Of a DNA stretch of 64,000 bases, positions 1 to 64,000 are shown piece after piece; position 1 is the stretch's first letter, and each line of letters starts with the position of its first letter. The stretch is from Aureispira anguillae (GTDB taxonomy: Bacteria; Bacteroidota; Bacteroidia; Chitinophagales; Saprospiraceae). The notes beneath the pieces were generated by a model. That model worked only from the letters and a program-made list of their open reading frames with translations. It made no database searches and was not told the origin of the DNA. Location of the stretch: contig NZ_AP026867.1 in assembly GCF_026000115.1 (NCBI RefSeq), positions 775,501 to 839,500 on the forward strand. The letters are read 5' to 3'. The translations under genes and the position numbers were made by a program.

Positions 1-581
1 GTAATGATAACGGTTTTTTGTGCCAATAAATTTGGTGAATTTTGGAGTGCAAAAAACTGTTCTAGGTGCAAGACAATAGCGGTAGGTTCTGACATGCGCC
101 CCTTACCGATTAGACCACTAGCTAGTTCTCCATCTTCTACAGGGAGTAAATGATTGCCAAAACTCAGCAATTTTTGAACATTGTGTTGAGTAGAGGGATG
201 TACCCACATATCCAAGTCCATAGCAGGAGCAATAAAAACAGGGCAGCGGCTCGATAAATAAGCGGCTAATAACATATTATCACACAATCCATTTGCCATT
301 TTAGCGAGGGTATTGGCTGTAGCAGGAGCAACAACCATGGCATCCGCCCAAAGCCCTAAATCTACATGGTTATTCCACCCTTCTTCTGAACTAACATCGC
401 TATATACTGGATTTTTGGAAAGCGTAGAGAGGGTAAGAGGAGTAATAAAGCCTTTGGCAGCAGGCGTCATAATAACTTTTACTTCTGCTTTTGCTTTGAC
501 CAATAAGCGCACTAAAATAGCAATTTTATAGGCAGCTATACTTCCAGAAACTGCAACTAAAATTTTTTTCCCTGAGAGCAT
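1..581 (-). CDS. coaBC: Bifunctional phosphopantothenoylcysteine decarboxylase/phosphopantothenate-cysteine ligase, N-terminal part (runs off left edge)
   Basis: The leftward frame begins at the ATG at 579-581 (MLSGKKILVAVSGSIAAYK) and stays open to the edge, giving about 193 residues. It is the flavin-dependent CoaC domain of Dfp/CoaBC, which decarboxylates phosphopantothenoylcysteine in coenzyme A synthesis. Visible features are the N-terminal GSIAAYK flavoprotein strand-loop, the active-site histidine in WNNHVDLG, the APATANTLAKMANG segment, and APAMDLDMW, which corresponds to the PAMN substrate motif with Asp in place of Asn (a form I believe is common in Bacteroidota). The ligase (CoaB) half lies outside the window. 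It follows bamD and rpoZ in the same direction, a neighbourhood common in Bacteroidota, but a terminator-like hairpin lies between rpoZ and this gene. Confidence 0.9.
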   Translation of the reverse strand, partial: MLSGKKILVAVSGSIAAYKIAILVRLLVKAKAEVKVIMTPAAKGFITPLTLSTLSKNPVYSDVSSEEGWNNHVDLGLWADAMVVAPATANTLAKMANGLCDNMLLAAYLSSRCPVFIAPAMDLDMWVHPSTQHNVQKLLSFGNHLLPVEDGELASGLIGKGRMSEPTAIVLHLEQFFALQNSPNLLAQKTVII

Positions 582-631
582 TTATCGTTTAATCTAACTT
601 TAGAGGAATCACCCAACCTAAAGGAATGAAT

Positions 632-668
632 AAAAAAAATCCTGACAACTAACAGGTAATTATCAGGA
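632..668 (-). terminator. Rho-independent terminator downstream of rpoZ
   Basis: Read on the minus strand, TCCTGATAA pairs with TTGTCAGGA (one G-U pair) around an 11-base loop. It is followed directly by a run of eight T. It lies just past the rpoZ stop and before coaBC, so bamD-rpoZ and coaBC may be partly separate transcripts. Confidence 0.7.
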
Positions 669-700
669 CTTATAACGTTATAAGTAGAAATGAAAATCTA

Positions 701-1051
701 CTATTTTTCAGTATCTTTAAATCTATGGTATACCTTGCCATCAAAAAACTCATGTAGAGCAATGATACTAGGATTAGGAAGACGCTCATAGAACTTAGAA
801 ATCTCAATTTGCTCTTTATTCTCGTGAATCTCTTCTAAGGTATCCGTTGTAGACGCAAATTCATCCAATTTAGCGTGCAATTCTTTTTTCAAATCAATAC
901 CAATTTGATTCGCACGACGTGAAATGATATTTAATGATTGGTAGATGTTTCCACCTCCAAGCGCTGAAATCTCATCCAAATTACGAGCAACGATATAAGG
1001 ATTGATGCCCTGTGCTTTTTGTTTAATTTCGTTATTTCTGTTAATGTTCAT
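701..1051 (-). CDS. rpoZ: DNA-directed RNA polymerase omega/Rpb6-like subunit
   Basis: A 116-residue protein starting MNINRNNEIKQKAQGINPY. The segment NPYIVARNLDEISALGGGN followed by SLNIISRRANQIG matches the Bacteroidota version of the small RNA polymerase subunit (Rpb6/omega family), which helps assemble the beta-prime subunit. The frame extends 16 codons further upstream, but I chose the ATG at 1051: the omega-like sequence begins there, and it overlaps the last 11 bases of bamD in a typical coupled arrangement. The extended start would intrude further into bamD. The C-terminal third (TDTLEEIHENKEQ) is charged and probably helical. Family assignment rests on motif recognition and the bamD/coaBC context. 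Confidence 0.85.
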   Translation of the reverse strand: MNINRNNEIKQKAQGINPYIVARNLDEISALGGGNIYQSLNIISRRANQIGIDLKKELHAKLDEFASTTDTLEEIHENKEQIEISKFYERLPNPSIIALHEFFDGKVYHRFKDTEK

Positions 1052-1859
1052 TGCGTATTTTTTTGATTTTGTTGTTGGCAGATTCGTAAATAGTATCAAC
1101 TTCCTTAATATACTTGCTTTCTCCGTGTCTTTTTTTGAAATTCACACAAGCTAAAGCGGTTTCTTCGTAACGTTCAATTTGTTTTGACAAAATAGATTGT
1201 TGAGCATATTTAAACGTTGAACGGATAACCATATACCGTATATATTCTCCTTCTTTGGTATCAGGATAGTCTATTAATAAGTTCTTGAAGGTATGCGTAG
1301 CAGCTTTGTAGTGTTTACGTTTGTAATACCCTTTGGCACTATCAAATGCTTTTAGCTCCAATTTAGCTCGCAATTCATCAATTCTTTCATTCGAAGCAGC
1401 GACTTTTTCGCTTTCAGGATAAGTATTAACAAAAACTTGTAAGCCTTCAATACCACTTTCTGTATCTTCTTGGGTCAGCCTAAAGTTGGGCGATAATTTA
1501 TAGTATGAATCTGCACTCATAAATAAAGCCTCTTCAGCATAAACTCCATTGGGAAACGTTGATGAAAATTGCTTAAAATAATAAGACGCAAAAGAGTAAT
1601 TTTTTAGATGATAATGCGTGTAAGCATAATAAAAATATACTTTTTCTGCTTTTTCTGTCAAACGGACATGTCCAATTAGATCTTCTAACAAATATTGAGC
1701 TTTAAGCCATTCTCCCGCTTCATAAAATTCAAAAGCTTTGGTTAGTTTTAGATCGTTGTCACTTGATAAACGCAGTTTTTCATAACTACTTTTGCAACTC
1801 GAAAATAACAATACGATCACTAACAAACTACTAATTAATATTCCTCTCTGTTTTAGCAT
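1041..1859 (-). CDS. bamD: Outer membrane protein assembly factor BamD
   Basis: A 272-residue lipoprotein. The signal peptide ends in a lipobox with Cys22 (LLFSSC). The mature part is a chain of TPR-like helix pairs: the first includes AFEFYEAGEWLKAQYLLEDL, then YAYTHYHLKNYSFASYYFKQF with FPNGVYAEEALFMSADSYY, and later KRKHYKAATHTFKNLLIDYP. This is the BamD/YfiO pattern, the essential lipoprotein of the Bam complex that inserts beta-barrel proteins in the outer membrane. It overlaps the rpoZ start by 11 bases, suggesting translational coupling. A TACATTTG box lies five bases upstream of the ATG. Confidence 0.9.
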   Translation of the reverse strand: MLKQRGILISSLLVIVLLFSSCKSSYEKLRLSSDNDLKLTKAFEFYEAGEWLKAQYLLEDLIGHVRLTEKAEKVYFYYAYTHYHLKNYSFASYYFKQFSSTFPNGVYAEEALFMSADSYYKLSPNFRLTQEDTESGIEGLQVFVNTYPESEKVAASNERIDELRAKLELKAFDSAKGYYKRKHYKAATHTFKNLLIDYPDTKEGEYIRYMVIRSTFKYAQQSILSKQIERYEETALACVNFKKRHGESKYIKEVDTIYESANNKIKKIRNEH

Positions 1860-1863
1860 AGCT

Positions 1864-1871
1864 GCAAATGT
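1864..1871 (-). promoter_or_regulatory. Candidate Bacteroidota -7 box for bamD-rpoZ
   Basis: TACATTTG on the minus strand fits the Bacteroidota TAnnTTTG consensus and lies five bases from the bamD ATG. If used, transcription would begin at or next to the start codon (leaderless or nearly so). No clear TTG/TTTG -33 element is visible at the usual distance, so the call is tentative. Confidence 0.35.
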
Positions 1872-1919
1872 ACGGTTTTTATACTGTTTTTTAATGAAAA
1901 TAGTTAGTTTTTTAATCTC

Positions 1920-2109
1920 ATTACTCCGTTGGAAACCCGAACAGAGCTTGCGACCTCACGAACAGAGTGAGTAACAAGGCTCATGTGGTAAATTGTATTT
2001 AGTTGATTATCAAAATAATGTGCTTTCGTTGTTCAAGGTGTTAGTTGTTTGATAAGCAATCGAATACAAGATGATTTTTTGTTTTTTTACAAAAAATCAA
2101 CGGAGTATT
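1920..2109 (+). repeat. Palindrome-ended intergenic repeat, copy A
   Basis: Begins ATTACTCCGTTGGAAACCCG and ends TCAACGGAGTATT, so the ends are inverted repeats of each other. Inside are CTCACgaacagaGTGAG (a small hairpin), GTAACAAGGCTCATGTGGTA (shared with copy B) and CGAATACAAGATG (shared with copy D). It fills about 190 bases of the 497-base gap between bamD and the TPR gene. I see no coding potential in it. Confidence 0.65.
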
Positions 2110-2356
2110 ATAATCTTAAATTGTCTTTTTTTGTAGAAGGTTATTTATAAAATGAATGCGCTCTAGCATAGAGTTTAGGTTAAACAACTTCTATAAAAGG
2201 AAATTCTATCGTTAACGTTAAAAAAATCCTTTTCTGAAAAGAGGGGACGCTTTCTATAAAATAGACGACAAACTCTTAACAGATCAACTAAAGTATCTTA
2301 GCTAAAATAGAAAACGGAGAAATAAATAAATGGGTTGGGAAAAAGGCTAAGAGTAC

Positions 2357-2692
2357 TTAATCTTCAAAATCATCATCATCTCCCAATTCCATCTTTGCGC
2401 CAGCCAATTCCGACAAACTGTGGTTGTCTCCTGCTTCTTTTGCAATAGACATGCCTTTTTTGTACGTGAAAAACGCCTTTTTATCTTCCCCTAGGTGCTC
2501 ATACAGTTTGCCAAGGTGATAATAAGTGCCTACATATTCAGGGCTATTTTGTTCCAATTGAAGATAATAGTCTAATGCATTTTTGTTATCTTCTAGTCCT
2601 TCGTATTCTTTGGCAATGGCAAATAAAATAAAGGGTTCATTAGGGCTAGCCGCCAAAAAGCCTTTTAATTGTTCTAATCTTTTGGTTGTCAT
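2357..2692 (-). CDS. Small tetratricopeptide repeat protein
   Basis: A 111-residue soluble protein with no signal peptide. It has about three TPR units: PNEPFILFAIAKEYEGL/NKNALDYYLQLEQNSPE, YVGTYYHLGKLYEHLGEDKK, and AFFTYKKGMSIAKEAGD. The tail is very acidic (GDDDDFED). TPR proteins of this size act as protein-binding scaffolds and nothing points to a specific partner. It stands alone: 497 bases separate it from bamD, and the PKD gene on the other side is divergent. The start MTTKRLEQLKG is the only sensible ATG. Confidence 0.75.
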   Translation of the reverse strand: MTTKRLEQLKGFLAASPNEPFILFAIAKEYEGLEDNKNALDYYLQLEQNSPEYVGTYYHLGKLYEHLGEDKKAFFTYKKGMSIAKEAGDNHSLSELAGAKMELGDDDDFED

Positions 2693-2848
2693 ATTGGTTA
2701 TTGTTTAGAAGAGAGCAAAGATACTAACTCCCCAATAATCTACTACTTAAATGCCTATTTTTTGTTAAAAAAATGATGGGATAACCTAGAAAATTGGCAA
2801 GAGATAAAGTCTTTATGTTGTCTCAATATAAAATCTTACTATAATAAA

Positions 2849-2883
2849 TTTGTTCTATAAGGTTTTGGGGCAAATTATTTTTG
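2849..2883 (+). promoter_or_regulatory. Candidate promoter of the PKD/T9SS gene
   Basis: TTTG at 2849-2852 and TATTTTTG at 2876-2883 match the Bacteroidota -33 (TTTG) and -7 (TAnnTTTG) elements with a 23-base spacer, at the long end of the usual range. The ATG at 2929 would follow a leader of about 40 bases. Confidence 0.45.
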
Positions 2884-2928
2884 GTTTTTTGTGTATTTTG
2901 CAAATCATATCCACTAAAAAATAGAATT

Positions 2929-4434
2929 ATGAACCACCTTATCCACTTAACAATAACGTTAATATTGTGTTTTTGCTCAGGCATTATTGCCCAAATAGAA
3001 CCGCTAGATGAACCGCTAGAGGGGCTATTGTTAACAGCCGATTTTATGGCAGATTTGACCTATACTTGTGACGGAATTGTTCAATTTCAAGATTTATCAT
3101 CAAATACACCAACCAATTGGTTGTGGCAGTTTGGGGACGGTGGGCTTTCAAGCCAACAGCATCCAACATATACGTATGCGAACAGTGGTGTTTATACCGT
3201 CACTTTGTATACCTCCAATGCCCAAGGAGGAGACACCATTGTTAAAACAGCCTATATAACGGTTGAAAAACCCAAGGTAACTTCTATTTCCAATGCCGAG
3301 ATTTGCCCTAATACTTCTGCTTCCTTAACTGCTACAAATGGTTCAGGAACTTTGCGTTGGTACGATGGCGCAAATACTTTGTTAGGGACAGGATCTACTT
3401 TTATGACTCCTTCTTTAACAGCAACAACAACTTATTTTGTAGAAGATGCTATTGCCACTACTACTACGGAATATGCAGGTCCTCTTAATGGAACAACAGT
3501 AGGCAGTGGGGGGTATCATGGTGGAGGATTTACAGGTGGAGTTAACTTTACGGCTTATCAAGCATTTGAAATTGTATCAGTATGGGTAGATGCAGATGGG
3601 GCAGGAAGTCGTACGATTTATTTATACGATGGTCATATTGCGAGTGGGAATAATTTTAACAATACCATTCTCAGCCAAGTTACTGTCAATATTCCCGATG
3701 GACAGTCTCGAGTTCAAGTTAATTTACAGGTGCCTGGTTTGGGAGATTATTGTTTGGCAGGAGATCAAATGAATTTATTTAGAAATAACAATGGTTCAGC
3801 ATCCTATCCTTATACCTTGTCAGGGGTGTTGGATATGGTGAGTTCAACCACTTCTTCCAATGGATTTTATTACTATTTTTATAATTGGGAATTGGATTTG
3901 GAAGAGGCTTGTGTGAGTCCTAAAGAACCTGTTGTGGCTACAGTGGTAGAAGCTGCTTTTACGAATGTTATTAGTGGAGGAACAGCAAGTTTTACAGATG
4001 CATCTATAGGAGCTACTAGTTGGTTATGGGATTTTGGGGATGGAAACACTTCTACACAGCAGCATCCAACCCATACTTATACAACAAACAATGGTCCTCA
4101 TCTAGTTACCCTAACCATTAATAATGGCATTTGTTCTACTATGGATTCTGTAACGGTTTCTGTGGGGATTCAGCAACTCTCCAATAGCATGAGTCTTGCC
4201 ATTGTTCCTAATCCTGCTAAGGAGCAGACCCATTTAATTTTTAGCGAACCATTATCAGAGGATTTGACCATTGAATTAATGAATTTAGATGGAAGGATAA
4301 TTAAAAAAAATAGATTAATAGAGGGGGAATCTACCCTTGCTCTTCCACTTACGGATTTACCACCTGCATTGTATCTAATTCGTTTGTCAACGAGCTCAAT
4401 TACAGATGTTCGAAAACTGGTGATTCAGCGATAG
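2929..4434 (+). CDS. Secreted PKD-domain protein with T9SS type A sorting domain
   Basis: A 501-residue protein starting MNHLIHLTITLILCFCSG, a signal peptide. An in-frame TTG 16 codons upstream is less likely because it would bury the signal. Domains in order: a PKD domain (about 30-115; WLWQFGDGG...HPTYTY), an Ig-like T9SS-associated domain (CPNTSASLTA...LRWYDGANTLLG), a middle beta-rich segment (about 185-330) that I do not recognise, a second PKD domain (WLWDFGDGNTST...HPTHTY), and the C-terminal sorting domain (IVPNPAKEQTHLIF...LPPALYLIRL). The last domain predicts export by T9SS and attachment or release at the cell surface. The sorting domain closely resembles that of the protease encoded next, suggesting related cargo. 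Substrate unknown. Confidence 0.8.
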   Translation: MNHLIHLTITLILCFCSGIIAQIEPLDEPLEGLLLTADFMADLTYTCDGIVQFQDLSSNTPTNWLWQFGDGGLSSQQHPTYTYANSGVYTVTLYTSNAQGGDTIVKTAYITVEKPKVTSISNAEICPNTSASLTATNGSGTLRWYDGANTLLGTGSTFMTPSLTATTTYFVEDAIATTTTEYAGPLNGTTVGSGGYHGGGFTGGVNFTAYQAFEIVSVWVDADGAGSRTIYLYDGHIASGNNFNNTILSQVTVNIPDGQSRVQVNLQVPGLGDYCLAGDQMNLFRNNNGSASYPYTLSGVLDMVSSTTSSNGFYYYFYNWELDLEEACVSPKEPVVATVVEAAFTNVISGGTASFTDASIGATSWLWDFGDGNTSTQQHPTHTYTTNNGPHLVTLTINNGICSTMDSVTVSVGIQQLSNSMSLAIVPNPAKEQTHLIFSEPLSEDLTIELMNLDGRIIKKNRLIEGESTLALPLTDLPPALYLIRLSTSSITDVRKLVIQR

Positions 4435-4480
4435 ATAGTAAATATTTAGCGACTTATTATTTAGCCTTCAAAAGAAGCGT

Positions 4481-4542
4481 TATGGAATAGAAGGTTTGAA
4501 AACATAATCTTTGAGATTGGTTTTCAAATCTTTTATTCCATA
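4481..4542 (+). terminator. Long hairpin terminator after the PKD/T9SS gene
   Basis: TATGGAATAGAAGGTTTGAA with AAC pairs with GTTTTCAAATCTTTTATTCC with ATA over 23 positions, two of them G-U, around a loop of about 16 bases. It lies 46 bases past the stop. A mixed A-rich stretch follows rather than a T run, so it may act as an mRNA 3'-end stabiliser as much as an intrinsic terminator. Confidence 0.55.
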
Positions 4543-4611
4543 GAAAAAAAGTGAAAGTTAATGCTTTCATTGCCAATGTCTAAGAGATTTAAATGTTAAG
4601 ATTTTACACAA

Positions 4612-4640
4612 TTGTGAATGGTTTTCCTATTATAATTTTG
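4612..4640 (+). promoter_or_regulatory. Candidate promoter of the S8 protease gene
   Basis: TTG at 4612-4614, an 18-base spacer, then TAATTTTG at 4633-4640. This is an excellent fit to the Bacteroidota TTG-N(17-23)-TAnnTTTG promoter. The predicted leader to the ATG at 4710 is about 60 bases. Confidence 0.55.
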
Positions 4641-4709
4641 TATTATTGCTAGAATTTGAAATTTTATTTCAAATAATACTACTGTTACTAACATTAAATC
4701 TAAAAAATT

Positions 4710-7700
4710 ATGAGTCGTATCTCTCTGTTAACTATGGCGCTCATTGGAATTTTTTATGGTAACCTATACGCACAGGATAATACCATTAATTTTCTAAAAG
4801 GAGCAAAGCAGTTGGATGTTAATATCCAAGATTTTACATCTGCTCGACAACTTCACCAAAATGAGATTTTTTTAAATCGATTTTACCGTTTTGTTCAATT
4901 TAATAGCTTACCAACCACAGCGCAACATCGCCAAATTGCAGCAGTAGGAATTCAATTATTAGAGTATATCCCGAATAAACTATATGTTGCATCGATTCCT
5001 ATGGGGATAGATTTTTCCTTACTCCAAAACCTTAATATTAGAAGCATTGTTCCTATTGAAAAAACCTATAAGATAGGACAACGATTAGAAGACAAAGATT
5101 ATCCTTCTTGGGCAAAAGACGGCAATGATCTTATTGTCACCATTCAGTATTATCAAGATATTAAAGCTGCCATTGCCAAGTCCGAAATGGAAAAACTAGG
5201 GGTAAGCATCAAAGAATCTATGGATCATGCTCAAATGGTAGTTGCTCATTTGTCGCCTAGCAAGATAGAGGCATTGGTTCAATCGCCATTTATTCGTTAC
5301 GTAGATATTATGTCAGAACCTGGAGAACCAGAATCGGATGACGGTCGCCACCTGCATCGAGCGAATGCCATTGATGGTGATTATTATGGGGCTAGAGATT
5401 ATGATGGAACAGGGATTACCTTTGCTATTAATGACGATGGTTATGTTGGTCCCCATATTGATTTTAAAGGGCGTACCAATCAGCAAGATGTAGCAGGTGA
5501 CTTTGCAGGAAGTCATGGAGACATGACAGCAGGTATTGCTGGTGGAGCAGGAAACTTGGACCCGTCTATTAGAGGGATGGCAACAGGATCTTATATCCAT
5601 ATCCGACAATATACTTCTAGCATGGCAGGGACAATTCCTTTGCATCAAGACAGTGCAGTGATGATTTTTTCGTCTTCTTATAGCAATGGATGTAATGGAG
5701 GGTATACAAATACAACGGTTTTAGTTGATCAAGAAATTTATAATAATCCGAATTTGATGCAAACCTTTTCCGCAGGAAATAGCAATAACCTCGATTGTGG
5801 TTATGGAGCTGGCAACCAATGGGGGAATATTACAGGTGGGCACAAAATTGGTAAAAATGTTATCGCTACAGCCAATCTAAGAGAAACAGATGCCATCGTA
5901 TCTAGTAGCAGTAGAGGTCCTGCGTCTGATGGGCGTATCAAACCAGATATTGCAGCGCATGGCAATTCGCAAATGTCTACAGATCCCAATAATACTTATG
6001 CACCAGGAGGGGGAACTTCTGCTGCTGCACCTGGTATTTGTGGGGTGATGGCGCAATTATACGATGCTTATAGCACCCTAAATGGGGGAGCAGTTGCTCC
6101 TTCTGCCTTGATGAAGGTGGCTTTATTGGCTACCGCAAATGATTTGGGGAATGATGGGCCTGACTTTATTTATGGATGGGGAAAAGTAAATGGGTTAAAA
6201 GCCGTTCAGTTGCTAGAAGACAATCGATATTTTGATACGGTTCTTGCACAAGCAGGGGCACATGCTCATCAAATTGTCATCCCAGCAGGAGTACAACGAG
6301 CTAAAATAATGGTGTATTGGGCCGATAAGGAAGCCTCTACCTCTGCTGCTACTGCTTTGGTGAACGATTTGGATGCCACCGTTACAGATCCATCGGGGAC
6401 GGTGCATTTGCCTTGGGTATTGGATCATACCCCCAATGCAGCTACCTTAGCTTTGCCTGCAACCAAAGGAGCAGATCACTTGAACAATGTAGAACAAATT
6501 GCAATAGATAACCCTGCGGCAGGTACCTATACCTTGGATGTTGTTGGAACTACTGTTCCATTGGGAACCCAACGATATTATGTTGTTTATGAATTTTTAA
6601 CAGAAGACATTACAGTTGTGCATCCCATGGGAGGAGAGGGATTGATTCCTGGAACAACTAGTCGTATCCATTGGGATGCTTATGGGACAACAGGTACCTT
6701 TTTGATCGAATATACAACCGATAATGGTGCTTCTTGGTCTACTATTGCAGCTAATGAACCTGGAACTAGTCGATTTCTAAATTGGACCGTTCCTAATACG
6801 GTTACTGGGCAGGCACGTGTTCGCATTTCAAGAGCAACTACTACAGATGAAAGCGATGCTAATTTTACCATTATAGAACGCCCACAAAATATACGGGTTA
6901 ATCGTGTTTGTCCTAATATCAGTGCTATTCAGTTGGCTTGGGATGCTGTTCCAGGAGCTACGGGGTATGATGTGTTTATGTTGGGACAAAAATTTATGGA
7001 CTCAATAGGAACAACTACTGCTTTAAATCTCAATATTCCTGTTGCTGATATTAATGATCCACAATGGTTCTCTGTTCGTGCAATTGGAGCCAATGGCATT
7101 CGTGGTTTGCGTCAGGTTGCGGTTAATTACCCAGGTGCTACAGGCGGAAGCCCTGCTTGTTATCTATCTTGTACGGGAGATAATGATGCAGGTATAGCAA
7201 GTTTAAATGCGCCTGACTCTATTTTAGAAACCTGTGGTGGGATAACAACGGCTACGGTTTCTATTACAGTTGAAAACTTAGGTTTGTTTACAGAGTCTAA
7301 TTTTCCTGTATATTATCAATTGGGAACCAGTCCTGTCGTTACAGAGACCTATACCAGTAATTTACCTGCTGGAGCTACCGCTGCTTTTTCTTTTGCTACG
7401 CCAATCAACCTTCCTGCTGCTGGTGTTTATGAATTAAAAACGTGGACAGGTTTAGCAGCAGATAGTACACAATGTAACGATACGATTATCCAAACGATAA
7501 CAATCTTAGACCCAATTGGCAGTTTTCCTTATGTCGAAGATTTTGAAGGGGGGGCATTTCCTTCTGCTACCTCTTATCTTATCAATCCAGATAATTCGAC
7601 AACTTGGGAGTCGGTATCTACTACAGGGGCAAATGGAAACCCAACAACGGCAATGTCTATTAATAATTATTCTTATAATGCTCAAGGGCAAGAAGATATT

Positions 7701-8330
7701 TTTAGTACTGTTGCCCTAGATATGACACAAGCGACAACAGGCGCAACAGCCGTTCTAACATTTGATGTGGCTTATCGCCCTTATAGTACTACGCTTTCGG
7801 ATGATCTGAGAATCGATTTATCGGATGATTGTGGTCAAACATTTAATCAAGTTTATTTCAAAGATGGAGCTACCTTGGCAACAGGGAACAACAGTTCTCA
7901 GTCTTGGTCGCCAAGTACTGCGGGAGATTGGAGAAGTGATTCTGTTGATTTGACAAGCTACCTTGGTAGCAATGTTATTTTGCGTTTTGTGAACATTTGT
8001 GGTTATGGTAATAACCTTTATCTAGATAATATTAATGTAGATGTAACGAGTCCTATAGTTGCCGTTGATCAAATTAATTCATCCATGAGCTTGGTCGTAG
8101 AGCCTAATCCAACTGATTCAAAGACGACCTTGAGATTGAGTGAGGAGTTATCGGACGATTTGTTGGTAGAGCTTGTTTCTATTGATGGCAAAACATTAAT
8201 GGAATCAATCATGCCCGCAGGAACACTAAACCAAACACTGGATGTAAGCAAATTGCCTTCAGGGGTATATTTGATTCGATTGAGTGCCTCCGAAATGCTG
8301 ATGGTTAGAAAGTTGATTATCAGTAAATAA
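4710..8330 (+). CDS. Subtilisin-like (S8) serine protease with T9SS type A sorting domain
   Basis: A 1206-residue secreted protein with an N-terminal signal peptide (to about YAQ) and a propeptide-like region to about residue 200. The S8 catalytic domain shows Asp242/243 in FAINDDGYVG, His269 in GSHGDMTAGIAGG, the oxyanion Asn357 in SAGNSNN, and the nucleophile Ser437 in GGGTSAAAPG. Next come a beta-sandwich region (about 500-640), two fibronectin-like or adhesin-like segments, a CARDB-like segment (TATVSITVENLGLFTESNFP), a jelly-roll segment (YVEDFEGGAFPSATSYLINP), and the sorting domain (VEPNPTDSKTTLRL...LPSGVYLIRL). It probably degrades proteins outside the cell or on the surface. All triad residues are present, so activity is expected. 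Its own promoter and terminator indicate a single-gene transcript. Confidence 0.9.
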   Translation: MSRISLLTMALIGIFYGNLYAQDNTINFLKGAKQLDVNIQDFTSARQLHQNEIFLNRFYRFVQFNSLPTTAQHRQIAAVGIQLLEYIPNKLYVASIPMGIDFSLLQNLNIRSIVPIEKTYKIGQRLEDKDYPSWAKDGNDLIVTIQYYQDIKAAIAKSEMEKLGVSIKESMDHAQMVVAHLSPSKIEALVQSPFIRYVDIMSEPGEPESDDGRHLHRANAIDGDYYGARDYDGTGITFAINDDGYVGPHIDFKGRTNQQDVAGDFAGSHGDMTAGIAGGAGNLDPSIRGMATGSYIHIRQYTSSMAGTIPLHQDSAVMIFSSSYSNGCNGGYTNTTVLVDQEIYNNPNLMQTFSAGNSNNLDCGYGAGNQWGNITGGHKIGKNVIATANLRETDAIVSSSSRGPASDGRIKPDIAAHGNSQMSTDPNNTYAPGGGTSAAAPGICGVMAQLYDAYSTLNGGAVAPSALMKVALLATANDLGNDGPDFIYGWGKVNGLKAVQLLEDNRYFDTVLAQAGAHAHQIVIPAGVQRAKIMVYWADKEASTSAATALVNDLDATVTDPSGTVHLPWVLDHTPNAATLALPATKGADHLNNVEQIAIDNPAAGTYTLDVVGTTVPLGTQRYYVVYEFLTEDITVVHPMGGEGLIPGTTSRIHWDAYGTTGTFLIEYTTDNGASWSTIAANEPGTSRFLNWTVPNTVTGQARVRISRATTTDESDANFTIIERPQNIRVNRVCPNISAIQLAWDAVPGATGYDVFMLGQKFMDSIGTTTALNLNIPVADINDPQWFSVRAIGANGIRGLRQVAVNYPGATGGSPACYLSCTGDNDAGIASLNAPDSILETCGGITTATVSITVENLGLFTESNFPVYYQLGTSPVVTETYTSNLPAGATAAFSFATPINLPAAGVYELKTWTGLAADSTQCNDTIIQTITILDPIGSFPYVEDFEGGAFPSATSYLINPDNSTTWESVSTTGANGNPTTAMSINNYSYNAQGQEDIFSTVALDMTQATTGATAVLTFDVAYRPYSTTLSDDLRIDLSDDCGQTFNQVYFKDGATLATGNNSSQSWSPSTAGDWRSDSVDLTSYLGSNVILRFVNICGYGNNLYLDNINVDVTSPIVAVDQINSSMSLVVEPNPTDSKTTLRLSEELSDDLLVELVSIDGKTLMESIMPAGTLNQTLDVSKLPSGVYLIRLSASEMLMVRKLIISK

Positions 8331-8358
8331 AAGATGTAACAAGGCTGATGTGCCAAAG

Positions 8359-8397
8359 AAATGACTGTTCCGATTAAATATTGGGGCAGTCATTTTT
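8359..8397 (+). terminator. Rho-independent terminator of the S8 protease gene
   Basis: AAATGACTGTTCC pairs with GGGGCAGTCATTT (13 pairs, two G-U) around an 11-base loop and continues into a T run (TTTTTG). It lies 29 bases past the stop. Confidence 0.75.
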
Positions 8398-8461
8398 GTG
8401 TGTAGAGGGAAATTTTTGACAATAAAAACTAGCATCTTAATTTTTTATTCGTTATACTATT

Positions 8462-8623
8462 AATACTCCGCTGACTAGCTACGCTGCGACTTTGTGGTTA
8501 CTACGTGAGCCTTGTTATGCACTCAGTTTAGCTGCACTGTTAGATTAGCTAGTAGCTCCCTGAGGTCGGTTCGTTATCACTCGTGAGCCAGCATAGTTGG
8601 GGTCGGGTTTCTAGCGGAGTAAT
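8462..8623 (-). repeat. Palindrome-ended intergenic repeat, copy B
   Basis: Ends are AATACTCCGCTGA and TAGCGGAGTAAT. On the minus strand it starts ATTACTCCGCTAGAAACCCG, like copies A and D, then carries GGCTCACGAGTGATAACGAA and CCGACCTCAGGGAGCT (shared with D, partly E), ATAACAAGGCTCACGTAGTA (compare A), and ACCACAAAGTCGCAGCG (compare C). Both ends carry a C/G pair where other copies have T/A. Together with the terminator it accounts for much of the 477-base gap before the FG-GAP gene; I see nothing in the remainder. Confidence 0.65.
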
Positions 8624-8807
8624 GCCTATATATTGATGCTTCAACAACTTAAAAGGAGCAATAGATATACAGATTAAGATTTACAGAGATAAACCTAAAT
8701 TAGTTGCTTAGGCAATGGATGATGCGTGGCAAAAATAGCGGTAAAATAAAAATGACAGCCTTGCTTCCTTGTTTAGCAGCAACAATAATTAAAATCAGCT
8801 GATTATT

Positions 8808-11015
8808 ATGAAATGTATTTTCCTCCTAGGAATAGTTTTATTCCCTTTTCTATTATGGGCTCAACCCAGTCGTTTGATGGTTCCTTTTCAAGCATCTAAT
8901 GGTGATGTATATGAACATGCATTGACTGGAGGCTTGACCAATCCCCAATTTTCAGACATTGACTTAGATGGCGATGGCGATCAAGATTTAGTTTATTTTG
9001 ATCGAGTAGGAGGTGTTGTCGTACCTTTTCTAAATGGAGGTACAGCCAATACGGTAGATTACACCTTTGCGCCAGAATATGCTTATCGTTTTCCTAAAGT
9101 AGAAAACTGGATGTTGCTAAGAGACTATAATTGCGATCAATTAGAAGACCTGTTTGCTTATAAATACGATAATATGACTGGTCGGGTAAGTATTACTGTT
9201 TATAAAGCAAGCCGAGATGCTCAAAACAAAATACAATTCCAAAATGTCAAAAATATTATAGAATATACGCAAAAAGGGCAGACGACTTTGCTCAATTTAT
9301 TTAATTCTACCGTAGACCTTCCTGCTGTTGACGACATAGATGGCGATGGCGATATGGACATCTTGAATTTTCATACTTCTGGTGGTTATATCGAAATGTT
9401 TAGGAATGAATCTCAAGAAAATGGATGGGGCTGTGATAGCCTAAATTATGTCCGTTATGACAATTGTTGGGGACGTTTGTATGAGAGTGGGACAACTGAA
9501 GTCATAGACCTAAGCCCAAGGATTGATAGCTGTCCAGGCTATACGAATTGGACACCCCTTAGGGGACCTCGACATGCAGGTTCTACTTTGTTGACCTTGG
9601 ATATGAATAACGATGGAGTCAAAGAGTTGATTTTAGGAGATTTGTCGTTTTCTAATCTTAATTTGTTGACCAATGGCGGTAATAAAGATACTGCTTTTAT
9701 GACCGCCCAAGAGACCTTTTTTCCAATGGCTTCTGTGGCGGCTAATATTACTATTTTTCCTGCGGCTTTCTATCTAGATGTTAACAACGATGGCGCAAAA
9801 GACTTGTTGGCAGCTCCCAATATATTGGGCAATTCCAAAAATTTGGAGAGTTGGTATTATAAAAATACAGGAACAGCTAATTTCCCTGATTTTACCTATC
9901 AAGGAAATGACTTTTTAGTAAGCGAAATGATTGATTTGGGAACGGGGGCTGCTCCCATTTTTTGGGATTATAATGCAGATGGATTGATGGATATTTTAGT
10001 AGGAAATTATCATACCTATGTTAGTCCTGCGGTACAAGGATGCTATTTGAGTTTGTATAAAAATATAGGAACAACCACTCAGCCTGTTTATCGTTTGGAG
10101 GATAATGATTTTGCCAATATGAAGCAATACAATTTGCGTAGATTGAGTCCTACCGTAGCCGATTTGGACAATGATGGTGATGATGATTTACTATTGGGAG
10201 AAGAGGATGGTCGATTAATTTATTTACCCAATCTAGGAACGGCTACGGCACCTGTTTTTTCGAGTATCGTTGCCAATTACAAAAATATTGATGTTGGACA
10301 AAATGCAACTCCCCAATTGGTAGATGTAGATAGAGATGGTGATTTTGATTTATTGGTAGGAGAGCGAAATGGAAATACTAATTATTTTGAAAACGAGGGA
10401 ACGGTAACCGCAGCTGTTTTTTCTGATACTGCAAAATCAGAAACTTTTGGTTTTATTGATGCTAAATTACCTGGGTTTTCAGAAGGTAATTCTGCACCTC
10501 ATTTGATTGATGTTGCTGGAGTATATCATTTGTATATGGGCAATGAATCTGGAGAAATGTGGCATTATACCAATATAGATAACAATATTTTCGGAGCTTT
10601 TACTCGTGTGAATAGTGTTTTAGATACCATAGACGAAGGGGAAGAATCTATTGTGGGAATTGCTGATATTAATGATGATGGACAGCTAGAATTTGTTATT
10701 GGCAATAAGCGAGGAGGTTTAGGAATTTATACCGAATATAGTGTATCGTCCATTGATAAAATTGCTGAGCACAAAAATACATTAAAAATCGCCCCAAATC
10801 CTTTCCAACAACACCTTGATGTTTCTTTTGCTGCTGCTGTAAACGAAAAAGTTTTAGTGCAGTTAACCAATACTTTGGGGCAAGTTGTTTATTATAAAAA
10901 GGAGTGGTTGGATCAAGAACTGCAAATCAATACGCAAGCAATTTCAGCAGGAACTTATTTCTTAACCATTAAGACCAATAAAGAACATTATGTGGCTAAA
11001 GTTATAAAATATTAA
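8808..11015 (+). CDS. Secreted FG-GAP/VCBS repeat propeller protein with T9SS sorting domain (first of tandem pair)
   Basis: A 735-residue protein with signal peptide MKCIFLLGIVLFPFLLWAQ. At least eight calcium-loop motifs of the FG-GAP/VCBS type are spaced along it: DIDLDGDGDQD, DDIDGDGDMD, DMNNDGVKE, DVNNDGAKD, DYNADGLMD, DLDNDGDDD, DVDRDGDFD and DINDDGQLE. This predicts an extracellular calcium-binding beta-propeller. The C-terminus (IAPNPFQQHLDVSF ... ISAGTYFLTI) is a T9SS type A sorting domain. Such proteins usually act in adhesion or ligand binding, and no catalytic motif is seen. It is a paralogue of the next gene, with the same architecture and matching phrases (GGLTNPQFS versus GGLNLPQFS; RGPRHAG versus RGPRHVG). 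Confidence 0.85.
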   Translation: MKCIFLLGIVLFPFLLWAQPSRLMVPFQASNGDVYEHALTGGLTNPQFSDIDLDGDGDQDLVYFDRVGGVVVPFLNGGTANTVDYTFAPEYAYRFPKVENWMLLRDYNCDQLEDLFAYKYDNMTGRVSITVYKASRDAQNKIQFQNVKNIIEYTQKGQTTLLNLFNSTVDLPAVDDIDGDGDMDILNFHTSGGYIEMFRNESQENGWGCDSLNYVRYDNCWGRLYESGTTEVIDLSPRIDSCPGYTNWTPLRGPRHAGSTLLTLDMNNDGVKELILGDLSFSNLNLLTNGGNKDTAFMTAQETFFPMASVAANITIFPAAFYLDVNNDGAKDLLAAPNILGNSKNLESWYYKNTGTANFPDFTYQGNDFLVSEMIDLGTGAAPIFWDYNADGLMDILVGNYHTYVSPAVQGCYLSLYKNIGTTTQPVYRLEDNDFANMKQYNLRRLSPTVADLDNDGDDDLLLGEEDGRLIYLPNLGTATAPVFSSIVANYKNIDVGQNATPQLVDVDRDGDFDLLVGERNGNTNYFENEGTVTAAVFSDTAKSETFGFIDAKLPGFSEGNSAPHLIDVAGVYHLYMGNESGEMWHYTNIDNNIFGAFTRVNSVLDTIDEGEESIVGIADINDDGQLEFVIGNKRGGLGIYTEYSVSSIDKIAEHKNTLKIAPNPFQQHLDVSFAAAVNEKVLVQLTNTLGQVVYYKKEWLDQELQINTQAISAGTYFLTIKTNKEHYVAKVIKY

Positions 11016-11069
11016 TGTTTAGACAATATGATGGGAAGCAAAATGGTTTTTTGTTGCGTTATCTAATAT

Positions 11070-11137
11070 AATACTCCGTTGATTAATCTGCGCTGCGACT
11101 TCGTGGTACCTACAATACGATTTTTCAACGGAGTAAT
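11070..11137 (-). repeat. Palindrome-ended intergenic repeat, copy C (short form)
   Basis: A 68-base element with ends AATACTCCGTTGA and TCAACGGAGTAAT, inverted repeats over 12 of 13 bases. The interior carries CGCTGCGACTTCGTGGT, nearly identical to part of copy B. It is the shortest member and may approximate the minimal unit. The rest of the 420-base gap (11016-11435) shows nothing I can name. Confidence 0.65.
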
Positions 11138-11435
11138 GGCTAATAGGAACTTCTCTTTTTGTACTCTGATAAAAAGAAAATATGGTTAATAGCTGTTGTT
11201 CTGAAACTTTTTGAAATTGGAACAAAATCAGTTAGGCTATCTCTTTGCATAAGAGATAATACAAATAGAGTAGTTCTTTGTCAAAAAAAACATATATCTT
11301 AGATAGAATATGCAATTCTTTTATTTATCGAAGATAAAAAATTGCAAAAAGAGCTGGTTGCAACTTTTTATTATTTACTAACCTATAAGGAGCATTAAGT
11401 TTCTTGTGGACAACTATTAAATACCAAAATAAGTT

Positions 11436-13724
11436 ATGAGAATATTACCTCTACTTTTCTTGTTTATTAGTGCTAGTAATTTATTAGCACAATATGTTCC
11501 AATGGACATTCCCCTTGTCAAAAATGGAACCCCCTTGAAAAATCCTTGGGCAGGTGGGCTAAACTTGCCACAATTTTCAGAAGTGGATCTAAACAATGAT
11601 GGAATTAAGGATTTGGTCACATTTGATCGAGAAGGCTTTGTAATGTCTACCTTTATTAATGGCGGAACGCCAGGTCTTGTTGACTATACCTATGCTCCTG
11701 AATACATGAAACATTTGCCTCAAGATGATGCTATAAATTTTATGTTGTTTCGAGATTATAATTGTGATGGAATCGAAGATATTTTTGGAATGTATACCGT
11801 TTGGGGTCAAGGGGTAGGCGTTGCCATATGGAGAGGGAGCTATGATGCCAATGATACCATTCAATATACGCTAGTGGAAGACCAATTGCGTTATGATGTT
11901 GTAGGAGGGGGACCTTTTGATTATAAAATGTTTATTTATAATACAGATTTACCTGCCATAGATGATATTGATGGAGATGGAGACATGGATATATTGGCTT
12001 TTACGTTAGATATTTGTTTCCCCAAAAATGTCTTTTGGTACAAAAATATGTCTGTAGAAAATGGGCATAATTGCGATTCGTTAGATTTTGTTCTAGAAAG
12101 TGAATGTTGGGGCTTGTTTGAAGAAACGGGAGATAGCAGCATTCTGAATTTTGGACCCAGCACAGATAGTTGTTACAACAATGCTTGGTTCAATCAAATC
12201 CCTCTTATGCCAAGAGCGGATCGTATTCGAGGTCAACATAGCACTGTTGGATCGTCTAGGGGACCACGACATGTTGGTGCTAATACCACAACCGTAGATT
12301 TTAACGGGGATGGAGTAAGAGACATGGCTTTAGGAGGAGTGACCTATAAGAATGTTAATATGGTAAGTGGCGTAATGATAAACGATACGATTTTAATTAC
12401 AACACAGGATTATCATTACCCCGTTTATGACGAACCAGTAGATATTTATACCTTTCCAGGGACTTTCTTTTTGGATGTCAACAACGATGGATTAACGGAT
12501 ATGATTGCTGCTCCATCTGAAACAGGGATTAGCGAGTCTGTTATGGATAGTGTGGCATGGTATTACCAAAATACGGGTAGCAATAACAATATGATTTTTG
12601 ATTTTCAACAAAAAGACTTTTTGGTTGGTGAAATGCTAGATGTTGGACGCCGTGCTTTTCCTGCTTTGTTTGATTATAACGGAGATGGAATCATGGATAT
12701 GCTGATTGGGGGCTATGGTCGTTGCCAAGATGGCGGAAGCTATGAGTATGGAATGACTTTGTTGGAAAATACAGGGACATTAACGGCTCCTTCTTTTGAG
12801 TATGTAACCAATAATTATGCAGGAACAGACTCTTTGCAATTAAATGGCTTGTATCCTACGTTTGGCGACATGGATGGTGACAATGATGTGGATATGATTT
12901 GTGGTGCTCAAGATGGAACCCTAATCTATTTTGAAAACACCGCAGGTGTCGGAAATCCTGTTGCTTGGGCTGCTCCCGTGCGTAATTATTCAGGAATTGA
13001 TGTTGGTGATGCTAGTGCGCCACATCTTGTAGATTTGGATCGAGATGCTGATTTAGATTTAGTGGTAGGGCGTTTTGCAGGGTATATACATTATTATGAG
13101 AATAAAGGAACTGCTTCTAGCCCTTCTTTTAATTCTTATCCAATAACCTACAATTTAGGTGGTTATAATATTGATACGGCTAACAGTCGCCATCCGCTGC
13201 CGTTTGTTTATGACAACAATGGTAGTTATGAAATGTATATAGGACATCAAGAAGGAAATATCATTCACTTGGGGAATATAGACGGCAATATTTTGGGCGT
13301 ATACGATACCTTGTCAGAAAACTTTAATGATTTTTATCAAGGGCGTTATACCCATATGTCTATAGCAGATCTAGACAATGATAATAAGTTAGATTATATC
13401 TTAGGAACAGGAAGAGGTGGCGTAATGATTATGGTAGAAAAGGATACGGTTGTTAATACGCCTACTGTTAAATTAGAACAAAAAGTAGTTTATTTATTTC
13501 CGAATCCTGCACAAGATGAACTAACCATTAGCTTTTTGGAGACCAATCAAGGAGCGTTAAACCTAACGGTTTACAATGCCTTAGGGCAGCTTGTTATGCA
13601 GCGAAATACAACTACAAATTCATCGTCTTATCAACTAGATATTTCTACCTTGCCAGCAGGTGTTTTATTTTTAGATATACAAACCGACGATTACCATGAG
13701 GTGGTGCGCTTTGTAAAACGATAG
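11436..13724 (+). CDS. Secreted FG-GAP/VCBS repeat propeller protein with T9SS sorting domain (second of tandem pair)
   Basis: A 762-residue paralogue of the preceding gene with signal peptide MRILPLLFLFISASNLLAQ. Calcium-loop motifs include DLNNDGIKD, DYNCDGIED, DDIDGDGDMD, DFNGDGVRD, DVNNDGLTD, DYNGDGIMD, DMDGDNDVD, DLDRDADLD and DLDNDNKLD. The C-terminal sorting domain reads LFPNPAQDELTISF ... LPAGVLFLDI. It is predicted to be exported by T9SS as a surface or extracellular beta-propeller. The repeats have diverged enough from the first copy to indicate an old duplication, perhaps with different ligands. A bidirectional hairpin separates it from the convergent topoisomerase gene. Confidence 0.85.
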   Translation: MRILPLLFLFISASNLLAQYVPMDIPLVKNGTPLKNPWAGGLNLPQFSEVDLNNDGIKDLVTFDREGFVMSTFINGGTPGLVDYTYAPEYMKHLPQDDAINFMLFRDYNCDGIEDIFGMYTVWGQGVGVAIWRGSYDANDTIQYTLVEDQLRYDVVGGGPFDYKMFIYNTDLPAIDDIDGDGDMDILAFTLDICFPKNVFWYKNMSVENGHNCDSLDFVLESECWGLFEETGDSSILNFGPSTDSCYNNAWFNQIPLMPRADRIRGQHSTVGSSRGPRHVGANTTTVDFNGDGVRDMALGGVTYKNVNMVSGVMINDTILITTQDYHYPVYDEPVDIYTFPGTFFLDVNNDGLTDMIAAPSETGISESVMDSVAWYYQNTGSNNNMIFDFQQKDFLVGEMLDVGRRAFPALFDYNGDGIMDMLIGGYGRCQDGGSYEYGMTLLENTGTLTAPSFEYVTNNYAGTDSLQLNGLYPTFGDMDGDNDVDMICGAQDGTLIYFENTAGVGNPVAWAAPVRNYSGIDVGDASAPHLVDLDRDADLDLVVGRFAGYIHYYENKGTASSPSFNSYPITYNLGGYNIDTANSRHPLPFVYDNNGSYEMYIGHQEGNIIHLGNIDGNILGVYDTLSENFNDFYQGRYTHMSIADLDNDNKLDYILGTGRGGVMIMVEKDTVVNTPTVKLEQKVVYLFPNPAQDELTISFLETNQGALNLTVYNALGQLVMQRNTTTNSSSYQLDISTLPAGVLFLDIQTDDYHEVVRFVKR

Positions 13725-13737
13725 TGTTTTTTATAAA

Positions 13738-13776
13738 ATTTTGAAGTTGTGCCTTAATGTGGCGCAACTTCAAAAT
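13738..13776. terminator. Bidirectional terminator between FG-GAP gene and topoisomerase gene
   Basis: ATTTTGAAGTTGTGCC pairs with GGCGCAACTTCAAAAT (16 pairs, one G-U) around a 7-base loop. T-rich sequence follows on the minus strand. It sits between two convergent stops (13724 and 13792), so it can serve both. Confidence 0.75.
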
Positions 13777-13791
13777 ATTAGTATTCTCCTT

Positions 13792-16407
13792 CTAAAACAA
13801 GGTATTTTGCGGATCTGCTGTTTCATTGCTATTCGCCGCTTTCTCTTTTGCCTTGGCATCGTCCATTTCCTCCGTCAACTCAATTTCTTTATGGATGGGC
13901 TTAACACTAATTAATTTGCTGTCGCTTAATTTATTGCCTAGCGATTTCCATCCTTTTATATCAATAAAGTCCGTTAGCGTCAATTCTCCCTCAATGCTTT
14001 TAGATCGTCCAGCACGAACCTTGTATTCTACAACAGGACTAGGATAAAGAGAACCAAATAACAATTTAGTACTGACATAATCATTGGGTAAGAAATTGAA
14101 TTTTTGATTTAGTGAATTCGTTTCTACCTTAAATCGCTTGACATAGGTTGCTTTGCGTTCTCCATCATAATGAATAGAAGAGATCACCATATCTTTGTCC
14201 CATTTCTTAAGTGCAATTAATGTTTTTGGGTCAAATCGATTGGTCAGTTCATAGTTTGTTAGTTCATAAGAACCATCCTGATAAAGGGCAATGATTTTGT
14301 CTTCTTCCTCAAATGCTCCAATATATTTGCCATAAGCAGAAGAATTGATGCGTCCAGTAGTATCGTCATACCAAACTTTGATAGCGCCTAGGGTAGAAGT
14401 TCCCTGCTGTGTTACTTTTATCTTTTTGATTGGATATTTGGTAATGGTGTTGCCTCTAGAGCTACGTCCTTTGACTGCTAAGTCTGCAAAACTATATTCA
14501 AATTCTTTCTTTTTGGCACTACAGCTTTGTGTTAATAGCACTGCAACAGTTTCTGCTTCTCCATTGGGGTTAACAGAAAAATGCAAGACTTTAGATTTTG
14601 TGATATTGGTGGCAACGGGATATTGTTTTTCTCTAGTAATCGCAGAAACATTAAATCGTTTAGCATAATTAATCCCTTTGTCTAAATCGGCATAAATCAT
14701 ATTATACGTCATGCGCTTGTCTCCTTTTTTCCAAACGGCAACATGCATGGGATTTTTACCGACAAAGACCTTGTCAGCAATTTTGACAACTTTATAACTA
14801 CCGTCTTTGTAAAAAACAATAACATTGTCGATATCAGAGCATTCAGAGATAAATTCATCCTTTTTGAGTGAACTCCCATATCCTATAAAGCCCTCTTTTC
14901 TATTGATGTAAAGTTTGGCATTGTTGATAACAACGCTAGCGGCGTTAATGGTACCAAAATTGGTGATTTCTGTTTTTCGTTCTCTCCCTTTACCATGTTT
15001 TTTTAACAGTTCACTATAGTAGTTGATCGTATACTCGACAATGTGTGCTAAATGATATTTTACTTCTTCTAACTCCTCTTCAATTGCTTTAAGCAATTCA
15101 TCTGCTTTAAATTTATTGTATTTAGAAATACGTTTAATTTTAATTTCAGTGAGTCGAACTAAGTCCTCTTCTATAACCGCTCGCATAAGGTGTTTGATAT
15201 GGGGTTTTAGCCCATTATCAACCGCAGCCAATACTTCTTCCCAAGACTCACATTCTTCGATGTCTTGGTAAATTTTATGCTCGATAAAGATTTTTTCAAG
15301 ACTAGCTTGATGCCATCTATCTTCCAATTCTTTTTTGCGATTCTTCAGTTCCCATTCCAACAAAAATTGAGTTTGATCGGTACAGATTTGGAGCAACTCT
15401 TCAACGGTTGTAAAAACAGGAGTATCTCCATTAATCGTACAGGCATTCGGGGAGATAGACACCTCACAATCTGTAAAAGCATAGAGCGCATCCATTGTAA
15501 CATCGGGAGAGGCACCAGAGGGCAATTCAATTAAGATTTCAACATCTGCGGCAGTATTGTCTACTACTTTTTTTATCTTGATTTTACTCTTGTTATTGGC
15601 TTTTATAATACTGTCAATAATTCCTGTTGTTGTTGTACCATACGGAATTTCAGTAACCGTTAACCGCTTTTTGTCAAGAATATTGATTTTGGCACGAACC
15701 CTTACTTTTCCTCCACGTTTCCCACCATTATAGTTAGAAAAATCAGCCAAGCCTCCTGTGTTAAAGTCTGGAAAAATCTGAACCTTTTTTCCTTTTAGCA
15801 GTGAGATGGAAGCTTTAATTAATTCTACAAAGTTGTGCGGCAATATTTTGGTAGAAAGTCCTACTGCAATCCCTTCTACCCCCTGAGCCAATAGCAAAGG
15901 AAATTTCATAGGAAGCATGATGGGCTCTTTCTTTCGACCATCGTAAGAAAATTGAAAATTAGTTGTTTTGGGATTAAATGCTATATCTAAGGCAAATTTA
16001 GACAAACGAGCCTCTATGTAACGAGGAGCAGCAGCTCGATCTCCTGTTCGAACATCTCCCCAGTTACCTTGACAATCAATCATCAAATCTTTTTGCCCTA
16101 TATGAACTAAAGCATCTCCAATCGCTGCATCCCCGTGCGGGTGAAATTGCATTGTTTGCCCAATAACGTTCGCTACCTTATGAAAACGACCATCATTCAT
16201 CAAAAACATAGAGTGTAAAATCCGACGTTGAACAGGTTTTAGTCCATCTTGTGAAGTAGGAATAGCCCGTTCTAAAATGACATAGGAGGCATAATCTAGA
16301 AAATAATCTTTGTACATATCTTCAATGACATCTACTTGAATTACTTTGGCGGCATCAATTTCGTTTTCTTCTAAATTATCTTCTAAGTTTTTGTTGTTTT
16401 CTTCCAT
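13792..16407 (-). CDS. parC: Type IIA DNA topoisomerase subunit A (ParC/GyrA family)
   Basis: An 871-residue protein. The breakage-reunion domain starts near residue 30 (DYASYVILERAIPTSQDGLK, then PVQRRILHSM), with the quinolone-pocket region HPHGDAAIGDAL at 89-100 and the catalytic tyrosine Tyr130 in AAPRYIEARL. The coiled-coil/tower region runs to about residue 470. A diverged C-terminal beta-pinwheel follows, without an obvious GyrA-box (QRRGGKG), which together with typical Bacteroidota annotation favours topoisomerase IV ParC over GyrA. The tail is acidic. It acts with a ParE/GyrB subunit encoded elsewhere to pass DNA strands and decatenate chromosomes. It is a single gene, convergent with the FG-GAP gene. 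Confidence 0.85.
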   Translation of the reverse strand: MEENNKNLEDNLEENEIDAAKVIQVDVIEDMYKDYFLDYASYVILERAIPTSQDGLKPVQRRILHSMFLMNDGRFHKVANVIGQTMQFHPHGDAAIGDALVHIGQKDLMIDCQGNWGDVRTGDRAAAPRYIEARLSKFALDIAFNPKTTNFQFSYDGRKKEPIMLPMKFPLLLAQGVEGIAVGLSTKILPHNFVELIKASISLLKGKKVQIFPDFNTGGLADFSNYNGGKRGGKVRVRAKINILDKKRLTVTEIPYGTTTTGIIDSIIKANNKSKIKIKKVVDNTAADVEILIELPSGASPDVTMDALYAFTDCEVSISPNACTINGDTPVFTTVEELLQICTDQTQFLLEWELKNRKKELEDRWHQASLEKIFIEHKIYQDIEECESWEEVLAAVDNGLKPHIKHLMRAVIEEDLVRLTEIKIKRISKYNKFKADELLKAIEEELEEVKYHLAHIVEYTINYYSELLKKHGKGRERKTEITNFGTINAASVVINNAKLYINRKEGFIGYGSSLKKDEFISECSDIDNVIVFYKDGSYKVVKIADKVFVGKNPMHVAVWKKGDKRMTYNMIYADLDKGINYAKRFNVSAITREKQYPVATNITKSKVLHFSVNPNGEAETVAVLLTQSCSAKKKEFEYSFADLAVKGRSSRGNTITKYPIKKIKVTQQGTSTLGAIKVWYDDTTGRINSSAYGKYIGAFEEEDKIIALYQDGSYELTNYELTNRFDPKTLIALKKWDKDMVISSIHYDGERKATYVKRFKVETNSLNQKFNFLPNDYVSTKLLFGSLYPSPVVEYKVRAGRSKSIEGELTLTDFIDIKGWKSLGNKLSDSKLISVKPIHKEIELTEEMDDAKAKEKAANSNETADPQNTLF

Positions 16408-17058
16408 TGTATGAATTATAGAATTTTGACTTGGAGTATTATATAGTTACTGTATACATGACCTATGCATTGAAAATATAATAGGAACCTATTAAAAACT
16501 CATCGAAATAATGATGGATTCAATAAAGGCTTTTGTGTATAGCATGCAATATACAACTTTTTGTTTGTTTTTGCACAAAAAGCAACAGAAAGTGTCACTT
16601 TTTTGTTTATTTTAGGTTTTTGTTTTTCTTTTATATAAACAAAATAAAGAAGCTAGTTTTTTGTTTTCGATTAAAAAAACACATAGTTGTCGAACTAATG
16701 GTTGAAGTAAGCAACAAAAATACATTTTTTTTGTTGTTAAAATATTGAAATATTACCTTAATATATTATATTGTTTTGATAGGGTAGTGATTGTTTAAAT
16801 AATAATTCGCATAACCTTGCTTTTGTGTTATATTGTTTGTAGTTTATATAGAGGCGAATAGTCCAATACAAAATAATCCATCAAAATCCTTTGCTGAGCC
16901 AATTAAATTTTCTTTGATAGTTGAATGCTATATTTTTAGGGAAGTTGATGCAGCTCAAAGTTAGATATAAGACCCCTAAATTAAAAGCGTAATTTTCTAC
17001 AAATCCTATACTAGAAAATTAATCGTTATCTCCTTATACCAATAAAAATGTCCTACTA
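16408..17058. other. AT-rich intergenic region between divergent topoisomerase and lipoprotein genes
   Basis: These 651 bases hold no convincing gene. A 71-codon frame at 16533-16748 has Phe/Lys-rich, low-complexity composition typical of random AT-rich DNA. Both flanking genes must be transcribed from here. I found no exact TTG/TAnnTTTG pair and no strong hairpin. Confidence 0.5.
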
Positions 17059-17823
17059 ATGATTAATTTAAAAAAAATTACATTAACATTTTCAATGCTG
17101 TTATGCATTGTTCTATTGTATTCCTGTGGAAGTACTAAAGAGACCAATAGTGTTAGCTCTAAAGAGAGAAAAATTTTCGTAACAGGGGAGCTTGTTACCC
17201 AAGACGAGACTTATGCGAATATAAAAGGGGCTGTTGCCCGTTTGAGAGCTATATTATGTGGTAAGTTTGTTTGTTATAATACCTTAAAAGACCCTGCTGG
17301 CAAAAAATACTCAACTTGGCGGGTGAATGAGGGGCAGGATAGTGTTATTGCTTATCAAATTCCTATCGGAGACTACCACAAAGATGGTTATTGGATTTAT
17401 CATTATCAATGCCTGACTAGTTTACCAGATCAGCCTGTTTATGAGGGCATTTCTAGATTAATAGAATTGAATAGGGATACCATAAAAGCGGTCTACTATG
17501 AGCTTCCTAAGGATTTAGATCGACCGATTAATCAAGTCTTAAAAGATCCTAAAGCCGTTTTTGGACGAGTGAACTGGAAAGAATTAGAGCCCATTAAAGG
17601 GGAAAAAGTAGTGTATTATGTCCGCAAAACTCTTTTGACCTATAAAGGAGAATCTAAATGGAAGAGTAGCCAATTTACAAGTAAGGAAAAAGGGTTTGAT
17701 GCGGATTATTACAAAGTAGCACCTTCTAAAATAGTATACGGCAAAAATCAAGAATACTCAGAAAAGCAATCTCCTGAATGGTTGGTTAAAGCAGCTATGA
17801 TTCGATTGGATTTATTAAAATAA
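17059..17823 (+). CDS. Lipoprotein, tandem paralogue 1 of 4 (possible CpcT/CpeT-like fold)
   Basis: A 254-residue lipoprotein with lipobox Cys23 (LLYSC). The mature part holds the core shared by all four genes: IKGAVARLRAILCGKF with a conserved Cys, a W.....GQDS.. strand, QIPIGDYHKDGYWIYHYQ, LTSLPDQPVYEGISRL and NRDTIKAVYYELP. The G-W-Y-Q / LP..PVY / NRDTIKA..YE.P layout resembles CpcT/CpeT (chromophore-lyase-type beta-barrel) proteins found as lipoproteins in Bacteroidota, but I cannot confirm this. Its signal peptide differs from those of copies 2-4, so it is probably the oldest branch. A 13-pair AT hairpin follows the gene. Function unknown. Confidence 0.7.
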   Translation: MINLKKITLTFSMLLCIVLLYSCGSTKETNSVSSKERKIFVTGELVTQDETYANIKGAVARLRAILCGKFVCYNTLKDPAGKKYSTWRVNEGQDSVIAYQIPIGDYHKDGYWIYHYQCLTSLPDQPVYEGISRLIELNRDTIKAVYYELPKDLDRPINQVLKDPKAVFGRVNWKELEPIKGEKVVYYVRKTLLTYKGESKWKSSQFTSKEKGFDADYYKVAPSKIVYGKNQEYSEKQSPEWLVKAAMIRLDLLK

Positions 17824-17861
17824 CATATACTTATATATGGTCATATAACTAAACGTAAGCT

Positions 17862-17891
17862 CATTTAAAATATTCTAAAATATTTTAAATG
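17862..17891 (+). other. AT-only inverted repeat between lipoprotein genes 1 and 2
   Basis: CATTTAAAATATT pairs perfectly with AATATTTTAAATG (13 pairs) around CTAA. It lies 39 bases after the first lipoprotein stop and 20 before the next start. It may be a weak terminator or an mRNA-processing or stability element, and it could set different levels for copies 1 and 2-4. Confidence 0.5.
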
Positions 17892-17910
17892 AAATAAAAA
17901 AACGATTATA

Positions 17911-18687
17911 ATGCGATTAAAAAAACATGTATTCAAAGCCCCAATTTTTATACTCATTTTTTTAATCTTTTATTCCTGCACAATTACCAAAAATCAACGA
18001 ACAAAGGATCAAGACTCAGAAGGAATTTTGCTCTATGGAGAAGCCGTGCAAAAAAATGATTCCTACGCCAATATTAAAGGCACTGTGCCTCGTTTTAGGG
18101 CAATGATGTGTGGAAAATTTGCCCAATACCTTCCAGATACTACAGCCGAGGGCGGTTATTCCGTTTGGTTAGTTAACGATGGTAGAGATAGCGTTGTTTT
18201 TTATCAATTACCAGTCGGAAACCATCATAAGGTAGGGTATTGGGTTTATCAATCTCAAGTATTAACTAGCTTGCCTGATAATCCAGTTTCTCAGGGATTT
18301 ATTAAACTGGAGGGGCTAAATAGAGACACTATTAAAGCTATTATACACAAAGCTCCAGATGGTTTTATGCCAACTACTAAAGAAACATTAAACATCACTC
18401 AAGATGTTTTCAAGGAAATAGAGTGGGCAAAATTGGAAAAGGCAGAAGGGACTAACATTATTTATTATGTGCGAAAATCGCCTTTAGAATATTTAGGAAC
18501 ATCTGCTTTGTTTCATGCCCCCAGCATATTAGAGGGAAAAGGTTTTTTGTCTATTTATTATAGAGTAAGTCCTCAAAAAATAGCAATGGGTAGAAAAGGC
18601 TACAATGAGAATAAAGAATACCTAGGAAGTGCAAAAGAAGAGTACTTGCTTAAGCAAGCAATGATAGATCCCAATTGGTTGAATTAA
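17911..18687 (+). CDS. Lipoprotein, tandem paralogue 2 of 4 (possible CpcT/CpeT-like fold)
   Basis: A 258-residue lipoprotein with lipobox Cys23 (IFYSC). The core motifs are IKGTVPRFRAMMCGKF, QLPVGNHHKVGYWVYQSQ, LTSLPDNPVSQGFIKL and NRDTIKAIIHKAP. The first roughly 95 bases of the gene (signal peptide and a few residues beyond) are almost identical to copies 3 and 4, while the mature part is clearly diverged, notably after residue 150. It is the only copy with VSQGF in place of VYQ.F and with a Gly-rich C-terminal segment (GRKGYNENKEYLG). Role unknown: probably attached to the outer membrane or facing the periplasm. It is probably co-transcribed with the other copies unless the AT hairpin upstream ends transcripts. 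Confidence 0.7.
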   Translation: MRLKKHVFKAPIFILIFLIFYSCTITKNQRTKDQDSEGILLYGEAVQKNDSYANIKGTVPRFRAMMCGKFAQYLPDTTAEGGYSVWLVNDGRDSVVFYQLPVGNHHKVGYWVYQSQVLTSLPDNPVSQGFIKLEGLNRDTIKAIIHKAPDGFMPTTKETLNITQDVFKEIEWAKLEKAEGTNIIYYVRKSPLEYLGTSALFHAPSILEGKGFLSIYYRVSPQKIAMGRKGYNENKEYLGSAKEEYLLKQAMIDPNWLN

Positions 18688-18688
18688 A

Positions 18689-18707
18689 TACTCATAAAAT
18701 ATGAGTA
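18689..18707 (+). other. Small hairpin after lipoprotein gene 2
   Basis: TACTCATA pairs with TATGAGTA around AAA, starting two bases past the stop codon. No T run follows directly. It is a candidate 3'-end or processing hairpin. Confidence 0.4.
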
Positions 18708-18774
18708 ATCCTATACTATTAAAAAAAAAATGATGCTAAAGATCTTACACTATAAAAAATAAAATTTTATCATA

Positions 18775-19557
18775 ATGCGATTAAAAAAACATGTATTAAA
18801 AGCCCCAATTTGTATACTCAGTTTTTTAATCTTTTATTCCTGCACAATTACCAAAAATCAACGAACAAAACAGCAAAAATCGGAGAAAATTTTTGTTTAT
18901 GGAGCTAAGGCTATGGAAGAGGAAGCTTATACTGAAATCAAAGGTTCTGTTGCTCGTTTGCAAGCAATGATCTGTGGCAAATATATCTATACATATATTA
19001 GTGATGATGCTCAGAATGAAGACTTTTCAGTTTGGCGTACAGAAGATGGTCAAGATAGTATGATAGTTTGCCAAATTCCTATTGGCGATTATCGCAAAAT
19101 TGGTTACTGGGTTTATCATTGTCAATACTTAACCAGTTTGCCTAATGATCCTGTTTATCAAGCTTTTTCTAAGCTGGTTGCCCTTAATAGAGATACTATT
19201 AAAGCCGTTTATTATGAAGTGCCAGAAGGCTTTAAGTTAGATTTTACACAAAAAATGGTGGAGATTAAAGAAAACGCAGATAAAGTAGACTGGAACCAAC
19301 TGAAAATTTCCCCAGATAGTACTATTATCTATTATGCCCGTCAAAACCTTATTAAGTTTAAGGCAACGTCCAATATGGCAAAATTTTCAACGCCTCATCC
19401 TGAAATTAAATATCTGAAATACCATCAGGTTAATCTCCCAAATAAAATTTTAATTGATGCTGAATTATATGATAAGAATCAACAATACCTAAAGGAGTCT
19501 ACCCCTATTCAACTTATAAAAACAGCAGCGGTGCATCCTAATATGTATGAATATTAA
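18775..19557 (+). CDS. Lipoprotein, tandem paralogue 3 of 4 (possible CpcT/CpeT-like fold)
   Basis: A 260-residue lipoprotein with lipobox Cys23. The core motifs are IKGSVARLQAMICGKY, QIPIGDYRKIGYWVYHCQ, LTSLPNDPVYQAFSKL and NRDTIKAVYYEVPEGF. It is closest to copy 4: they share VYQ.FSKL, AV.YEVPEGFKLD and the DK.......L tail. The signal-peptide DNA is nearly the same as in copies 2 and 4. The spacing to copy 4 is only 52 bases, so these two are likely one transcript. No catalytic motif is recognised. Confidence 0.7.
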   Translation: MRLKKHVLKAPICILSFLIFYSCTITKNQRTKQQKSEKIFVYGAKAMEEEAYTEIKGSVARLQAMICGKYIYTYISDDAQNEDFSVWRTEDGQDSMIVCQIPIGDYRKIGYWVYHCQYLTSLPNDPVYQAFSKLVALNRDTIKAVYYEVPEGFKLDFTQKMVEIKENADKVDWNQLKISPDSTIIYYARQNLIKFKATSNMAKFSTPHPEIKYLKYHQVNLPNKILIDAELYDKNQQYLKESTPIQLIKTAAVHPNMYEY

Positions 19558-19609
19558 TGGAAGTAAAATAATGATAAAATGGATTAGATTATAATAAAAA
19601 CTTATTGCA

Positions 19610-20392
19610 ATGCGATTAAAAAAACATGTATTAAAAGCCCCAATTTTTATACTCAGTTTTTTAATCTTTTATTCCTGTACGGTTACAAAAAAACAACAAA
19701 CAAAACATCAAAAACCTAAGGGAATTTTTGTTTATGAGGCAGCAGAGTTAAGAGAGGAACAATATAGAAATATAAAAGGAGCTGTACCTCGCTTAAGAGC
19801 CATGATGTGTGGAAAATTTGTGCATCAAATATTGACTAAAAATGAAGAAGGTGTAATAAAATATGAAACTTGGCATACTAAGGATGGAGAGGACAGCATG
19901 ATGATTTATCAGGTTCCTGTGGGAGATCCTCACAAAATCGGTTATTGGATTTATAATTGCCAATACCTAACCAGTTTACCTGATAATCCTGTTTATCAAA
20001 CGTTTTCTAAACTGGAAGCAGTAAATAGAGATACTATTAAAGCTGTTTCTTATGAAGTGCCAGAAGGTTTTAAGCTAGATGTTACACAAAAAACAGCTGC
20101 CTTTAAGGCTTCTTTAGAAAAGATAGAGTGGAAGGGCTTAAAATTGTATAATGGAGGGTCAGTAAAGTATTATGAACGCCAAACTATTATAAAATATAAT
20201 GGTCAATCTATTATGAAAGCAAAAGAGTTGGAAAAACATAAAAAGATAAAGTATGTTATCAATTATTCTAATGTTGAAATGGATAGAATTCTATTTGGAT
20301 CGAGATATTATGATAAAGACAAAAAGTTTTTAGGGGGCAACAATCCCGATCAACTTTTTAAACTGGCGGGGATACATCCTAATTTGTATTAG
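19610..20392 (+). CDS. Lipoprotein, tandem paralogue 4 of 4 (possible CpcT/CpeT-like fold)
   Basis: A 260-residue lipoprotein with lipobox Cys23. The core motifs are IKGAVPRLRAMMCGKF, QVPVGDPHKIGYWIYNCQ, LTSLPDNPVYQTFSKL and NRDTIKAVSYEVPEGFKLD. The C-terminal third is Lys-rich (KELEKHKKIKYVINYSN) and differs from the other copies. It is the last gene of the array. A solo right end of the intergenic repeat family (20419-20432) follows. Function unknown. Confidence 0.7.
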   Translation: MRLKKHVLKAPIFILSFLIFYSCTVTKKQQTKHQKPKGIFVYEAAELREEQYRNIKGAVPRLRAMMCGKFVHQILTKNEEGVIKYETWHTKDGEDSMMIYQVPVGDPHKIGYWIYNCQYLTSLPDNPVYQTFSKLEAVNRDTIKAVSYEVPEGFKLDVTQKTAAFKASLEKIEWKGLKLYNGGSVKYYERQTIIKYNGQSIMKAKELEKHKKIKYVINYSNVEMDRILFGSRYYDKDKKFLGGNNPDQLFKLAGIHPNLY

Positions 20393-20418
20393 ATAAATCT
20401 CATCAATCTGAAAAAAAA

Positions 20419-20432
20419 TTAACGGAGTATTA
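20419..20432 (+). repeat. Solo right end of the intergenic repeat family
   Basis: TTAACGGAGTATTA matches the right terminus of full copies (A: TCAACGGAGTATT). No matching left end lies nearby, so this is a fragment or a chance match. It sits 27 bases past the last lipoprotein stop. Confidence 0.35.
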
Positions 20433-20620
20433 TCTATGCTAAAGAGCAGAATTTTCAAAAAAAGCTGCAATAAATCCAACAATGCATTAATTCTAACCAA
20501 AGGATTTCACAACTAAACAACAAAATACCTACTAGATTAGCTATAATTAGCGTAATTTGCAATCATTTCTTAACAAAAATCTTGTTTAACACGTTTTAAT
20601 AGAATAATTGGTAGCATATT

Positions 20621-21343
20621 ATGGAACCTGAGCAGAAATACAATTTTAAAGAAGGAGCAACATTATTAATTGACAAACCATTGGAATGGACTTCTTTTGA
20701 TGTTGTGAACAAAGTTCGTTATGCCTTAAAGAGGGCTTTGAATGTTCGTAAAATAAAAGTGGGTCATGCTGGGACACTAGATCCTTTGGCAACGGGCTTA
20801 TTAATTCTTTGCACAGGAAAATTTACCAAAAAAATTGATACTTACCAGAGTTTATATAAAGTTTACGATGGCACCATGCGTCTAGGAGCGACAACGCCTT
20901 CTTTTGATGCCGAAACAGAAATAAATGAAATCTTTCCTTTAGAAAATATCAGCCCCAAACTTATCCAAGATAATATTCAACACTTTGTGGGAGAAATCAA
21001 CCAAGTGCCTCCTATGTTTTCAGCAATAAAGGTGGATGGTCAACCGCTTTATAAAAAAGCGAGAAAGGGACAGGAAGTAAAAATAAAATCTAGAAAGGTA
21101 ACCATACATGATTTTAAAATACCTGAAATTCGTTTTCCCGATTTAGATTTTGAAGTAAAATGCACCAAAGGCACTTATATTCGCTCTTTAGCACACGAAT
21201 TTGGTCAAAAAATGAACAATGGAGCTTATTTGACTAAGTTAAGACGAACGCAAATTGGCGAATATCACCTCAAAGATGCTTGGCAACTAGAGGATTTAAT
21301 TGCTCATATTCGGGATAATTATACACCAGAGGAAAACGCTTAG
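20621..21343 (+). CDS. truB: tRNA pseudouridine(55) synthase TruB
   Basis: A 240-residue cytoplasmic enzyme that converts U55 of tRNAs to pseudouridine in the T loop. The family motif GHAGTLDPLATGLL carries the catalytic Asp54. Other family marks are LLIDKPLEWTSFDVVNKVR near the N-terminus, MRLGATTPSFDAETE, QVPPMFSAIKVDGQPLYKKA and CTKGTYIRSLAHEFG. The length is that of a short TruB without the C-terminal PUA extension, as is usual in Bacteroidota. Its stop is two bases from the stop of the convergent phosphodiesterase gene, leaving no room for a separate terminator. Confidence 0.95.
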   Translation: MEPEQKYNFKEGATLLIDKPLEWTSFDVVNKVRYALKRALNVRKIKVGHAGTLDPLATGLLILCTGKFTKKIDTYQSLYKVYDGTMRLGATTPSFDAETEINEIFPLENISPKLIQDNIQHFVGEINQVPPMFSAIKVDGQPLYKKARKGQEVKIKSRKVTIHDFKIPEIRFPDLDFEVKCTKGTYIRSLAHEFGQKMNNGAYLTKLRRTQIGEYHLKDAWQLEDLIAHIRDNYTPEENA

Positions 21344-21345
21344 AT

Positions 21346-22179
21346 TTATTTTTTTCTGAGTGCCTGTAGAGCTTGAACAACACGGTCTGGATAGTCAGAG
21401 ATCAAGCCAGCAACGCCCATTTCTATTAGGCGATGTATATCTGCTTTTTGGTTGACAGTCCAAGGGATAACTTTTAGGTTATTGGCATTGGCATATTGCA
21501 TCATGGCAGCATCTATTTGCTGAAAATAAGGACCATAGATAGGGGGCATAAAACCTAATTCTTGAATGTTTTCGGCGGCACTTTTGGCATTGTCTACTAA
21601 AAAGGAGAGGGTTAATTCTGGAGCTAGTTGGTGGGCAACTTGCATGCACTCTATGTCAAATGACTGAAAAATAGCTCGATTTAGCACCTTCTTCTCTCTT
21701 AAAATATCGATGATAAGGGTCGAAAATTCTTCTGCATTAGGATGAAAAATACCATCATCTTCAGGTAGGCGTTTTACTTCTATATTATAAGCAATAGGAA
21801 GCAGCCCATTCTGTTGGGTATAAGTCTCCATGGCATCTATGGTATCTCTTAGCGAGGGTTTGTAAGTACGCATTGGGCGTTGCTGTGGAAACCGTGGATG
21901 CCCTAGACTACCACAATCAATTTTTTTGATTTGCTCATAGGTCATTTGGTATAAATTATAATGCTTTTCTGTTTCGGGAGAAAGCGGTTTGCCATCTGGG
22001 CTTTGGCAGATCTCATGATTCAACCAAGGTTCGTGGGAGACTAATATTTCTTTGTCTTGGGTGACAACAACATCCATTTCTAAGTAGTGACAGCCCATGT
22101 CTATTGCTTTGTAAAAAGCAGGAATCGTGTTTTCTGGGAGATAACCACGGCATCCCCTATGACCATGTATTGTAAACAT
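21346..22179 (-). CDS. Glycerophosphodiester phosphodiesterase family protein
   Basis: A 277-residue GDPD-family TIM barrel that hydrolyses glycerophosphodiesters to glycerol-3-phosphate and an alcohol. N-terminal HGHRGCRGYLPENTIPAF holds the catalytic HRG and the ENT metal/substrate motif. LEMDVVVTQDKEILVSHEPW supplies the metal-binding E-x-D and the second catalytic His. C-terminal VIPWTVNQKADIHRLIEMGV and GLISDYPD match the end of the barrel. No signal peptide is visible, so it is cytoplasmic, of the UgpQ type. The start codon lies eight bases past the stop of the upstream agmatinase-family gene, so the two are probably co-transcribed. Confidence 0.9.
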   Translation of the reverse strand: MFTIHGHRGCRGYLPENTIPAFYKAIDMGCHYLEMDVVVTQDKEILVSHEPWLNHEICQSPDGKPLSPETEKHYNLYQMTYEQIKKIDCGSLGHPRFPQQRPMRTYKPSLRDTIDAMETYTQQNGLLPIAYNIEVKRLPEDDGIFHPNAEEFSTLIIDILREKKVLNRAIFQSFDIECMQVAHQLAPELTLSFLVDNAKSAAENIQELGFMPPIYGPYFQQIDAAMMQYANANNLKVIPWTVNQKADIHRLIEMGVAGLISDYPDRVVQALQALRKK

Positions 22180-22187
22180 AACAGATT

Positions 22188-23213
22188 CTAATCATTAATA
22201 AAGTGACCTAAAAGAACAGCTAATTTATACAAGATTCTTGCTCCTACGTTTCCATCCCATTCTGCTGCACTACCGACTTCACAAAGATCAAAGCCAATAA
22301 TGGTACGACCACTTTTGGCAATTTGTTGTAGCAAATAGTATGCTTCAAAAAATTCTAAACCTCCTGGAACAGGGGTACCTGTATTGGGACAGAGTTTTGG
22401 ATCTAGCCCATCTATATCAAAACTAATATAAACCTTTTGGGGCAGGGTGGCAATAATTTCTTGACAAAGTTGCTGATAGGTTTTATTCTGGTTGTATTGA
22501 CAGGCTCTAATTTGAGGCATGGTATAAATACAAATTCGTTCTGGATGTTTTTTTGCGTACTCTAATTCTTCTTGGCAGGCATCTCGAATGGCTACTTGGG
22601 TGAGTTGTTGAATTTGTGGAATTGATTCTAGGGCATTGTAGAAAATAGAAGCGTGCGAATAGGTAAAATCCTCATAGGCTTTTCTTAGGTCGCAGTGAGC
22701 ATCAATTTGCAGTATACCAAATGAATCGTATTGCTCGGATAGTGCTTTTAGATAGCCCAAAGGAACGCTGTGTTCTCCACCAACTAGCCCAACTCGTTTG
22801 CCTGCTTCTAAAAGTGTTTTACTTTGTTGATATACCCAATTGTTTAAGATCGTTGAATTGAAATTGACAGTATCAATTAGTTGGGTATCAATGCTTTTTT
22901 GTTGTTCTAAATTATCAATGTGCTGTATGGCTAATGCACGAGTTTTATTACTTAGGGCTAGTATGTCAGGGTCTACAGGAGCCATGAAAATTGGTGTTTC
23001 CCAAGCATTAGGAAAATCCCAATCCACTAAATCTAACTGGTAAGAGGCTTCTAATATATTGGAAGGCCCCAAAGCCGTGCCAGCAGCATAAGAAACCGTT
23101 GCTTCCCAAGGAACGGGCAATAAAACAACTTTAGCGACTTTTTGCGTATAGGGTAATCCTATAAAATTGCCATTTTTAACAGCATAGCTATTGGGATCAA
23201 ATTTTTTTAGCAT
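22188..23213 (-). CDS. speB: Agmatinase/arginase (ureohydrolase) family protein
   Basis: A 341-residue ureohydrolase with all metal ligands of the binuclear manganese site: His148 in GGEHSVPLGYL, Asp171-His173-Asp175 in QIDAHCDLRKAY, and Asp266/Asp268 in SFDIDGLDPKLCPNTGTP. It cleaves a guanidino substrate to urea plus an amine. The substrate is agmatine in many Bacteroidota homologues (polyamine synthesis), but arginine or another guanidino compound cannot be excluded. It is divergent from the alpha/beta hydrolase and followed eight bases later by the phosphodiesterase gene. The ATG is preceded by AT-rich DNA with a near-match TATTTTG box. Confidence 0.85.
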   Translation of the reverse strand: MLKKFDPNSYAVKNGNFIGLPYTQKVAKVVLLPVPWEATVSYAAGTALGPSNILEASYQLDLVDWDFPNAWETPIFMAPVDPDILALSNKTRALAIQHIDNLEQQKSIDTQLIDTVNFNSTILNNWVYQQSKTLLEAGKRVGLVGGEHSVPLGYLKALSEQYDSFGILQIDAHCDLRKAYEDFTYSHASIFYNALESIPQIQQLTQVAIRDACQEELEYAKKHPERICIYTMPQIRACQYNQNKTYQQLCQEIIATLPQKVYISFDIDGLDPKLCPNTGTPVPGGLEFFEAYYLLQQIAKSGRTIIGFDLCEVGSAAEWDGNVGARILYKLAVLLGHFIND

Positions 23214-23362
23214 TGGATAAAATCTTTAAACAATCTTAGAAAAAACGTAAATTCTAATCTAAAAAACATTAATATTGATGATAGGGGAAGGCAAAATAAA
23301 GAAGATCGTGGATACGCCCAAATTTTATGACAGGGCAAAAATATAGACTGAAAAATAAAGGG

Positions 23363-24199
23363 ATGAAAACACAATTTATAACTACCAATGGGATTAGTTT
23401 GCAAGTAATAATAGCTGGTCCAAAGGATGGCGAACCTGTTTTTTTATTGCATGGATTCCCCGATTTTTGGTTTACATGGGATGCTCAAATTGATGTTTTA
23501 GTGACCAATGGATTCCGAGTAATTGTTCCGAATCAAAGAGGTTTTGGAGAAAGTGATAAACCTACTGATATAGCGGCTTATCGACAGCTTGAATTGGCTA
23601 AGGATATTATAGGGATCGCTGATGTATTGGGCTATGAACAATTTAATTTGGCAGGGCATGATTTTGGAGGTTTGGTTGCTTGGAGTATTGTAACTTTATA
23701 CCCAGAACGCATTAAAAAGTTGGTGGTCATCAGTGCACCTCATCTGATTGCGAGCCTAAAATACAGGTCTATTCGCCAAAAACTAAAAAGTTGGTACATT
23801 GTTTTTTTTCAAATTCCTTATCTTCCTGAACGAATGCTCAAGGCGTTTGATTATGCCATGTTGGTTCGAAATATGCCCAGTTTTTTAGCCCCTGAATTAT
23901 TAATGCGTTACAAAAAAGCTTGGGGGCAACCTCAATGTTTGAGGGCTATGCTTAATTGGTACAAGGCTTTGATAAGAGAAATGAAACTCAAGGAAATCAA
24001 TTATGGAATCGTAACGACTCCTACGCATATTATTTGGGGAAAAGAGGATAGCTATTTAGAGGCTGGTTTGGCTCAATTGAGTTTGGATCAATGTACAACA
24101 GGTAAATTAACTGTTTTTGAGGAGACGAATCATTGGGTGATGTACGAACGTTCCATGGAAGTGAGTAATTTGTTACTGTGGCATTTTACAGCTAAATAA
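23363..24199 (+). CDS. Alpha/beta hydrolase, epoxide hydrolase-like
   Basis: A 278-residue alpha/beta-hydrolase. It has the oxyanion motif HGFP at 30-33 followed by DFWFTWDAQI, the strand VIVPNQRGFGESDKP, the nucleophile elbow AGHDFGG with Asp100, and the C-terminal catalytic His257 in TNHW. An Asp nucleophile with HGFP is the signature of soluble epoxide hydrolases and fluoroacetate/haloalkane dehalogenases, with epoxide hydrolase more likely. I chose the ATG at 23363 because the family begins about there. An in-frame ATG at 23327 adds 12 basic residues (MTGQKYRLKNKG) and is possible. Cytoplasmic, and monocistronic by spacing. Confidence 0.8.
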   Translation: MKTQFITTNGISLQVIIAGPKDGEPVFLLHGFPDFWFTWDAQIDVLVTNGFRVIVPNQRGFGESDKPTDIAAYRQLELAKDIIGIADVLGYEQFNLAGHDFGGLVAWSIVTLYPERIKKLVVISAPHLIASLKYRSIRQKLKSWYIVFFQIPYLPERMLKAFDYAMLVRNMPSFLAPELLMRYKKAWGQPQCLRAMLNWYKALIREMKLKEINYGIVTTPTHIIWGKEDSYLEAGLAQLSLDQCTTGKLTVFEETNHWVMYERSMEVSNLLLWHFTAK

Positions 24200-24325
24200 A
24201 TGGCTTAAAAGTTATTTAGAGACTTAATTTTTTGTATTATATAATTAATCGTTGACGGTTGATTGCTTTTTTTGAAAAGGCAAAAAAGTATTCATTATAA
24301 AACTACAAAACCCTTTCTTGCATTA

Positions 24326-27300
24326 ATGGCAATAAATGCACTAAAAATTATATGCTTCCTTTTCTTGTTTACTCCTATAGGAGTAGCGCAAGATTCCTAT
24401 TCTTGGCGATTGACCGATAAAGAGGGCTTGCCAAGTATGGAGATTTATCACCTTTATCAAGATACAAAAGGTTATATGTGGATTGCTACCGATAGAGGTC
24501 TTTGCCGATATGATGGCTTGTCAATAAAGCGCTATCAACATCCAGATCAAAAGGGAAATGCTGTTGCTAATATTAAAGAAGATGAGGAAGGGCGAATTTG
24601 GTTCAAAGCATTTAGTGGGCAATTGTTTTATATTGACCAGCAAGGAGATTGCCAATTATTTCCAATTCCAAAAGAATACCATGCAGGAACTTATTACGCT
24701 TATACGCTTAGAGAAAAAGAACTTTGTTTGGGGACAGATAGGCTTTGCATTTATAATTTTGAAACACAAGAATGGAGAGTAGACAGTTTTCCTAATATTG
24801 GTCCATCTACATCGAGTCAAGCTATTTCCAATTTGGAAGCGGATGCAGAGGGCAATCTTTTGTTTGTGACCTACAAACAAGAATTTTGGCTACAGAGCGA
24901 TACGATTAACGAAAAAATTACAGTGTTAAAAGATTGGTCTTCTTGTATCCCTTTTGCTAAAGATTCTGTTATTCTTTTTCAGCCCAATACCAATTCATTG
25001 ATTTATATTGATGTTATTGATCGTTTTAGAACTGATACGAGCACTATCGATCACTTTTCGGTCAACCAAAGAGTTTTAGCGGTATATAAGGATAAGGATT
25101 TAATTTGGGTGGCAACAATGAAAGGGGCATTTGGTTATGAACGTAAAAGTACGGGAGGTTGGCAACAAAAATACCATATCCTTCCAGATGAACAAGTTTC
25201 CGTTTGTAGAAAAGATAAAGAGGGCAATTATTGGTTCGCTACGTTGCAAAATGGAATCTTTATATTTCCTTCTTTAGATATTAAATTTTATAATGCCCAA
25301 AATTCTTCTTTGACGAATGGACACCTGCTCTGCGTGGAAAAAGATGCTGAAGGGCAACTTTTAATTGGTGGAAGTGATGGGGCTGTAATGAGGTTTGATC
25401 CGACCAGAGAGCAATTGAGTGATCATTATGCTGGGGTGGAGGGCAATATCCTTTCTATTGTTTTTGATAAAAAAAGAGAGAAAATATACTTTACTTCTTA
25501 TGGACTACAGGTTGCAGAATGGAAAAATTCTAAATCTATTGTCTATTTAGGGGCTACCTTGGGAGGGGGACACAACTCTGCGATATACAAAGAGGATTTT
25601 TTACTCTCAGGGAAGAATGGTTTTGTAGGACTTATGAATTTAAGAGGAGGGCTAGGAGTCGATTCTATACCCCCCAATTCATTCAATTTTAGATATAAGA
25701 AAGCTTGGTTGTGGTCTTCTGATGAAATTCCTTATCCAGCTTATATTCATGTTTTACAAAATCTGGCTAAGATAAAGGCTATTTGGGTAGACCAAAAAGA
25801 CCCCGATTATTTTTGGCTGGCAGCCAATGATAGTCTTTATATGTATGGAGGAAGAGATCGAAAAATAATCTTAGATGAAGCGGGCAATAGTATTGTCGTA
25901 ACGGACATCAACCAAACGGTAGATGGAGCTATTTGGTGTACTACGATGAATAAAGGATTGTATAAAATTGTTGATCATAAAGTAACAAAAGTATATACAG
26001 AAGCAGATGGATTGCCAACCAATAATTGTTTGTCCTTAACGACAGATAGCATGACGGTTTGGGTAGGAACCGAACTAGGTATTGTTAAATTAAACACAAC
26101 GGACAATAAAATTGACGTTTATAATGATCTGGACGGTTGTGTGTCCAACGAGATTCGAGATATAGAAGTTGTAGATGGGAAGGTTTGGGCGACCACTATT
26201 AAAGGATTAATTAGTTTTGATGTCAATATCAAATCTATAAATCCCCAAAAACCTTTTATTGAATTAATTGCTTTGGAAATTAACAAAAAGGCACATAGTT
26301 TGGGAACAGCGGCCAATCTTTTATATAATGAGAATAATTTGAAATTTAAGTTTCAAGCAACGGCTTTTAAGGGCTTAGACCGCATTCATTACGAATATCG
26401 CTTGTTGGGCTTGGATAGTGCTTGGATTCAATTGCCACGAAGCACTGATTTTACTTATTTTCAGGGGTTAATACCTGGCGATTTTATATTTGAGGTGAGG
26501 GCGGTTAATGAGGATGGATTTGTTAGCGAAAAACCTGCTCGTTATGCTTTTTCTATTCAGCCACCCTATTGGCAAACCTATTGGTTTTTATTTTTAATGT
26601 ACACTGGGATCGTTTTATTTGTAGGAGGGATTGCAACATTTAGATATCGAGTGTACAAAAGGGAACGAGATTTAGAAGCGTCCATGAGCCGAATGAGAAT
26701 GCAAGCGTTGCAGTCACAAATGAACCCTCATTTTGTTTTTAATGCAATGAGTGCCATTCAAGATTATTGGATACAGCAAGAACCTAAAATCGCTTTGATG
26801 TATCAAGCTAAATTTGCTAAATTAATGCGTTTGATCTTTGCCTATTCTAAAGAATTAGGCATTCATATAGAAGAAGAATTAGAATTTTTAAAAATCTATG
26901 TTAGCTTAGAGCAAATTCGATTTGAAGGGCAAGTTGAGGTAATTTTTGATGTAGAGGAAACCTTGTTAAACCAAGAAATTTATTTAACTCCTTTGTTAAT
27001 TCAGCCGCAATTAGAAAATTGTTTTAAGCATGGTTTGCTCCATAAAGAGGGAAAGGGAAAAATTCTAATTCAACTAAAAAAAGAGGCTAGTTATATTTAT
27101 TGTGCGATTGAAGATGATGGTGTTGGACGAAAGAAAGCGGGCGAATATGCTTCTTGGAGAAAGCACTTTAAAAAGAAAGTATCTAGTCTAGATATAACAA
27201 CAGAACGCTTACAAATTTTAAATGATTTATTTGGTGTTGATAAAACTAAAAAAGTATTAAAAATAAGTGATCTAGAAACAACTGATGGAAAAGCTACAGG

Positions 27301-27340
27301 AACTCTAGTTGAAATGTGGATTCCGCAAATAATTCTCTAG
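24326..27340 (+). CDS. Hybrid-propeller sensor histidine kinase (two-component propeller, Y_Y_Y, LytS-type kinase)
   Basis: A 1004-residue sensor. The start ATG at 24326 gives a signal peptide (ICFLFLFTPIGVAQ); an upstream in-frame TTG is less likely. A periplasmic region of about 730 residues is built of two-component propeller repeats (GYMWIATDRGLCRYDG, GAIWCTTMNKGLYKI, MTVWVGTELGIVKL) and ends in a Y_Y_Y domain (YEYRLLGLDSAWIQLP). One membrane segment follows (YWFLFLMYTGIVLFVGG). The cytoplasmic His_kinase (LytS/YehU) domain has phospho-acceptor His802 in QMNPHFVFNAM, and an ATPase domain has LENCFKHG and EDDGVGR. It probably senses an extracellular ligand such as a glycan and phosphorylates the regulator encoded next. 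Confidence 0.9.
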   Translation: MAINALKIICFLFLFTPIGVAQDSYSWRLTDKEGLPSMEIYHLYQDTKGYMWIATDRGLCRYDGLSIKRYQHPDQKGNAVANIKEDEEGRIWFKAFSGQLFYIDQQGDCQLFPIPKEYHAGTYYAYTLREKELCLGTDRLCIYNFETQEWRVDSFPNIGPSTSSQAISNLEADAEGNLLFVTYKQEFWLQSDTINEKITVLKDWSSCIPFAKDSVILFQPNTNSLIYIDVIDRFRTDTSTIDHFSVNQRVLAVYKDKDLIWVATMKGAFGYERKSTGGWQQKYHILPDEQVSVCRKDKEGNYWFATLQNGIFIFPSLDIKFYNAQNSSLTNGHLLCVEKDAEGQLLIGGSDGAVMRFDPTREQLSDHYAGVEGNILSIVFDKKREKIYFTSYGLQVAEWKNSKSIVYLGATLGGGHNSAIYKEDFLLSGKNGFVGLMNLRGGLGVDSIPPNSFNFRYKKAWLWSSDEIPYPAYIHVLQNLAKIKAIWVDQKDPDYFWLAANDSLYMYGGRDRKIILDEAGNSIVVTDINQTVDGAIWCTTMNKGLYKIVDHKVTKVYTEADGLPTNNCLSLTTDSMTVWVGTELGIVKLNTTDNKIDVYNDLDGCVSNEIRDIEVVDGKVWATTIKGLISFDVNIKSINPQKPFIELIALEINKKAHSLGTAANLLYNENNLKFKFQATAFKGLDRIHYEYRLLGLDSAWIQLPRSTDFTYFQGLIPGDFIFEVRAVNEDGFVSEKPARYAFSIQPPYWQTYWFLFLMYTGIVLFVGGIATFRYRVYKRERDLEASMSRMRMQALQSQMNPHFVFNAMSAIQDYWIQQEPKIALMYQAKFAKLMRLIFAYSKELGIHIEEELEFLKIYVSLEQIRFEGQVEVIFDVEETLLNQEIYLTPLLIQPQLENCFKHGLLHKEGKGKILIQLKKEASYIYCAIEDDGVGRKKAGEYASWRKHFKKKVSSLDITTERLQILNDLFGVDKTKKVLKISDLETTDGKATGTLVEMWIPQIIL

Positions 27341-27456
27341 CAAATATTGCTTTGATAGCTTGTTTAGAAGCTTACCAATCAAGTTTTTTCTAAAAAGAAC
27401 AGTTAACCTATTACTACACAATTTGTTAAAATAAACAACTAAATTTACAAACATTA

Positions 27457-28206
27457 ATGGATATAATTCGATGTGTGATTGTAGAAGACGAAAAACGAAC
27501 TAGAAATGTTTTAAAGACATTGCTAGAAAAATACTGTGAGGGGGTTGAGGTAGTTGCTGAAGCAGAGAATATACAGGAGGCTGTCGCAGTAATCAAAGAA
27601 CACCAACCTGGATTGGTTTTTTTAGATATTGAAATGCCTAGAGAAAGCGGCTTTAGTTTGTTTAAGTACTTTCAAGAAATAGACTTTGAAGTTGTGTTTA
27701 CAACTGCCTACGATCAATATGCTGTAAAAGCGATCAAATTAGCAGCGTTAGATTATCTGGTCAAACCGATTAATCTGGAAGAGTTAATGGAGACGTTGGA
27801 ACGGTTTAGAACGAAGATAAAAAAGGTAGACAATAGTGCTAAACAGCATCAACTCTTAGAAGATTCTTTGCACAATAAGGGCAAACAAAAAATTGCACTT
27901 TCTTGCATTGATGGTCTAATGTTTATTGAGGTGACCGATATTGTTCGTTGCCAATCGGATAAGAGTTATACCGTTATTGTATTAGCATCAGGGCAAGAAA
28001 TTTGGACGTCTAAAAATTTAGGAGAATACGAATCCATTTTGGATGAAGCGAATTTTTTTCGGGTGCATCGCTCTCATATTATTAATACCAATTATGTTAC
28101 CAAATTAACAAGGGGAAAAACGCCTATATTATTGATGAAAGATGGAAGTAAAATTCCTGTTTCTTTGGCTAAAAAAGAAAAACTATTAAAAATTCTTTTG
28201 GAGTAG
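27457..28206 (+). CDS. LytTR-family response regulator
   Basis: A 249-residue partner of the preceding kinase. The receiver domain (1-120) has the acidic pair in VIVEDEK, phospho-acceptor Asp57 in VFLDIEMP, Thr in TTAYDQYA and Lys in YLVKPINLEE. A linker of about 25 residues leads to a LytTR DNA-binding domain (about 145-249: EVTDIVRCQSDKSYTVIVL, FFRVHRSHIINTNYVTKL, DGSKIPVSLAKKEKL). LytTR regulators bind tandem promoter repeats of nearby or distant genes, and I could not identify a target site here. A strong terminator follows, so kinase and regulator form a two-gene unit. Confidence 0.92.
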   Translation: MDIIRCVIVEDEKRTRNVLKTLLEKYCEGVEVVAEAENIQEAVAVIKEHQPGLVFLDIEMPRESGFSLFKYFQEIDFEVVFTTAYDQYAVKAIKLAALDYLVKPINLEELMETLERFRTKIKKVDNSAKQHQLLEDSLHNKGKQKIALSCIDGLMFIEVTDIVRCQSDKSYTVIVLASGQEIWTSKNLGEYESILDEANFFRVHRSHIINTNYVTKLTRGKTPILLMKDGSKIPVSLAKKEKLLKILLE

Positions 28207-28288
28207 TTTGGGATTGAATGGCTTAAGGATCTTAAGTGTTATACGTATAAATTGTCGATCTACTTACTGAAAAAATAACGACCATTTT

Positions 28289-28345
28289 AAACCTTGTGAA
28301 TAGAAAAGTGTCCAAGTGACCAAATACTATTGACAAGGTTTTTTT
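28289..28345 (+). terminator. Rho-independent terminator of the kinase/regulator unit
   Basis: AAACCTTGTGAATAG pairs with CTATTGACAAGGTTT (15 positions, one mismatch) around a 23-base loop and runs into a T stretch of seven. It ends 18 bases before the DUF1800 start. Confidence 0.7.
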
Positions 28346-28362
28346 ATTTAATCAAAATACCT

Positions 28363-29754
28363 ATGACAAACGAACAAAAAATACAACATTTATATTGGCG
28401 GGCAGGTTTTGGTTTGTCTCCTGATGAATTCCAAAAAAAGAAAAAACAACCGTTGGATAAAGTCATTAAAAGCTTGTTTAAAGGAGCAAAAAAAATTACG
28501 CCCGTAAAAATACCGCATTATAATATGCCTTCGCAGGAGTCTTTCAAAAAGATGAGCAAAACGGAACGCCGTGAAAAACTCAAAGAAACGCAACAATTAA
28601 CCACCGAAGTGAATTTGAATTGGGTAAGACAGATGGTTTCTGATGATTACAACTGTTTACAAGAAAAAATGACCTTATTTTGGCATGGGCATTTTGCTTG
28701 TGAGTCCAAGCGTTTTGATCATGCTGCTCGACAAATTAATACCATTCGCCAGTATGCTTTGGGCAATTTTAGAGATTTAGTACTGGCAATTTCTAAAGAT
28801 GCTGCGATGATTATTTACCTGAATAATCAGCAAAATAAAAAAGACAGACCCAATGAGAATTATGCTCGTGAACTCATGGAGTTGTTTACAATTGGAAGAG
28901 GAAATTATACCGAGCAAGATATAAAAGAAGCGGCTCGTGCTTTTACGGGCTGGTTCTCTGAACGATTTACAGGGGAGTTTAAATTCACGGAGCGTCAACA
29001 TGATTTTGGACAAAAAACCTTTATGGGGAGAACAGGCGATTGGAATGGGGATGATATTATTGATATTATTTTGGAGCGCAAAGAAACCGCAACCTATCTA
29101 GCTACCAAGGTTTACCGCTATTTTGTGAATGAAAAAGTGGATGAACAACGAGTCGAAATTTTAGCAACAGTTTTGTACCAATCGAATTATCATATCGAAA
29201 CGATGATGCGAACCTTGTTTGAGAGCAGTTGGTTTTATGAACCTCAAAATGTAGGGGTGAAAATCAAATCACCTATTGAGTTATTGGTTGGAATGGGAAA
29301 GGTTTTGGGAATTAATTTTGGCAATAAAAAATCAGTGCTTTTTTCTCAACTGGCCTTGGGGCAGGTGCTTTTTAGACCTCCTAATGTGGCAGGTTGGCCT
29401 GGTGGAAAAACTTGGATAGATAATTCTACCTTGATGTTACGAATAAATTTTGCAGCGTTGATTTTTCAAAAAGCAGCCCTCAATTTAGAACTAAAAGATC
29501 AACCCGAAAGGGGGAAAGGAGGGCGGTTAAAAGACCTCGAAATTTCTGGAAGTATAGCCCCCATTGCCAATATATTTCAAGCAACTTCAACAACAAATCT
29601 AGGGCAGGCTCTAGGAGATTATATTTTACAGACTCGGGTGACTATTCAGGGCTCTTTTATCGAACAATTGGCAGAAAAAGAAAGCAATTATGAAGGAAAA
29701 ATAACGGCTTATATCTTGGGTATTATGAGTCTGCCAGAATATCAAATGTGTTAA
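28363..29754 (+). CDS. DUF1800 family protein
   Basis: A 463-residue protein starting MTNEQKIQHLYWRAGFGLSP. An upstream in-frame start would fall in the terminator T run. Family marks are the N-terminal HLYWRAGFG, LQEKMTLFWHGHFAC, NENYARELMELFTIGRGNYTE, EAARAFTGW, FGQKTFMGRTGDWNGDDIID, and PPNVAGWPGGKTWIDNSTL. No signal peptide is evident at this start. DUF1800 proteins have no established biochemical role but are nearly always encoded next to a DUF1501 protein, as here, which implies that the two work together. Confidence 0.9.
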   Translation: MTNEQKIQHLYWRAGFGLSPDEFQKKKKQPLDKVIKSLFKGAKKITPVKIPHYNMPSQESFKKMSKTERREKLKETQQLTTEVNLNWVRQMVSDDYNCLQEKMTLFWHGHFACESKRFDHAARQINTIRQYALGNFRDLVLAISKDAAMIIYLNNQQNKKDRPNENYARELMELFTIGRGNYTEQDIKEAARAFTGWFSERFTGEFKFTERQHDFGQKTFMGRTGDWNGDDIIDIILERKETATYLATKVYRYFVNEKVDEQRVEILATVLYQSNYHIETMMRTLFESSWFYEPQNVGVKIKSPIELLVGMGKVLGINFGNKKSVLFSQLALGQVLFRPPNVAGWPGGKTWIDNSTLMLRINFAALIFQKAALNLELKDQPERGKGGRLKDLEISGSIAPIANIFQATSTTNLGQALGDYILQTRVTIQGSFIEQLAEKESNYEGKITAYILGIMSLPEYQMC

Positions 29755-29817
29755 ACGCTTCTTGTGCTCCATTGTGAGAGAACCAACATTTACTAATGCC
29801 TCTTGAAAAGAAATAAT

Positions 29818-31023
29818 ATGAAAAATATATCTCGTCGTCAATTCATTCAACGTTCCAGTTTAGCAACAGCAGGAACCATGACCTTGCCTTTGTTTTTACG
29901 GGCATTTGAGCGCCCCAATTTGTTCAATAACAATCCTAAGAAATTGGTCGTGGTTCAATTTTCGGGTGGCAATGATGGTTTGAATGCCATTGTTCCCTAT
30001 TCCAATGATATTTACTATAAAAATAGACCAACCATCGCTGTAAAGGCTAGTAAAGTATTAAAAGCAACCGATGAATTGGGATTTAACCCCAAACTGAAAG
30101 TGTTGCAATCGCTTTATGATAGTGGCGATGTTTGTATCATCAATAATATTGGTTATCCCAACCCTGATCGATCGCATTTTCGATCTATGGATATTTGGCA
30201 TACAGCAAGTGATTCCAATGAGTTTTTATCAACAGGTTGGCTAGGGCGTTACTTGGATAGTAACTGTGCCGATTGTTCCAATCCCCATCATGCTATTGAA
30301 ATTGATGATACCCTTAGTCTGGCTCTCAAAGGGGAAGGAATGAGTGGTTTTGCGATGAAAAATCCCAATCAGTTGAGAAATACAACGCATAGTAAAATTG
30401 TTCAAGCTGTAGCTCAACATCATCACGACCACGACCACGAAGAGAATGTTGCTTATTTATACAAAACATTAACCAATACAGTTGCTTCTGCGGATTATAT
30501 TTATGAAAAATCAAAGGTATACCGTTCTACAGGAACCTACCCCAAAGGAAAATTAGGAAAAGAGTTAAAACAAATTGCCGAATTGATCATCTCGGAATCC
30601 GATACACAGATTTATTATGTTACAATAGGAGGTTTTGATACGCACAACAATCAAGTAAATCAGCAGGAGCGTTTATTAGGGAGCTATTCAGAGGCGATGA
30701 CAGCTTTTGTAAAGGATTTGAAGAAAAACAATAAGTGGGAAGATACCTTAGTGATGACCTTTTCAGAATTTGGGCGCAGGGTTGCCGAGAATGGCAGCAG
30801 GGGAACAGACCATGGTAAGGGAAACAACCTTTATTTGATGGGTGGGAAGCTCAAAAAGCAGGGATTTTATAATCAAGGACCTGATTTAAGTAGACTGGAT
30901 CGAGGAGATGTGCAATTTTCCGTAGATTTTAGGCGAGTTTATGCTACCATTCTAAAAGATTGGTTAAAAACTAACGATCAGGCTATTTTAAAACAGCAAT
31001 TCCAAAGTTTAGGTATTGTTTAA
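29818..31023 (+). CDS. DUF1501 family protein with Tat signal
   Basis: A 401-residue protein. The N-terminus MKNISRRQFIQRS plus a hydrophobic stretch to LPLFLRAF is a twin-arginine export signal, so it is probably exported folded to the periplasm. The core shows the alkaline-phosphatase/sulfatase-like DUF1501 pattern: LVVVQFSGGNDGLNAIVPY, PNPDRSHFRSMDIWHTA, GGFDTHNNQ, MTFSEFGRRVAENGSRGTDHG. The His-rich stretch QHHHDHDHEEN at about 200 is unusual and might bind metal. I chose the ATG at 29818, since an upstream TTG would add five residues. It is the companion of the DUF1800 gene 63 bases upstream. Its last 15 bases overlap the convergent flavoprotein gene. Confidence 0.9.
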   Translation: MKNISRRQFIQRSSLATAGTMTLPLFLRAFERPNLFNNNPKKLVVVQFSGGNDGLNAIVPYSNDIYYKNRPTIAVKASKVLKATDELGFNPKLKVLQSLYDSGDVCIINNIGYPNPDRSHFRSMDIWHTASDSNEFLSTGWLGRYLDSNCADCSNPHHAIEIDDTLSLALKGEGMSGFAMKNPNQLRNTTHSKIVQAVAQHHHDHDHEENVAYLYKTLTNTVASADYIYEKSKVYRSTGTYPKGKLGKELKQIAELIISESDTQIYYVTIGGFDTHNNQVNQQERLLGSYSEAMTAFVKDLKKNNKWEDTLVMTFSEFGRRVAENGSRGTDHGKGNNLYLMGGKLKKQGFYNQGPDLSRLDRGDVQFSVDFRRVYATILKDWLKTNDQAILKQQFQSLGIV

Positions 31024-32130
31024 TGCTACTGTTTGTTGATATTTTGCCCAAAAGGGAGCCTGAGGCCAGCGCTTTTCTAATTGGTAGAAGTGTTGGCGCA
31101 TGGCTAAATATTGCTTGTAACGTTCTTTGGTGATGGATTGAAAATTAATAAATCTACTTTTGGGTTGTGTGATTTTTTGTTGTAAGGTCTGAGCGGCTGC
31201 AATGCCGTTCGACATAGATTTCATAATCCCTTGTGAGGTAATTGGGTCATAAGCAGTGGCTGCATCACCAATCGCAATCCAATGTCTACCCACCATTTTG
31301 TCCAAGCAGAAAGAGGGGGCGGGAAAACCTTTGAAGGTTTCTTTTTTTAATTGCATCTTACGAGTAGATTGGCTAATGACAGGGAGTTGATCCAATAGTT
31401 TTTGCCAAGTTTCTACCTGTTGCAATTTTCGTTGTTTTATGGTGATGGCATCGGTATACAACCCCACCAAAAACTGATGTTGTGGCAGTCGAGCAGCATA
31501 CCACCAGCCATATTCAGAAGCTTCTATTTGGGTTAATTTGGAAATAGGGGTATGGATAGGATCAAATTCAAATCTTGCCGCTAAGCAAATTAAGGGCTCT
31601 GTATGGATTTTTTTGCTACCCTGTTGTAACGCAAAAAGCGAACGACTGCCTGTGGCATCAACCACCAACTGAGCTTGGATGATTTGCTCTTTGGAGTTGG
31701 AATCTTGAAGGACCAACTCAAAACCACCAGTCGTCAATTTAGAAGCTCGTTTGTACTGGGTATTTAGAAGACAATGTGTGCCTGCTTTTTGGGCTTCCCT
31801 AAATAAAAAACGATCAAACCTACTTCGATCTAGATGCCAACCATGCCCATAAGGACTCAACAAAAAGTCATTGTAGCCCCTCTTGTTATCCCCCCAATAG
31901 GAACAACTTCCATAACAAGGATCGTGTTTTTCAGCTTTAAAAGCATTCCAAATGCCCAAGTGCCTAAGAATGGTCTTGGATTCAGGGGGGATGCTTTCTC
32001 CAATTTTAAATTGGTCGTGTGCACCGCTTTCTATAATAACAACCTCCTTAATTCCTAAACGAGCAAGGGCAAGGGCACAACTACTTCCAGCAGGGCCTCC
32101 TCCTATGATGGCTATTTGATACGAATTCAT
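31009..32130 (-). CDS. LodB-like FAD-dependent oxidoreductase (probable CTQ cofactor maturation enzyme)
   Basis: A 373-residue flavoprotein of the tryptophan-halogenase/geranylgeranyl-reductase type. N-terminal IAIIGGGPAGSSCALALA is the FAD-binding Rossmann motif, IGESIPPESKTIL is the GES(L/I)PP motif of the group, and WIAIGDAATAYDPITSQG is the GD motif contacting FAD. LodB, the flavoprotein partner of LodA, is needed to build the cysteine tryptophylquinone cofactor. Encoded directly after a LodA/GoxA-like gene on the same strand, this protein very probably has that role. No halogenase Lys/Glu active-site motif was recognised. Its 3' end overlaps the DUF1501 gene by 15 bases. Confidence 0.8.
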   Translation of the reverse strand: MNSYQIAIIGGGPAGSSCALALARLGIKEVVIIESGAHDQFKIGESIPPESKTILRHLGIWNAFKAEKHDPCYGSCSYWGDNKRGYNDFLLSPYGHGWHLDRSRFDRFLFREAQKAGTHCLLNTQYKRASKLTTGGFELVLQDSNSKEQIIQAQLVVDATGSRSLFALQQGSKKIHTEPLICLAARFEFDPIHTPISKLTQIEASEYGWWYAARLPQHQFLVGLYTDAITIKQRKLQQVETWQKLLDQLPVISQSTRKMQLKKETFKGFPAPSFCLDKMVGRHWIAIGDAATAYDPITSQGIMKSMSNGIAAAQTLQQKITQPKSRFINFQSITKERYKQYLAMRQHFYQLEKRWPQAPFWAKYQQTVALNNT

Positions 32131-32177
32131 GCAGTCTAATTAATCAAACAAAACGATTGATGGATATTTGTAGAAAT

Positions 32178-32206
32178 AAACACTAGACTCTTAAAGCCTA
32201 GTGTTT
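32178..32206 (-). other. Hairpin between LodA-like and LodB-like genes
   Basis: AAACACTAG and CTAGTGTTT form a nine-pair stem with an 11-base loop, 20 bases past the LodA-like stop. There is no long T run on the minus strand. It could be a partial terminator that lowers expression of the maturation gene, or an mRNA stabiliser. Confidence 0.45.
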
Positions 32207-32225
32207 TATAATTGTAGCGTATTGT

Positions 32226-34601
32226 TTACGCTTTTTCGTTGTTCCTAAAATGAGGACACAAACGAATGGGATCAGGGTTATCTAAAGGGGGATAGACTTT
32301 ATCGGTAACGGTGTTGGGCCAAGGGAGTACTTGATTGCTCTCATCTTTATTAAATTGGCTTTCTACTTCCAAGAAGTAAGAAGGATCATAATTTTGAGGA
32401 TAGCCTTCTATCGCCACTCCTTGAATAATGGTTCCTATTTTGTGCCAATTGGTTAAGATATGTCTACGCACTTGATAACGCCCAACGGACTGTGCACCCA
32501 TAAATAAGCCTTGTTCTACATTCGTACCTGCCCCTCTAACAGAAAAACGCTGTCTAGGCAAAGTACCATTATTGCGCACCAAATCTTCGTAGGTATAAAC
32601 GGCTACAGGACGTTGTGCTGGCCAAGACCAAAATAGGGAAGTATTGACATTGCCTGCATAAACATTGGATTTAATCACAGCATTTTCAGTGATGGTAACA
32701 ATGTATTGTTCGACACAATCTTCACTGGTAGAAGGCTCTGCTTTTAGAATTAAGATTTCCAGTTGTTGGTCAAAGCTCATTTGCCCTGTGGGGGTTGGAT
32801 ATAAAAATACTTGCCCTCTAATGGTCTCAAGCTCGGCAATTACTGTTTTGGGCAAATAAGTATTGTTCAAAGCAATAATAGAAGCTTGGTTTAATTCATA
32901 GCTGACGGTAATGTCACCACCTGGGTTAGGAGCAGGCGTATGTGTGGCACAAGAATTATAATCGGTATGCCAAGGAATAGACATGAATTTGCATAAGTCG
33001 CCAGGCTCTACAGGGGCGGTTCTAAGAGGAACATAACCAACGCCAAGAAACGGATTATCTGTGGTGGCAGTGCTATAATCCATTATTTGTTTATTGACTC
33101 GAAAGGGACCAACAGTAGGTTTTGTCCAATTGGTATTGTATAAATTAGTGTCTCGAACAATAAAGGTTAGGTCAATTCCTGGGCTAAAACGCCCCCCCAA
33201 ACAATTGGCTAGAACGGCCTTGTCTAGATATTCGCCAGGACCTAAGTTCTTTTTAGTTGCTCCTACGCATTTATTGTTCATCCATTGTTCCATAAAGAAA
33301 TATTGGCTGGTAGAAACCGATAGAAAGCTTTTTTCAGAATCGCCCAGTGCAAGTGGCATCAGAGGAGAACCATTTTCTGCTTGAGCAGGAATATTAGGAT
33401 TTCTAATAAAAGACAAGGCATCAAAAGGAGGCTTGTTTTCTGTTAAATTAGAAAAAGTCTGATGGGATTTAATCGCTTTATCAGGCAGATTGGTATTCCA
33501 CATCTGTAAGTGCGCCGCATTTAAGGTAGGATAAACATCATCGTGAAAGTAAGGTTGATAATTAGTGTTGTATTGCCCATTTGCATAAATCGAAGGTTCT
33601 AAGCCCAATTCTTCTAGCCAAGTCATATAAACGTCGTCCCATAGAGAAACAACATTTAGGGTTTGAGGGGCATAAGCGGGGTCTGTGGCAACCACCCAAG
33701 CACTTCCTTCTATGGTATGATGTGTATTGTCGTCAAAAATTAAAACTGCATTGACAGGACCATCACCCGTGTCATCCAGCCAATTGTCATTGTTAACATC
33801 ATGATCTAACACGGCATTGGGATCGGGGTCTCCATTCATATCAAAACCACAGGCTTTTCCATAGCCACCCAACACCAATAGGTGCCCATTAACTTCCGTT
33901 TGCAATTCACCAATGTAATCAATCAATTCACTGCTATCGTTATAAGCACTAGGATCGCCATCACTGGCAGGAAAAGAAACAGGATAACTATTGATCGTTT
34001 TGATTTCTCCATCTATTGGGTCCCAATAGGTAGGAACGGTTGTTTTATTGAATAAGACAGTCTCATTAGCACTTGCCTGAATGACCCTAGGACCAGCGTC
34101 TGTCATTAATTTTTGAAGTCGAGTTTTGTTGCTAGGGTCTGCTGTTCCTGCAAAATTAGGATTTCTCATTTCAGGAGTGTTGCCATTGGCATAAGCCTCA
34201 ATGCCTGCTTCTGGTTCTACCCACGAATTGGCTTTTTTATTGGCCAAGTGAACCATCCAAACAATATCTGCAACCTTTTTTTGAACGCCATTGATGGTGA
34301 CGGTAGAACCTATGATTACTTCCTCACCGCCACCAGAAGGGTAGCTCAAGGTATCGGGGTCTTGGTATTGATAAATTTTGAAACGAGCAGCTTGTTTTTT
34401 TAGTTTGCCAGCCGCATCTCGGATGTCATCACTACTAATTGGAGTTGCATCTGTGCCTTTTTTGATGGGTAATCCCCCAGAAAGTGCCCCTGTGGTATGT
34501 TCCCCTGCCATCGTTTGAGGCTCTATATAATAATCTTCACTGTTTCCAACTCTAGCAAAACCGATAGCTGGATGAATACGAAAATTTGTTTTTAATGTCA
34601 T
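32226..34601 (-). CDS. LodA/GoxA family CTQ-dependent amino-acid oxidase or dehydrogenase
   Basis: A 791-residue quinoprotein. The N-terminus has the family pattern FRIHPAIGFARVGNSEDYYI, then LKKQAARFKIYQY and VWMVHLANKKANSWVE. The two residues expected to form cysteine tryptophylquinone are Cys467 in LANCLGGRFSPGIDLTF (the AnCxGGxFxPGIE motif) and Trp544 in MSIPWHTDYNSC (the PWQxDxxxC motif). Known members oxidise lysine or glycine with oxygen, releasing hydrogen peroxide. The substrate here cannot be read from sequence. No signal peptide is visible, as in LodA. It lies between a cytochrome c-like gene upstream and a LodB-like gene downstream, a three-gene leftward unit. Confidence 0.85.
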   Translation of the reverse strand: MTLKTNFRIHPAIGFARVGNSEDYYIEPQTMAGEHTTGALSGGLPIKKGTDATPISSDDIRDAAGKLKKQAARFKIYQYQDPDTLSYPSGGGEEVIIGSTVTINGVQKKVADIVWMVHLANKKANSWVEPEAGIEAYANGNTPEMRNPNFAGTADPSNKTRLQKLMTDAGPRVIQASANETVLFNKTTVPTYWDPIDGEIKTINSYPVSFPASDGDPSAYNDSSELIDYIGELQTEVNGHLLVLGGYGKACGFDMNGDPDPNAVLDHDVNNDNWLDDTGDGPVNAVLIFDDNTHHTIEGSAWVVATDPAYAPQTLNVVSLWDDVYMTWLEELGLEPSIYANGQYNTNYQPYFHDDVYPTLNAAHLQMWNTNLPDKAIKSHQTFSNLTENKPPFDALSFIRNPNIPAQAENGSPLMPLALGDSEKSFLSVSTSQYFFMEQWMNNKCVGATKKNLGPGEYLDKAVLANCLGGRFSPGIDLTFIVRDTNLYNTNWTKPTVGPFRVNKQIMDYSTATTDNPFLGVGYVPLRTAPVEPGDLCKFMSIPWHTDYNSCATHTPAPNPGGDITVSYELNQASIIALNNTYLPKTVIAELETIRGQVFLYPTPTGQMSFDQQLEILILKAEPSTSEDCVEQYIVTITENAVIKSNVYAGNVNTSLFWSWPAQRPVAVYTYEDLVRNNGTLPRQRFSVRGAGTNVEQGLFMGAQSVGRYQVRRHILTNWHKIGTIIQGVAIEGYPQNYDPSYFLEVESQFNKDESNQVLPWPNTVTDKVYPPLDNPDPIRLCPHFRNNEKA

Positions 34602-34659
34602 AATTCTATTTTTTGCTTATTCTCTAAAAAGGAATAAGAATTTGGTTGATTAATAGGGC

Positions 34660-35967
34660 TTATTTGGTACGATCAATACGCTTGTCTGTGGCTACAGAAT
34701 CCAAATAATTTTGTAGAATGATGTGACTCGTTAGTACATTCTTACCAGCTACGGTTAACGATGGGTTAAAGGTGTTGGTGACTGCCATGCTATTGTGGCA
34801 ACTGAAGCATTCGTTTTCAGAGCGAATATTTTGAGTAAAGGATTCAATAACCGTATTGGATAGGCGAGTAGAGCCTGTAATTCTTGGCGTAGGATCATTG
34901 TTGGGTGTCCAATTGGGAACTAAATCATTATTAACTTTGAACCAAATTGCGCCAACCTCCCTATAGTTTTTCCAAACAGAACCATTGGGTAATTGACGGT
35001 GTACACTTGCATTTAAAGAATCTATATTGGCATTGTTGGTACTGTCGCCAGCTCCATTTCTATATTGACGGAATATTTGGCTAACAGGAGATAGTTTTTG
35101 AGTGGCTTCGTCCAATTGAACAATTGCTTCGTTAAATTGGTTACAATCGGCTGCGGGTGTCCCTGCTTTATAGAAGGTGTAATTTTGATCTGAAACAGGT
35201 GCATTGATGTTGTTATTGGTGTCAATGGTAGGACTATTGTTGATGTGCTCAAAGGTAGCCCAAATAAACTCAGGATGATTTTCAACCACAACAGCAATGT
35301 GAAAACCAACTAACGCTACTGTTTGATTAACTGTTTCGTCTGATAGTGCAATTTTTTCACCTTCTTTTTTTAGTAGATATAAATCTGCTGATGTGGTGTA
35401 AAAATCACTTGCATCTTCTCCTTCTTCTACAATTTTCCAGGCTGCTTTTAGTGAAAAAGAACCATTGGGAAAGTTGGTATTAGGAGCAATATTTTTTAAT
35501 CCATTGGTGGTGTACAGGCTAGAATCAATGGCAAAATTTCTATAAATATCATTGATCATCATGGTTGTATAAACAGCTCGACCATTTTGATCAATTAAAA
35601 TACCTGCTGGTCCTCCTGCTTGCACAATACCACCTAAGGTATGACTAGTAGGATTTTCTGCATTAGGATTAATGGCTTGATCATTGAACAAGGTCTCAAA
35701 ACGTAGTTGCCCATTATCAACAGTTTCGGTCAGCCATAAGAAATATTGCCATGAGATTTGATGAAAATCACAATTGTTTGGATCACTCGGAAAATTTTGA
35801 TAATCAGGTTCTGGTACTGCTCCTACAAACCATGCAGGATCGGCTGTGCAAGCTGTACTTTTGGGTGGATCAACAACAGGATTAGGTGCTGGTTTTGAAG
35901 AGAAGTAGTAAGCAAGTGCTATAATTGCTATCAATAGTACTACACTAATTATAATAGACTTCTTCAT
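34660..35967 (-). CDS. Membrane-anchored monohaem cytochrome c-like protein
   Basis: A 435-residue protein with an N-terminal membrane anchor or signal (SIIISVVLLIAIIALAYYF), a Pro-rich spacer (PAPNPVVDPPK) and a large domain I do not recognise. Near the C-terminus it has a haem c motif, CFSCH (Cys387, Cys390, His391), followed by a Met-containing stretch (NSMAV) that may hold the axial ligand. Topology would place the haem in the periplasm. The gene starts the cytochrome / LodA-like / LodB-like unit, with a 58-base gap to the quinoprotein. I infer that it may accept electrons from the quinoprotein. Only the CxxCH motif and the context support this. Confidence 0.65.
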   Translation of the reverse strand: MKKSIIISVVLLIAIIALAYYFSSKPAPNPVVDPPKSTACTADPAWFVGAVPEPDYQNFPSDPNNCDFHQISWQYFLWLTETVDNGQLRFETLFNDQAINPNAENPTSHTLGGIVQAGGPAGILIDQNGRAVYTTMMINDIYRNFAIDSSLYTTNGLKNIAPNTNFPNGSFSLKAAWKIVEEGEDASDFYTTSADLYLLKKEGEKIALSDETVNQTVALVGFHIAVVVENHPEFIWATFEHINNSPTIDTNNNINAPVSDQNYTFYKAGTPAADCNQFNEAIVQLDEATQKLSPVSQIFRQYRNGAGDSTNNANIDSLNASVHRQLPNGSVWKNYREVGAIWFKVNNDLVPNWTPNNDPTPRITGSTRLSNTVIESFTQNIRSENECFSCHNSMAVTNTFNPSLTVAGKNVLTSHIILQNYLDSVATDKRIDRTK

Positions 35968-36042
35968 AAAATAGTTTTAATTGGTTGTAGAATAATGTTG
36001 TTTTTTCTGTGGGGAAGGAGCTGTTTTGTTAAATACTGGGTT

Positions 36043-36069
36043 GTTTTAAGCGGCTTAGCTGCTTAAAAC
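36043..36069. promoter_or_regulatory. Strong hairpin upstream of the cytochrome/LodA unit
   Basis: GTTTTAAGCGGC pairs with GCTGCTTAAAAC (12 pairs, one G-T) around a TTA triloop, about 76 bases upstream of the cytochrome gene start. No T run follows on either strand, so a terminator is less likely than an operator or leader structure. The rest of the 355-base gap (35968-36322) is AT-rich and shows nothing else. Confidence 0.4.
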
Positions 36070-36322
36070 ATGGTTGAAGAATCGTTTATGCTGAATGTTG
36101 TATTTTTTATAGAAATGCTGCCAATGATGTCCTACAAATATGGGATATTAAATACGATCTATCTAGCGTATAAATACCTGTTTTACTAAAGTACGTATTT
36201 ATATCTATTAATTTATATTTTATTATAAAATAAATTATATAAGCGCTATCGTATTGGCTTTTATAGGATTAAAAGATAATCTATATAGAAGAGGGCAAGC
36301 AAGGATTAGATCGTTGTTAGAG

Positions 36323-37693
36323 TTAGGATTCGAAATCAAAAGCTGTAGCAACTAGATAATTTCTGGTATCTTTTTCTTTTAGTTGGACAAATAATTGGTG
36401 ATCGTTGCAATAGAGATGAAATAATCGCTGTTCTGGAGCCAGTTTTATCCGCTTGGTTTTAAGTGTGCGCAATTGAACTAACTGAATGGTCGACTGAGCA
36501 GATGAGTTATAATTAGTGGATGCAAAGTATTCATTTGAAAAGCAAGAAACATTAGGAGATAATGAGTTGCGAAGGACTAAACGAGACTCTGTTTCATTGT
36601 TTTGGATAAAGCTATAGGTTTGGAGTTTGGTATAATTAGGAAAATTTTCTGATGCTGATGGGGGAGCCGTCGTAAGAATAAATCCATAAGGATGCTGCCA
36701 ACCACTCTGAATTCTGAGGCGTTCATCGGCTGTTATACCCCCATAAGGATGTTCCTCATTATGAACTTTGGGGAGTTGATAAGCTGGTGTAAACCCTTTT
36801 AGTGGATAAATTCTTTGCCTGCGAAGTTGAAAAGAGCTGTCTGTTGAGGATTGGCTATGCTTATTTTTGAAATTCCTAGGGCCGTACTCAAAACTTAGTA
36901 ACTCTTGTGGATTCTCGATGTTAACAGGTGAATCGTCAATGATGTAATGATGTTGTTTGCTTAGGCTGTCAAAGATAAAATGGTGTGCTTTAAAATGATA
37001 ATATCGATCCCAGTTGCAGTTGGTTGAAGCAAAACAAGCATTGAGGGTACGATAAGTTTTTTTAAATGCTTCTCCTTCTTTGGTTTGAATCTCAAAAAAA
37101 TCCCCTGTATTATCATCAATAAATACTTGTATATGAATAGCACCAAATGTATCATAGTAGTAAGCATCCAAAAAGAGTAAATCCTTAGAGCGTTCCATTG
37201 TCATTTTTAGCGTTCGATGCGGCCAGTTAATTTGCCATAGTGCTTTGTGGTCACTCAGAAAGCGTAGGTCTCTAGGACGGTCCATCGTAAATTCTAAGGT
37301 TCGATGCGGCCAGTCAATTTGCCATACCGTTTCTAAGTTATCCATATTGATTTTGTACAATGTTTGGTTTGGAAAGACTAGATAAATACTATTTTCGAAG
37401 GAAAAAAGGGATCCCCAATCATTGAATTCGCCAGGAAGTCTTTTGCGTCTGGTTTCTTTTCCTGTAACTGGATCCAGTTGAATCAAATAAAATATAGACA
37501 AATCTGTATCTAAATAAGAATAGACCAATGAATGGTTAGAAACAGCGAGTTGTGAGCGTTCATCAAAAGGAATGCGCCATTGCTGTTTTTTGTCCAATTG
37601 AAGTTGGGCATCTCTTTGGTAAGGAACAATAAAAAGATTAAAGAATACAAGTAGACTACCAATAATCAATAATTGAAGTAGTATTTTTTTCAT
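36323..37693 (-). CDS. Membrane-anchored beta-propeller-like protein, function unknown
   Basis: A 456-residue protein starting MKKILLQLLIIGSLLVFFNL, an uncleaved anchor or signal. The frame is open for 34 more codons upstream, but the ATG at 37693 gives a clean signal. The body has PQQ/WD-like propeller phrases (YLIQLDPVTGKETRRKRL, LYKINMDNLETVWQIDWP). A tandem duplication of 29 codons is visible: WQIDWPHRTLEFTMDRPRDL is followed 29 residues later by WQINWPHRTLKMTMERSKDL, with DNA nearly identical over GTTCGATGCGGCCAG and its surroundings. No catalytic motif is seen. It is divergent from thyA, with 124 bases between starts. Confidence 0.6.
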   Translation of the reverse strand: MKKILLQLLIIGSLLVFFNLFIVPYQRDAQLQLDKKQQWRIPFDERSQLAVSNHSLVYSYLDTDLSIFYLIQLDPVTGKETRRKRLPGEFNDWGSLFSFENSIYLVFPNQTLYKINMDNLETVWQIDWPHRTLEFTMDRPRDLRFLSDHKALWQINWPHRTLKMTMERSKDLLFLDAYYYDTFGAIHIQVFIDDNTGDFFEIQTKEGEAFKKTYRTLNACFASTNCNWDRYYHFKAHHFIFDSLSKQHHYIIDDSPVNIENPQELLSFEYGPRNFKNKHSQSSTDSSFQLRRQRIYPLKGFTPAYQLPKVHNEEHPYGGITADERLRIQSGWQHPYGFILTTAPPSASENFPNYTKLQTYSFIQNNETESRLVLRNSLSPNVSCFSNEYFASTNYNSSAQSTIQLVQLRTLKTKRIKLAPEQRLFHLYCNDHQLFVQLKEKDTRNYLVATAFDFES

Positions 37694-37817
37694 GAGAGTA
37701 CATCGTAAAATATAGCAAAAAGGAAGATGTGTGATTATAACAAAATACCTAGATAATCTGATAAGTAATGATAAAAAAACTTGTATTTTGCGCAAAAATT
37801 GAAAATAAGGACAAATT

Positions 37818-38612
37818 ATGAAGCAATATTTAGATTTGTTAAAGCATATCCAAGAAAATGGAACAGCAAAAGGAGACCGTACAGGGACAGGAACTCGATC
37901 GGTTTTTGGGTATCAAATGCGTTTTAATTTAGAAGAAGGTTTTCCGCTTGTTACCACCAAAAAGGTACACCTAAAAAGTATTATCTATGAGTTGTTGTGG
38001 TTTTTAAATGGAGATACCAATGTTAAATATCTACAAGAAAACGGAGTGAGAATTTGGAATGAGTGGGCAGATGAAAATGGAGATTTAGGACCCGTTTATG
38101 GCAAACAATGGCGCAGTTGGACTCGATCAGATGGAGGAACGATAGATCAAATTCAGGAAGTGATAAACACCTTAAAAAATAACCCTAATTCTCGTCGAAT
38201 TATTGTTAATGCTTGGAATGTTGCTGATTTGCCAGCGATGGCTTTGTCTCCTTGTCATACCATGTTTCAATTTTATGTAGCAGAGGGCAAACTGTCTTGT
38301 CAACTTTATCAGCGCAGTGCAGATTGTTTCTTAGGAGTTCCTTTTAACATCGCTTCTTATGCTTTGTTAACAATGATGATTGCACAAGTTTGTGATTTGG
38401 GGCTAGGAGATTTTATCCATACGTTTGGAGATGCTCATTTGTATAACAACCATTTAGAACAAACTGATTTACAGTTGAGCCGTGCGCCTAAGCCTTTGCC
38501 AATGATGAAAATTAATCCTGCTGTTAAGTCTATTTTTGATTTTAAATATGAAGATTTTGAGTTGGTTGGATATGACCCTCATCCTCATATCAAAGGGGCG
38601 GTAGCAGTGTAA
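37818..38612 (+). CDS. thyA: Thymidylate synthase ThyA
   Basis: A 264-residue enzyme that methylates dUMP to dTMP using methylenetetrahydrofolate. It has the usual length and motifs: the N-terminal [17 protein letters not shown] phosphate loop, [25 protein letters not shown], the catalytic Cys146 in [33 protein letters not shown], and [15 protein letters not shown]. It normally works with dihydrofolate reductase, which is not in this window. The gene is single: an inverted repeat and a copy of the intergenic repeat family lie after it. Confidence 0.97.
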
Positions 38613-38673
38613 GGTGGGCTACTTGCTTAATCTTCAAATGGCTGAATTAAAAGCCTCATGACATAAATAGAAT

Positions 38674-38820
38674 AAGGGGTTTCTTATAAAAAAAATACAA
38701 GTGCTCAAAATCAGTGTTTTAATGATTCACTTTTGGCGTTAATTTGAAAATTTACCGATTTTATAATACTTGATAATCAAAAAACAATTTTGTGTAAACA
38801 TTTTTATAAGAAAACCCTTT
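38674..38820. repeat. Inverted repeat pair downstream of thyA
   Basis: AGGGGTTTCTTATAAAAA at the left and TTTTTATAAGAAAACCCTTT at the right are inverted copies differing by about one base and one gap, roughly 110 bases apart. The interior is AT-rich and non-coding. It could be a small non-autonomous element or a long-range hairpin. It abuts repeat copy D. Confidence 0.4.
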
Positions 38821-38823
38821 AAC

Positions 38824-38988
38824 ATTACTCTGTTGGAAACCCGAATACAAGATGTTTTTTTTGCTTTGTTATAACTGTTCTCATGAGCATAGCGAACTAA
38901 AAAAAGCAAAAAACTATCTCACGAGTGTAACGAACCGACCTCAGGGAGCTCATAAGCGCTAGCGCACTAGCTAATTAACGGAGCATTA
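38824..38988 (+). repeat. Palindrome-ended intergenic repeat, copy D
   Basis: Starts ATTACTCTGTTGGAAACCCG and ends TTAACGGAGCATTA. It contains CGAATACAAGATG (as in A) and CTCACGAGTGTAACGAACCG then ACCTCAGGGAGCT (as in B). CTCATGAGCATAGCGAAC looks like a diverged second copy of the CTCACGAGTG module. It lies in the 655-base gap between thyA and the DUF5916 gene. The remaining 280 bases to the next start show nothing I can name. Confidence 0.65.
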
Positions 38989-39267
38989 CTTTAAATAAAA
39001 TAGAGCTACAAAATTGCACGATACTAAACTATTGATCGATCAGTTTTGTTTCTCTTTTGAATAAAGAAAAAGTGCTTGTCTTTTTCCTAATGATTTGTTG
39101 GTTACTAGAACGCTCTATTTGTCCTATAGATTTGTTGGTGTCCTAATTAAATGGTGTAGGATTAAGAAGCCTTGTTGCTATACAAGTATTTTGGACGAGT
39201 GCTGCCAATGATTGAATATTCCCACTAGCATAAAAAATATATGATGAATCCTGTAAGAAGATAACCA

Positions 39268-41751
39268 ATGAGATTATTATTAGTATTCGTTGCACTAGGA
39301 TGGATGACCTCTCTGACTTGGGCACAGCAAATAGATTCTACCAATAAAAAAATTATTCAAGCCATTTATACGGAGAAGGCTCCCAAGATAGATGGTGTAT
39401 TGGATGAGGCAGTTTGGGAAAATGCTCCCATCGCAACCGATTTTATAGAAAACACCCCCAATCCAGGGCTTAGTGCTTCTCAAAAAACAGAGGTCAAGGT
39501 TTTGTATACAACAGAAGGAATTTATGTGGGAGCTAAAATGTACGATACGGCACCAGATAGTATTCTCAAACAACTGAGTGTAAGAGATGCTAGTGGAAGT
39601 GTTAATGCAGATAACTTTTCCATTTATATTGATGGCATGTACACCCAACAAGCAAATTTTACGTTTAAGGTAACTGCTGCAGGGGTTCAAATTGATGAAA
39701 ATGATGGCGATGCGATTTGGGATGCGGTTTGGGCTAGTGCTGTTCGTATTGTTGAGGATGGGTGGATTGCAGAAATTGAAATACCTTATTCGCAATTGCG
39801 ATTCCCAAAAAGTGTGCAACAAACGTGGGGGATCAATTTTAGTAGAACCATTCGAAGAAGCAGGCAGGAATTTTATTGGAGCGAGATAGATCCTACTCAG
39901 GGCAATGCAGTGCAACAGCAAGGATTGATGAAAGGGATTGAACGAATAAAACCACCTGTTAGGCTCTCGTTTACGCCTTATGTTGCAGGATATTTGAATC
40001 ACGCTTATGATGGAACAACAGGGAAACATACATTAACGCCTAATTTTTCGGCAGGAGCAGATATGAAATATGGGATTAACGAAAGTTTTACCTTAGATGT
40101 CGCATTAGTGCCTGATTTTGGAGATGTTCAATCGGATAATTTAGTATTTAACCTAAGCCCTTTTGAAATTTATTATGCTGAGCGCCGTCCCTTTTTTACA
40201 GAGGGAGTAGAATTATTTGGTCGTGCTAATTTATTTTACTCTAGGAGAATCGGCAGTCGCCCTGCTCGGTATCGCTTGGCTGAAGGTCAGTTAGACAGTA
40301 CCGAATGGGTGACCAGAAATCCCGAAAAGCCGTATTTGATCAATGCATTAAAAGTATCTGGTCGAACCAAAAAAGGACTAGGTTTGGGACTGTTCAACGC
40401 CTTAACAGCGCCTTCTTTTGCTCAGATTCAACGTGACTCAGGAGCAGGTCGAAAATATGAAACGGAATCGTTTACCAATTACAATGTAGTGGTGGTAGAT
40501 CAGCAGTTTTGGAAGCATTCTTACATTAGTTTAATTAATACCTCTGTCATTCGTTTTGGCGGTTATACCGATGCCTTGGCGACAGGAACAGCTTTTAAAA
40601 TTGCAGATAAAAAGAATCTTTATGGAGTTGATGGTAGTGCTGCTATGAGTCATCGTTTTTTAGATACAATGCTCCATAATAAAGGATACGACAGCGGCTA
40701 TCGCTACGATATTGGTTTTCAGAAGTTTAGTGGTAACTTTAGGTTTGGTGTTCGACAAAAAACGATGAGTAAATATTATAACATCAACGACTTGGGATTT
40801 GTGGGAAGAACCAACTTTATTAATAGTTCTGCTTGGGTTTCTTATGACATTTATAAGCCTTTTGGAGCCTTTTTAAGAATGTGGTCTAAGCTAGATTTTT
40901 CTTATGAAATGCTATATAATCCTGCTGTTTTTACTCGGATTCAATTTGGAGGAAATTGGGGAGGACTGCTCCGAAATTTTTTATCCATTGGGGCTGATTT
41001 TAGGGTAGAACCAATTGGATATAATGATTATTTTGAGGCAAGAACCGATGGACAAGTTTGGGCAAAACCAACTTGGACTAGGATTAACTTTTGGTTTTCC
41101 AGTGATTACCGCAAAGCTTTTGCACTAGATGGCTGGGTAAATTACCGTCGTTTTTGGGGGGCAGGAGCTTGGACGGGCTCAGATGTGATAGCAGGAAACC
41201 TCAAACCATTGATTCGTTTTAACGATCATTTTAATATGATATTGAGTGCTACATTTACCGTACGACGCAATAGTTTGGGCTATGTGACCAAAACAGACAA
41301 TGGGGCAGGAGGAGACCAAATTATTTTTGGAAGTCGTTTTAGGCAAGATTTAGAAACTTCCATTGCTGCTAACTACCTATTTACCAATAAAATTTCTTTA
41401 ACTTTACGAGTACGACATTATTGGGCTGTTGTCGATTACAATCAATTTTATTTGCTTCAGACCAATGGAACAATGGGGGATGCACCATATACAGGTGAAC
41501 ATGATGCGAATTATAATGCGTTTAATGTAGATTTAATTTTCCGTTGGCGTTTTGCGCCAGGTTCAGAGCTCAATGTCGTTTGGAAAAATGCCGTTTTAGA
41601 TAATGGAACAAACCCTAATTATAGCTATTTTAGTAATTTTGGTAGAATGTTTGAAACGGGACAAAATAATCAGTTCTCTATTAAGGCCTTATATTATTTA
41701 GATTTCTTTAAGTTGTTTAAAAACAAGAATCAAGGGAAACGTTTGGAGTAA
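39268..41751 (+). CDS. DUF5916 outer-membrane protein with CBM9-like N-terminal domain
   Basis: An 827-residue protein with signal peptide MRLLLVFVALGWMTSLTWAQ. An N-terminal family-9 carbohydrate-binding-like domain (about 35-215: APKIDGVLDEAVWENAPIAT, EVKVLYTTEGIYVGAKMYD, WIAEIEIPYSQLRFP) is followed by a long DUF5916 region rich in alternating aromatic strands (YYAERRPFFTEGVELFG; LYYLDFFKLF), which probably forms an outer-membrane beta-barrel. Members are common in Bacteroidota and often annotated as hydrolases, but no activity is established. Its stop is 38 bases before the next gene, suggesting co-transcription. Confidence 0.85.
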   Translation: MRLLLVFVALGWMTSLTWAQQIDSTNKKIIQAIYTEKAPKIDGVLDEAVWENAPIATDFIENTPNPGLSASQKTEVKVLYTTEGIYVGAKMYDTAPDSILKQLSVRDASGSVNADNFSIYIDGMYTQQANFTFKVTAAGVQIDENDGDAIWDAVWASAVRIVEDGWIAEIEIPYSQLRFPKSVQQTWGINFSRTIRRSRQEFYWSEIDPTQGNAVQQQGLMKGIERIKPPVRLSFTPYVAGYLNHAYDGTTGKHTLTPNFSAGADMKYGINESFTLDVALVPDFGDVQSDNLVFNLSPFEIYYAERRPFFTEGVELFGRANLFYSRRIGSRPARYRLAEGQLDSTEWVTRNPEKPYLINALKVSGRTKKGLGLGLFNALTAPSFAQIQRDSGAGRKYETESFTNYNVVVVDQQFWKHSYISLINTSVIRFGGYTDALATGTAFKIADKKNLYGVDGSAAMSHRFLDTMLHNKGYDSGYRYDIGFQKFSGNFRFGVRQKTMSKYYNINDLGFVGRTNFINSSAWVSYDIYKPFGAFLRMWSKLDFSYEMLYNPAVFTRIQFGGNWGGLLRNFLSIGADFRVEPIGYNDYFEARTDGQVWAKPTWTRINFWFSSDYRKAFALDGWVNYRRFWGAGAWTGSDVIAGNLKPLIRFNDHFNMILSATFTVRRNSLGYVTKTDNGAGGDQIIFGSRFRQDLETSIAANYLFTNKISLTLRVRHYWAVVDYNQFYLLQTNGTMGDAPYTGEHDANYNAFNVDLIFRWRFAPGSELNVVWKNAVLDNGTNPNYSYFSNFGRMFETGQNNQFSIKALYYLDFFKLFKNKNQGKRLE

Positions 41752-41789
41752 TTATAGTGCCATTAAAACAATCTAAAAATAGGACGACT

Positions 41790-42335
41790 ATGAAAAAGAC
41801 CATCTTATTAACACTTATTTTTAGTGTGGCGATAACTACTTTTTTGAAGGCTCAATCCATTGAAGAAGTGGGGGCAGTTGCAGCCAAAGGTCTGTGCGAT
41901 TGTGTCAACGAAACGTATAGTAATATAGATAGCGATGTTAAGCGTGCAATGATTCGAATCATAAAATATCAAAGCCAAAACAAAGCAAGAGAAATGGAGA
42001 CCTATATCAATTCTCTTTCCACAGATTTGGCTGCTAGAATCGAGGAACAAGCAGTGCTTTTTCAAGAAAACAACGACCTATTTGAGTTATGCGTAGAGGA
42101 TATGGAAGAGGCTATGGCAAAGATCGGACTGGACGAAACCCTCTATGCTGATGTAACCGAGGAAGCGTTTGAACAAATATTGCTAGAACAGATGAATGCG
42201 ATAAAAGGCTGTAAGTTTGCCTATCTTTTAATGAGTTTAGGTTTAGCAGAAGGGCAAGAGAGTGGTACGGAAAACAAAGGGCAAACAAAGGATAATTCTT
42301 ACCATAAAAAATTCGAAGGAACAGGAGGAAATTAA
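41790..42335 (+). CDS. Small secreted protein, function unknown
   Basis: A 181-residue protein starting MKKTILLTLIFSVAITTFLKAQ, a signal peptide. An in-frame GTG 11 codons upstream is less likely. The mature part is helical and acidic, with a CxC pair near the start (KGLCDCVNETYSNID) and two more cysteines (FELCVEDME, AIKGCKFAYL). The family of Bacteroidota periplasmic proteins with an early CDC motif is familiar to me, but I know of no function. It follows the DUF5916 gene in the same direction and converges on the OmpA-domain gene with 15 bases between stops. Confidence 0.65.
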   Translation: MKKTILLTLIFSVAITTFLKAQSIEEVGAVAAKGLCDCVNETYSNIDSDVKRAMIRIIKYQSQNKAREMETYINSLSTDLAARIEEQAVLFQENNDLFELCVEDMEEAMAKIGLDETLYADVTEEAFEQILLEQMNAIKGCKFAYLLMSLGLAEGQESGTENKGQTKDNSYHKKFEGTGGN

Positions 42336-42350
42336 AGAACCGTTATTCCA

Positions 42351-43370
42351 TTACTCATTGCAAGACATTTTTATTTCGACTCGACGATTAACAATACTTC
42401 CTTCTTTTACCAATGGTTTTTTAGACCCAAACCATTCATAGTTAATTCGACGAGCTTTTATACCATACATGGTTAGCCAACGCTGAATTTTTATAACTCG
42501 TTGTTTAGACAACTCTATATTTCGTTCTTCTGAACCAAAAATATCGCTGTGTCCATAGAGCTCCACTGTTGCCTTAGGATGCTCTTTCATATAATTGAAA
42601 ATAATGTTTAGGGTTGCATTAGCGGCAATCATCCCTTTAAATTTAGTGCTATTGTCATGGAACTTAATCTGATCTAAGATCAGTAGCTCTTCACAAACTA
42701 AATCTTGAGGTTTATGCAGCCGTTTGGAGGAGGGAGCATCTTCTTTAGGTGGGCTTGGTAGAGGATTAGATGTAGTTGTTCCTATGTATTTTTCTTCAAA
42801 GGTTTTTACATTTTTTTTACTATCTGCCTCATTTCCCAAATCTTTATCGTTCCAAGTTTTTAGTTTAATATTAAAACAATTAAAATGCTTCCTGTTAAAC
42901 TCCTGTCCTTTGCCTTCTATAAGATCGGCTACTTTCATATCATCGTCTAAGCGTCCAAAATGCACTTCGCAACTAAAAATAGTATGTCCTGCTTTAGTGC
43001 TTAAGTGGTCAACATGGAATGCTTCCTTAGAAACATTCTCCTTAACTAGAACCCCATTCCTACGGATGTTTTTTACCGCAGTAATATCAAATTCCTTATC
43101 TATCCCTCTTCCTTTTAGATACCAAGGAGATTCTCCTCCAGGAGGATAAAAGATAGCTCCACCAGAGGTTTCATGGTCGCAAACAAAACGAAAATAAAAA
43201 ATGGTACTAGAGGGCGTATAGTCAATTTTGTCTAAGATATAGGAATCTTGCCATTTTCTATATTGTGGTTTGTGATCGGTATAATTATGCTGCTCTTGGG
43301 CTAGAATATTGTTTGTTGTTAAGGCTAAAAATAAAGTAAAACAAAATAAATGACAAAGTAACTTTTTCAT
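42351..43370 (-). CDS. OmpA-domain protein with an unrecognised N-terminal domain (paralogue 1)
   Basis: A 339-residue protein starting MKKLLCHLFCFTLFLALTTN, a signal peptide; 14 extra codons upstream are possible. The N-terminal domain (about 25-195) is shared with the next two genes: YRKWQDSYILDKIDYTPSST, FYFRFVCD, FYPPGGESPWYLKG, FDITAVKNIRRNGVL, FSCEVHFGRL, LIEGKGQEFN and HFNCFNIKLKTW. A short linker leads to an OmpA_C-like peptidoglycan-binding domain (about 235-339; MKEHPKATVELYGHSDIFG, NIELSKQRVIKIQRWL, NRRVEIKMSC). It probably tethers the novel domain to the cell wall. It is the last of three leftward paralogues, 32 bases after the second. Confidence 0.75.
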   Translation of the reverse strand: MKKLLCHLFCFTLFLALTTNNILAQEQHNYTDHKPQYRKWQDSYILDKIDYTPSSTIFYFRFVCDHETSGGAIFYPPGGESPWYLKGRGIDKEFDITAVKNIRRNGVLVKENVSKEAFHVDHLSTKAGHTIFSCEVHFGRLDDDMKVADLIEGKGQEFNRKHFNCFNIKLKTWNDKDLGNEADSKKNVKTFEEKYIGTTTSNPLPSPPKEDAPSSKRLHKPQDLVCEELLILDQIKFHDNSTKFKGMIAANATLNIIFNYMKEHPKATVELYGHSDIFGSEERNIELSKQRVIKIQRWLTMYGIKARRINYEWFGSKKPLVKEGSIVNRRVEIKMSCNE

Positions 43371-43402
43371 ACGTGGGGGTGTTGAGGACTGAAATTTAAT
43401 GG

Positions 43403-44536
43403 TTAATTGCAATTAACCATTATTTCAACCCTTCTGTTAATAGGACTTCCTTCGGGCTTTAGTGGCTGGTCAGGACCAAACCATTCGTAGTTAATTCGAT
43501 GGATTTTAATTCCGTACATGGTTAACCAGCGTTGAATTTTTATAACCCGTTGCCTAGATAATTCCATATTGGCTTCCTTGTCGCCAAAAACATCGGTATG
43601 CCCATAAAGTGTTAGCGTAGATTCAGGATGTTCTTTCATGTAGTTGAATAGAATAAAAAGCGTTCTATTTGCTGCAACCATGCCTTTAAATTTGACGCTA
43701 TTATCATGAAATTTAATCTTATCCAAAACCAGCATTTCACCACAAACAATATCTTGTGAAGAATTTAAGCGACTCACAGAATGTGGGTATTCTTCTTCTG
43801 GTTTTGGTTCGGGAGCTGGTTCTGGTTCTGGCTCAGGGGTTGGTTCTGGTTCTGGCTCAGGAGTAGGTTCTGGCTCAGGCTCAGGTTTGGGTTTTGGATC
43901 TGGCTTGGGTTTGGGTTTCGGAGCAGGGGTAGGTTTTACATTTTTAGGTTTAGAATTGACCCCATATTTTTTTTCAAATTCAGAAACCTTTTTCTCGCTA
44001 TCTTTTTTATTTCCAAGATCACTATCATCCCAAGTTTTTAGCTTGACGTTAAAACAATTGAAGTGATTTTTGTTGAATTCTTGTCCTTTTCCTTCGATTA
44101 AATCCGCTGATGTTAGATCATTAGGAAGGCGTTCAAAATGAACTTCACAGCTAAATACCGTATAGCCAACACCCTCCAAGGCAGAGATGCTATAAGCAGC
44201 ATTTCGGACTTTAGATTTCATTAATTTACCATTTCTACGCACATTGCGAATTTCTTTGATGTCAAAGTTTTTTTTGACATTTCTCCCTTTTAGATACCAC
44301 GGATGTTCTCCTCCTGGCGGATAAAAAATAGCATTTGTGAATTTGCCACTTTTACAAACAAAACGAAAATAGAAGATCGTGCGATCTCGAGTATAATCGA
44401 TTTTATCCAAAATATAATCATCTTGCCATTTTCTATACGAAGGTTTATGATCTGTATATGTTTTTTGGGCAACAGATGGTGTAATAATGAATGAAAGAAT
44501 AAATAATAAAAAAATATAAAATGGTATTGTTTTCAT
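43403..44536 (-). CDS. OmpA-domain protein with an unrecognised N-terminal domain and Pro-rich linker (paralogue 2)
   Basis: A 377-residue protein with signal peptide (IPFYIFLLFILSFIITPSVAQ). The N-terminal domain matches paralogue 1 closely (YRKWQDDYILDKIDYTRDRT, FYPPGGEHPWYLKGRNVKK, FSCEVHFERL, LIEGKGQEFNKNHFNCFNVK). It is followed by a linker of about 55 residues made of PKPKPDPKPKPEPEPEPTPE-type repeats, then an OmpA_C domain (LTLYGHTDVFGDKEANMELS, NRRVEIMVNC). The Pro-Glu/Lys linker is a rod that can span the periplasm or cell wall and is likely to vary in length between strains because its DNA is repetitive (GGCTCAGG / GGTTCTGG words). It is probably co-transcribed with paralogue 1. Confidence 0.75.
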   Translation of the reverse strand: MKTIPFYIFLLFILSFIITPSVAQKTYTDHKPSYRKWQDDYILDKIDYTRDRTIFYFRFVCKSGKFTNAIFYPPGGEHPWYLKGRNVKKNFDIKEIRNVRRNGKLMKSKVRNAAYSISALEGVGYTVFSCEVHFERLPNDLTSADLIEGKGQEFNKNHFNCFNVKLKTWDDSDLGNKKDSEKKVSEFEKKYGVNSKPKNVKPTPAPKPKPKPDPKPKPEPEPEPTPEPEPEPTPEPEPEPAPEPKPEEEYPHSVSRLNSSQDIVCGEMLVLDKIKFHDNSVKFKGMVAANRTLFILFNYMKEHPESTLTLYGHTDVFGDKEANMELSRQRVIKIQRWLTMYGIKIHRINYEWFGPDQPLKPEGSPINRRVEIMVNCN

Positions 44537-44634
44537 TTATTTGTATTGATGTTTTGGATTTTTGAAGTTATTCATTGGACTAAACAAATCCTTCTGTATA
44601 TAACAAACAAAATTTTTGCCAGTATTATTATACT

Positions 44635-44976
44635 AATACTTCGTTGATTTTTATGTTTTCTTATGAAATGGGCTATTCTAGTTGAATAGCATTTGAAACA
44701 TTTAATTCATGAGAAGTAGAATCTTGTAACAAAGACTTTCTCTAATTTAAAAAAAATAAAAAGATTGTGATTAGTTTTTATCTTTTTGTTAGATAGTTAT
44801 TTATAACTCGAAGTTGTTTAAAAATAGAGTTGCTTCGTTATGCGTTTCACTTATGGGGCAGGAAGCTGGGTTTGTGAGTGCTTCGCAGTTTTGTTGAATC
44901 AAGCCCATGGCAAGCTCATATAGATATAGTGAGTACCACCCCAAGAATAGCTCATGAGTGCAAGGAGCTAACCAAG
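44635..44976 (+). repeat. Degenerate pieces of the intergenic repeat family
   Basis: AATACTTCGTTGA at 44635-44647 matches the family left end at 12 of 13 bases. GCTCATGAGTGCAAGGAGCT followed by AACCAAG at 44950-44976 resembles the copy E module GGCTCACGAGTGATAACAAG followed by CTAACCAAG. No clear right end is present. These lie in the 463-base gap between paralogues 2 and 3. The remainder of the gap shows nothing. Confidence 0.35.
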
Positions 44977-44999
44977 CAGCAAAAGCTGATTTTTAGTGC

Positions 45000-46223
45000 T
45001 TATTTAAAATAGGGATGAATTAATTTAATATCAAAAAAATTGAAGTGGTTAGTGTCTTTTGATTTTTTTCGTCCTTCTATTAGATGTACTTTATTAACAG
45101 ATGGGGGAAGGCGCTCAAAATGAACTTGACAAGAGAAGAAAGTAACTTCTTGGTTAGCATCGGTTTCTAATCGTAAGGGAAAGTCAGATAGCTTCTTTAA
45201 TTTTAGAACGCCATTTTGCTTGATGTCAGTTACAGCCTTAAAGTCATATTTTTTTCCTGATTGTGCATCTTTTAAAAACCATGGATGTTTGCTATTGCTT
45301 GAATAAAAGAGGGCAGAAGAGACGGAACCATGAGTGGGAAATCGAAATAACAATAGAAATATGATTTCGGTTTTGGTATAGATCACTTTATGTAGTATGT
45401 AATCCTTCTTCCAAGGTCTATAAATAGGATTGGGATCAATGATGCCTCTATTTTTATAGGCATCTAAGTCATCGCTAATTAACTCATCTAGGGATTTTTG
45501 TATTTCCCCTTCTTTTTTTTGATGCTCAAACCTATCTTCTATGTATTCAATTGAAAAATCCCCTTTTTGGGATTTGTTTTTTGGTGTTGCATCAATAGCA
45601 ACTCTCTTAGGTGCTTTGAGAGGCTTATCATTAACAAAAGACTGTTTTGAGTTATTAATTTGTTGCTCAAAATTTTGGATGCGTTTTGTTACTTCACTGG
45701 CCTCCTTAATTTCCTCATTTTTTAAATTAATATCTAGGCAATTCAGATGATTTCTATGAGATTTGTTTCCTCGTCCTTCTACTAATGATATTTTTTCTAA
45801 GTTTTCGGGCAGCCGCTCAAAGTAGATTTGGCAAGTAAAAAAAGTATGTTCTGTTTTTTCCTTAGTGAGTGCCGAAATGGTATGTTGTTCTTGCTCCAGT
45901 ATTTCTAGCTGTATAAGACCATTTTTAGCAATATTCGTCAGCTTTTGTTGTGGATAAACCATTCCAGCTTCTGTTTCTAATACCCATGCAAATGTTCCTT
46001 TTGAAGCATAAAAAGTGGGGCTATCATATTGGCTATTGTTTTTGGCAAATCGAAAATGAATTATGGTATGCTGTGAAGTAAATTCGATTTTGTCGATTTG
46101 ATACGTTGCCGACCACGTTTTATATTGAGGATTGTAATCAATGTAATTTATTTGGGCAAACAAGAAATTATTGGTTAATCCAAACATAAAAAAAAAGAAC
46201 CCTATATACAGTTTGTAAAACAT
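45000..46223 (-). CDS. Secreted protein with two copies of the unrecognised WxxxYxxDKI domain (paralogue 3)
   Basis: A 407-residue protein with signal peptide (LYIGFFFFMFGLTNNFLFAQ) and no OmpA domain. The domain of paralogues 1 and 2 occurs twice. Copy one is about 25-195 (YKTWSATYQIDKIEFTSQHT, FAWVLE, FFTCQIYFERL, LVEGRGNKSHRNHLNCLDIN). Copy two is about 260-407 (YRPWKKDYILHKVIYTKTEI, FYSSNSKHPWFLK, FFSCQVHFERL, LIEGRKKSKDTNHFNFFDIK). A charged linker (KKEGEIQKSLDELISDD) joins them. The domain's Cys in F(S/T)C(E/Q)V is kept in all four copies. Function unknown. It lies 463 bases upstream of paralogue 2 on the same strand. Confidence 0.7.
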   Translation of the reverse strand: MFYKLYIGFFFFMFGLTNNFLFAQINYIDYNPQYKTWSATYQIDKIEFTSQHTIIHFRFAKNNSQYDSPTFYASKGTFAWVLETEAGMVYPQQKLTNIAKNGLIQLEILEQEQHTISALTKEKTEHTFFTCQIYFERLPENLEKISLVEGRGNKSHRNHLNCLDINLKNEEIKEASEVTKRIQNFEQQINNSKQSFVNDKPLKAPKRVAIDATPKNKSQKGDFSIEYIEDRFEHQKKEGEIQKSLDELISDDLDAYKNRGIIDPNPIYRPWKKDYILHKVIYTKTEIIFLLLFRFPTHGSVSSALFYSSNSKHPWFLKDAQSGKKYDFKAVTDIKQNGVLKLKKLSDFPLRLETDANQEVTFFSCQVHFERLPPSVNKVHLIEGRKKSKDTNHFNFFDIKLIHPYFK

Positions 46224-46312
46224 AGTAAATATGATAGTGTCTTTGGATGAAATAAATAACTCCTTTCAGTAGATAGAGAAAAGGAAGGATTGCATTTAGA
46301 GCATTCTTATGC

Positions 46313-47083
46313 TTATTCGTCTAATAAAAAATTAGTTAAAGCCTCTAAAAAGAGCTTTGGTTGTTCAGCATGTACCCAATGCCCTGCATTATCTATGTTA
46401 GCCAATTTTGCTTGTGGGAAAAATACTTGATAATCACTAAATTCTTCTTCTAATATATAGGAAGAATTAGCTCCTTTTATAAAAAGAGTAGGCTTGTTGT
46501 AAGGGCTTGATAGGTCACTACTACCCAAAATATGTTGATAAGCATTATGTATAACAGGCAAATTCATTTTCCATTCGTAGGTTTGCGTTTGCTTATTGAT
46601 GCTCAAGTTTTTTAAAATAAATTGGCGAACAGCATAAGATTCTATCCTAGATTCCAAAAATTCATTGGCTTGCTTCCTAGATTTTAAACTCGTTAAGTCC
46701 AATGCAAATAAAGCATCAAAAATGGGTTGATGATTGCCTTTATAGGCTTTAGGAGCTATATCTACCACTGCTAATTTGTTAACTAGATCGGGGTTTTCAG
46801 TGGCTAGTTGCATGGCTACTTTTCCACCCATAGAATGCCCTACAATATGTGCTTCATAAATCCAATTATTTTCCATGAATTCATAAACATCATTTGCCAT
46901 AATGCTATAACTAAACGCTTCAGAATGAGGAGAACGTCCATGATTTCGAAGGTCAATGATGAAAACCATAAAATGTTTTGCTAGTTGTTTGGCTATTGTT
47001 TGCCAATTGTCTAGGGTTCCAAACATTCCATGTAAAATAACAACAGGTTCTCCTTCTCCAAATACTTTATAATTTAATTGCAT
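46313..47083 (-). CDS. Alpha/beta hydrolase, esterase YbfF-like
   Basis: A 256-residue cytoplasmic alpha/beta-hydrolase. It has VVILHGMFGTLDNWQ (oxyanion loop), IIDLRNHGRSPHS, the nucleophile elbow Ser84 in VGHSMGGKVAM, VVDIAPKAY, and the catalytic His in NAGHWVHAEQP near the C-terminus. The HGMFG/LRNHGRSPHS/GHSMGGK set is characteristic of YbfF-type acyl-CoA/palmitoyl esterases. The natural substrate is uncertain. It lies directly downstream of the Rpn array on the same strand, with a 203-base gap. Confidence 0.85.
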   Translation of the reverse strand: MQLNYKVFGEGEPVVILHGMFGTLDNWQTIAKQLAKHFMVFIIDLRNHGRSPHSEAFSYSIMANDVYEFMENNWIYEAHIVGHSMGGKVAMQLATENPDLVNKLAVVDIAPKAYKGNHQPIFDALFALDLTSLKSRKQANEFLESRIESYAVRQFILKNLSINKQTQTYEWKMNLPVIHNAYQHILGSSDLSSPYNKPTLFIKGANSSYILEEEFSDYQVFFPQAKLANIDNAGHWVHAEQPKLFLEALTNFLLDE

Positions 47084-47286
47084 ATTGATTCTTTGATCGT
47101 ATGATTTTGACGAACTATTTAAAGGGCTAATTTTTATCTTAAATTGAAAACAATCTTAGCCCCCCAAAGTTCTATAAAAAAACAAAAAATACCAATAAAA
47201 ATATGCTAAGAATTATATCTGGAGTAGGAAGGGGAAAAAATGGAGTATTACAATTTTACGCTTGAATATTTTTATGTTCTGTTATT

Positions 47287-48132
47287 TTACAAACGATTAA
47301 TTTCGTCCTCAGAAAGCCCTGTATACTGAGCTATTTTAGAAACAGAAAAGCCATCTGCTTTCATTTCTTTAGCTACATCTTGCCTGCCCTTCTTTATCCC
47401 CTCTTCTATGCCTTCTGCCTTAGAAGTATCCACAACGTTTTTAAGGTCTCGATAGTATTTTAAACTTTCCTCATAGAGTTGTTTTTCTTTAGGGGAAAAC
47501 TTAGCGATTTCAGCAGCTTCAAAGAGTTTTTGAAAGATTCTTTCTTGTAGTGCAATAGGACGGTTTTGGAGATTGGCAAGATGTCTAAAAATATAAAGCC
47601 ACTTATCGAATTTAGATTCTAGTTGAGCAACCTCTTTGGTGAACTTAGGGAGTTCGATATAGATATATGTCAGTTTATCGTAAAAGAGCCTATTTTTATG
47701 ATCTTTTAATTTTACGGTATGCAAAATATCATCTCTATCTTTGTGCTCGTCAAAAACAAAATCTAAAATGCCAATGGTATAAACAGCGGCCAATTGAAAA
47801 TCCCAATCGCCCTTTTTAGCCTGCTCTTGTATGGGAAAGGTAGAGTAAAAAACAGATCGATCCTTAAAGAAATTTTGCTTAGCTTTTTGGACTTCGACAA
47901 TAAACTTTTCGCCCGAAGCACTTTCGCAGTACAAATCAAAAATCGCCTTTCGCTCCAATGGCGTATTGCCTAGGTGCTCATTTTTGGTATAAGAAAGGTT
48001 TTTGATTTGATGAAAAGAAGGAAGGAGTTGATTTAAGAAATCAATCAATAATTCTTTATTGGGCTCAATGCCAAAAAGTTTTTTGAATCCAAAATCAGTC
48101 AAAGGATTTATATATTTGTCTTTTAAATTCAT
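47287..48132 (-). CDS. Rpn-family PD-(D/E)XK nuclease / putative transposase, copy 1
   Basis: A 281-residue protein of the recombination-promoting nuclease (Rpn, PDDEXK) family. N-terminal INPLTDFGFKKLFGIEPNKE is the family signature. The nuclease core has Asp66 (IFDLYCES) and Glu80-x-Gln82-Lys83 (FIVEVQK). A helical middle region (FDKWLYIFRHLANL) is followed by a hinge, here the shortest (GIEEGIKKGRQ), and a C-terminal helix-turn-helix-like tail (GFSVSKIAQYTGLSEDEINRL). Rpn proteins are DNA endonucleases linked to recombination and phage defence. This copy is the outermost and ends in INRL. One substitution (QLAAVYTIG rather than QLTAVYTIG) separates it from the other copies. Confidence 0.85.
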   Translation of the reverse strand: MNLKDKYINPLTDFGFKKLFGIEPNKELLIDFLNQLLPSFHQIKNLSYTKNEHLGNTPLERKAIFDLYCESASGEKFIVEVQKAKQNFFKDRSVFYSTFPIQEQAKKGDWDFQLAAVYTIGILDFVFDEHKDRDDILHTVKLKDHKNRLFYDKLTYIYIELPKFTKEVAQLESKFDKWLYIFRHLANLQNRPIALQERIFQKLFEAAEIAKFSPKEKQLYEESLKYYRDLKNVVDTSKAEGIEEGIKKGRQDVAKEMKADGFSVSKIAQYTGLSEDEINRL

Positions 48133-48156
48133 AACTTAAAATTGATGGGTAATATA

Positions 48157-48164
48157 CAAATATA
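48157..48164 (-). promoter_or_regulatory. TATATTTG box upstream of Rpn copy 1
   Basis: TATATTTG on the minus strand, 24 bases before the ATG, fits the TAnnTTTG -7 consensus. There is no clear -33 element. Confidence 0.35.
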
Positions 48165-48218
48165 AGCTTTTTTACCTGATAGAGTTGCTATTGCTTTTTG
48201 TTTTTTTAATGCAAACAA

Positions 48219-48705
48219 CTATGGTCGTAGTTGCCAGTTGGGCAAACTTTTTAGTACAGCTGTATTGGTCATCTGTTTTGAGGTGCCACCAAAAATAGTA
48301 TAGATACCAGGCTGGTCAGTTTTTAGGTGCAATTCTGTTGATTGGGGAATGTTCTGTGAACTATTAAAAAGAGCACTATATCCTAAATTTTCTGTGCTAA
48401 TTTCTTGCTCTTTAGCATATTTATGATAAATAATCTTGTTATCATAAGCCCAGAATATTTTTCCTGCTCCTCGGACACTAAAACTAGTTTCTGCTTGCAA
48501 AAAATGACCCGTTGGGGTAAAGGTATTATCGATGTGAATTTGGCTACTAGAGCAGGGGGCTATGAGTTTTAACGTTCGTTTGGTTCCAACTATAATTGCT
48601 TTTTTGATGGGATGAAATCGAACGGTATTGGCATCAAAGGTATTGGGAGCCTCTGTATAAAATACAGGTTCTTGTGTTGTTATATCCCACAAGTTGATAT
48701 GATTA
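48219..48705 (-). pseudogene. 5'-truncated copy of the propeller gene (unit 1)
   Basis: This matches the last 487 bases or so of the propeller gene at 51177-52700 almost exactly, with the same stop. It begins abruptly at the amplification junction, so it lacks the first two thirds, the signal peptide and the start. A 157-residue frame starting MWDITTQEPVFYTE remains open, but it has no leader and is best seen as a scar of the tandem duplication. Confidence 0.8.
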
Positions 48706-48728
48706 GAATATTTTTATGTTCTGTTATT

Positions 48729-49586
48729 TTACAAACAATTAATTTCGTCCTCAGAAAGCCCTGTATATTGAGCTATTTTAGAAACAGAAAAACCATCTGC
48801 TTTCATTTCTTTAGCTACATCTTGCCTTCCCTTTTTTATCCCCTTCTTTATACCCTCTTCTATGCCTTCTGCCTTAGAAGTATCCACAACGTTTTTAAGG
48901 TCTCGATAGTATTTTAAACTTTCCTCATAGAGTTGTTTTTCTTTAGGGGAAAACTTAGCAATTTCAGCAGCTTCAAAGAGTTTCTGAAAGATTCTTTCTT
49001 GTAGTGCAATAGGACGGTTTTGGAGATTGGCAAGATGTCTAAAAATATAAAGCCACTTATCGAATTTAGATTCTAGTTGAGCAACCTCTTTGGTGAACTT
49101 AGGGAGTTCGATATAGATATATGTCAGTTTATCGTAAAAGAGCCTATTTTTATGATCTTTTAATTTTACGGTATGCAAAATATCATCTCTATCTTTGTGC
49201 TCGTCAAAAACAAAATCTAAAATGCCAATGGTATAAACAGCGGTCAATTGAAAATCCCAATCGCCCTTTTTAGCCTGCTCTTGTATGGGAAAGGTAGAGT
49301 AAAAAACAGATCGATCCTTAAAGAAATTTTGCTTAGCTTTTTGGACTTCGACAATAAACTTTTCGCCCGAAGCACTTTCGCAGTACAAATCAAAAATCGC
49401 CTTTCGCTCCAATGGCGTATTGCCTAGGTGCTCATTTTTGGTATAAGAAAGGTTTTTGATTTGATGAAAAGAAGGAAGGAGTTGATTTAAGAAATCAATC
49501 AATAATTCTTTATTGGGCTCAATGCCAAAAAGTTTTTTGAATCCAAAATCAGTCAAAGGATTTATATATTTGTCTTTTAAATTCAT
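48729..49586 (-). CDS. Rpn-family PD-(D/E)XK nuclease / putative transposase, copy 2
   Basis: A 285-residue middle copy with the same nuclease core (Asp66, Glu80, Gln82/Lys83) as copy 1. The hinge is one four-residue unit longer (GIEEGIKKGIKKGRQ). The last residues are INCL instead of INRL, from a single C-to-T type change. It carries its own upstream TATATTTG box, so all three copies could be expressed. As the encoded proteins are almost identical over the first 240 residues, the copies probably act additively unless hinge length changes assembly. Confidence 0.85.
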   Translation of the reverse strand: MNLKDKYINPLTDFGFKKLFGIEPNKELLIDFLNQLLPSFHQIKNLSYTKNEHLGNTPLERKAIFDLYCESASGEKFIVEVQKAKQNFFKDRSVFYSTFPIQEQAKKGDWDFQLTAVYTIGILDFVFDEHKDRDDILHTVKLKDHKNRLFYDKLTYIYIELPKFTKEVAQLESKFDKWLYIFRHLANLQNRPIALQERIFQKLFEAAEIAKFSPKEKQLYEESLKYYRDLKNVVDTSKAEGIEEGIKKGIKKGRQDVAKEMKADGFSVSKIAQYTGLSEDEINCL

Positions 49587-49610
49587 AACTTAAAATTGAT
49601 GGGTGATATA

Positions 49611-49618
49611 CAAATATA
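49611..49618 (-). promoter_or_regulatory. TATATTTG box upstream of Rpn copy 2
   Basis: TATATTTG on the minus strand, 24 bases before the ATG, carried inside the repeat unit. There is no clear -33 element. Confidence 0.35.
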
Positions 49619-49673
49619 AGCTTTTTTACCTGATAGAGTTGCTATTGTTTTTTGTTTTTTAAAATGCAAACAA

Positions 49674-50161
49674 CTATGGTCGTAGTTGCCAGTTGGGCAA
49701 ACTTTTTAGTACAGCTGTATTGGTCATCTGTTTTGAGGTGCCACCAAAAATAGTATAGATACCAGGCTGGTCGGTTTTTAGGTGCAATTCTGTTTGATTG
49801 GGGAATGTTCTGTGAACTATTAAAAAGAGCACTATATCCTAAGTTTTCTGTGCTAATTTCTTGCTCTTTAGCATATTTATGATAAATAATCTTGTTATCA
49901 TAAGCCCAGAATATTTTTCCTGCTCCTCGGACACTAAAACTAGTTTCTGCTTGCAAAAAATGACCCATTGGGGTAAAGGTATTATCGATGTGAATTTGGC
50001 TACTAGAGCAGGGGGCTATGAGTTTTAACGTTCGTTTGGTTCCAACTATAATTGCTTTTTTGATGGGATGAAATCGAACGGTATTGGCATCAAAGGTATT
50101 GGGAGCCTCTGTATAAAATACAGGTTCTTGTGTTGTTATATCCCACAAGTTGATATGATTA
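49674..50161 (-). pseudogene. 5'-truncated, frameshifted copy of the propeller gene (unit 2)
   Basis: Same 3' fragment as in unit 1, but one extra T (CTGTTTGATTGG instead of CTGTTGATTGG, near 49792) shifts the frame. The end therefore reads SNRIAPKNRPAWYLYYFWW and runs past the old stop to 49642. Decay of this fragment while the Rpn genes stay intact supports the view that only the nuclease gene is under selection. Confidence 0.8.
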
Positions 50162-50184
50162 GAATATTTTTATGTTCTGTCATT

Positions 50185-51090
50185 TTACAAACGATTAATT
50201 TCGTCCTCAGAAAGCCCTGTATACTGAGCTATTTTAGAAACAGAAAAACCATCTGCTTTCATTTCTTTAGCTACATCTTGCCTTCCCTTTTCTATTCCTT
50301 TCTTCATCCCCTTTTCTATACCTTTTTTCATCCCCTTTTCTATCCCCTTCTTTATCCCCTCTTCTATGCCTTCTGCCTTAGAAGTATCCACAACGTTTTT
50401 AAGGTCTCGATAGTATTTTAAACTTTCCTCATAGAGTTGTTTTTCTTTAGGGGAAAACTTAGCGATTTCAGCAGCTTCAAAGAGTTTTTGAAAGATTCTT
50501 TCTTGTAGTGCAATAGGACGGTTTTGGAGATTGGCAAGATGTCTAAAAATATAAAGCCACTTATCGAATTTAGATTCTAGTTGAGCAACCTCTTTGGTGA
50601 ACTTAGGGAGTTCGATATAGATATATGTCAGTTTATCGTAAAAGAGCCTATTTTTATGATCTTTTAATTTTACGGTATGCAAAATATCATCTCTATCTTT
50701 GTGCTCGTCAAAAACAAAATCTAAAATGCCAATGGTATAAACAGCGGTCAATTGAAAATCCCAATCGCCCTTTTTAGCCTGCTCTTGTATGGGAAAGGTA
50801 GAGTAAAAAACAGATCGATCCTTAAAGAAATTTTGCTTAGCTTTTTGGACTTCGACAATAAACTTTTCGCCCGAAGCACTTTCGCAGTACAAATCAAAAA
50901 TCGCCTTTCGCTCCAATGGCGTATTGCCTAGGTGCTCATTTTTGGTATAAGAAAGGTTTTTGATTTGATGAAAAGAAGGAAGGAGTTGATTTAAGAAATC
51001 AATCAATAATTCTTTATTGGGCTCAATGCCAAAAAGTTTTTTGAATCCAAAATCAGTCAAAGGATTTATATATTTGTCTTTTAAATTCAT
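50185..51090 (-). CDS. Rpn-family PD-(D/E)XK nuclease / putative transposase, copy 3 (long hinge)
   Basis: A 301-residue copy next to the intact propeller gene. The core is as in copies 1 and 2, but the hinge is expanded by 20 residues relative to copy 1 (GIKKGIEKGMKKGIEKGMKK, then GIEKGRQ), an eight-residue KKGIEKGM period coded by 24-base repeats. The extra units bring two in-frame ATG codons just before the C-terminal domain. In E. coli Rpn genes, internal initiation is reported to give a small C-terminal protein that restrains the nuclease. Whether that happens here is unknown, but only this copy has Met codons inside the hinge. Confidence 0.85.
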   Translation of the reverse strand: MNLKDKYINPLTDFGFKKLFGIEPNKELLIDFLNQLLPSFHQIKNLSYTKNEHLGNTPLERKAIFDLYCESASGEKFIVEVQKAKQNFFKDRSVFYSTFPIQEQAKKGDWDFQLTAVYTIGILDFVFDEHKDRDDILHTVKLKDHKNRLFYDKLTYIYIELPKFTKEVAQLESKFDKWLYIFRHLANLQNRPIALQERIFQKLFEAAEIAKFSPKEKQLYEESLKYYRDLKNVVDTSKAEGIEEGIKKGIEKGMKKGIEKGMKKGIEKGRQDVAKEMKADGFSVSKIAQYTGLSEDEINRL

Positions 51091-51114
51091 AACTTAAAAT
51101 TGATGGGTGATATA

Positions 51115-51122
51115 CAAATATA
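51115..51122 (-). promoter_or_regulatory. TATATTTG box upstream of Rpn copy 3
   Basis: TATATTTG on the minus strand, 24 bases before the ATG, between the propeller stop and the Rpn start. It gives Rpn a possible start of transcription independent of the propeller gene. Confidence 0.35.
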
Positions 51123-51176
51123 AGCTTTTTTACCTGATAGAGTTGCTATTGCTTTTTGTTTTTTTAATGCAAACAA

Positions 51177-52700
51177 CTATGGTCGTAGTTGCCAGTTGGG
51201 CAAACTTTTTAGTACAGCTGTATTGGTCATCTGTTTTGAGGTGCCACCAAAAATAGTATAGATACCAGGCTGGTCGGTTTTTAGGTGCAATTCTGTTGAT
51301 TGAGGAATGTTCTGTGAACTATTAAAAAGAGCACTATATCCTAAGTTTTCTGTGCTAATTTCTTGCTCTTTAGCATATTTATGATAAATAATCTTGTTAT
51401 CATAAGCCCAGAATATTTTTCCTGCTCCTCGGACACTAAAACTAGTTTCTGCTTGCAAAAAATGACCCGTTGGGGTAAAGGTATTATCGATGTGAATTTG
51501 GCTACTAGAGCAGGGGGCTATGAGTTTTAGCGTTCGTTTGGTTCCAACTATAATTGCTTTTTTGATGGGATGAAATCGAACGGTATTGGCATCAAAGGTA
51601 TTGGGAGCCTCTGTATAAAATACAGGTTCTTGTGTTGTTATATCCCACAAGTTGATATGATTAGAATTGAACATAGCCATTGACCAATCGGGGCTAAAGG
51701 AGAAATAGGCTCCAGAACAACCTTGGTTTTGAGTAACATAGTTAATAAAATTTAGGTCTGCATTAATTTTAAAAATATGCCCATTTTTACCCAAGCTAGT
51801 AAGGAGATCGCCATTTTCTTGGACAACCAATTCATGCAAAGGAAACTTAGCTTTTTTAGACCCTTTTTCATTTAACTTTAGTGTTAAGATGCGATTGATG
51901 TCTGCGCCAAAATCCACCATTTTGATTAGGCTTAAATCTTTTACATTATACTGGGCAATTTGTGCTTTACAGTTGCTAAGGTAAATGGACTTTCCATCAA
52001 TGCTAAATGTAAAATGCTGCTTGCTGTCACATTTGCTCCATTCAAAATCTTTAGGAATTTCTCTTCTAGAAGCATAAACATCTCCTGTAATAGGGTTCAT
52101 GATAATTAATTGTGCTTCATGAGTAGATTTGCATTGTTGTTCATCAAAACCATGATTATTAAACCACACTGCTAATTTTGAACCATCAGGAGAATAAGCA
52201 AGGTTAGCAGGGTACAAAGTAGTGTTGTCTACAACATCTATAAAATAAGTAGCATCGTAACAAACTGGAACTCGTTTTATTTTGAGTAATATTCGACCAT
52301 TTTGAGCATTTCGTACTTCTAGCTTTTTAGTGCCTGTTTTGACATAATTGTAACAAATGGAAATCGTTTTTCCATCAGGGCTAGCTGCCATATGTGAGAT
52401 ATGCTCATAACCCAACTTTACAGCCCAATTTTCTGAAAAATCATTTCCTGATAAGCTATATAAGTATCCATTGTTATCGGCTACATAGACATTGCCTTGC
52501 TGGTCGGTATCTAGGTAAACAATCCGACTCGAATTTTTGGAATCAGACAATTCAAAATTAGCAATGCAGGCCCAGTGAAACTCATCTAAACCAATCGGAG
52601 ATGGTTTATTGGAGGTAATTGGTTTCAGGCTGTCTGTTATTTGTGCAAAACTTGTGTACACCATGCCGAAGCATATTAATGTAAAGACAATTTTTGGCAT
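51177..52700 (-). CDS. Secreted WD40-like beta-propeller protein
   Basis: A 507-residue protein with a signal peptide (IVFTLICFGMVYTSFAQ). Propeller blades can be read as repeated phrases: IVYLDTDQQGNVYVADNNGY, HISHMAASPDGKTISICYNY, NLAYSPDGSKLAVWFNN, HFTFSIDGKSIYLSNCKA, YFSFSPDWSMAMFNSNHINL and TVRFHPIKKAIIVGTKR. It is probably a periplasmic or surface binding scaffold; no enzyme motif is seen and no T9SS tail is present. Its last 487 bases were co-amplified with the Rpn gene. A TATTTTTG box lies at 52765-52772 on the minus strand, without a clear -33 partner. Confidence 0.75.
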   Translation of the reverse strand: MPKIVFTLICFGMVYTSFAQITDSLKPITSNKPSPIGLDEFHWACIANFELSDSKNSSRIVYLDTDQQGNVYVADNNGYLYSLSGNDFSENWAVKLGYEHISHMAASPDGKTISICYNYVKTGTKKLEVRNAQNGRILLKIKRVPVCYDATYFIDVVDNTTLYPANLAYSPDGSKLAVWFNNHGFDEQQCKSTHEAQLIIMNPITGDVYASRREIPKDFEWSKCDSKQHFTFSIDGKSIYLSNCKAQIAQYNVKDLSLIKMVDFGADINRILTLKLNEKGSKKAKFPLHELVVQENGDLLTSLGKNGHIFKINADLNFINYVTQNQGCSGAYFSFSPDWSMAMFNSNHINLWDITTQEPVFYTEAPNTFDANTVRFHPIKKAIIVGTKRTLKLIAPCSSSQIHIDNTFTPTGHFLQAETSFSVRGAGKIFWAYDNKIIYHKYAKEQEISTENLGYSALFNSSQNIPQSTELHLKTDQPGIYTIFGGTSKQMTNTAVLKSLPNWQLRP

Positions 52701-52914
52701 TCGTTTTTATTTTTTGATTTTGACGGCTAATTGGTAGATTCCATTAATACAAAATTGATTCCAACAAAAATAAGAATTGTTGTTTTGTTTTATTTGAGAG
52801 CGGGGGGAATTTCTAAATTTAAAGTTACAAAGATAAAAAGGTTAATTTATTTCTAAAAATTGAGAAGAAGTTAACAAACCAGAATGGTTTAGGACTGTTT
52901 AAGCTTATATATGC

Positions 52915-52922
52915 TATATTTG
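52915..52922 (+). promoter_or_regulatory. Candidate -7 box of the UbiD-family gene
   Basis: TATATTTG matches TAnnTTTG, 55 bases before the ATG at 52978. The -33 position is only weakly TTTG-like. Confidence 0.35.
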
Positions 52923-52977
52923 CCTTCATTACTTGGCGGTAGTTAAGCGCTTCCTTTAATAGAGAAAACAAAGAAGA

Positions 52978-54807
52978 ATGAGTTACAAAAGTTTAAAGCA
53001 CTGTATACAAGACTTGGAACAACATGGAAAACTTCTAAGAATAAAATCTCAGGTTGACCCTAATCTTGAAATGGCAGAAATTCATAGACGGATTTATGAT
53101 GCTAAGGGACCAGCCATTTTGTATGAAAATGTCAAGGGAAGCCCTTTCCCAGCGGTTTCTAATCTATATGGTACAACAGAACGAACTCGCTTTTTGTTTC
53201 GACATACCATGAAACAAGTTCAGAAAATAATTGAACTCAAGATTGATCCTATCCAATTGCTTAAGCACCCCACGAGATATTGGAAAGCACCTTTTTCGGC
53301 CTTAAATGGTTTGCCTAAAAAAGCACGCTTTCGCAAACCTATTTTGTTTGGAGAAACCCAAATTAGCCAACTGCCTCAGGTAAAGGCATGGGAAATGGAT
53401 GGAGGAGCTTTTGTTACCTTGCCTCAAGTGTTTTCAATGGGGCCTGGTGCTACAGACATAATGAAATCAAACTTGGGGATGTATCGTATTCAGTTATCTG
53501 GCAACGATTATGTGAAAGATAAAGAAATTGGGTTGCATTATCAATTGCATCGTGGTATTGGGGTACACCATAAAGCCTATAATGAGACGGATCAACCTTT
53601 TAAAGTATCTGTTTTTGTGGGAGGGCCACCTTCCAATGCTTTTTCAGCGATTATGCCCTTGCCTGAAAACTTGTCGGAATTGACTTTTGCAGGCTTGTTG
53701 AACGGTCGTAGATTTCGCTATTTTCAGCAGGATGGTTATACGCTTTCAGCAGATGCCGATTTTTGTATTACAGGGACAATTGTCAAAAACAAAAAACTCC
53801 CTGAAGGACCATTTGGGGATCATTTAGGTTATTATAGTTTAACGCATGACTTTCCTGTTATGGAAGTGGATAAAGTATACCATAGAAAGGATGCAATTTG
53901 GCATTTTACGGTAGTAGGCAGACCTCCAGCGGAAGACTCTAGCTTTGGCTACTTAATTCATGAGTTGGTCAAAGAACTAGCACCGCAAGAATTTCCTGGT
54001 TTAAAAGATGTGAATGCCGTAGATGCAGCAGGGGTTCATCCGTTGTTGTTGGCTATTGGTAGCGAGCGTTATATGCCGTTTCGGGAGCGTAGACCAGAAG
54101 AGATTTTAACGATTGCCAATCATTTGCTCGGAAAGGGGCAAACCACTTTAGCCAAATATTTATTTATTGCCGATCATAGTGATGATCCTAATTTGGATAC
54201 GCATGAGATTGAGCATTATTTTAATCATGTTTTGGAACGAGTAGATTGGACGAGAGATTTGCATTTTCAAACCAAAACAACAATTGATACGCTAGATTAT
54301 TCGGGAGATGGGTGGAATGCTGGTTCTAAAGTGGTAGTGGCTTGCTGTGGAGCAAAAAAACGACGTTTGGAAGCTGATTTACCCCCGAATTTTGATTTGC
54401 CCATTGGTTTTTTAAACCCTAAATTTGTTCAAAAAGGAATTTTAGCCATTCAGGCAACTGCGTTTAGTGACGCCGATACAGGATTGAAGACCATTCGTCA
54501 GTTAGTAAAGTGGTTAGAACGGTATGATATGGAGCATATTCCATTGGTGGTTGTGGTTGACGATAGTGATTTTGTCACACAGACATTAAATAATTTTCTG
54601 TGGGTAACCTTTACACGTTCCAATCCTTCGCATGATATTCATGGTGTGCATAGCTTTGTAGAACACAAACATTGGGGCTGCAAAGGCGCATTGATTATTG
54701 ATGCGAGAATAAAACCACATCATGCGCCTCCTCTTATTGTCGATGAGAAAACAAAATTGGCAGTGGATAAATTGTTTTCCAAAGGGGGAGAACTGTACAA
54801 TAAGTAA
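52978..54807 (+). CDS. UbiD-family (prenylated-FMN) decarboxylase
   Basis: A 609-residue UbiD-family decarboxylase. N-terminal LEQHGKLLRIKSQVDPNLEM is typical of the family. The central KLPEGPFGDHLGYYS (about 273-287) holds the conserved Glu/Asp of the prFMN site, and VTLPQVFSMGPGATD with VFVGGPPSNAFSAIMPLPEN match cofactor and substrate loops. The C-terminus (VVVVDDSDFVTQTLNNFLWV, WGCKGALIIDA) closes the family pattern. Such enzymes decarboxylate aromatic precursors of ubiquinone or menaquinone, or other aromatic acids. In Bacteroidota a menaquinone-related role is plausible. No UbiX-type partner is encoded nearby. A terminator-like hairpin follows. Confidence 0.85.
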   Translation: MSYKSLKHCIQDLEQHGKLLRIKSQVDPNLEMAEIHRRIYDAKGPAILYENVKGSPFPAVSNLYGTTERTRFLFRHTMKQVQKIIELKIDPIQLLKHPTRYWKAPFSALNGLPKKARFRKPILFGETQISQLPQVKAWEMDGGAFVTLPQVFSMGPGATDIMKSNLGMYRIQLSGNDYVKDKEIGLHYQLHRGIGVHHKAYNETDQPFKVSVFVGGPPSNAFSAIMPLPENLSELTFAGLLNGRRFRYFQQDGYTLSADADFCITGTIVKNKKLPEGPFGDHLGYYSLTHDFPVMEVDKVYHRKDAIWHFTVVGRPPAEDSSFGYLIHELVKELAPQEFPGLKDVNAVDAAGVHPLLLAIGSERYMPFRERRPEEILTIANHLLGKGQTTLAKYLFIADHSDDPNLDTHEIEHYFNHVLERVDWTRDLHFQTKTTIDTLDYSGDGWNAGSKVVVACCGAKKRRLEADLPPNFDLPIGFLNPKFVQKGILAIQATAFSDADTGLKTIRQLVKWLERYDMEHIPLVVVVDDSDFVTQTLNNFLWVTFTRSNPSHDIHGVHSFVEHKHWGCKGALIIDARIKPHHAPPLIVDEKTKLAVDKLFSKGGELYNK

Positions 54808-54825
54808 CAAAGGTTTATGATTTCT

Positions 54826-54847
54826 AAAGGCTGTTTATAGCTTTTTT
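54826..54847 (+). terminator. Short rho-independent terminator after the UbiD-family gene
   Basis: AAAGGCT pairs with AGCTTTT (one G-U) around GTTTAT and continues TT. It lies 19 bases past the stop. Confidence 0.5.
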
Positions 54848-54886
54848 GAATACCAATGCATCACGTTATATTAGGGATAAAATTTT

Positions 54887-55552
54887 ATGAAAAAGGCTTT
54901 TTTTATTTTAATATGTTTCTCAGGTTTATTATATTGTTGCAATACTAATTCTAGCTCAAAGGTAGAAGAGAAGCTGGTTGAAGAAGAACTAGAATTGGCA
55001 GAAGGAGAAATAGAAGTAGCGGATACCTTGCGGTTGATGGAAGGAAAAATTCCTGAAAATTGGATACAAATTCCTTTGTTAGAAAATGGCTATTATATAG
55101 GTTTTCCTAAAAAGCCTACAAAAAAAGAGCGAAAAAGTAGCCAACGAATTGATTATAAACTAAAACGATCTAAATATAGATTGAGTTGTAACCTTACCGA
55201 CTTGTCTGAGGAGCCTTCTTTTCAACAAAATAAAAAATATAGAACGGCTTACTATAAGGCAATAGTTGATGATTTAGGAGAAGGCATAGAGGGTGTTGTA
55301 GAAGAACATGAAGTCTTCTACAGTCAGGCTATCTATGAAGGAATTAGAGCAACTATTGTAGCAGATGATGTGCGTATTTATATACAATGCATTATTATAG
55401 AATCCGTATTATACACCATTAGCTTGACGTTGTTTGACGATGAAAAACCCGCTTATTTGCAATTGAGAGATAAGTTTTTTTACTCTTTTGGTAATGCGTT
55501 TTATAGCAACAAAAGTGAACGAAAATATGAAATTAATAAAGATTCATTTTAA
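54887..55552 (+). CDS. Lipoprotein, function unknown
   Basis: A 221-residue lipoprotein with lipobox LLYCC (Cys17 or Cys18). A short acidic, Glu-rich stretch (VEEKLVEEELELAEGEIEVA) follows. The folded part (about 55-205) contains YYIGFPKKPTKKERKSSQ, YRLSCNLTDLS and IIIESVLYTISLTLFDDE. The GFP.KP pattern near the start of the domain recalls periplasmic proteins whose domain begins FPxKP, a form I have seen in Bacteroidota proteins without known function. It is probably a single gene: repeat copy E separates it from nnr. Confidence 0.65.
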   Translation: MKKAFFILICFSGLLYCCNTNSSSKVEEKLVEEELELAEGEIEVADTLRLMEGKIPENWIQIPLLENGYYIGFPKKPTKKERKSSQRIDYKLKRSKYRLSCNLTDLSEEPSFQQNKKYRTAYYKAIVDDLGEGIEGVVEEHEVFYSQAIYEGIRATIVADDVRIYIQCIIIESVLYTISLTLFDDEKPAYLQLRDKFFYSFGNAFYSNKSERKYEINKDSF

Positions 55553-55610
55553 GATAACAAAAAATACAGCGCAACGATATTTTGCTAGTATTTAAGTATT
55601 CCCATTCTAC

Positions 55611-55703
55611 ATTACTCCGTTTTAAATCTCGAAGAACCCTGCTTGCTGGCTCACGAGTGATAACAAGCTAACCAAGTACCGTAGTTAAATTAACGGAGGA
55701 TTA
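55611..55703 (+). repeat. Palindrome-ended intergenic repeat, copy E
   Basis: Starts ATTACTCCGTTTTAAATCTC and ends TTAACGGAGGATTA. It contains GGCTCACGAGTGATAACAAG followed by CTAACCAAG (compare B and the degenerate piece at 44950). Its right end lies only 12 bases before the nnr ATG, so it must form part of the nnr 5' leader or promoter region. Confidence 0.6.
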
Positions 55704-55715
55704 ATTCTAAAAATT

Positions 55716-57236
55716 ATGAAAATATTATCAACAACACAAACCCGTGAAGCAGATGCTTACACCATAGCACATGAGCCTATTTTGTCCATTGACTTAATGG
55801 AACGGGCAAGTAGAACTTTTACCAGTTGGTTTGTCAAAAAATTCCCGAAGTCTACGTTTGAAATGGTTAGCGTCATTTGTGGCAAAGGTAACAATGGGGG
55901 AGATGGCTTGGCGATTGCTCGTTTGTTGGAGGAGCGAGGGTATGATGTGGCTGTGTTTATACTGAATTTAACAGATAATGAAACAGAAGATTTTAAGACA
56001 AACTTGGAGCGAGTTCGACAGTTACAAGATCTAAATAAAGTGGTTATTAAGGAGGTTTCTTCTGTAGAAGAAATGCCTGTTTTTGGTGGAGATGAAATCT
56101 TGATTGATGCGATGTTGGGATCTGGTCTAAATCGACCAATCACAGGGGCTTTGGCTGATATTTTGCACTTTTTGAATGAATGTGAAAATACAGTTGTTGC
56201 CGTTGATGTCCCAACAGGAGTGTTTACCGATATGCCCACTGTAGGTGCTTGTATAGAAGCAGATTATACCTTTGCATTTGAATTTCCAAAATTAGCATTT
56301 TTATTTCCTGAAAACTTTCATTACGTAGGAGATTTTGTTTGTGCATCAATAGGTCTGGATCAAAAATATATTGCTTCTGTAGATTCTCCTTATTATTACA
56401 TTACTTCAGATATTGTTAAACGAATTTACAAGAGAAGAGATAAATTTGCACACAAAGGCGTTTTTGGTCATGCTTTACTGATTATGGGAAGCTATGGCAA
56501 AATGGGGGCGGCTATTCTGGCAACCCGTGCCTGTCTTAGAGCTGGAGTTGGTTTGGTGACAGTGCATGTGCCTATCTGTGGTTATGAGGTGATGCAAACG
56601 GCTGTTCCTGAGGCAATGGTGAGTTTGGATGAGGATCGATTTATCTTTACAAAGGTATACGATTTGCCGAAGTATTCTACCATTGCTATTGGTTGTGGTT
56701 TGAGTACCAAAAATAGAACAAGAAATGCATTGTGTTATATGCTCAAACACTTGAATCGCCCAACTGTTTTGGATGCAGATGCATTGAATATTTTAGGGCA
56801 GAGTCCCGATTGGTTTGAATACATTCCCAAGGGGAGTATTTTGACCCCACACCCCAAAGAATTTGAACGAATGTTTGGGAAGGTCTACGATAATTTTGAA
56901 CGAAATGAACTGCAACGTCGAAAAGCCCAAGAATTTGGTGTTTACATCATTCTAAAGGGAGCTAATACTTGTGTGGCAACGCCTGAAGGGGTTTGCTATT
57001 TTAATTCTACTGGAAATCCAGGGATGGGAACCGCAGGGAGTGGGGATGTTTTGACGGGGATTTTGGCAGGTTTACTGTCCCAAGAATACGACCCCTTAGA
57101 GGCTTGTATTTTGGGCGTTTATATCCATGGCTTGGCTGGTGATATTGCTGCTGAAGTAGAAAGCGAAGAAAGCTTAACGGCAGGAGATTTAGTGAATTAC
57201 TTGGGGAAAGCGTTTTTGAAATTACGAAAATTATAG
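55716..57236 (+). CDS. nnr: Bifunctional NAD(P)H-hydrate epimerase / ADP-dependent NAD(P)H-hydrate dehydratase
   Basis: A 506-residue two-domain repair enzyme. The N-terminal YjeF_N epimerase (about 1-215) has the CGKGNNGGDGLAIARLL phosphate loop (55-71), DAMLGSGLNRPITG and VAVDVPTGV. The C-terminal carbohydrate-kinase-type dehydratase (about 235-506) has HKGVFGHALLIMGSYGKMGA, VLDADALNIL, LTPHPKEFERMFG and GNPGMGTAGSGDVLTGILAG (about 428-447) with the nucleotide-binding Asp. Together they return damaged (hydrated) NADH and NADPH to the active form, with ADP as phosphate donor product partner. Length and order are those of the usual fused Nnr. A long inverted repeat follows. Confidence 0.95.
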   Translation: MKILSTTQTREADAYTIAHEPILSIDLMERASRTFTSWFVKKFPKSTFEMVSVICGKGNNGGDGLAIARLLEERGYDVAVFILNLTDNETEDFKTNLERVRQLQDLNKVVIKEVSSVEEMPVFGGDEILIDAMLGSGLNRPITGALADILHFLNECENTVVAVDVPTGVFTDMPTVGACIEADYTFAFEFPKLAFLFPENFHYVGDFVCASIGLDQKYIASVDSPYYYITSDIVKRIYKRRDKFAHKGVFGHALLIMGSYGKMGAAILATRACLRAGVGLVTVHVPICGYEVMQTAVPEAMVSLDEDRFIFTKVYDLPKYSTIAIGCGLSTKNRTRNALCYMLKHLNRPTVLDADALNILGQSPDWFEYIPKGSILTPHPKEFERMFGKVYDNFERNELQRRKAQEFGVYIILKGANTCVATPEGVCYFNSTGNPGMGTAGSGDVLTGILAGLLSQEYDPLEACILGVYIHGLAGDIAAEVESEESLTAGDLVNYLGKAFLKLRKL

Positions 57237-57275
57237 CCTACTGCTGAAATTAATTTTCATTAGATATACACCACG

Positions 57276-57330
57276 TATACATACAATTGCATCTATTCTT
57301 CTAGAAGAAATAGATGCAATTGTATGTATA
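57276..57330 (+). terminator. Perfect 22-base inverted repeat between nnr and the next gene
   Basis: TATACATACAATTGCATCTA with TT pairs perfectly with AATAGATGCAATTGTATGTA ending in TA. The 11-base centre (CTTCTAGAAGA) is itself nearly palindromic. It is AT-rich with no T run, so it is a terminator or 3'-end hairpin of unusual strength. The right arm ends 11 bases before the next ATG (57342), which could link it to translation of that gene. Confidence 0.55.
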
Positions 57331-57341
57331 ACAATAATAAA

Positions 57342-59060
57342 ATGAAAACGGTATTGGTTCTAATACTGGCTTTATTCCACTTGACTACTGTGGGGGCTCA
57401 AATTGAGATTAAAGCTACTATTTTTGACAAAAACACAAATGAAACATTGCCTTATGCCAATGTTTTTAATCAGCAGCAATTATTTGGCACTGCAACTAAT
57501 TTAGAGGGCTATTTTGAATTGCCTAACAATCAAATCGGAGACACCATTGTTATTTCTTATCTAGGGTATAAGGAAGAAAAAATTGTTGTTGGTTCAACAA
57601 CAATCAAAACGATAAGGCTTAGTCCTAGCTCAAGTAGGCTAAAAGATGTGGTGGTAAGAGCGAATAGCGATTATTTATATGATCTTGTTTCAAAAATAAG
57701 AAATCATAGAAGAACAAAAATCAAAAAAGCTAAGACTTATTTCTACTTAGAAACCTACCTAAATAAGGATAAAGCAGAAGTAATTGAAGCATATTATAAT
57801 GGAAATTATTCTAATTATTCAATTGATGAATTGGACTACAAAAAAGGAAGAATTGGAGTAAAAACCATTCGCAATAGGCATTTTACTTCCACAGAATCTT
57901 CCCGCCTTTTTTCAATCCATAACCTTTTTTCCAAAAGCAATTTTTTTCCTAGCAACCCATTGAGTATTAACAAAAAAATGTTGCTAAAGAATTATTCTTT
58001 GAAGCTAAATTACGCTTACCAAGAAAAGGAAGCTCAAATTTATGTGATCAGTTTTGACCCCAAAGACAATCGTTCGGATTTTTTTAGTGGTACAATTTGG
58101 GTAGATGTCGATAAAAATCAATTGCTCAAAATTAACTTAAAAGTTCGCAATGCCTCCTTGCATCCCTTTTCGATTATTGGCAGGAATGATATAGAACAAG
58201 TTGATATGGCAATTACAAAATATTATCAGTCAATTGAAGGAAAACAATACATGGATAAAATCCACTTCAATTATGGCCTTACTTATTCAGATCGCTCAGA
58301 AAATAAGATTAGCGTAAATTCTAAAGCCTTTATTAAAGCCTATGACTATAACAATCAGTTTGTTTTGCCCTATTTTAAATTTACAAAGCACTACCACGAA
58401 GATTATCGAAACCTAACGGCTTCTTCTTACGATTCTGTTTTTTGGAGTAAAAACACTGAATTTAGGTTTTATGATCGCATGAAAATGATTGAAACCTTTA
58501 TAAAAGAGAATCTATTTAAAAACAAACGTGTTTTCCCACAAAATGCGTCTAGTTCGTACCAGCCTCATTTGCAATTTCCTTATCTTCAGTGGAGTAAAGA
58601 GCGGGTTAAAATGGGGCAGGCATCAAAAAGGAGAATTAATTATTCGAAGGAAAATAACTTTGAAGTAGATCGCTATAATTTTAATACCAAACTCTATTTT
58701 GACATCAATAGCATTCAAGATTCATTGATTTTTCAATTGGTTGCTATCCTAGATCCTCTTCAAAGTTTCTATTATTTCCAAATGGAAAAGGAAGATCATG
58801 CTTTTGTCAATATGTACTTCGACTTGTTGGAAATACAAAAACGAAAATTGGAAATGGAACTTTTGCAGCTAACCAATCCTACCATCAATCTAATGACCGA
58901 GTTGTATGAAAAACATCTAGGATTGTATGCAGAAACTTGTAAGTTATTTGTCGCAGAAACCGATAGGGGATATAATGCAGAAAAAATGAAAAAGTGGAAC
59001 GATTATATTTTTAAGTCATTGAACGTTAATAATTATGCATTTTTTAAGCTTAAAAAATAA
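57342..59060 (+). CDS. Carboxypeptidase-regulatory-like domain (DUF5686-type) outer-membrane-associated protein
   Basis: A 572-residue protein starting MKTVLVLILALFHLTTVGAQ, a signal peptide; an ATG six codons upstream lies inside the inverted repeat. The first domain (about 22-100) is a carboxypeptidase-D-regulatory-like/TonB-plug-associated fold: IKATIFDKNTNETLPYANVF, TATNLEGYFELPN, DTIVISYLGYKEEKI. The rest resembles the beta-strand-rich part of DUF5686 proteins (YFYLETYLNKDKAEVIEAYY, GTIWVDVDKNQLLKINLKV) but is shorter, lacking a full C-terminal barrel and ending in a helical tail (KKWNDYIFKSL). Role unknown. It converges on holA with 15 bases between stops. Confidence 0.7.
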   Translation: MKTVLVLILALFHLTTVGAQIEIKATIFDKNTNETLPYANVFNQQQLFGTATNLEGYFELPNNQIGDTIVISYLGYKEEKIVVGSTTIKTIRLSPSSSRLKDVVVRANSDYLYDLVSKIRNHRRTKIKKAKTYFYLETYLNKDKAEVIEAYYNGNYSNYSIDELDYKKGRIGVKTIRNRHFTSTESSRLFSIHNLFSKSNFFPSNPLSINKKMLLKNYSLKLNYAYQEKEAQIYVISFDPKDNRSDFFSGTIWVDVDKNQLLKINLKVRNASLHPFSIIGRNDIEQVDMAITKYYQSIEGKQYMDKIHFNYGLTYSDRSENKISVNSKAFIKAYDYNNQFVLPYFKFTKHYHEDYRNLTASSYDSVFWSKNTEFRFYDRMKMIETFIKENLFKNKRVFPQNASSSYQPHLQFPYLQWSKERVKMGQASKRRINYSKENNFEVDRYNFNTKLYFDINSIQDSLIFQLVAILDPLQSFYYFQMEKEDHAFVNMYFDLLEIQKRKLEMELLQLTNPTINLMTELYEKHLGLYAETCKLFVAETDRGYNAEKMKKWNDYIFKSLNVNNYAFFKLKK

Positions 59061-59075
59061 TCAAAAATGCTGCCT

Positions 59076-60098
59076 TTAGCCCAAAATTTTGACAATCATT
59101 TCTCGCAATAATTCTCCGTGTGGGATGCTCGCATTATGAACCCCTTTGGAGCGCAAATCATATTCTTTGAGCACAGCAATTACGCTTTCCAATTGAGGAC
59201 GTGTGTAATGTTTGGCCGCTAATTTATAATCTTTGACAAAAAACTTATTGGCTCCAATAGCAGCGGCAATTTCTACATCGCTTGCTCGCAACATAGATTG
59301 ACACACATAAACCTTACTAAAAAAATTATATAAGGTTGCTGTAATCATTGGTAAGGGATGGTTTTTGGGATTGGCAATAAAATACTTAACAATCAAAAAG
59401 CTTTTAAACTTGTCTCGTCTCCCCAAAGCCTGTTGCAATTCAAAAACATTAAAATCTTTACTAATTCCAATGTTTTTTTGGATAATATGCTTGTCAATAG
59501 CCGCTCCAGCTGGCAAATTGATGGTCAATTTGTCCAACTCATTCGAAATCTTGGATAAGTTAGTCCCCAAATATTCGGCAAGGAGGTTGGTCGCAGCAGG
59601 TTTGATGGAAATGTTTTTATCCTTTAGGTAATTATTAATCCAATTGGGAACTTGATTATCGTACAAACGAGTCGATTCAAAAACACAAACTTTTTTGGAA
59701 CCTGTTAAGGCTTTGGCGTACTTCTTTCTCTTGTCTAACTTTTTGTGTTTGTGTGCCAAGACCAAAATGGTGCTGTCCAATGGATTTTGAAAATAAGCCT
59801 CCAGCTTATCTAAGGTTTTTAGCTCTTGTACTTCTTTGATAATAACAACCTGTTTGTCAGACATGACAGGATAACGACGGGCGCTATCCAAGACCGTTTT
59901 ATAATCAATCTCTTTGCCATACAAAACGGTCTGGTTAAATGCCTTAGCTGTTTCATCCAATACATTTTCCTCAATGTATTTGGTCAACTCATCAATATAG
60001 AAACTCTCTTCTCCATGCAATAGATAGATTGGAAAATATTCTTTCTTTTGGAGTGAGTTAAGCACCTGCTTATAGGAGAGCGATTTTGCTTTAGCCAT
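59076..60098 (-). CDS. holA: DNA polymerase III subunit delta
   Basis: A 340-residue clamp-loader subunit. The N-terminus YFPIYLLHGEESFYIDELTK is the family signature, followed by SARRYPVMSDKQVVIIKEVQ, LVLAHKHKKLDKRKK, and domain II/III helices (LAEYLGTNLSKISNELDKL; FNVFELQQALGRRDKFKSF; KNHPLPMITATLYNFFSKVY). It has the usual length for delta and no nucleotide-binding Walker motif, as expected. In the clamp loader it opens the beta sliding clamp. It is transcribed on its own: the upstream gap of 88 bases leads to the stop of the esterase gene on the same strand. Confidence 0.92.
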   Translation of the reverse strand: MAKAKSLSYKQVLNSLQKKEYFPIYLLHGEESFYIDELTKYIEENVLDETAKAFNQTVLYGKEIDYKTVLDSARRYPVMSDKQVVIIKEVQELKTLDKLEAYFQNPLDSTILVLAHKHKKLDKRKKYAKALTGSKKVCVFESTRLYDNQVPNWINNYLKDKNISIKPAATNLLAEYLGTNLSKISNELDKLTINLPAGAAIDKHIIQKNIGISKDFNVFELQQALGRRDKFKSFLIVKYFIANPKNHPLPMITATLYNFFSKVYVCQSMLRASDVEIAAAIGANKFFVKDYKLAAKHYTRPQLESVIAVLKEYDLRSKGVHNASIPHGELLREMIVKILG

Positions 60099-60186
60099 TT
60101 ACAACTCGTTATTTATCGTTATTTATTCTCAACGGATTTTAATTGACTGATAAAGGTACATTTTTTTCATTATCAAACCGAAGTTT

Positions 60187-61980
60187 TTAATACTTAACTA
60201 ACTTTCTTGTTGTTATAATTTGGTGATTATTTTCTACAATCAAAAAGTAAACTCCCGCAGCAAAGTGACTCAGGTCAATAGATTGTCGAATGTTGATAAA
60301 AGGAATATTTTTTTGATAAAGTAATTGTCCTTGAACAGAATAAATTTTAATGACCTTATTAAGGTTACAACTTTTTAATTCAATTTCTAACAGGTTTTCT
60401 TTCCCAATAAGATTAGATGTTATGGAAATGGATTTGGAGGAACAATCATCTATATGAATTGGGAATTGGTGGAATGAAAATGCTGCATATCCTTCTGGGT
60501 TAGTCAACCAAATCATTTCATTATTATAAATGGGATCATCTTTTAATAAATAACTTACAGCGTTGGGAGAATTATTACTTATTGTCATATAAATTTTGTG
60601 CCCTTTACTATACATGGATATAGGTTCAAAATTGGGTAATAATATATTATCTTTATAGAATGCAAAACTATGTTCTAAACCATTGGGACAGTCTGCTAAG
60701 TCTTGATCAAATTCTAAAACAAGCTTATCATAGTTATAATAGGCATTTATTATATTGGGAGAGGTAATGCAAGTATTAGCAGCATAAAAATCACGTCCTA
60801 TAACTTGGAATAAACGCTCGCTAAGTTCATTATAGGCATCTCGTGAAAAATGACATTGATAGTTGGGGTCATTGGCCGCTAATCTTCGTTCTCCAATTCC
60901 ATTTGCTGTAAGAGGAATAAGATTAGTTTTAGGGGTAAGTTGATCTATTGTTCGTTGTTGCTCTCGAACTATTTGCCCAAAGCCATGATAGTTACAGCCT
61001 GTATGTATTTGGACTATATAAATTTTTTCTACACTCCCCCAATGTTGTTCCCAATCGTCAATTAAGTAGTTGAGGCTATCTGCATAAGTATAAGCTCGTT
61101 CATAGGTGTTTTGGCTCTCTCCTTGATACCAAATAATCCCTTTAATATTATTTTTAAGATTAGCTTGTTCAATCCTATAAGTCAAAGCCCCAAATAAGGT
61201 TCTTAGGTCTCTAGGGTTGCTCGTTGGGCTAGCATATAGTTGATGCTCAGCAATATTGGTGCCTCCATAAGCTCCATTGATAAAACAAGTGGGCATCTGA
61301 TACTGATCTTGGATTAGATACTGAAGTTTTAATCCCCAGAAACCAACAAAACCAATAAGGTTGGAGTCGGATGCATTGGCAGGAAACCAGTAATTATTGT
61401 TCGCATCATAGTTGGTTAAAAAGCCATTAGTTCCATTATAGTTTGGCATATTACCCAATGATTTACTATAGATAGCATTTAAGTTTTTAGAATAGGCCTG
61501 ATATAGACTATCTTGAATAATGCCTGCTCTAGCTGTGCCAACTCCCATAGCATTGGATTGTCCTGCAATAATATAAGCATCTCCACAAACAACATCTTGG
61601 GCAATCGTATCCCTATATAATAGGGTCTTGTTTTTTTTTAGTAAAATTTGAAAATCATATAGATACATACCTGCCTCTAAAATAGGGGCAAAACTAAAAC
61701 TGTCGTTTGTTATTTGTGTATAGGAATAATTTTGAGTGCTGCCATCTAGAAAACGTTTTATCATCAGCAATTCAATATTATTGACATTAGAGGTAATGTT
61801 AGAAGCTACACCTTTAATTATAACGGCTGCTTTGTTATTGACATCACGAGGGTACAATTGATGGGACTGAGGATAGAGTCGAATGCCATTTATATCTTTA
61901 AAATATTGGATTTGTGCAATTAAATTAAAATAGGGGGGCATTAAAAGGAGGAAAAGAATAATCGTTTTTAGCCAGATCAT
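60187..61980 (-). CDS. Secreted SASA/SGNH-type carbohydrate esterase with T9SS sorting domain
   Basis: A 597-residue protein with a signal peptide (TIILFLLLMPPYFNLIAQ). The catalytic domain of the sialate O-acetylesterase-like (SASA) family has the nucleophile Ser142 in IIAGQSNAMGVG, INGAYGGTNIAEH, IKGIIWYQGESQ (the block with the conserved Gln-Gly-Glu), and later CHFSRDAYNELSERLF, which carries the catalytic His region. A C-terminal sorting domain (LLEIELKSCNLNKVIKIYSV ... FAAGVYFLIVENN) predicts T9SS export. It probably removes acetyl groups from extracellular polysaccharide or sialic acids. The target is not deducible. Confidence 0.85.
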   Translation of the reverse strand: MIWLKTIILFLLLMPPYFNLIAQIQYFKDINGIRLYPQSHQLYPRDVNNKAAVIIKGVASNITSNVNNIELLMIKRFLDGSTQNYSYTQITNDSFSFAPILEAGMYLYDFQILLKKNKTLLYRDTIAQDVVCGDAYIIAGQSNAMGVGTARAGIIQDSLYQAYSKNLNAIYSKSLGNMPNYNGTNGFLTNYDANNNYWFPANASDSNLIGFVGFWGLKLQYLIQDQYQMPTCFINGAYGGTNIAEHQLYASPTSNPRDLRTLFGALTYRIEQANLKNNIKGIIWYQGESQNTYERAYTYADSLNYLIDDWEQHWGSVEKIYIVQIHTGCNYHGFGQIVREQQRTIDQLTPKTNLIPLTANGIGERRLAANDPNYQCHFSRDAYNELSERLFQVIGRDFYAANTCITSPNIINAYYNYDKLVLEFDQDLADCPNGLEHSFAFYKDNILLPNFEPISMYSKGHKIYMTISNNSPNAVSYLLKDDPIYNNEMIWLTNPEGYAAFSFHQFPIHIDDCSSKSISITSNLIGKENLLEIELKSCNLNKVIKIYSVQGQLLYQKNIPFINIRQSIDLSHFAAGVYFLIVENNHQIITTRKLVKY

Positions 61981-62139
61981 TTAGATTTAGAATTTGTTAA
62001 AAAAAAAGGTAATTACCCATAGTTGTAATTCATTGACAATGAGTAATAAATGGGAGTGGCTAGTTTTGGATGGTACAACGGTTAAAATACAGTTGAAGTA
62101 ATTAATAGAATATTTATCAAAAAAGCTAATCTTTGAGGG

Positions 62140-62147
62140 TAAATTTG
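62140..62147 (+). promoter_or_regulatory. Candidate -7 box of the BNR-propeller gene
   Basis: TAAATTTG fits TAnnTTTG, 27 bases before the ATG at 62175. The upstream element is weak (TTTA about 23 bases before). Confidence 0.35.
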
Positions 62148-62174
62148 GAAAATCTAACACAACATTCAAGCACT

Positions 62175-64000
62175 ATGAATTATTTAATGTTCTTGTTCGC
62201 TCTAGTTGGGCTATTATCTTTTAATTGCTGTCAAGCACAAAATTCATTCCCATCTAAGGTCGATTCAACGCTTTATGATACGCTTCAGTGGCGAAATATT
62301 GGTCCTTTTAGGGGAGGGCGTTCTTGTGCGGTAACAGGCGTAGAAGGCGACCCTAATTTGTTTTATTTTGGAGCAGCAGGTGGAGGAATCTGGAAAACAA
62401 AAGATGGAGGGCGCAACTGGAACAATATCTCAGATGGTTTTTTTGGGGGCTCTGTAGGAGCAATTGCCGTGAGCAAGTCTGACCCCAATGTTATTTATGT
62501 AGGAGGGGGAGAAAAGACCGTCCGAGGAAATGTATCCATTGGTTATGGGATTTGGAAAAGCGAAAATGCTGGAAAGACTTGGGTACAAAAGGGCTTAAAA
62601 AAATCTAGACAAATTGCTAGGGTTCGGGTGCATCCCAAAAATCATAATGTTGTTTATGCCGCAGCAATGGGAAATCTATTTAAGCCCAATGCTGAGCGAG
62701 GAGTTTTTAAAAGCATAGATGGTGGTGATACTTGGAAAAAGGTACTTTTTGTTAACGATGAAGTGGGCGCTGTAGATTTGGTGATAGACCCTAGCAACCC
62801 TAGGATTTTATACGCTACTACTTGGCGAATTCAGCGAACGCCCTACAGCATGTCTAGTGGGGGAGAAGGTTGTGGAATTTGGAAAAGTACAGACCATGGA
62901 GAAACTTGGAAAAATATCACCAAAAACAAAGGGTTACCCAAGGATACTTTAGGTATTATAGGAATTACGGTGTCCCCTGCCAACCCAGAGCGAGTGTGGG
63001 CCATCATTGAATCTAAGACAGGAGGAGTCTTTCGATCCGATAATGGTGGTGATACTTGGGTGAAAACCAACGATAAACGAAATTTACGCCAGCGTGCATG
63101 GTATTATAGTGTTATTCAAGCAGATCCAAAGGATGCAGAAGTGGTTTATGTACTAAATGTACGTTACCACCGTTCAGAGGATGGAGGTCGAACGTTCAAA
63201 CCATTTAGTGCACCTCATGTTGACCACCACGATCTTTGGATTGATCCAGAAAACCCCAAACGCATGATTATTGGGGACGATGGAGGGGCGCAAGTAAGCT
63301 ATGACAGAGGAACCACTTGGTCCACTTATCACAATCAACCGACCGCACAATTTTATAGAATAACCACCGATAACCATTTTCCTTATCGAATCTATGCCGC
63401 ACAGCAAGACAACAGCACCGTTCGCATTCCGCATCGTACTAGAGGTTGGGGAATTTCAGACAAAGATTGGGAGCCTACAGCAGGCTGTGAATGTGGGCAT
63501 ATTGCTGTTGATCCACTCAATTCGGATATTGTTTATGGAGGCTGTTACGATGGTTATTTGCAACGCAAGAATCACAAAAATGGTCAGACTAGGGCTATTA
63601 ATGTATGGCCAGATAATCCAATGGGGCATGGAGCCGAAGCTACAAAATATCGTTTCCAATGGAATTTCCCTTTGTTTTTTAGCCCACACGACCCCAAAAA
63701 GTTATACACTGCTTCCAATCATTTGCACGTCACTTATAATGAAGGGCAAAGCTGGGAAACCATTAGCCCAGATTTAACAACCAATGATTCTACCAAGCAG
63801 AAATCTTCAGGTGGTCCCATTACACAGGACAATACTTCGGTAGAGTATTATTGTACCATTTTTGCTGCCTGCGAATCGCCACGAGTAAAAGATTTGTTGT
63901 GGACAGGTTCTGATGATGGTTTAATCCATATTTCTAGGGATGGAGGAAAAAATTGGGATAATGTAACGCCTTCTAAGATGCCTAAATGGATGCAAATAAA
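62175..64000 (+). CDS. BNR/sortilin (VPS10)-like propeller protein, N-terminal part (runs off right edge)
   Basis: The frame opens at ATG 62175 (MNYLMFLFALVGLLSFNCC, a secretion or lipoprotein signal with CC at 18-19) and stays open to the edge, about 608 residues. The start of the mature domain, LQWRNIGPFRGGRSCAVTGV, and many Asp-box/BNR repeats (GIWKTKDGGRNWNN, GIWKSENAGKTWV, GVFKSIDGGDTWKK, GIWKSTDHGETWKN, GVFRSDNGGDTWV, ISRDGGKNWDN) identify the large WD40/YVTN/BNR-like family often annotated as glycosyl hydrolase or sortilin-like in Bacteroidota. HVDHHDLWIDP is typical of it. The C-terminus is outside the window. Enzyme activity is not established. Confidence 0.85.
   Translation, partial: MNYLMFLFALVGLLSFNCCQAQNSFPSKVDSTLYDTLQWRNIGPFRGGRSCAVTGVEGDPNLFYFGAAGGGIWKTKDGGRNWNNISDGFFGGSVGAIAVSKSDPNVIYVGGGEKTVRGNVSIGYGIWKSENAGKTWVQKGLKKSRQIARVRVHPKNHNVVYAAAMGNLFKPNAERGVFKSIDGGDTWKKVLFVNDEVGAVDLVIDPSNPRILYATTWRIQRTPYSMSSGGEGCGIWKSTDHGETWKNITKNKGLPKDTLGIIGITVSPANPERVWAIIESKTGGVFRSDNGGDTWVKTNDKRNLRQRAWYYSVIQADPKDAEVVYVLNVRYHRSEDGGRTFKPFSAPHVDHHDLWIDPENPKRMIIGDDGGAQVSYDRGTTWSTYHNQPTAQFYRITTDNHFPYRIYAAQQDNSTVRIPHRTRGWGISDKDWEPTAGCECGHIAVDPLNSDIVYGGCYDGYLQRKNHKNGQTRAINVWPDNPMGHGAEATKYRFQWNFPLFFSPHDPKKLYTASNHLHVTYNEGQSWETISPDLTTNDSTKQKSSGGPITQDNTSVEYYCTIFAACESPRVKDLLWTGSDDGLIHISRDGGKNWDNVTPSKMPKWMQI

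Follow-up and report, generated by a model that had tools for sequence, protein, structure and literature searches.

The repeats dispersed through the Aureispira anguillae window, the whole 64,000-nucleotide stretch analysed here, are real and mobile. They are small defective transposons that lie between genes, and their position varies between close strains. They are best read as MITEs of the IS4/IS701-like clade to which a 1365-bp insertion sequence of a sister strain belongs. Their interior, a mosaic of hairpin cassettes, is the unusual part, and it provides one of the few instances in which layered mobile DNA can be observed directly. The first layer consists of non-autonomous MITEs whose insertions lie mainly in intergenic DNA and create 6-bp target duplications; these MITEs are probably moved in trans by a DDE_Tnp_1 transposase of the IS4/IS701-like clade. 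In the second layer, hairpin cassettes of 18-34 bp would enter hotspots of the parent element. This layered account as a whole, with MITEs, a transposase acting in trans and inserted cassettes, is likely to be correct. The initial annotation did not recognise the repeats as a described family, and no description of Aureispira repeats was found in the openly licensed literature searched.

Ends, copy number and target duplications

The family, called fam1 here, has an oriented pair of ends that are two distinct sequences, CATTACTCCGTTG on the left and TAACGGAGTATTA on the right. A sister family, fam2, follows the same plan with ends CAATAGTTCGTTG...CAACGAACTACTA. The terminal inverted repeats are 13 bp long and imperfect, elements range from ~45 to 380 bp, and the commonest full form is 146 bp. 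The family was found in 5 of the 9 Aureispira genomes searched, A. anguillae included. All five full elements that had been proposed in the window were confirmed, with the bounds given in Table 1. The two proposed fragments are indeed family remnants, each with a single end only; no second end was seen for the one at 44634-44990.

Table 1. Members and remnants of fam1 in the window
Feature	Position	Strand	Remarks
Full element, 192 bp	1919-2110	+	TAATCT duplication at 1913-1918 / 2111-2116; terminal stem, cassettes (~1935-1990), main hairpin (~1993-2069), A/T hairpin (~2072-2099)
Full element, 164 bp	8461-8624	-	Minus-strand ends CATTACTCCGCTA and CAGCGGAGTATTA
Short element, 70 bp	11069-11138	-	Interior resembling cassettes
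Remnant, right end only (TTAACGGAGTATTA)	20419-20433	+	
Full element, 166 bp (L278)	38823-38988	+	CTTTAA duplication at 38817-38822 / 38989-38994
Degenerate remnant, one end (TAATACTTCGTTGATTTTT)	44634-44990	-	Cassette-like sequence at ~44860-44985 by eye
Full element, 94 bp	55610-55703	+	ATTCTA duplication at 55604-55609 / 55704-55709

A perfect 6-bp direct repeat immediately flanks three of the five full copies (Table 1). The copy at 11069-11138 is flanked by CTAATA (11063-11068 and 11140-11145) with one additional base, 11139, and scored 1/6 by the flank-scoring script, which allows no shift. The copy at 8461-8624 has a partial direct repeat at best, and by eye its interior consists of cassettes without the main hairpin. 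Among end pairs less than 400 bp apart, 89 of 175 have exact 6-bp outer repeats, compared with 0 of 253 pairs farther apart; these pairs are not independent because part of the fam2 pairs entered the count from each strand and orthologs entered it from each strain. A first reading of the ends in the present analysis was a 3-bp ATT/AAT target duplication. It was dropped in view of the orientation of the ends, which read C-ATT...ATT-A in 24 distinct elements, and it is also contradicted by empty sites, where the duplication is 6 bp and lies outside the ends. With it fell the IS5/ISL2 membership suggested by ANT.

Near-exact ends are in excess. With up to 2 mismatches, ATTACTCCGTTG occurs 15 times in the window versus 4.3 times (sd 2.1, max 10) in 100 dinucleotide shuffles, and exact matches number 47 across the genome versus 1 for the reversed control. 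The shorter, laxer ANTACTCCGTT with one mismatch gave no excess (771 versus 786), which confines the signal to near-exact ends. A sample of 400 kb, made up of 20 stretches of 20 kb at roughly even distances along the genome, contained 6 fam1 calls; in 4 of these, 5 or more of the 6 flank bases match. Scaling up from these stretches gives roughly 100 intact copies in the genome, short of the hundreds initially envisaged. The spacing of one per 10 kb from which that figure came is a property of a window richer than the genome average; outside it the density is about one per 67 kb. A first look at the sister strain CCB-QB1 gave 111 fam1 and 196 fam2 candidates, 40 of each being scored. The intergenic location, both orientations and absence of coding capacity noted initially also hold: by our own simple ORF calls, 54 of the 58 elements called lie between genes, compared with 10-15% of random 150-bp segments.

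Mobility is visible between close strains. The comparison covered 788 kb of CCB-QB1 and the G003 strain, about a tenth of each ~7.4-Mb genome. Called elements occupy 7,588 of 788,170 bp, and the divergence between the two strains is about half a percent of filtered sites. The initial annotation had proposed comparing empty and filled sites. Such sites were found, and most of those involving whole elements show 6-7 bp duplications, the absent side retaining a single target copy. Four strain-specific insertions of 152 bp carry the duplications TTATAT, ATATGT, TAGTAA and ATTATAA, one of 51 bp carries TCCTATT, and a 154-bp fam1 insertion carries AAAAAT by eye. As aligned, a 206-bp polymorphic element with a 1-bp repeat and a 101-bp one with 2 bp are exceptions. 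By a k-mer rule, 25 of 35 clean indels of at least 9 bp are repeat-derived, one 12-bp case probably by chance. Only an outgroup would distinguish gain from precise loss, and some of the polymorphism may stem from conversion between copies. Neither the 6-bp duplication nor the nested cassettes had been noticed in the initial annotation.

A related insertion sequence and its transposase

CCB-QB1 carries one intact 1365-bp insertion sequence with ends CAATACTTCGTTGA, 22-bp perfect terminal repeats, a 6-bp duplication (TTATGC) and an empty site. Its ends match those of fam2 at 12 of 13 positions and those of fam1 at 11 of 13. It encodes a 429-aa DDE_Tnp_1 transposase (PF01609, 30.5 bits against a cut-off of 23, E=3.9e-7) that falls under the NCBIfam cut-offs for IS701_3 (92 of 170 bits) and IS4_1 (47 of 115 bits). 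The nearest named relative seen is ISDra7, which shares only 31%. IS701 duplicates 4 bp of target and IS4 about 8-13 bp; the 6-bp duplication of both the repeats and the 1365-bp element differs from these typical lengths. The similar ends, the duplication size and the co-occurrence suggest that the repeats are moved by the transposase of the 1365-bp element. The repeats are like MITEs of IS4/IS701-like elements in their terminal inverted repeats, which are similar to those of a transposase-bearing element, and in their fixed-length duplication, lack of coding capacity, intergenic location, high copy number and polymorphism between strains. They differ in their interior, which is composed of cassettes and hairpins in a mosaic and in which a trace of a deleted transposase gene was not noticed.

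No match to the insertion sequence was found in genomes G001, G002, G003 (where a fam2 copy moved too), G004, G005 or G007. Since the intact element is seen only in CCB-QB1, the enzyme behind the movement of most copies was not seen. The A. anguillae genome holds two DDE_Tnp_1 matches and a decayed relative of the element with one end, CAATACTTCGTTGAAAAAT, and no clear duplication. A relative in Persicobacter (ends CAATACTCCGTAGAG) and one in Bacteroides (ends CAATACTTCGGTAAA) both have similar ends and exact 7-bp repeats; in 2 of the 4 relatives examined, the end pair was not found. Among 3.4 Mb examined, with overlaps and orthologs counted, there was no larger element with exact family ends, and no end pair 400-8000 bp apart had a 6/6 flanking repeat. 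Five unpaired ends in the A. anguillae genome had no convincing partner within ~1.5 kb; one of them (L011) has a 2-mismatch end just 18 bases further on.

Hairpin cassettes and competing explanations

Inside the elements, hairpin cassettes of 18-34 bp form a mosaic. They occupy a small number of hotspots in the parent hairpins: the junctions between stem and loop, the second hairpin's loop and, in the main stem, two points opposite each other. Their presence or absence between strains is observed directly: twelve cassettes are polymorphic, eight of 20-22 bp and four of 34 bp. Direct repeats of 2-3 bp bound 10 of the 12, and the remaining two have 1 bp and none; the boundary repeats are mostly AA, TT, TA or TAA. 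Four cassettes occur in 52, 21, 14 and 11 copies per 788 kb versus 0 for reversed controls, and a fifth in 4 copies versus 2 for its control. In the window, a composite cassette, CTATCTCACGAG...CACTAGCTAA, sits in the copy at 38823-38988. For a 75-base probe, the match is 99% to this copy and 99-100% to 13 further places. The nearby-end criterion for solo cassettes was also satisfied by 114 of 150 random intergenic spots, and it is hence useless as a test. Interchangeable half-cassettes joined at CTCA looked plausible by eye, and counts gave no support.

The likeliest sites of cassette entry would be those at which, during replication, the parent palindrome is extruded or in single-stranded form. 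Entry would proceed through microhomology-guided template switching or a putative nuclease or integrase. They could then spread along with the parent element or via conversion between copies. The length range of the elements would follow from repeated and nested insertion plus internal loss.

A serious rival for cassette movement is conversion between copies. The mosaic would then have arisen by recombination and gene conversion among old copies together with deletions in palindromes, and cassettes would be exchanged pieces. Hotspots common to many copies are in keeping with this, as are two cassettes 20 bp apart that are present together in G003 (B3 ~63,874 and ~63,913). Internal deletions also exist: in a search of joined versus split contexts, a 53-base peak was as high as the 22-base peak, and this 53-base class was rejected as a cassette since it is the presence or absence of the main-hairpin loop and one arm. 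Against this reading, one hotspot hosts different cassettes and one cassette recurs at several hotspots. Conversion also requires a donor that carries the cassette at that place. Two polymorphic cassettes (A1:159829 and A3:54805) are found within another type of hairpin repeat, and the 2-3 bp repeats that flank most polymorphic cassettes also argue against exchange. We regard conversion as the source of the mosaic as rather unlikely.

Two further explanations concern the elements as a whole. The initial annotation had described them as MITE/REP-like, and the MITE half stands on the 6-bp duplications, the empty and filled sites and the near-matching ends of an insertion sequence. In a strict REP/REPIN reading, a Y1 (RAYT) transposase would mobilise them in single-stranded form, and the cassettes would be the REP units. 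The repeats are short, palindromic, intergenic and strain-polymorphic, and the cassettes resemble REPs in size and hairpin form. Against this, PF01797 had no match in the A. anguillae genome at E<=0.001 in a search that was positive in 5 of 14 control genomes, and both the target duplication of 6 bp and the DDE insertion sequence whose ends are similar point in another direction. We consider this reading very improbable. The initial annotation also raised a structured RNA. A regulatory RNA or bidirectional terminator family under selection for expression would agree with strong folds (mean z ~-4.9 for 58 elements versus -1.0 for 60 control intergenic segments), with covariation (13 of 43 predicted pairs have both sides changed, and 98% of cells are paired, across 27 fam1 copies) and with the window copy at 55610-55703, which ends 12 bp upstream of the start codon of an ORF at 55716. 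That copy, however, folds weakly (z -0.5 and -1.4), as do some others, and folds are roughly equal on both strands, as expected for palindromic DNA. Moreover, elements occupy divergent, convergent and co-directional gene gaps, site occupancy varies between strains, and Rfam had no match in the window at gathering thresholds. A structured RNA is not needed, and we give this explanation scarcely any weight.

Known parallels and loop variability

For the cassettes, the closest known parallel is the small dispersed repeats (SDR) of Nostoc, which Elhai et al. reportedly characterised in 2008 as hairpins of 21-27 nt that lie within one another and within minitransposons. By description, both are small hairpin units found in several contexts, including nested in minitransposons. 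The Aureispira cassettes belong to another phylum, use hairpins of MITEs as hotspots, have mostly 2-3 bp repeats and include 12 that are polymorphic between close strains. The GC clusters of yeast mitochondrial DNA, also small hairpins nested in one another with very short target repeats, may be a further, organellar parallel. According to papers that cite the SDR work, SDR5 inserts precisely inside HIP1 (PMC4390886), and SDRs are some 20 bp long and might be mobile (PMC2884548). REPINs and GTAG/CGTC REPs (PMC3116915, PMC3733652) are likewise short, palindromic, intergenic, non-autonomous and variable in copy number; the Aureispira repeats instead have terminal inverted repeats and a 6-bp duplication, and the A. 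anguillae genome has no Y1 transposase match.

If the layered account is true, the cassettes give Bacteroidota a case of mobile DNA close to the minimum size, the second after Nostoc and independent of it, and they illustrate a route from a plain MITE to a branched palindrome through accretion. In the tenth of the genome compared, two such close strains already show a dozen cassette differences and several sites that differ in a whole element. With readable targets and short repeats, how a 20-bp sequence moves becomes directly testable.

A bolder joint reading is possible but doubtful. It holds that the cassettes are independently mobile units, that a mechanism of their own recognises extruded hairpins and leaves 2-3 bp repeats without involving the MITE transposase, and that the loop is renewed when the 146-bp element is copied. 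The main loop is strikingly variable among otherwise identical copies: none of 15 paralog pairs identical across the other 108 bases share the 38-nt main-hairpin loop. Transition-only hypermutation of the loop was rejected, its Ts/Tv of 2.3-4.7 being in line with the strain background of 3.4-4.5. Instead of renewal at copying, donors may have been lost, or loops may turn over fast under constraint. Among the matches scored, which were 40 out of 102-196 candidates in each genome, none has exactly the loop of any of four young insertions; the nearest have 1, 2, 1 and 2 loop differences. Outside the loop, the same four differ from their nearest copies by 2 substitutions and a cassette, 1, 1 and ~3 differences, respectively.

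A dispersed element family in the genome and the genus

The initial annotation placed five full palindrome-ended elements between genes of the window (G000:C1:775501-839500), and all five were found there, with refined bounds. The terminal sequences it proposed are commoner than chance and recur beyond the window: ATTACTCCGTTG occurs 15 times in the window at up to two mismatches, against 4.3 expected, and 47 times exactly in the 7.79 Mb, three-contig genome, against one for the reversed word. A laxer end pattern showed no excess. Both ends were present in 25 of 30 fetched places, representing 24 distinct elements, as L025 and L026 show one and the same element. All 24 possess the oriented ends CATTACTCCGTTG ... 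(T/C)AACGGAGTATTA, with occasional single-base changes. Called elements are largely intergenic (54 of 58), in gaps of every orientation. Within window 55610-55716, the end of one element is 12 bp upstream of a start codon, and this element is therefore probably within the leader of the downstream gene.

CATTACTCCGTTG is present in 43 copies in the A. anguillae genome and in 117, 69, 58 and 78 copies in the congeners G001, G003, G006 and G008 (Aureispira sp. CCB-QB1), and in none of the remaining four congeners searched; its reversed control gave 0 or 1 per genome. Outside the genus, it was found once, in one of 31 genomes searched. A scan of one genome per species (84,980 species) with CATTACTCCGTTGAAAA gave at least 119 matching stretches; among the 80 matches listed, 75 are from Aureispira (CCB-QB1, B3_Bin_96_1, HLG_WM_MAG_10) and five are single matches in other genomes.

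Probable miniature elements of an insertion-sequence clade

The ATT at either end belongs to the element, which is directly flanked by 6-bp direct repeats (TAATCT, CTTTAA and ATTCTA in the window). In the window and in two strains, at 788 kb per strain, all six flanking bases match in 89 of 175 end pairs less than 400 bp apart, against 0 of 253 pairs 400-8000 bp apart, though these pairs are not independent, with some pairs of the sister family (fam2; same plan, other ends) counted on both strands and orthologs present in both strains.

Stretches of G008 (A1, A2 and A3) were aligned to the close strain G003, with 96-99.5% identity over aligned blocks and differences at 0.4-0.6% of sites once divergent stretches are excluded. 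The 163 raw indels of at least 10 bp gave 35 of at least 9 bp under a clean-flank filter. A k-mer rule classes 25 of these as repeat sequence, while called elements make up just 7,588 of 788,170 bp; chance probably accounts for one of the 25, which is 12 bp long and A/T-rich. Elements carried by one strain and missing from the other (table) show the repeats moving, and the duplication rule has exceptions, as A3:30686 and A3:25502 show.

Strain-polymorphic or recurrent features and their flanking repeats
Feature	Location or sequence	Flanking repeat	Remark
Insertion sequence, 1365 bp	G008:C39:225631-226995	TTATGC	perfect 22-bp terminal repeats; G003 site empty
Whole element, 152 bp	A2:340	TTATAT	strain-polymorphic
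Whole element, 152 bp	A2:152980	ATATGT	strain-polymorphic
Whole element, 152 bp	A2:308812	TAGTAA	strain-polymorphic
Whole element, 152 bp	A3:75475	ATTATAA (7 bp)	carried by G003
Element, 51 bp	A2:131144	TCCTATT (7 bp)	strain-polymorphic
Element, 44 bp	A2:256680	AACAATA (7 bp)	strain-polymorphic
Element of the window's family	A2:122039	3 bp as aligned; AAAAAT by eye	strain-polymorphic
Element, 206 bp	A3:30686	1 bp	strain-polymorphic
Element, 101 bp	A3:25502	2 bp	strain-polymorphic
Cassette	CCACGAAGTAGCAGCGCAGC	TA, TA	recurrent
Cassette	CCCGAAGGCTCACGAAGT	AA, AA	recurrent
Cassette	CCCGAAGGCTCAGCGTAGCT	AA, AA	recurrent
Cassette	ATTGCATGAGTGCTTCGCAG	TT, TT	recurrent
Cassette	CTAAGCTTGCGATCTCACGAGCGTAGCGAGC	TAA, TAA	recurrent

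A search of 3.4 Mb for CANTANNNNGTTGA-type ends (at most one mismatch each) 600-6000 bp apart with exact 6-bp repeats gave one element, found on both strands, the 1365-bp insertion sequence. Its 429-aa frame matches DDE_Tnp_1 above the cut-off and IS701/IS4 models below it. The intact copy is confined to G008 among nine Aureispira genomes; fragments are present in A. anguillae (41% identity) and G006 (40%), and six of the nine, G003 among them, gave no match. The A. anguillae fragment has an end, CAATACTTCGTTGAAAAAT, that agrees with the window's family (fam1) at 17 of 19 bases, a second end one mismatch off, and no clear duplication at its ends. In relatives within the 36-39% identity range, the ends are CAATACTCCGTAGAG (Persicobacter) and CAATACTTCGGTAAA (Bacteroides), each with exact 7-bp repeats; two further relatives examined gave no end pair. 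Given the 1365-bp element, the fragment and the relatives' ends, the repeats are most plausibly miniature elements (MITEs) of this DDE_Tnp_1 clade, and they probably form a new family. The nearest named relative found of the clade is ISDra7. The 1365-bp element may itself move them. A REP/REPIN origin is disfavoured, as no Y1 transposase match was found in the A. anguillae genome. No description of these repeats was found in the openly licensed literature searched.

Fold, variable loop and hairpin cassettes

In the commonest full element (146 bp), a terminal stem surrounds a 17-bp hairpin, whose loop is ~38 nt long, and a 12-bp A/T hairpin. Over 58 elements, the fold z-score averages -4.95 on one strand and -4.84 on the other, against -1.0 for controls (60 segments out of 419), and the fold is weak in some, such as window 55610 (-0.5, -1.4). 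Of the 43 pairs predicted for 27 fam1 sequences, 13 have changed on both sides, and 98.3% of cells are paired, figures favoured by prediction of the structure from that very alignment.

The loop differs far more among copies than the remainder: 0.224 against 0.014 per site (other 108 bases) in 12 distinct fam2 copies, and 0.346 against 0.056 in 29 fam1 copies. A second set comprised 23 copies from G008 and 13 from G003, picked in part because they resemble two young loops. Here 11 and 4 paralog pairs, respectively, match completely over the 108 bases; the loops differ in every one of these 15 pairs (1-11 differences), which are not all independent given the many loci common to both strains. 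Loop differences at eight orthologous sites number 4 in 304 bases, against 2 in 864 for the remainder, and because it is near-stable there, the loop is not fast-mutating in place. Either many lineages have persisted through constant jumping, with constraint everywhere except the loop, or copying alters the loop. For four young insertions, the scored matches included no relative with an identical loop, and these insertions also show slight differences outside the loop.

Element interiors are mosaics. Contexts that occur both intact and split by 14-89 bases gave top insert lengths of 22 (112 counts), 53 (98) and 21 (77). The 53-base class is the main hairpin's loop plus one arm, gained or lost; the 20-23 base class consists of hairpin cassettes. 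Hotspots on the base element are positions 15, 28, 83, 112-119 and 130, other apparent positions being shifted registers or the element's own pieces. Positions 28 and 83 are one target on opposite arms of the main hairpin and receive the same cassettes in opposite orientation. Four cassettes, two of which overlap in sequence, have 52, 21, 14 and 11 copies in 788 kb against 0 for reversed controls; a fifth has 4 against 2. A 75-base composite probe gave at least 43 matches in the A. anguillae genome (40 of 129 candidates scored), 41 of which are 93-100% identical along the stretch that matched, both with and without the terminal piece.

Twelve cassettes are strain-polymorphic (eight of 20-22 bp, four of 34 bp), with flanking repeats of 2-3 bp in ten, 1 bp in one and none in one; those at A1:159829 and A3:54805 sit in a different hairpin repeat. 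We consider it likely that the repeats as a whole are MITEs of an IS4/IS701-like clade carrying inserted hairpin cassettes. Conversion between copies would also yield a mosaic interior and is a less likely though serious account of it; two of the 12 cassettes and two longer elements without the expected repeats slightly raise its standing and lower that of cassette-carrying MITEs. By description, the cassettes appear to work like the small dispersed repeats of Nostoc.

Other observations

The strain-polymorphic 161-bp insertion at A1:5432 (L188:5432, G008:C39), left out of the 25, has other terminal repeats, read by eye as TAAGTAAGTGGGCAGAAAAAAA / TAAGTAATCGTTCAGAAAAAA, and is probably a third mobile family. 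It holds a hairpin, TTTAGCGGGCTAAAG, of a type also receiving cassettes.

Window 47287-52700 is a tandem amplification in which a 281-301 aa ORF (MNLKDKYINPLTDFGFKKLFG...), present in three near-identical copies, alternates with truncated 3' ends of the adjoining repeat-protein gene; the ORF resembles the PD-(D/E)XK/Rpn family. A row of four paralogous lipoprotein-like ORFs (254-260 aa) is located at window 17059-20392.
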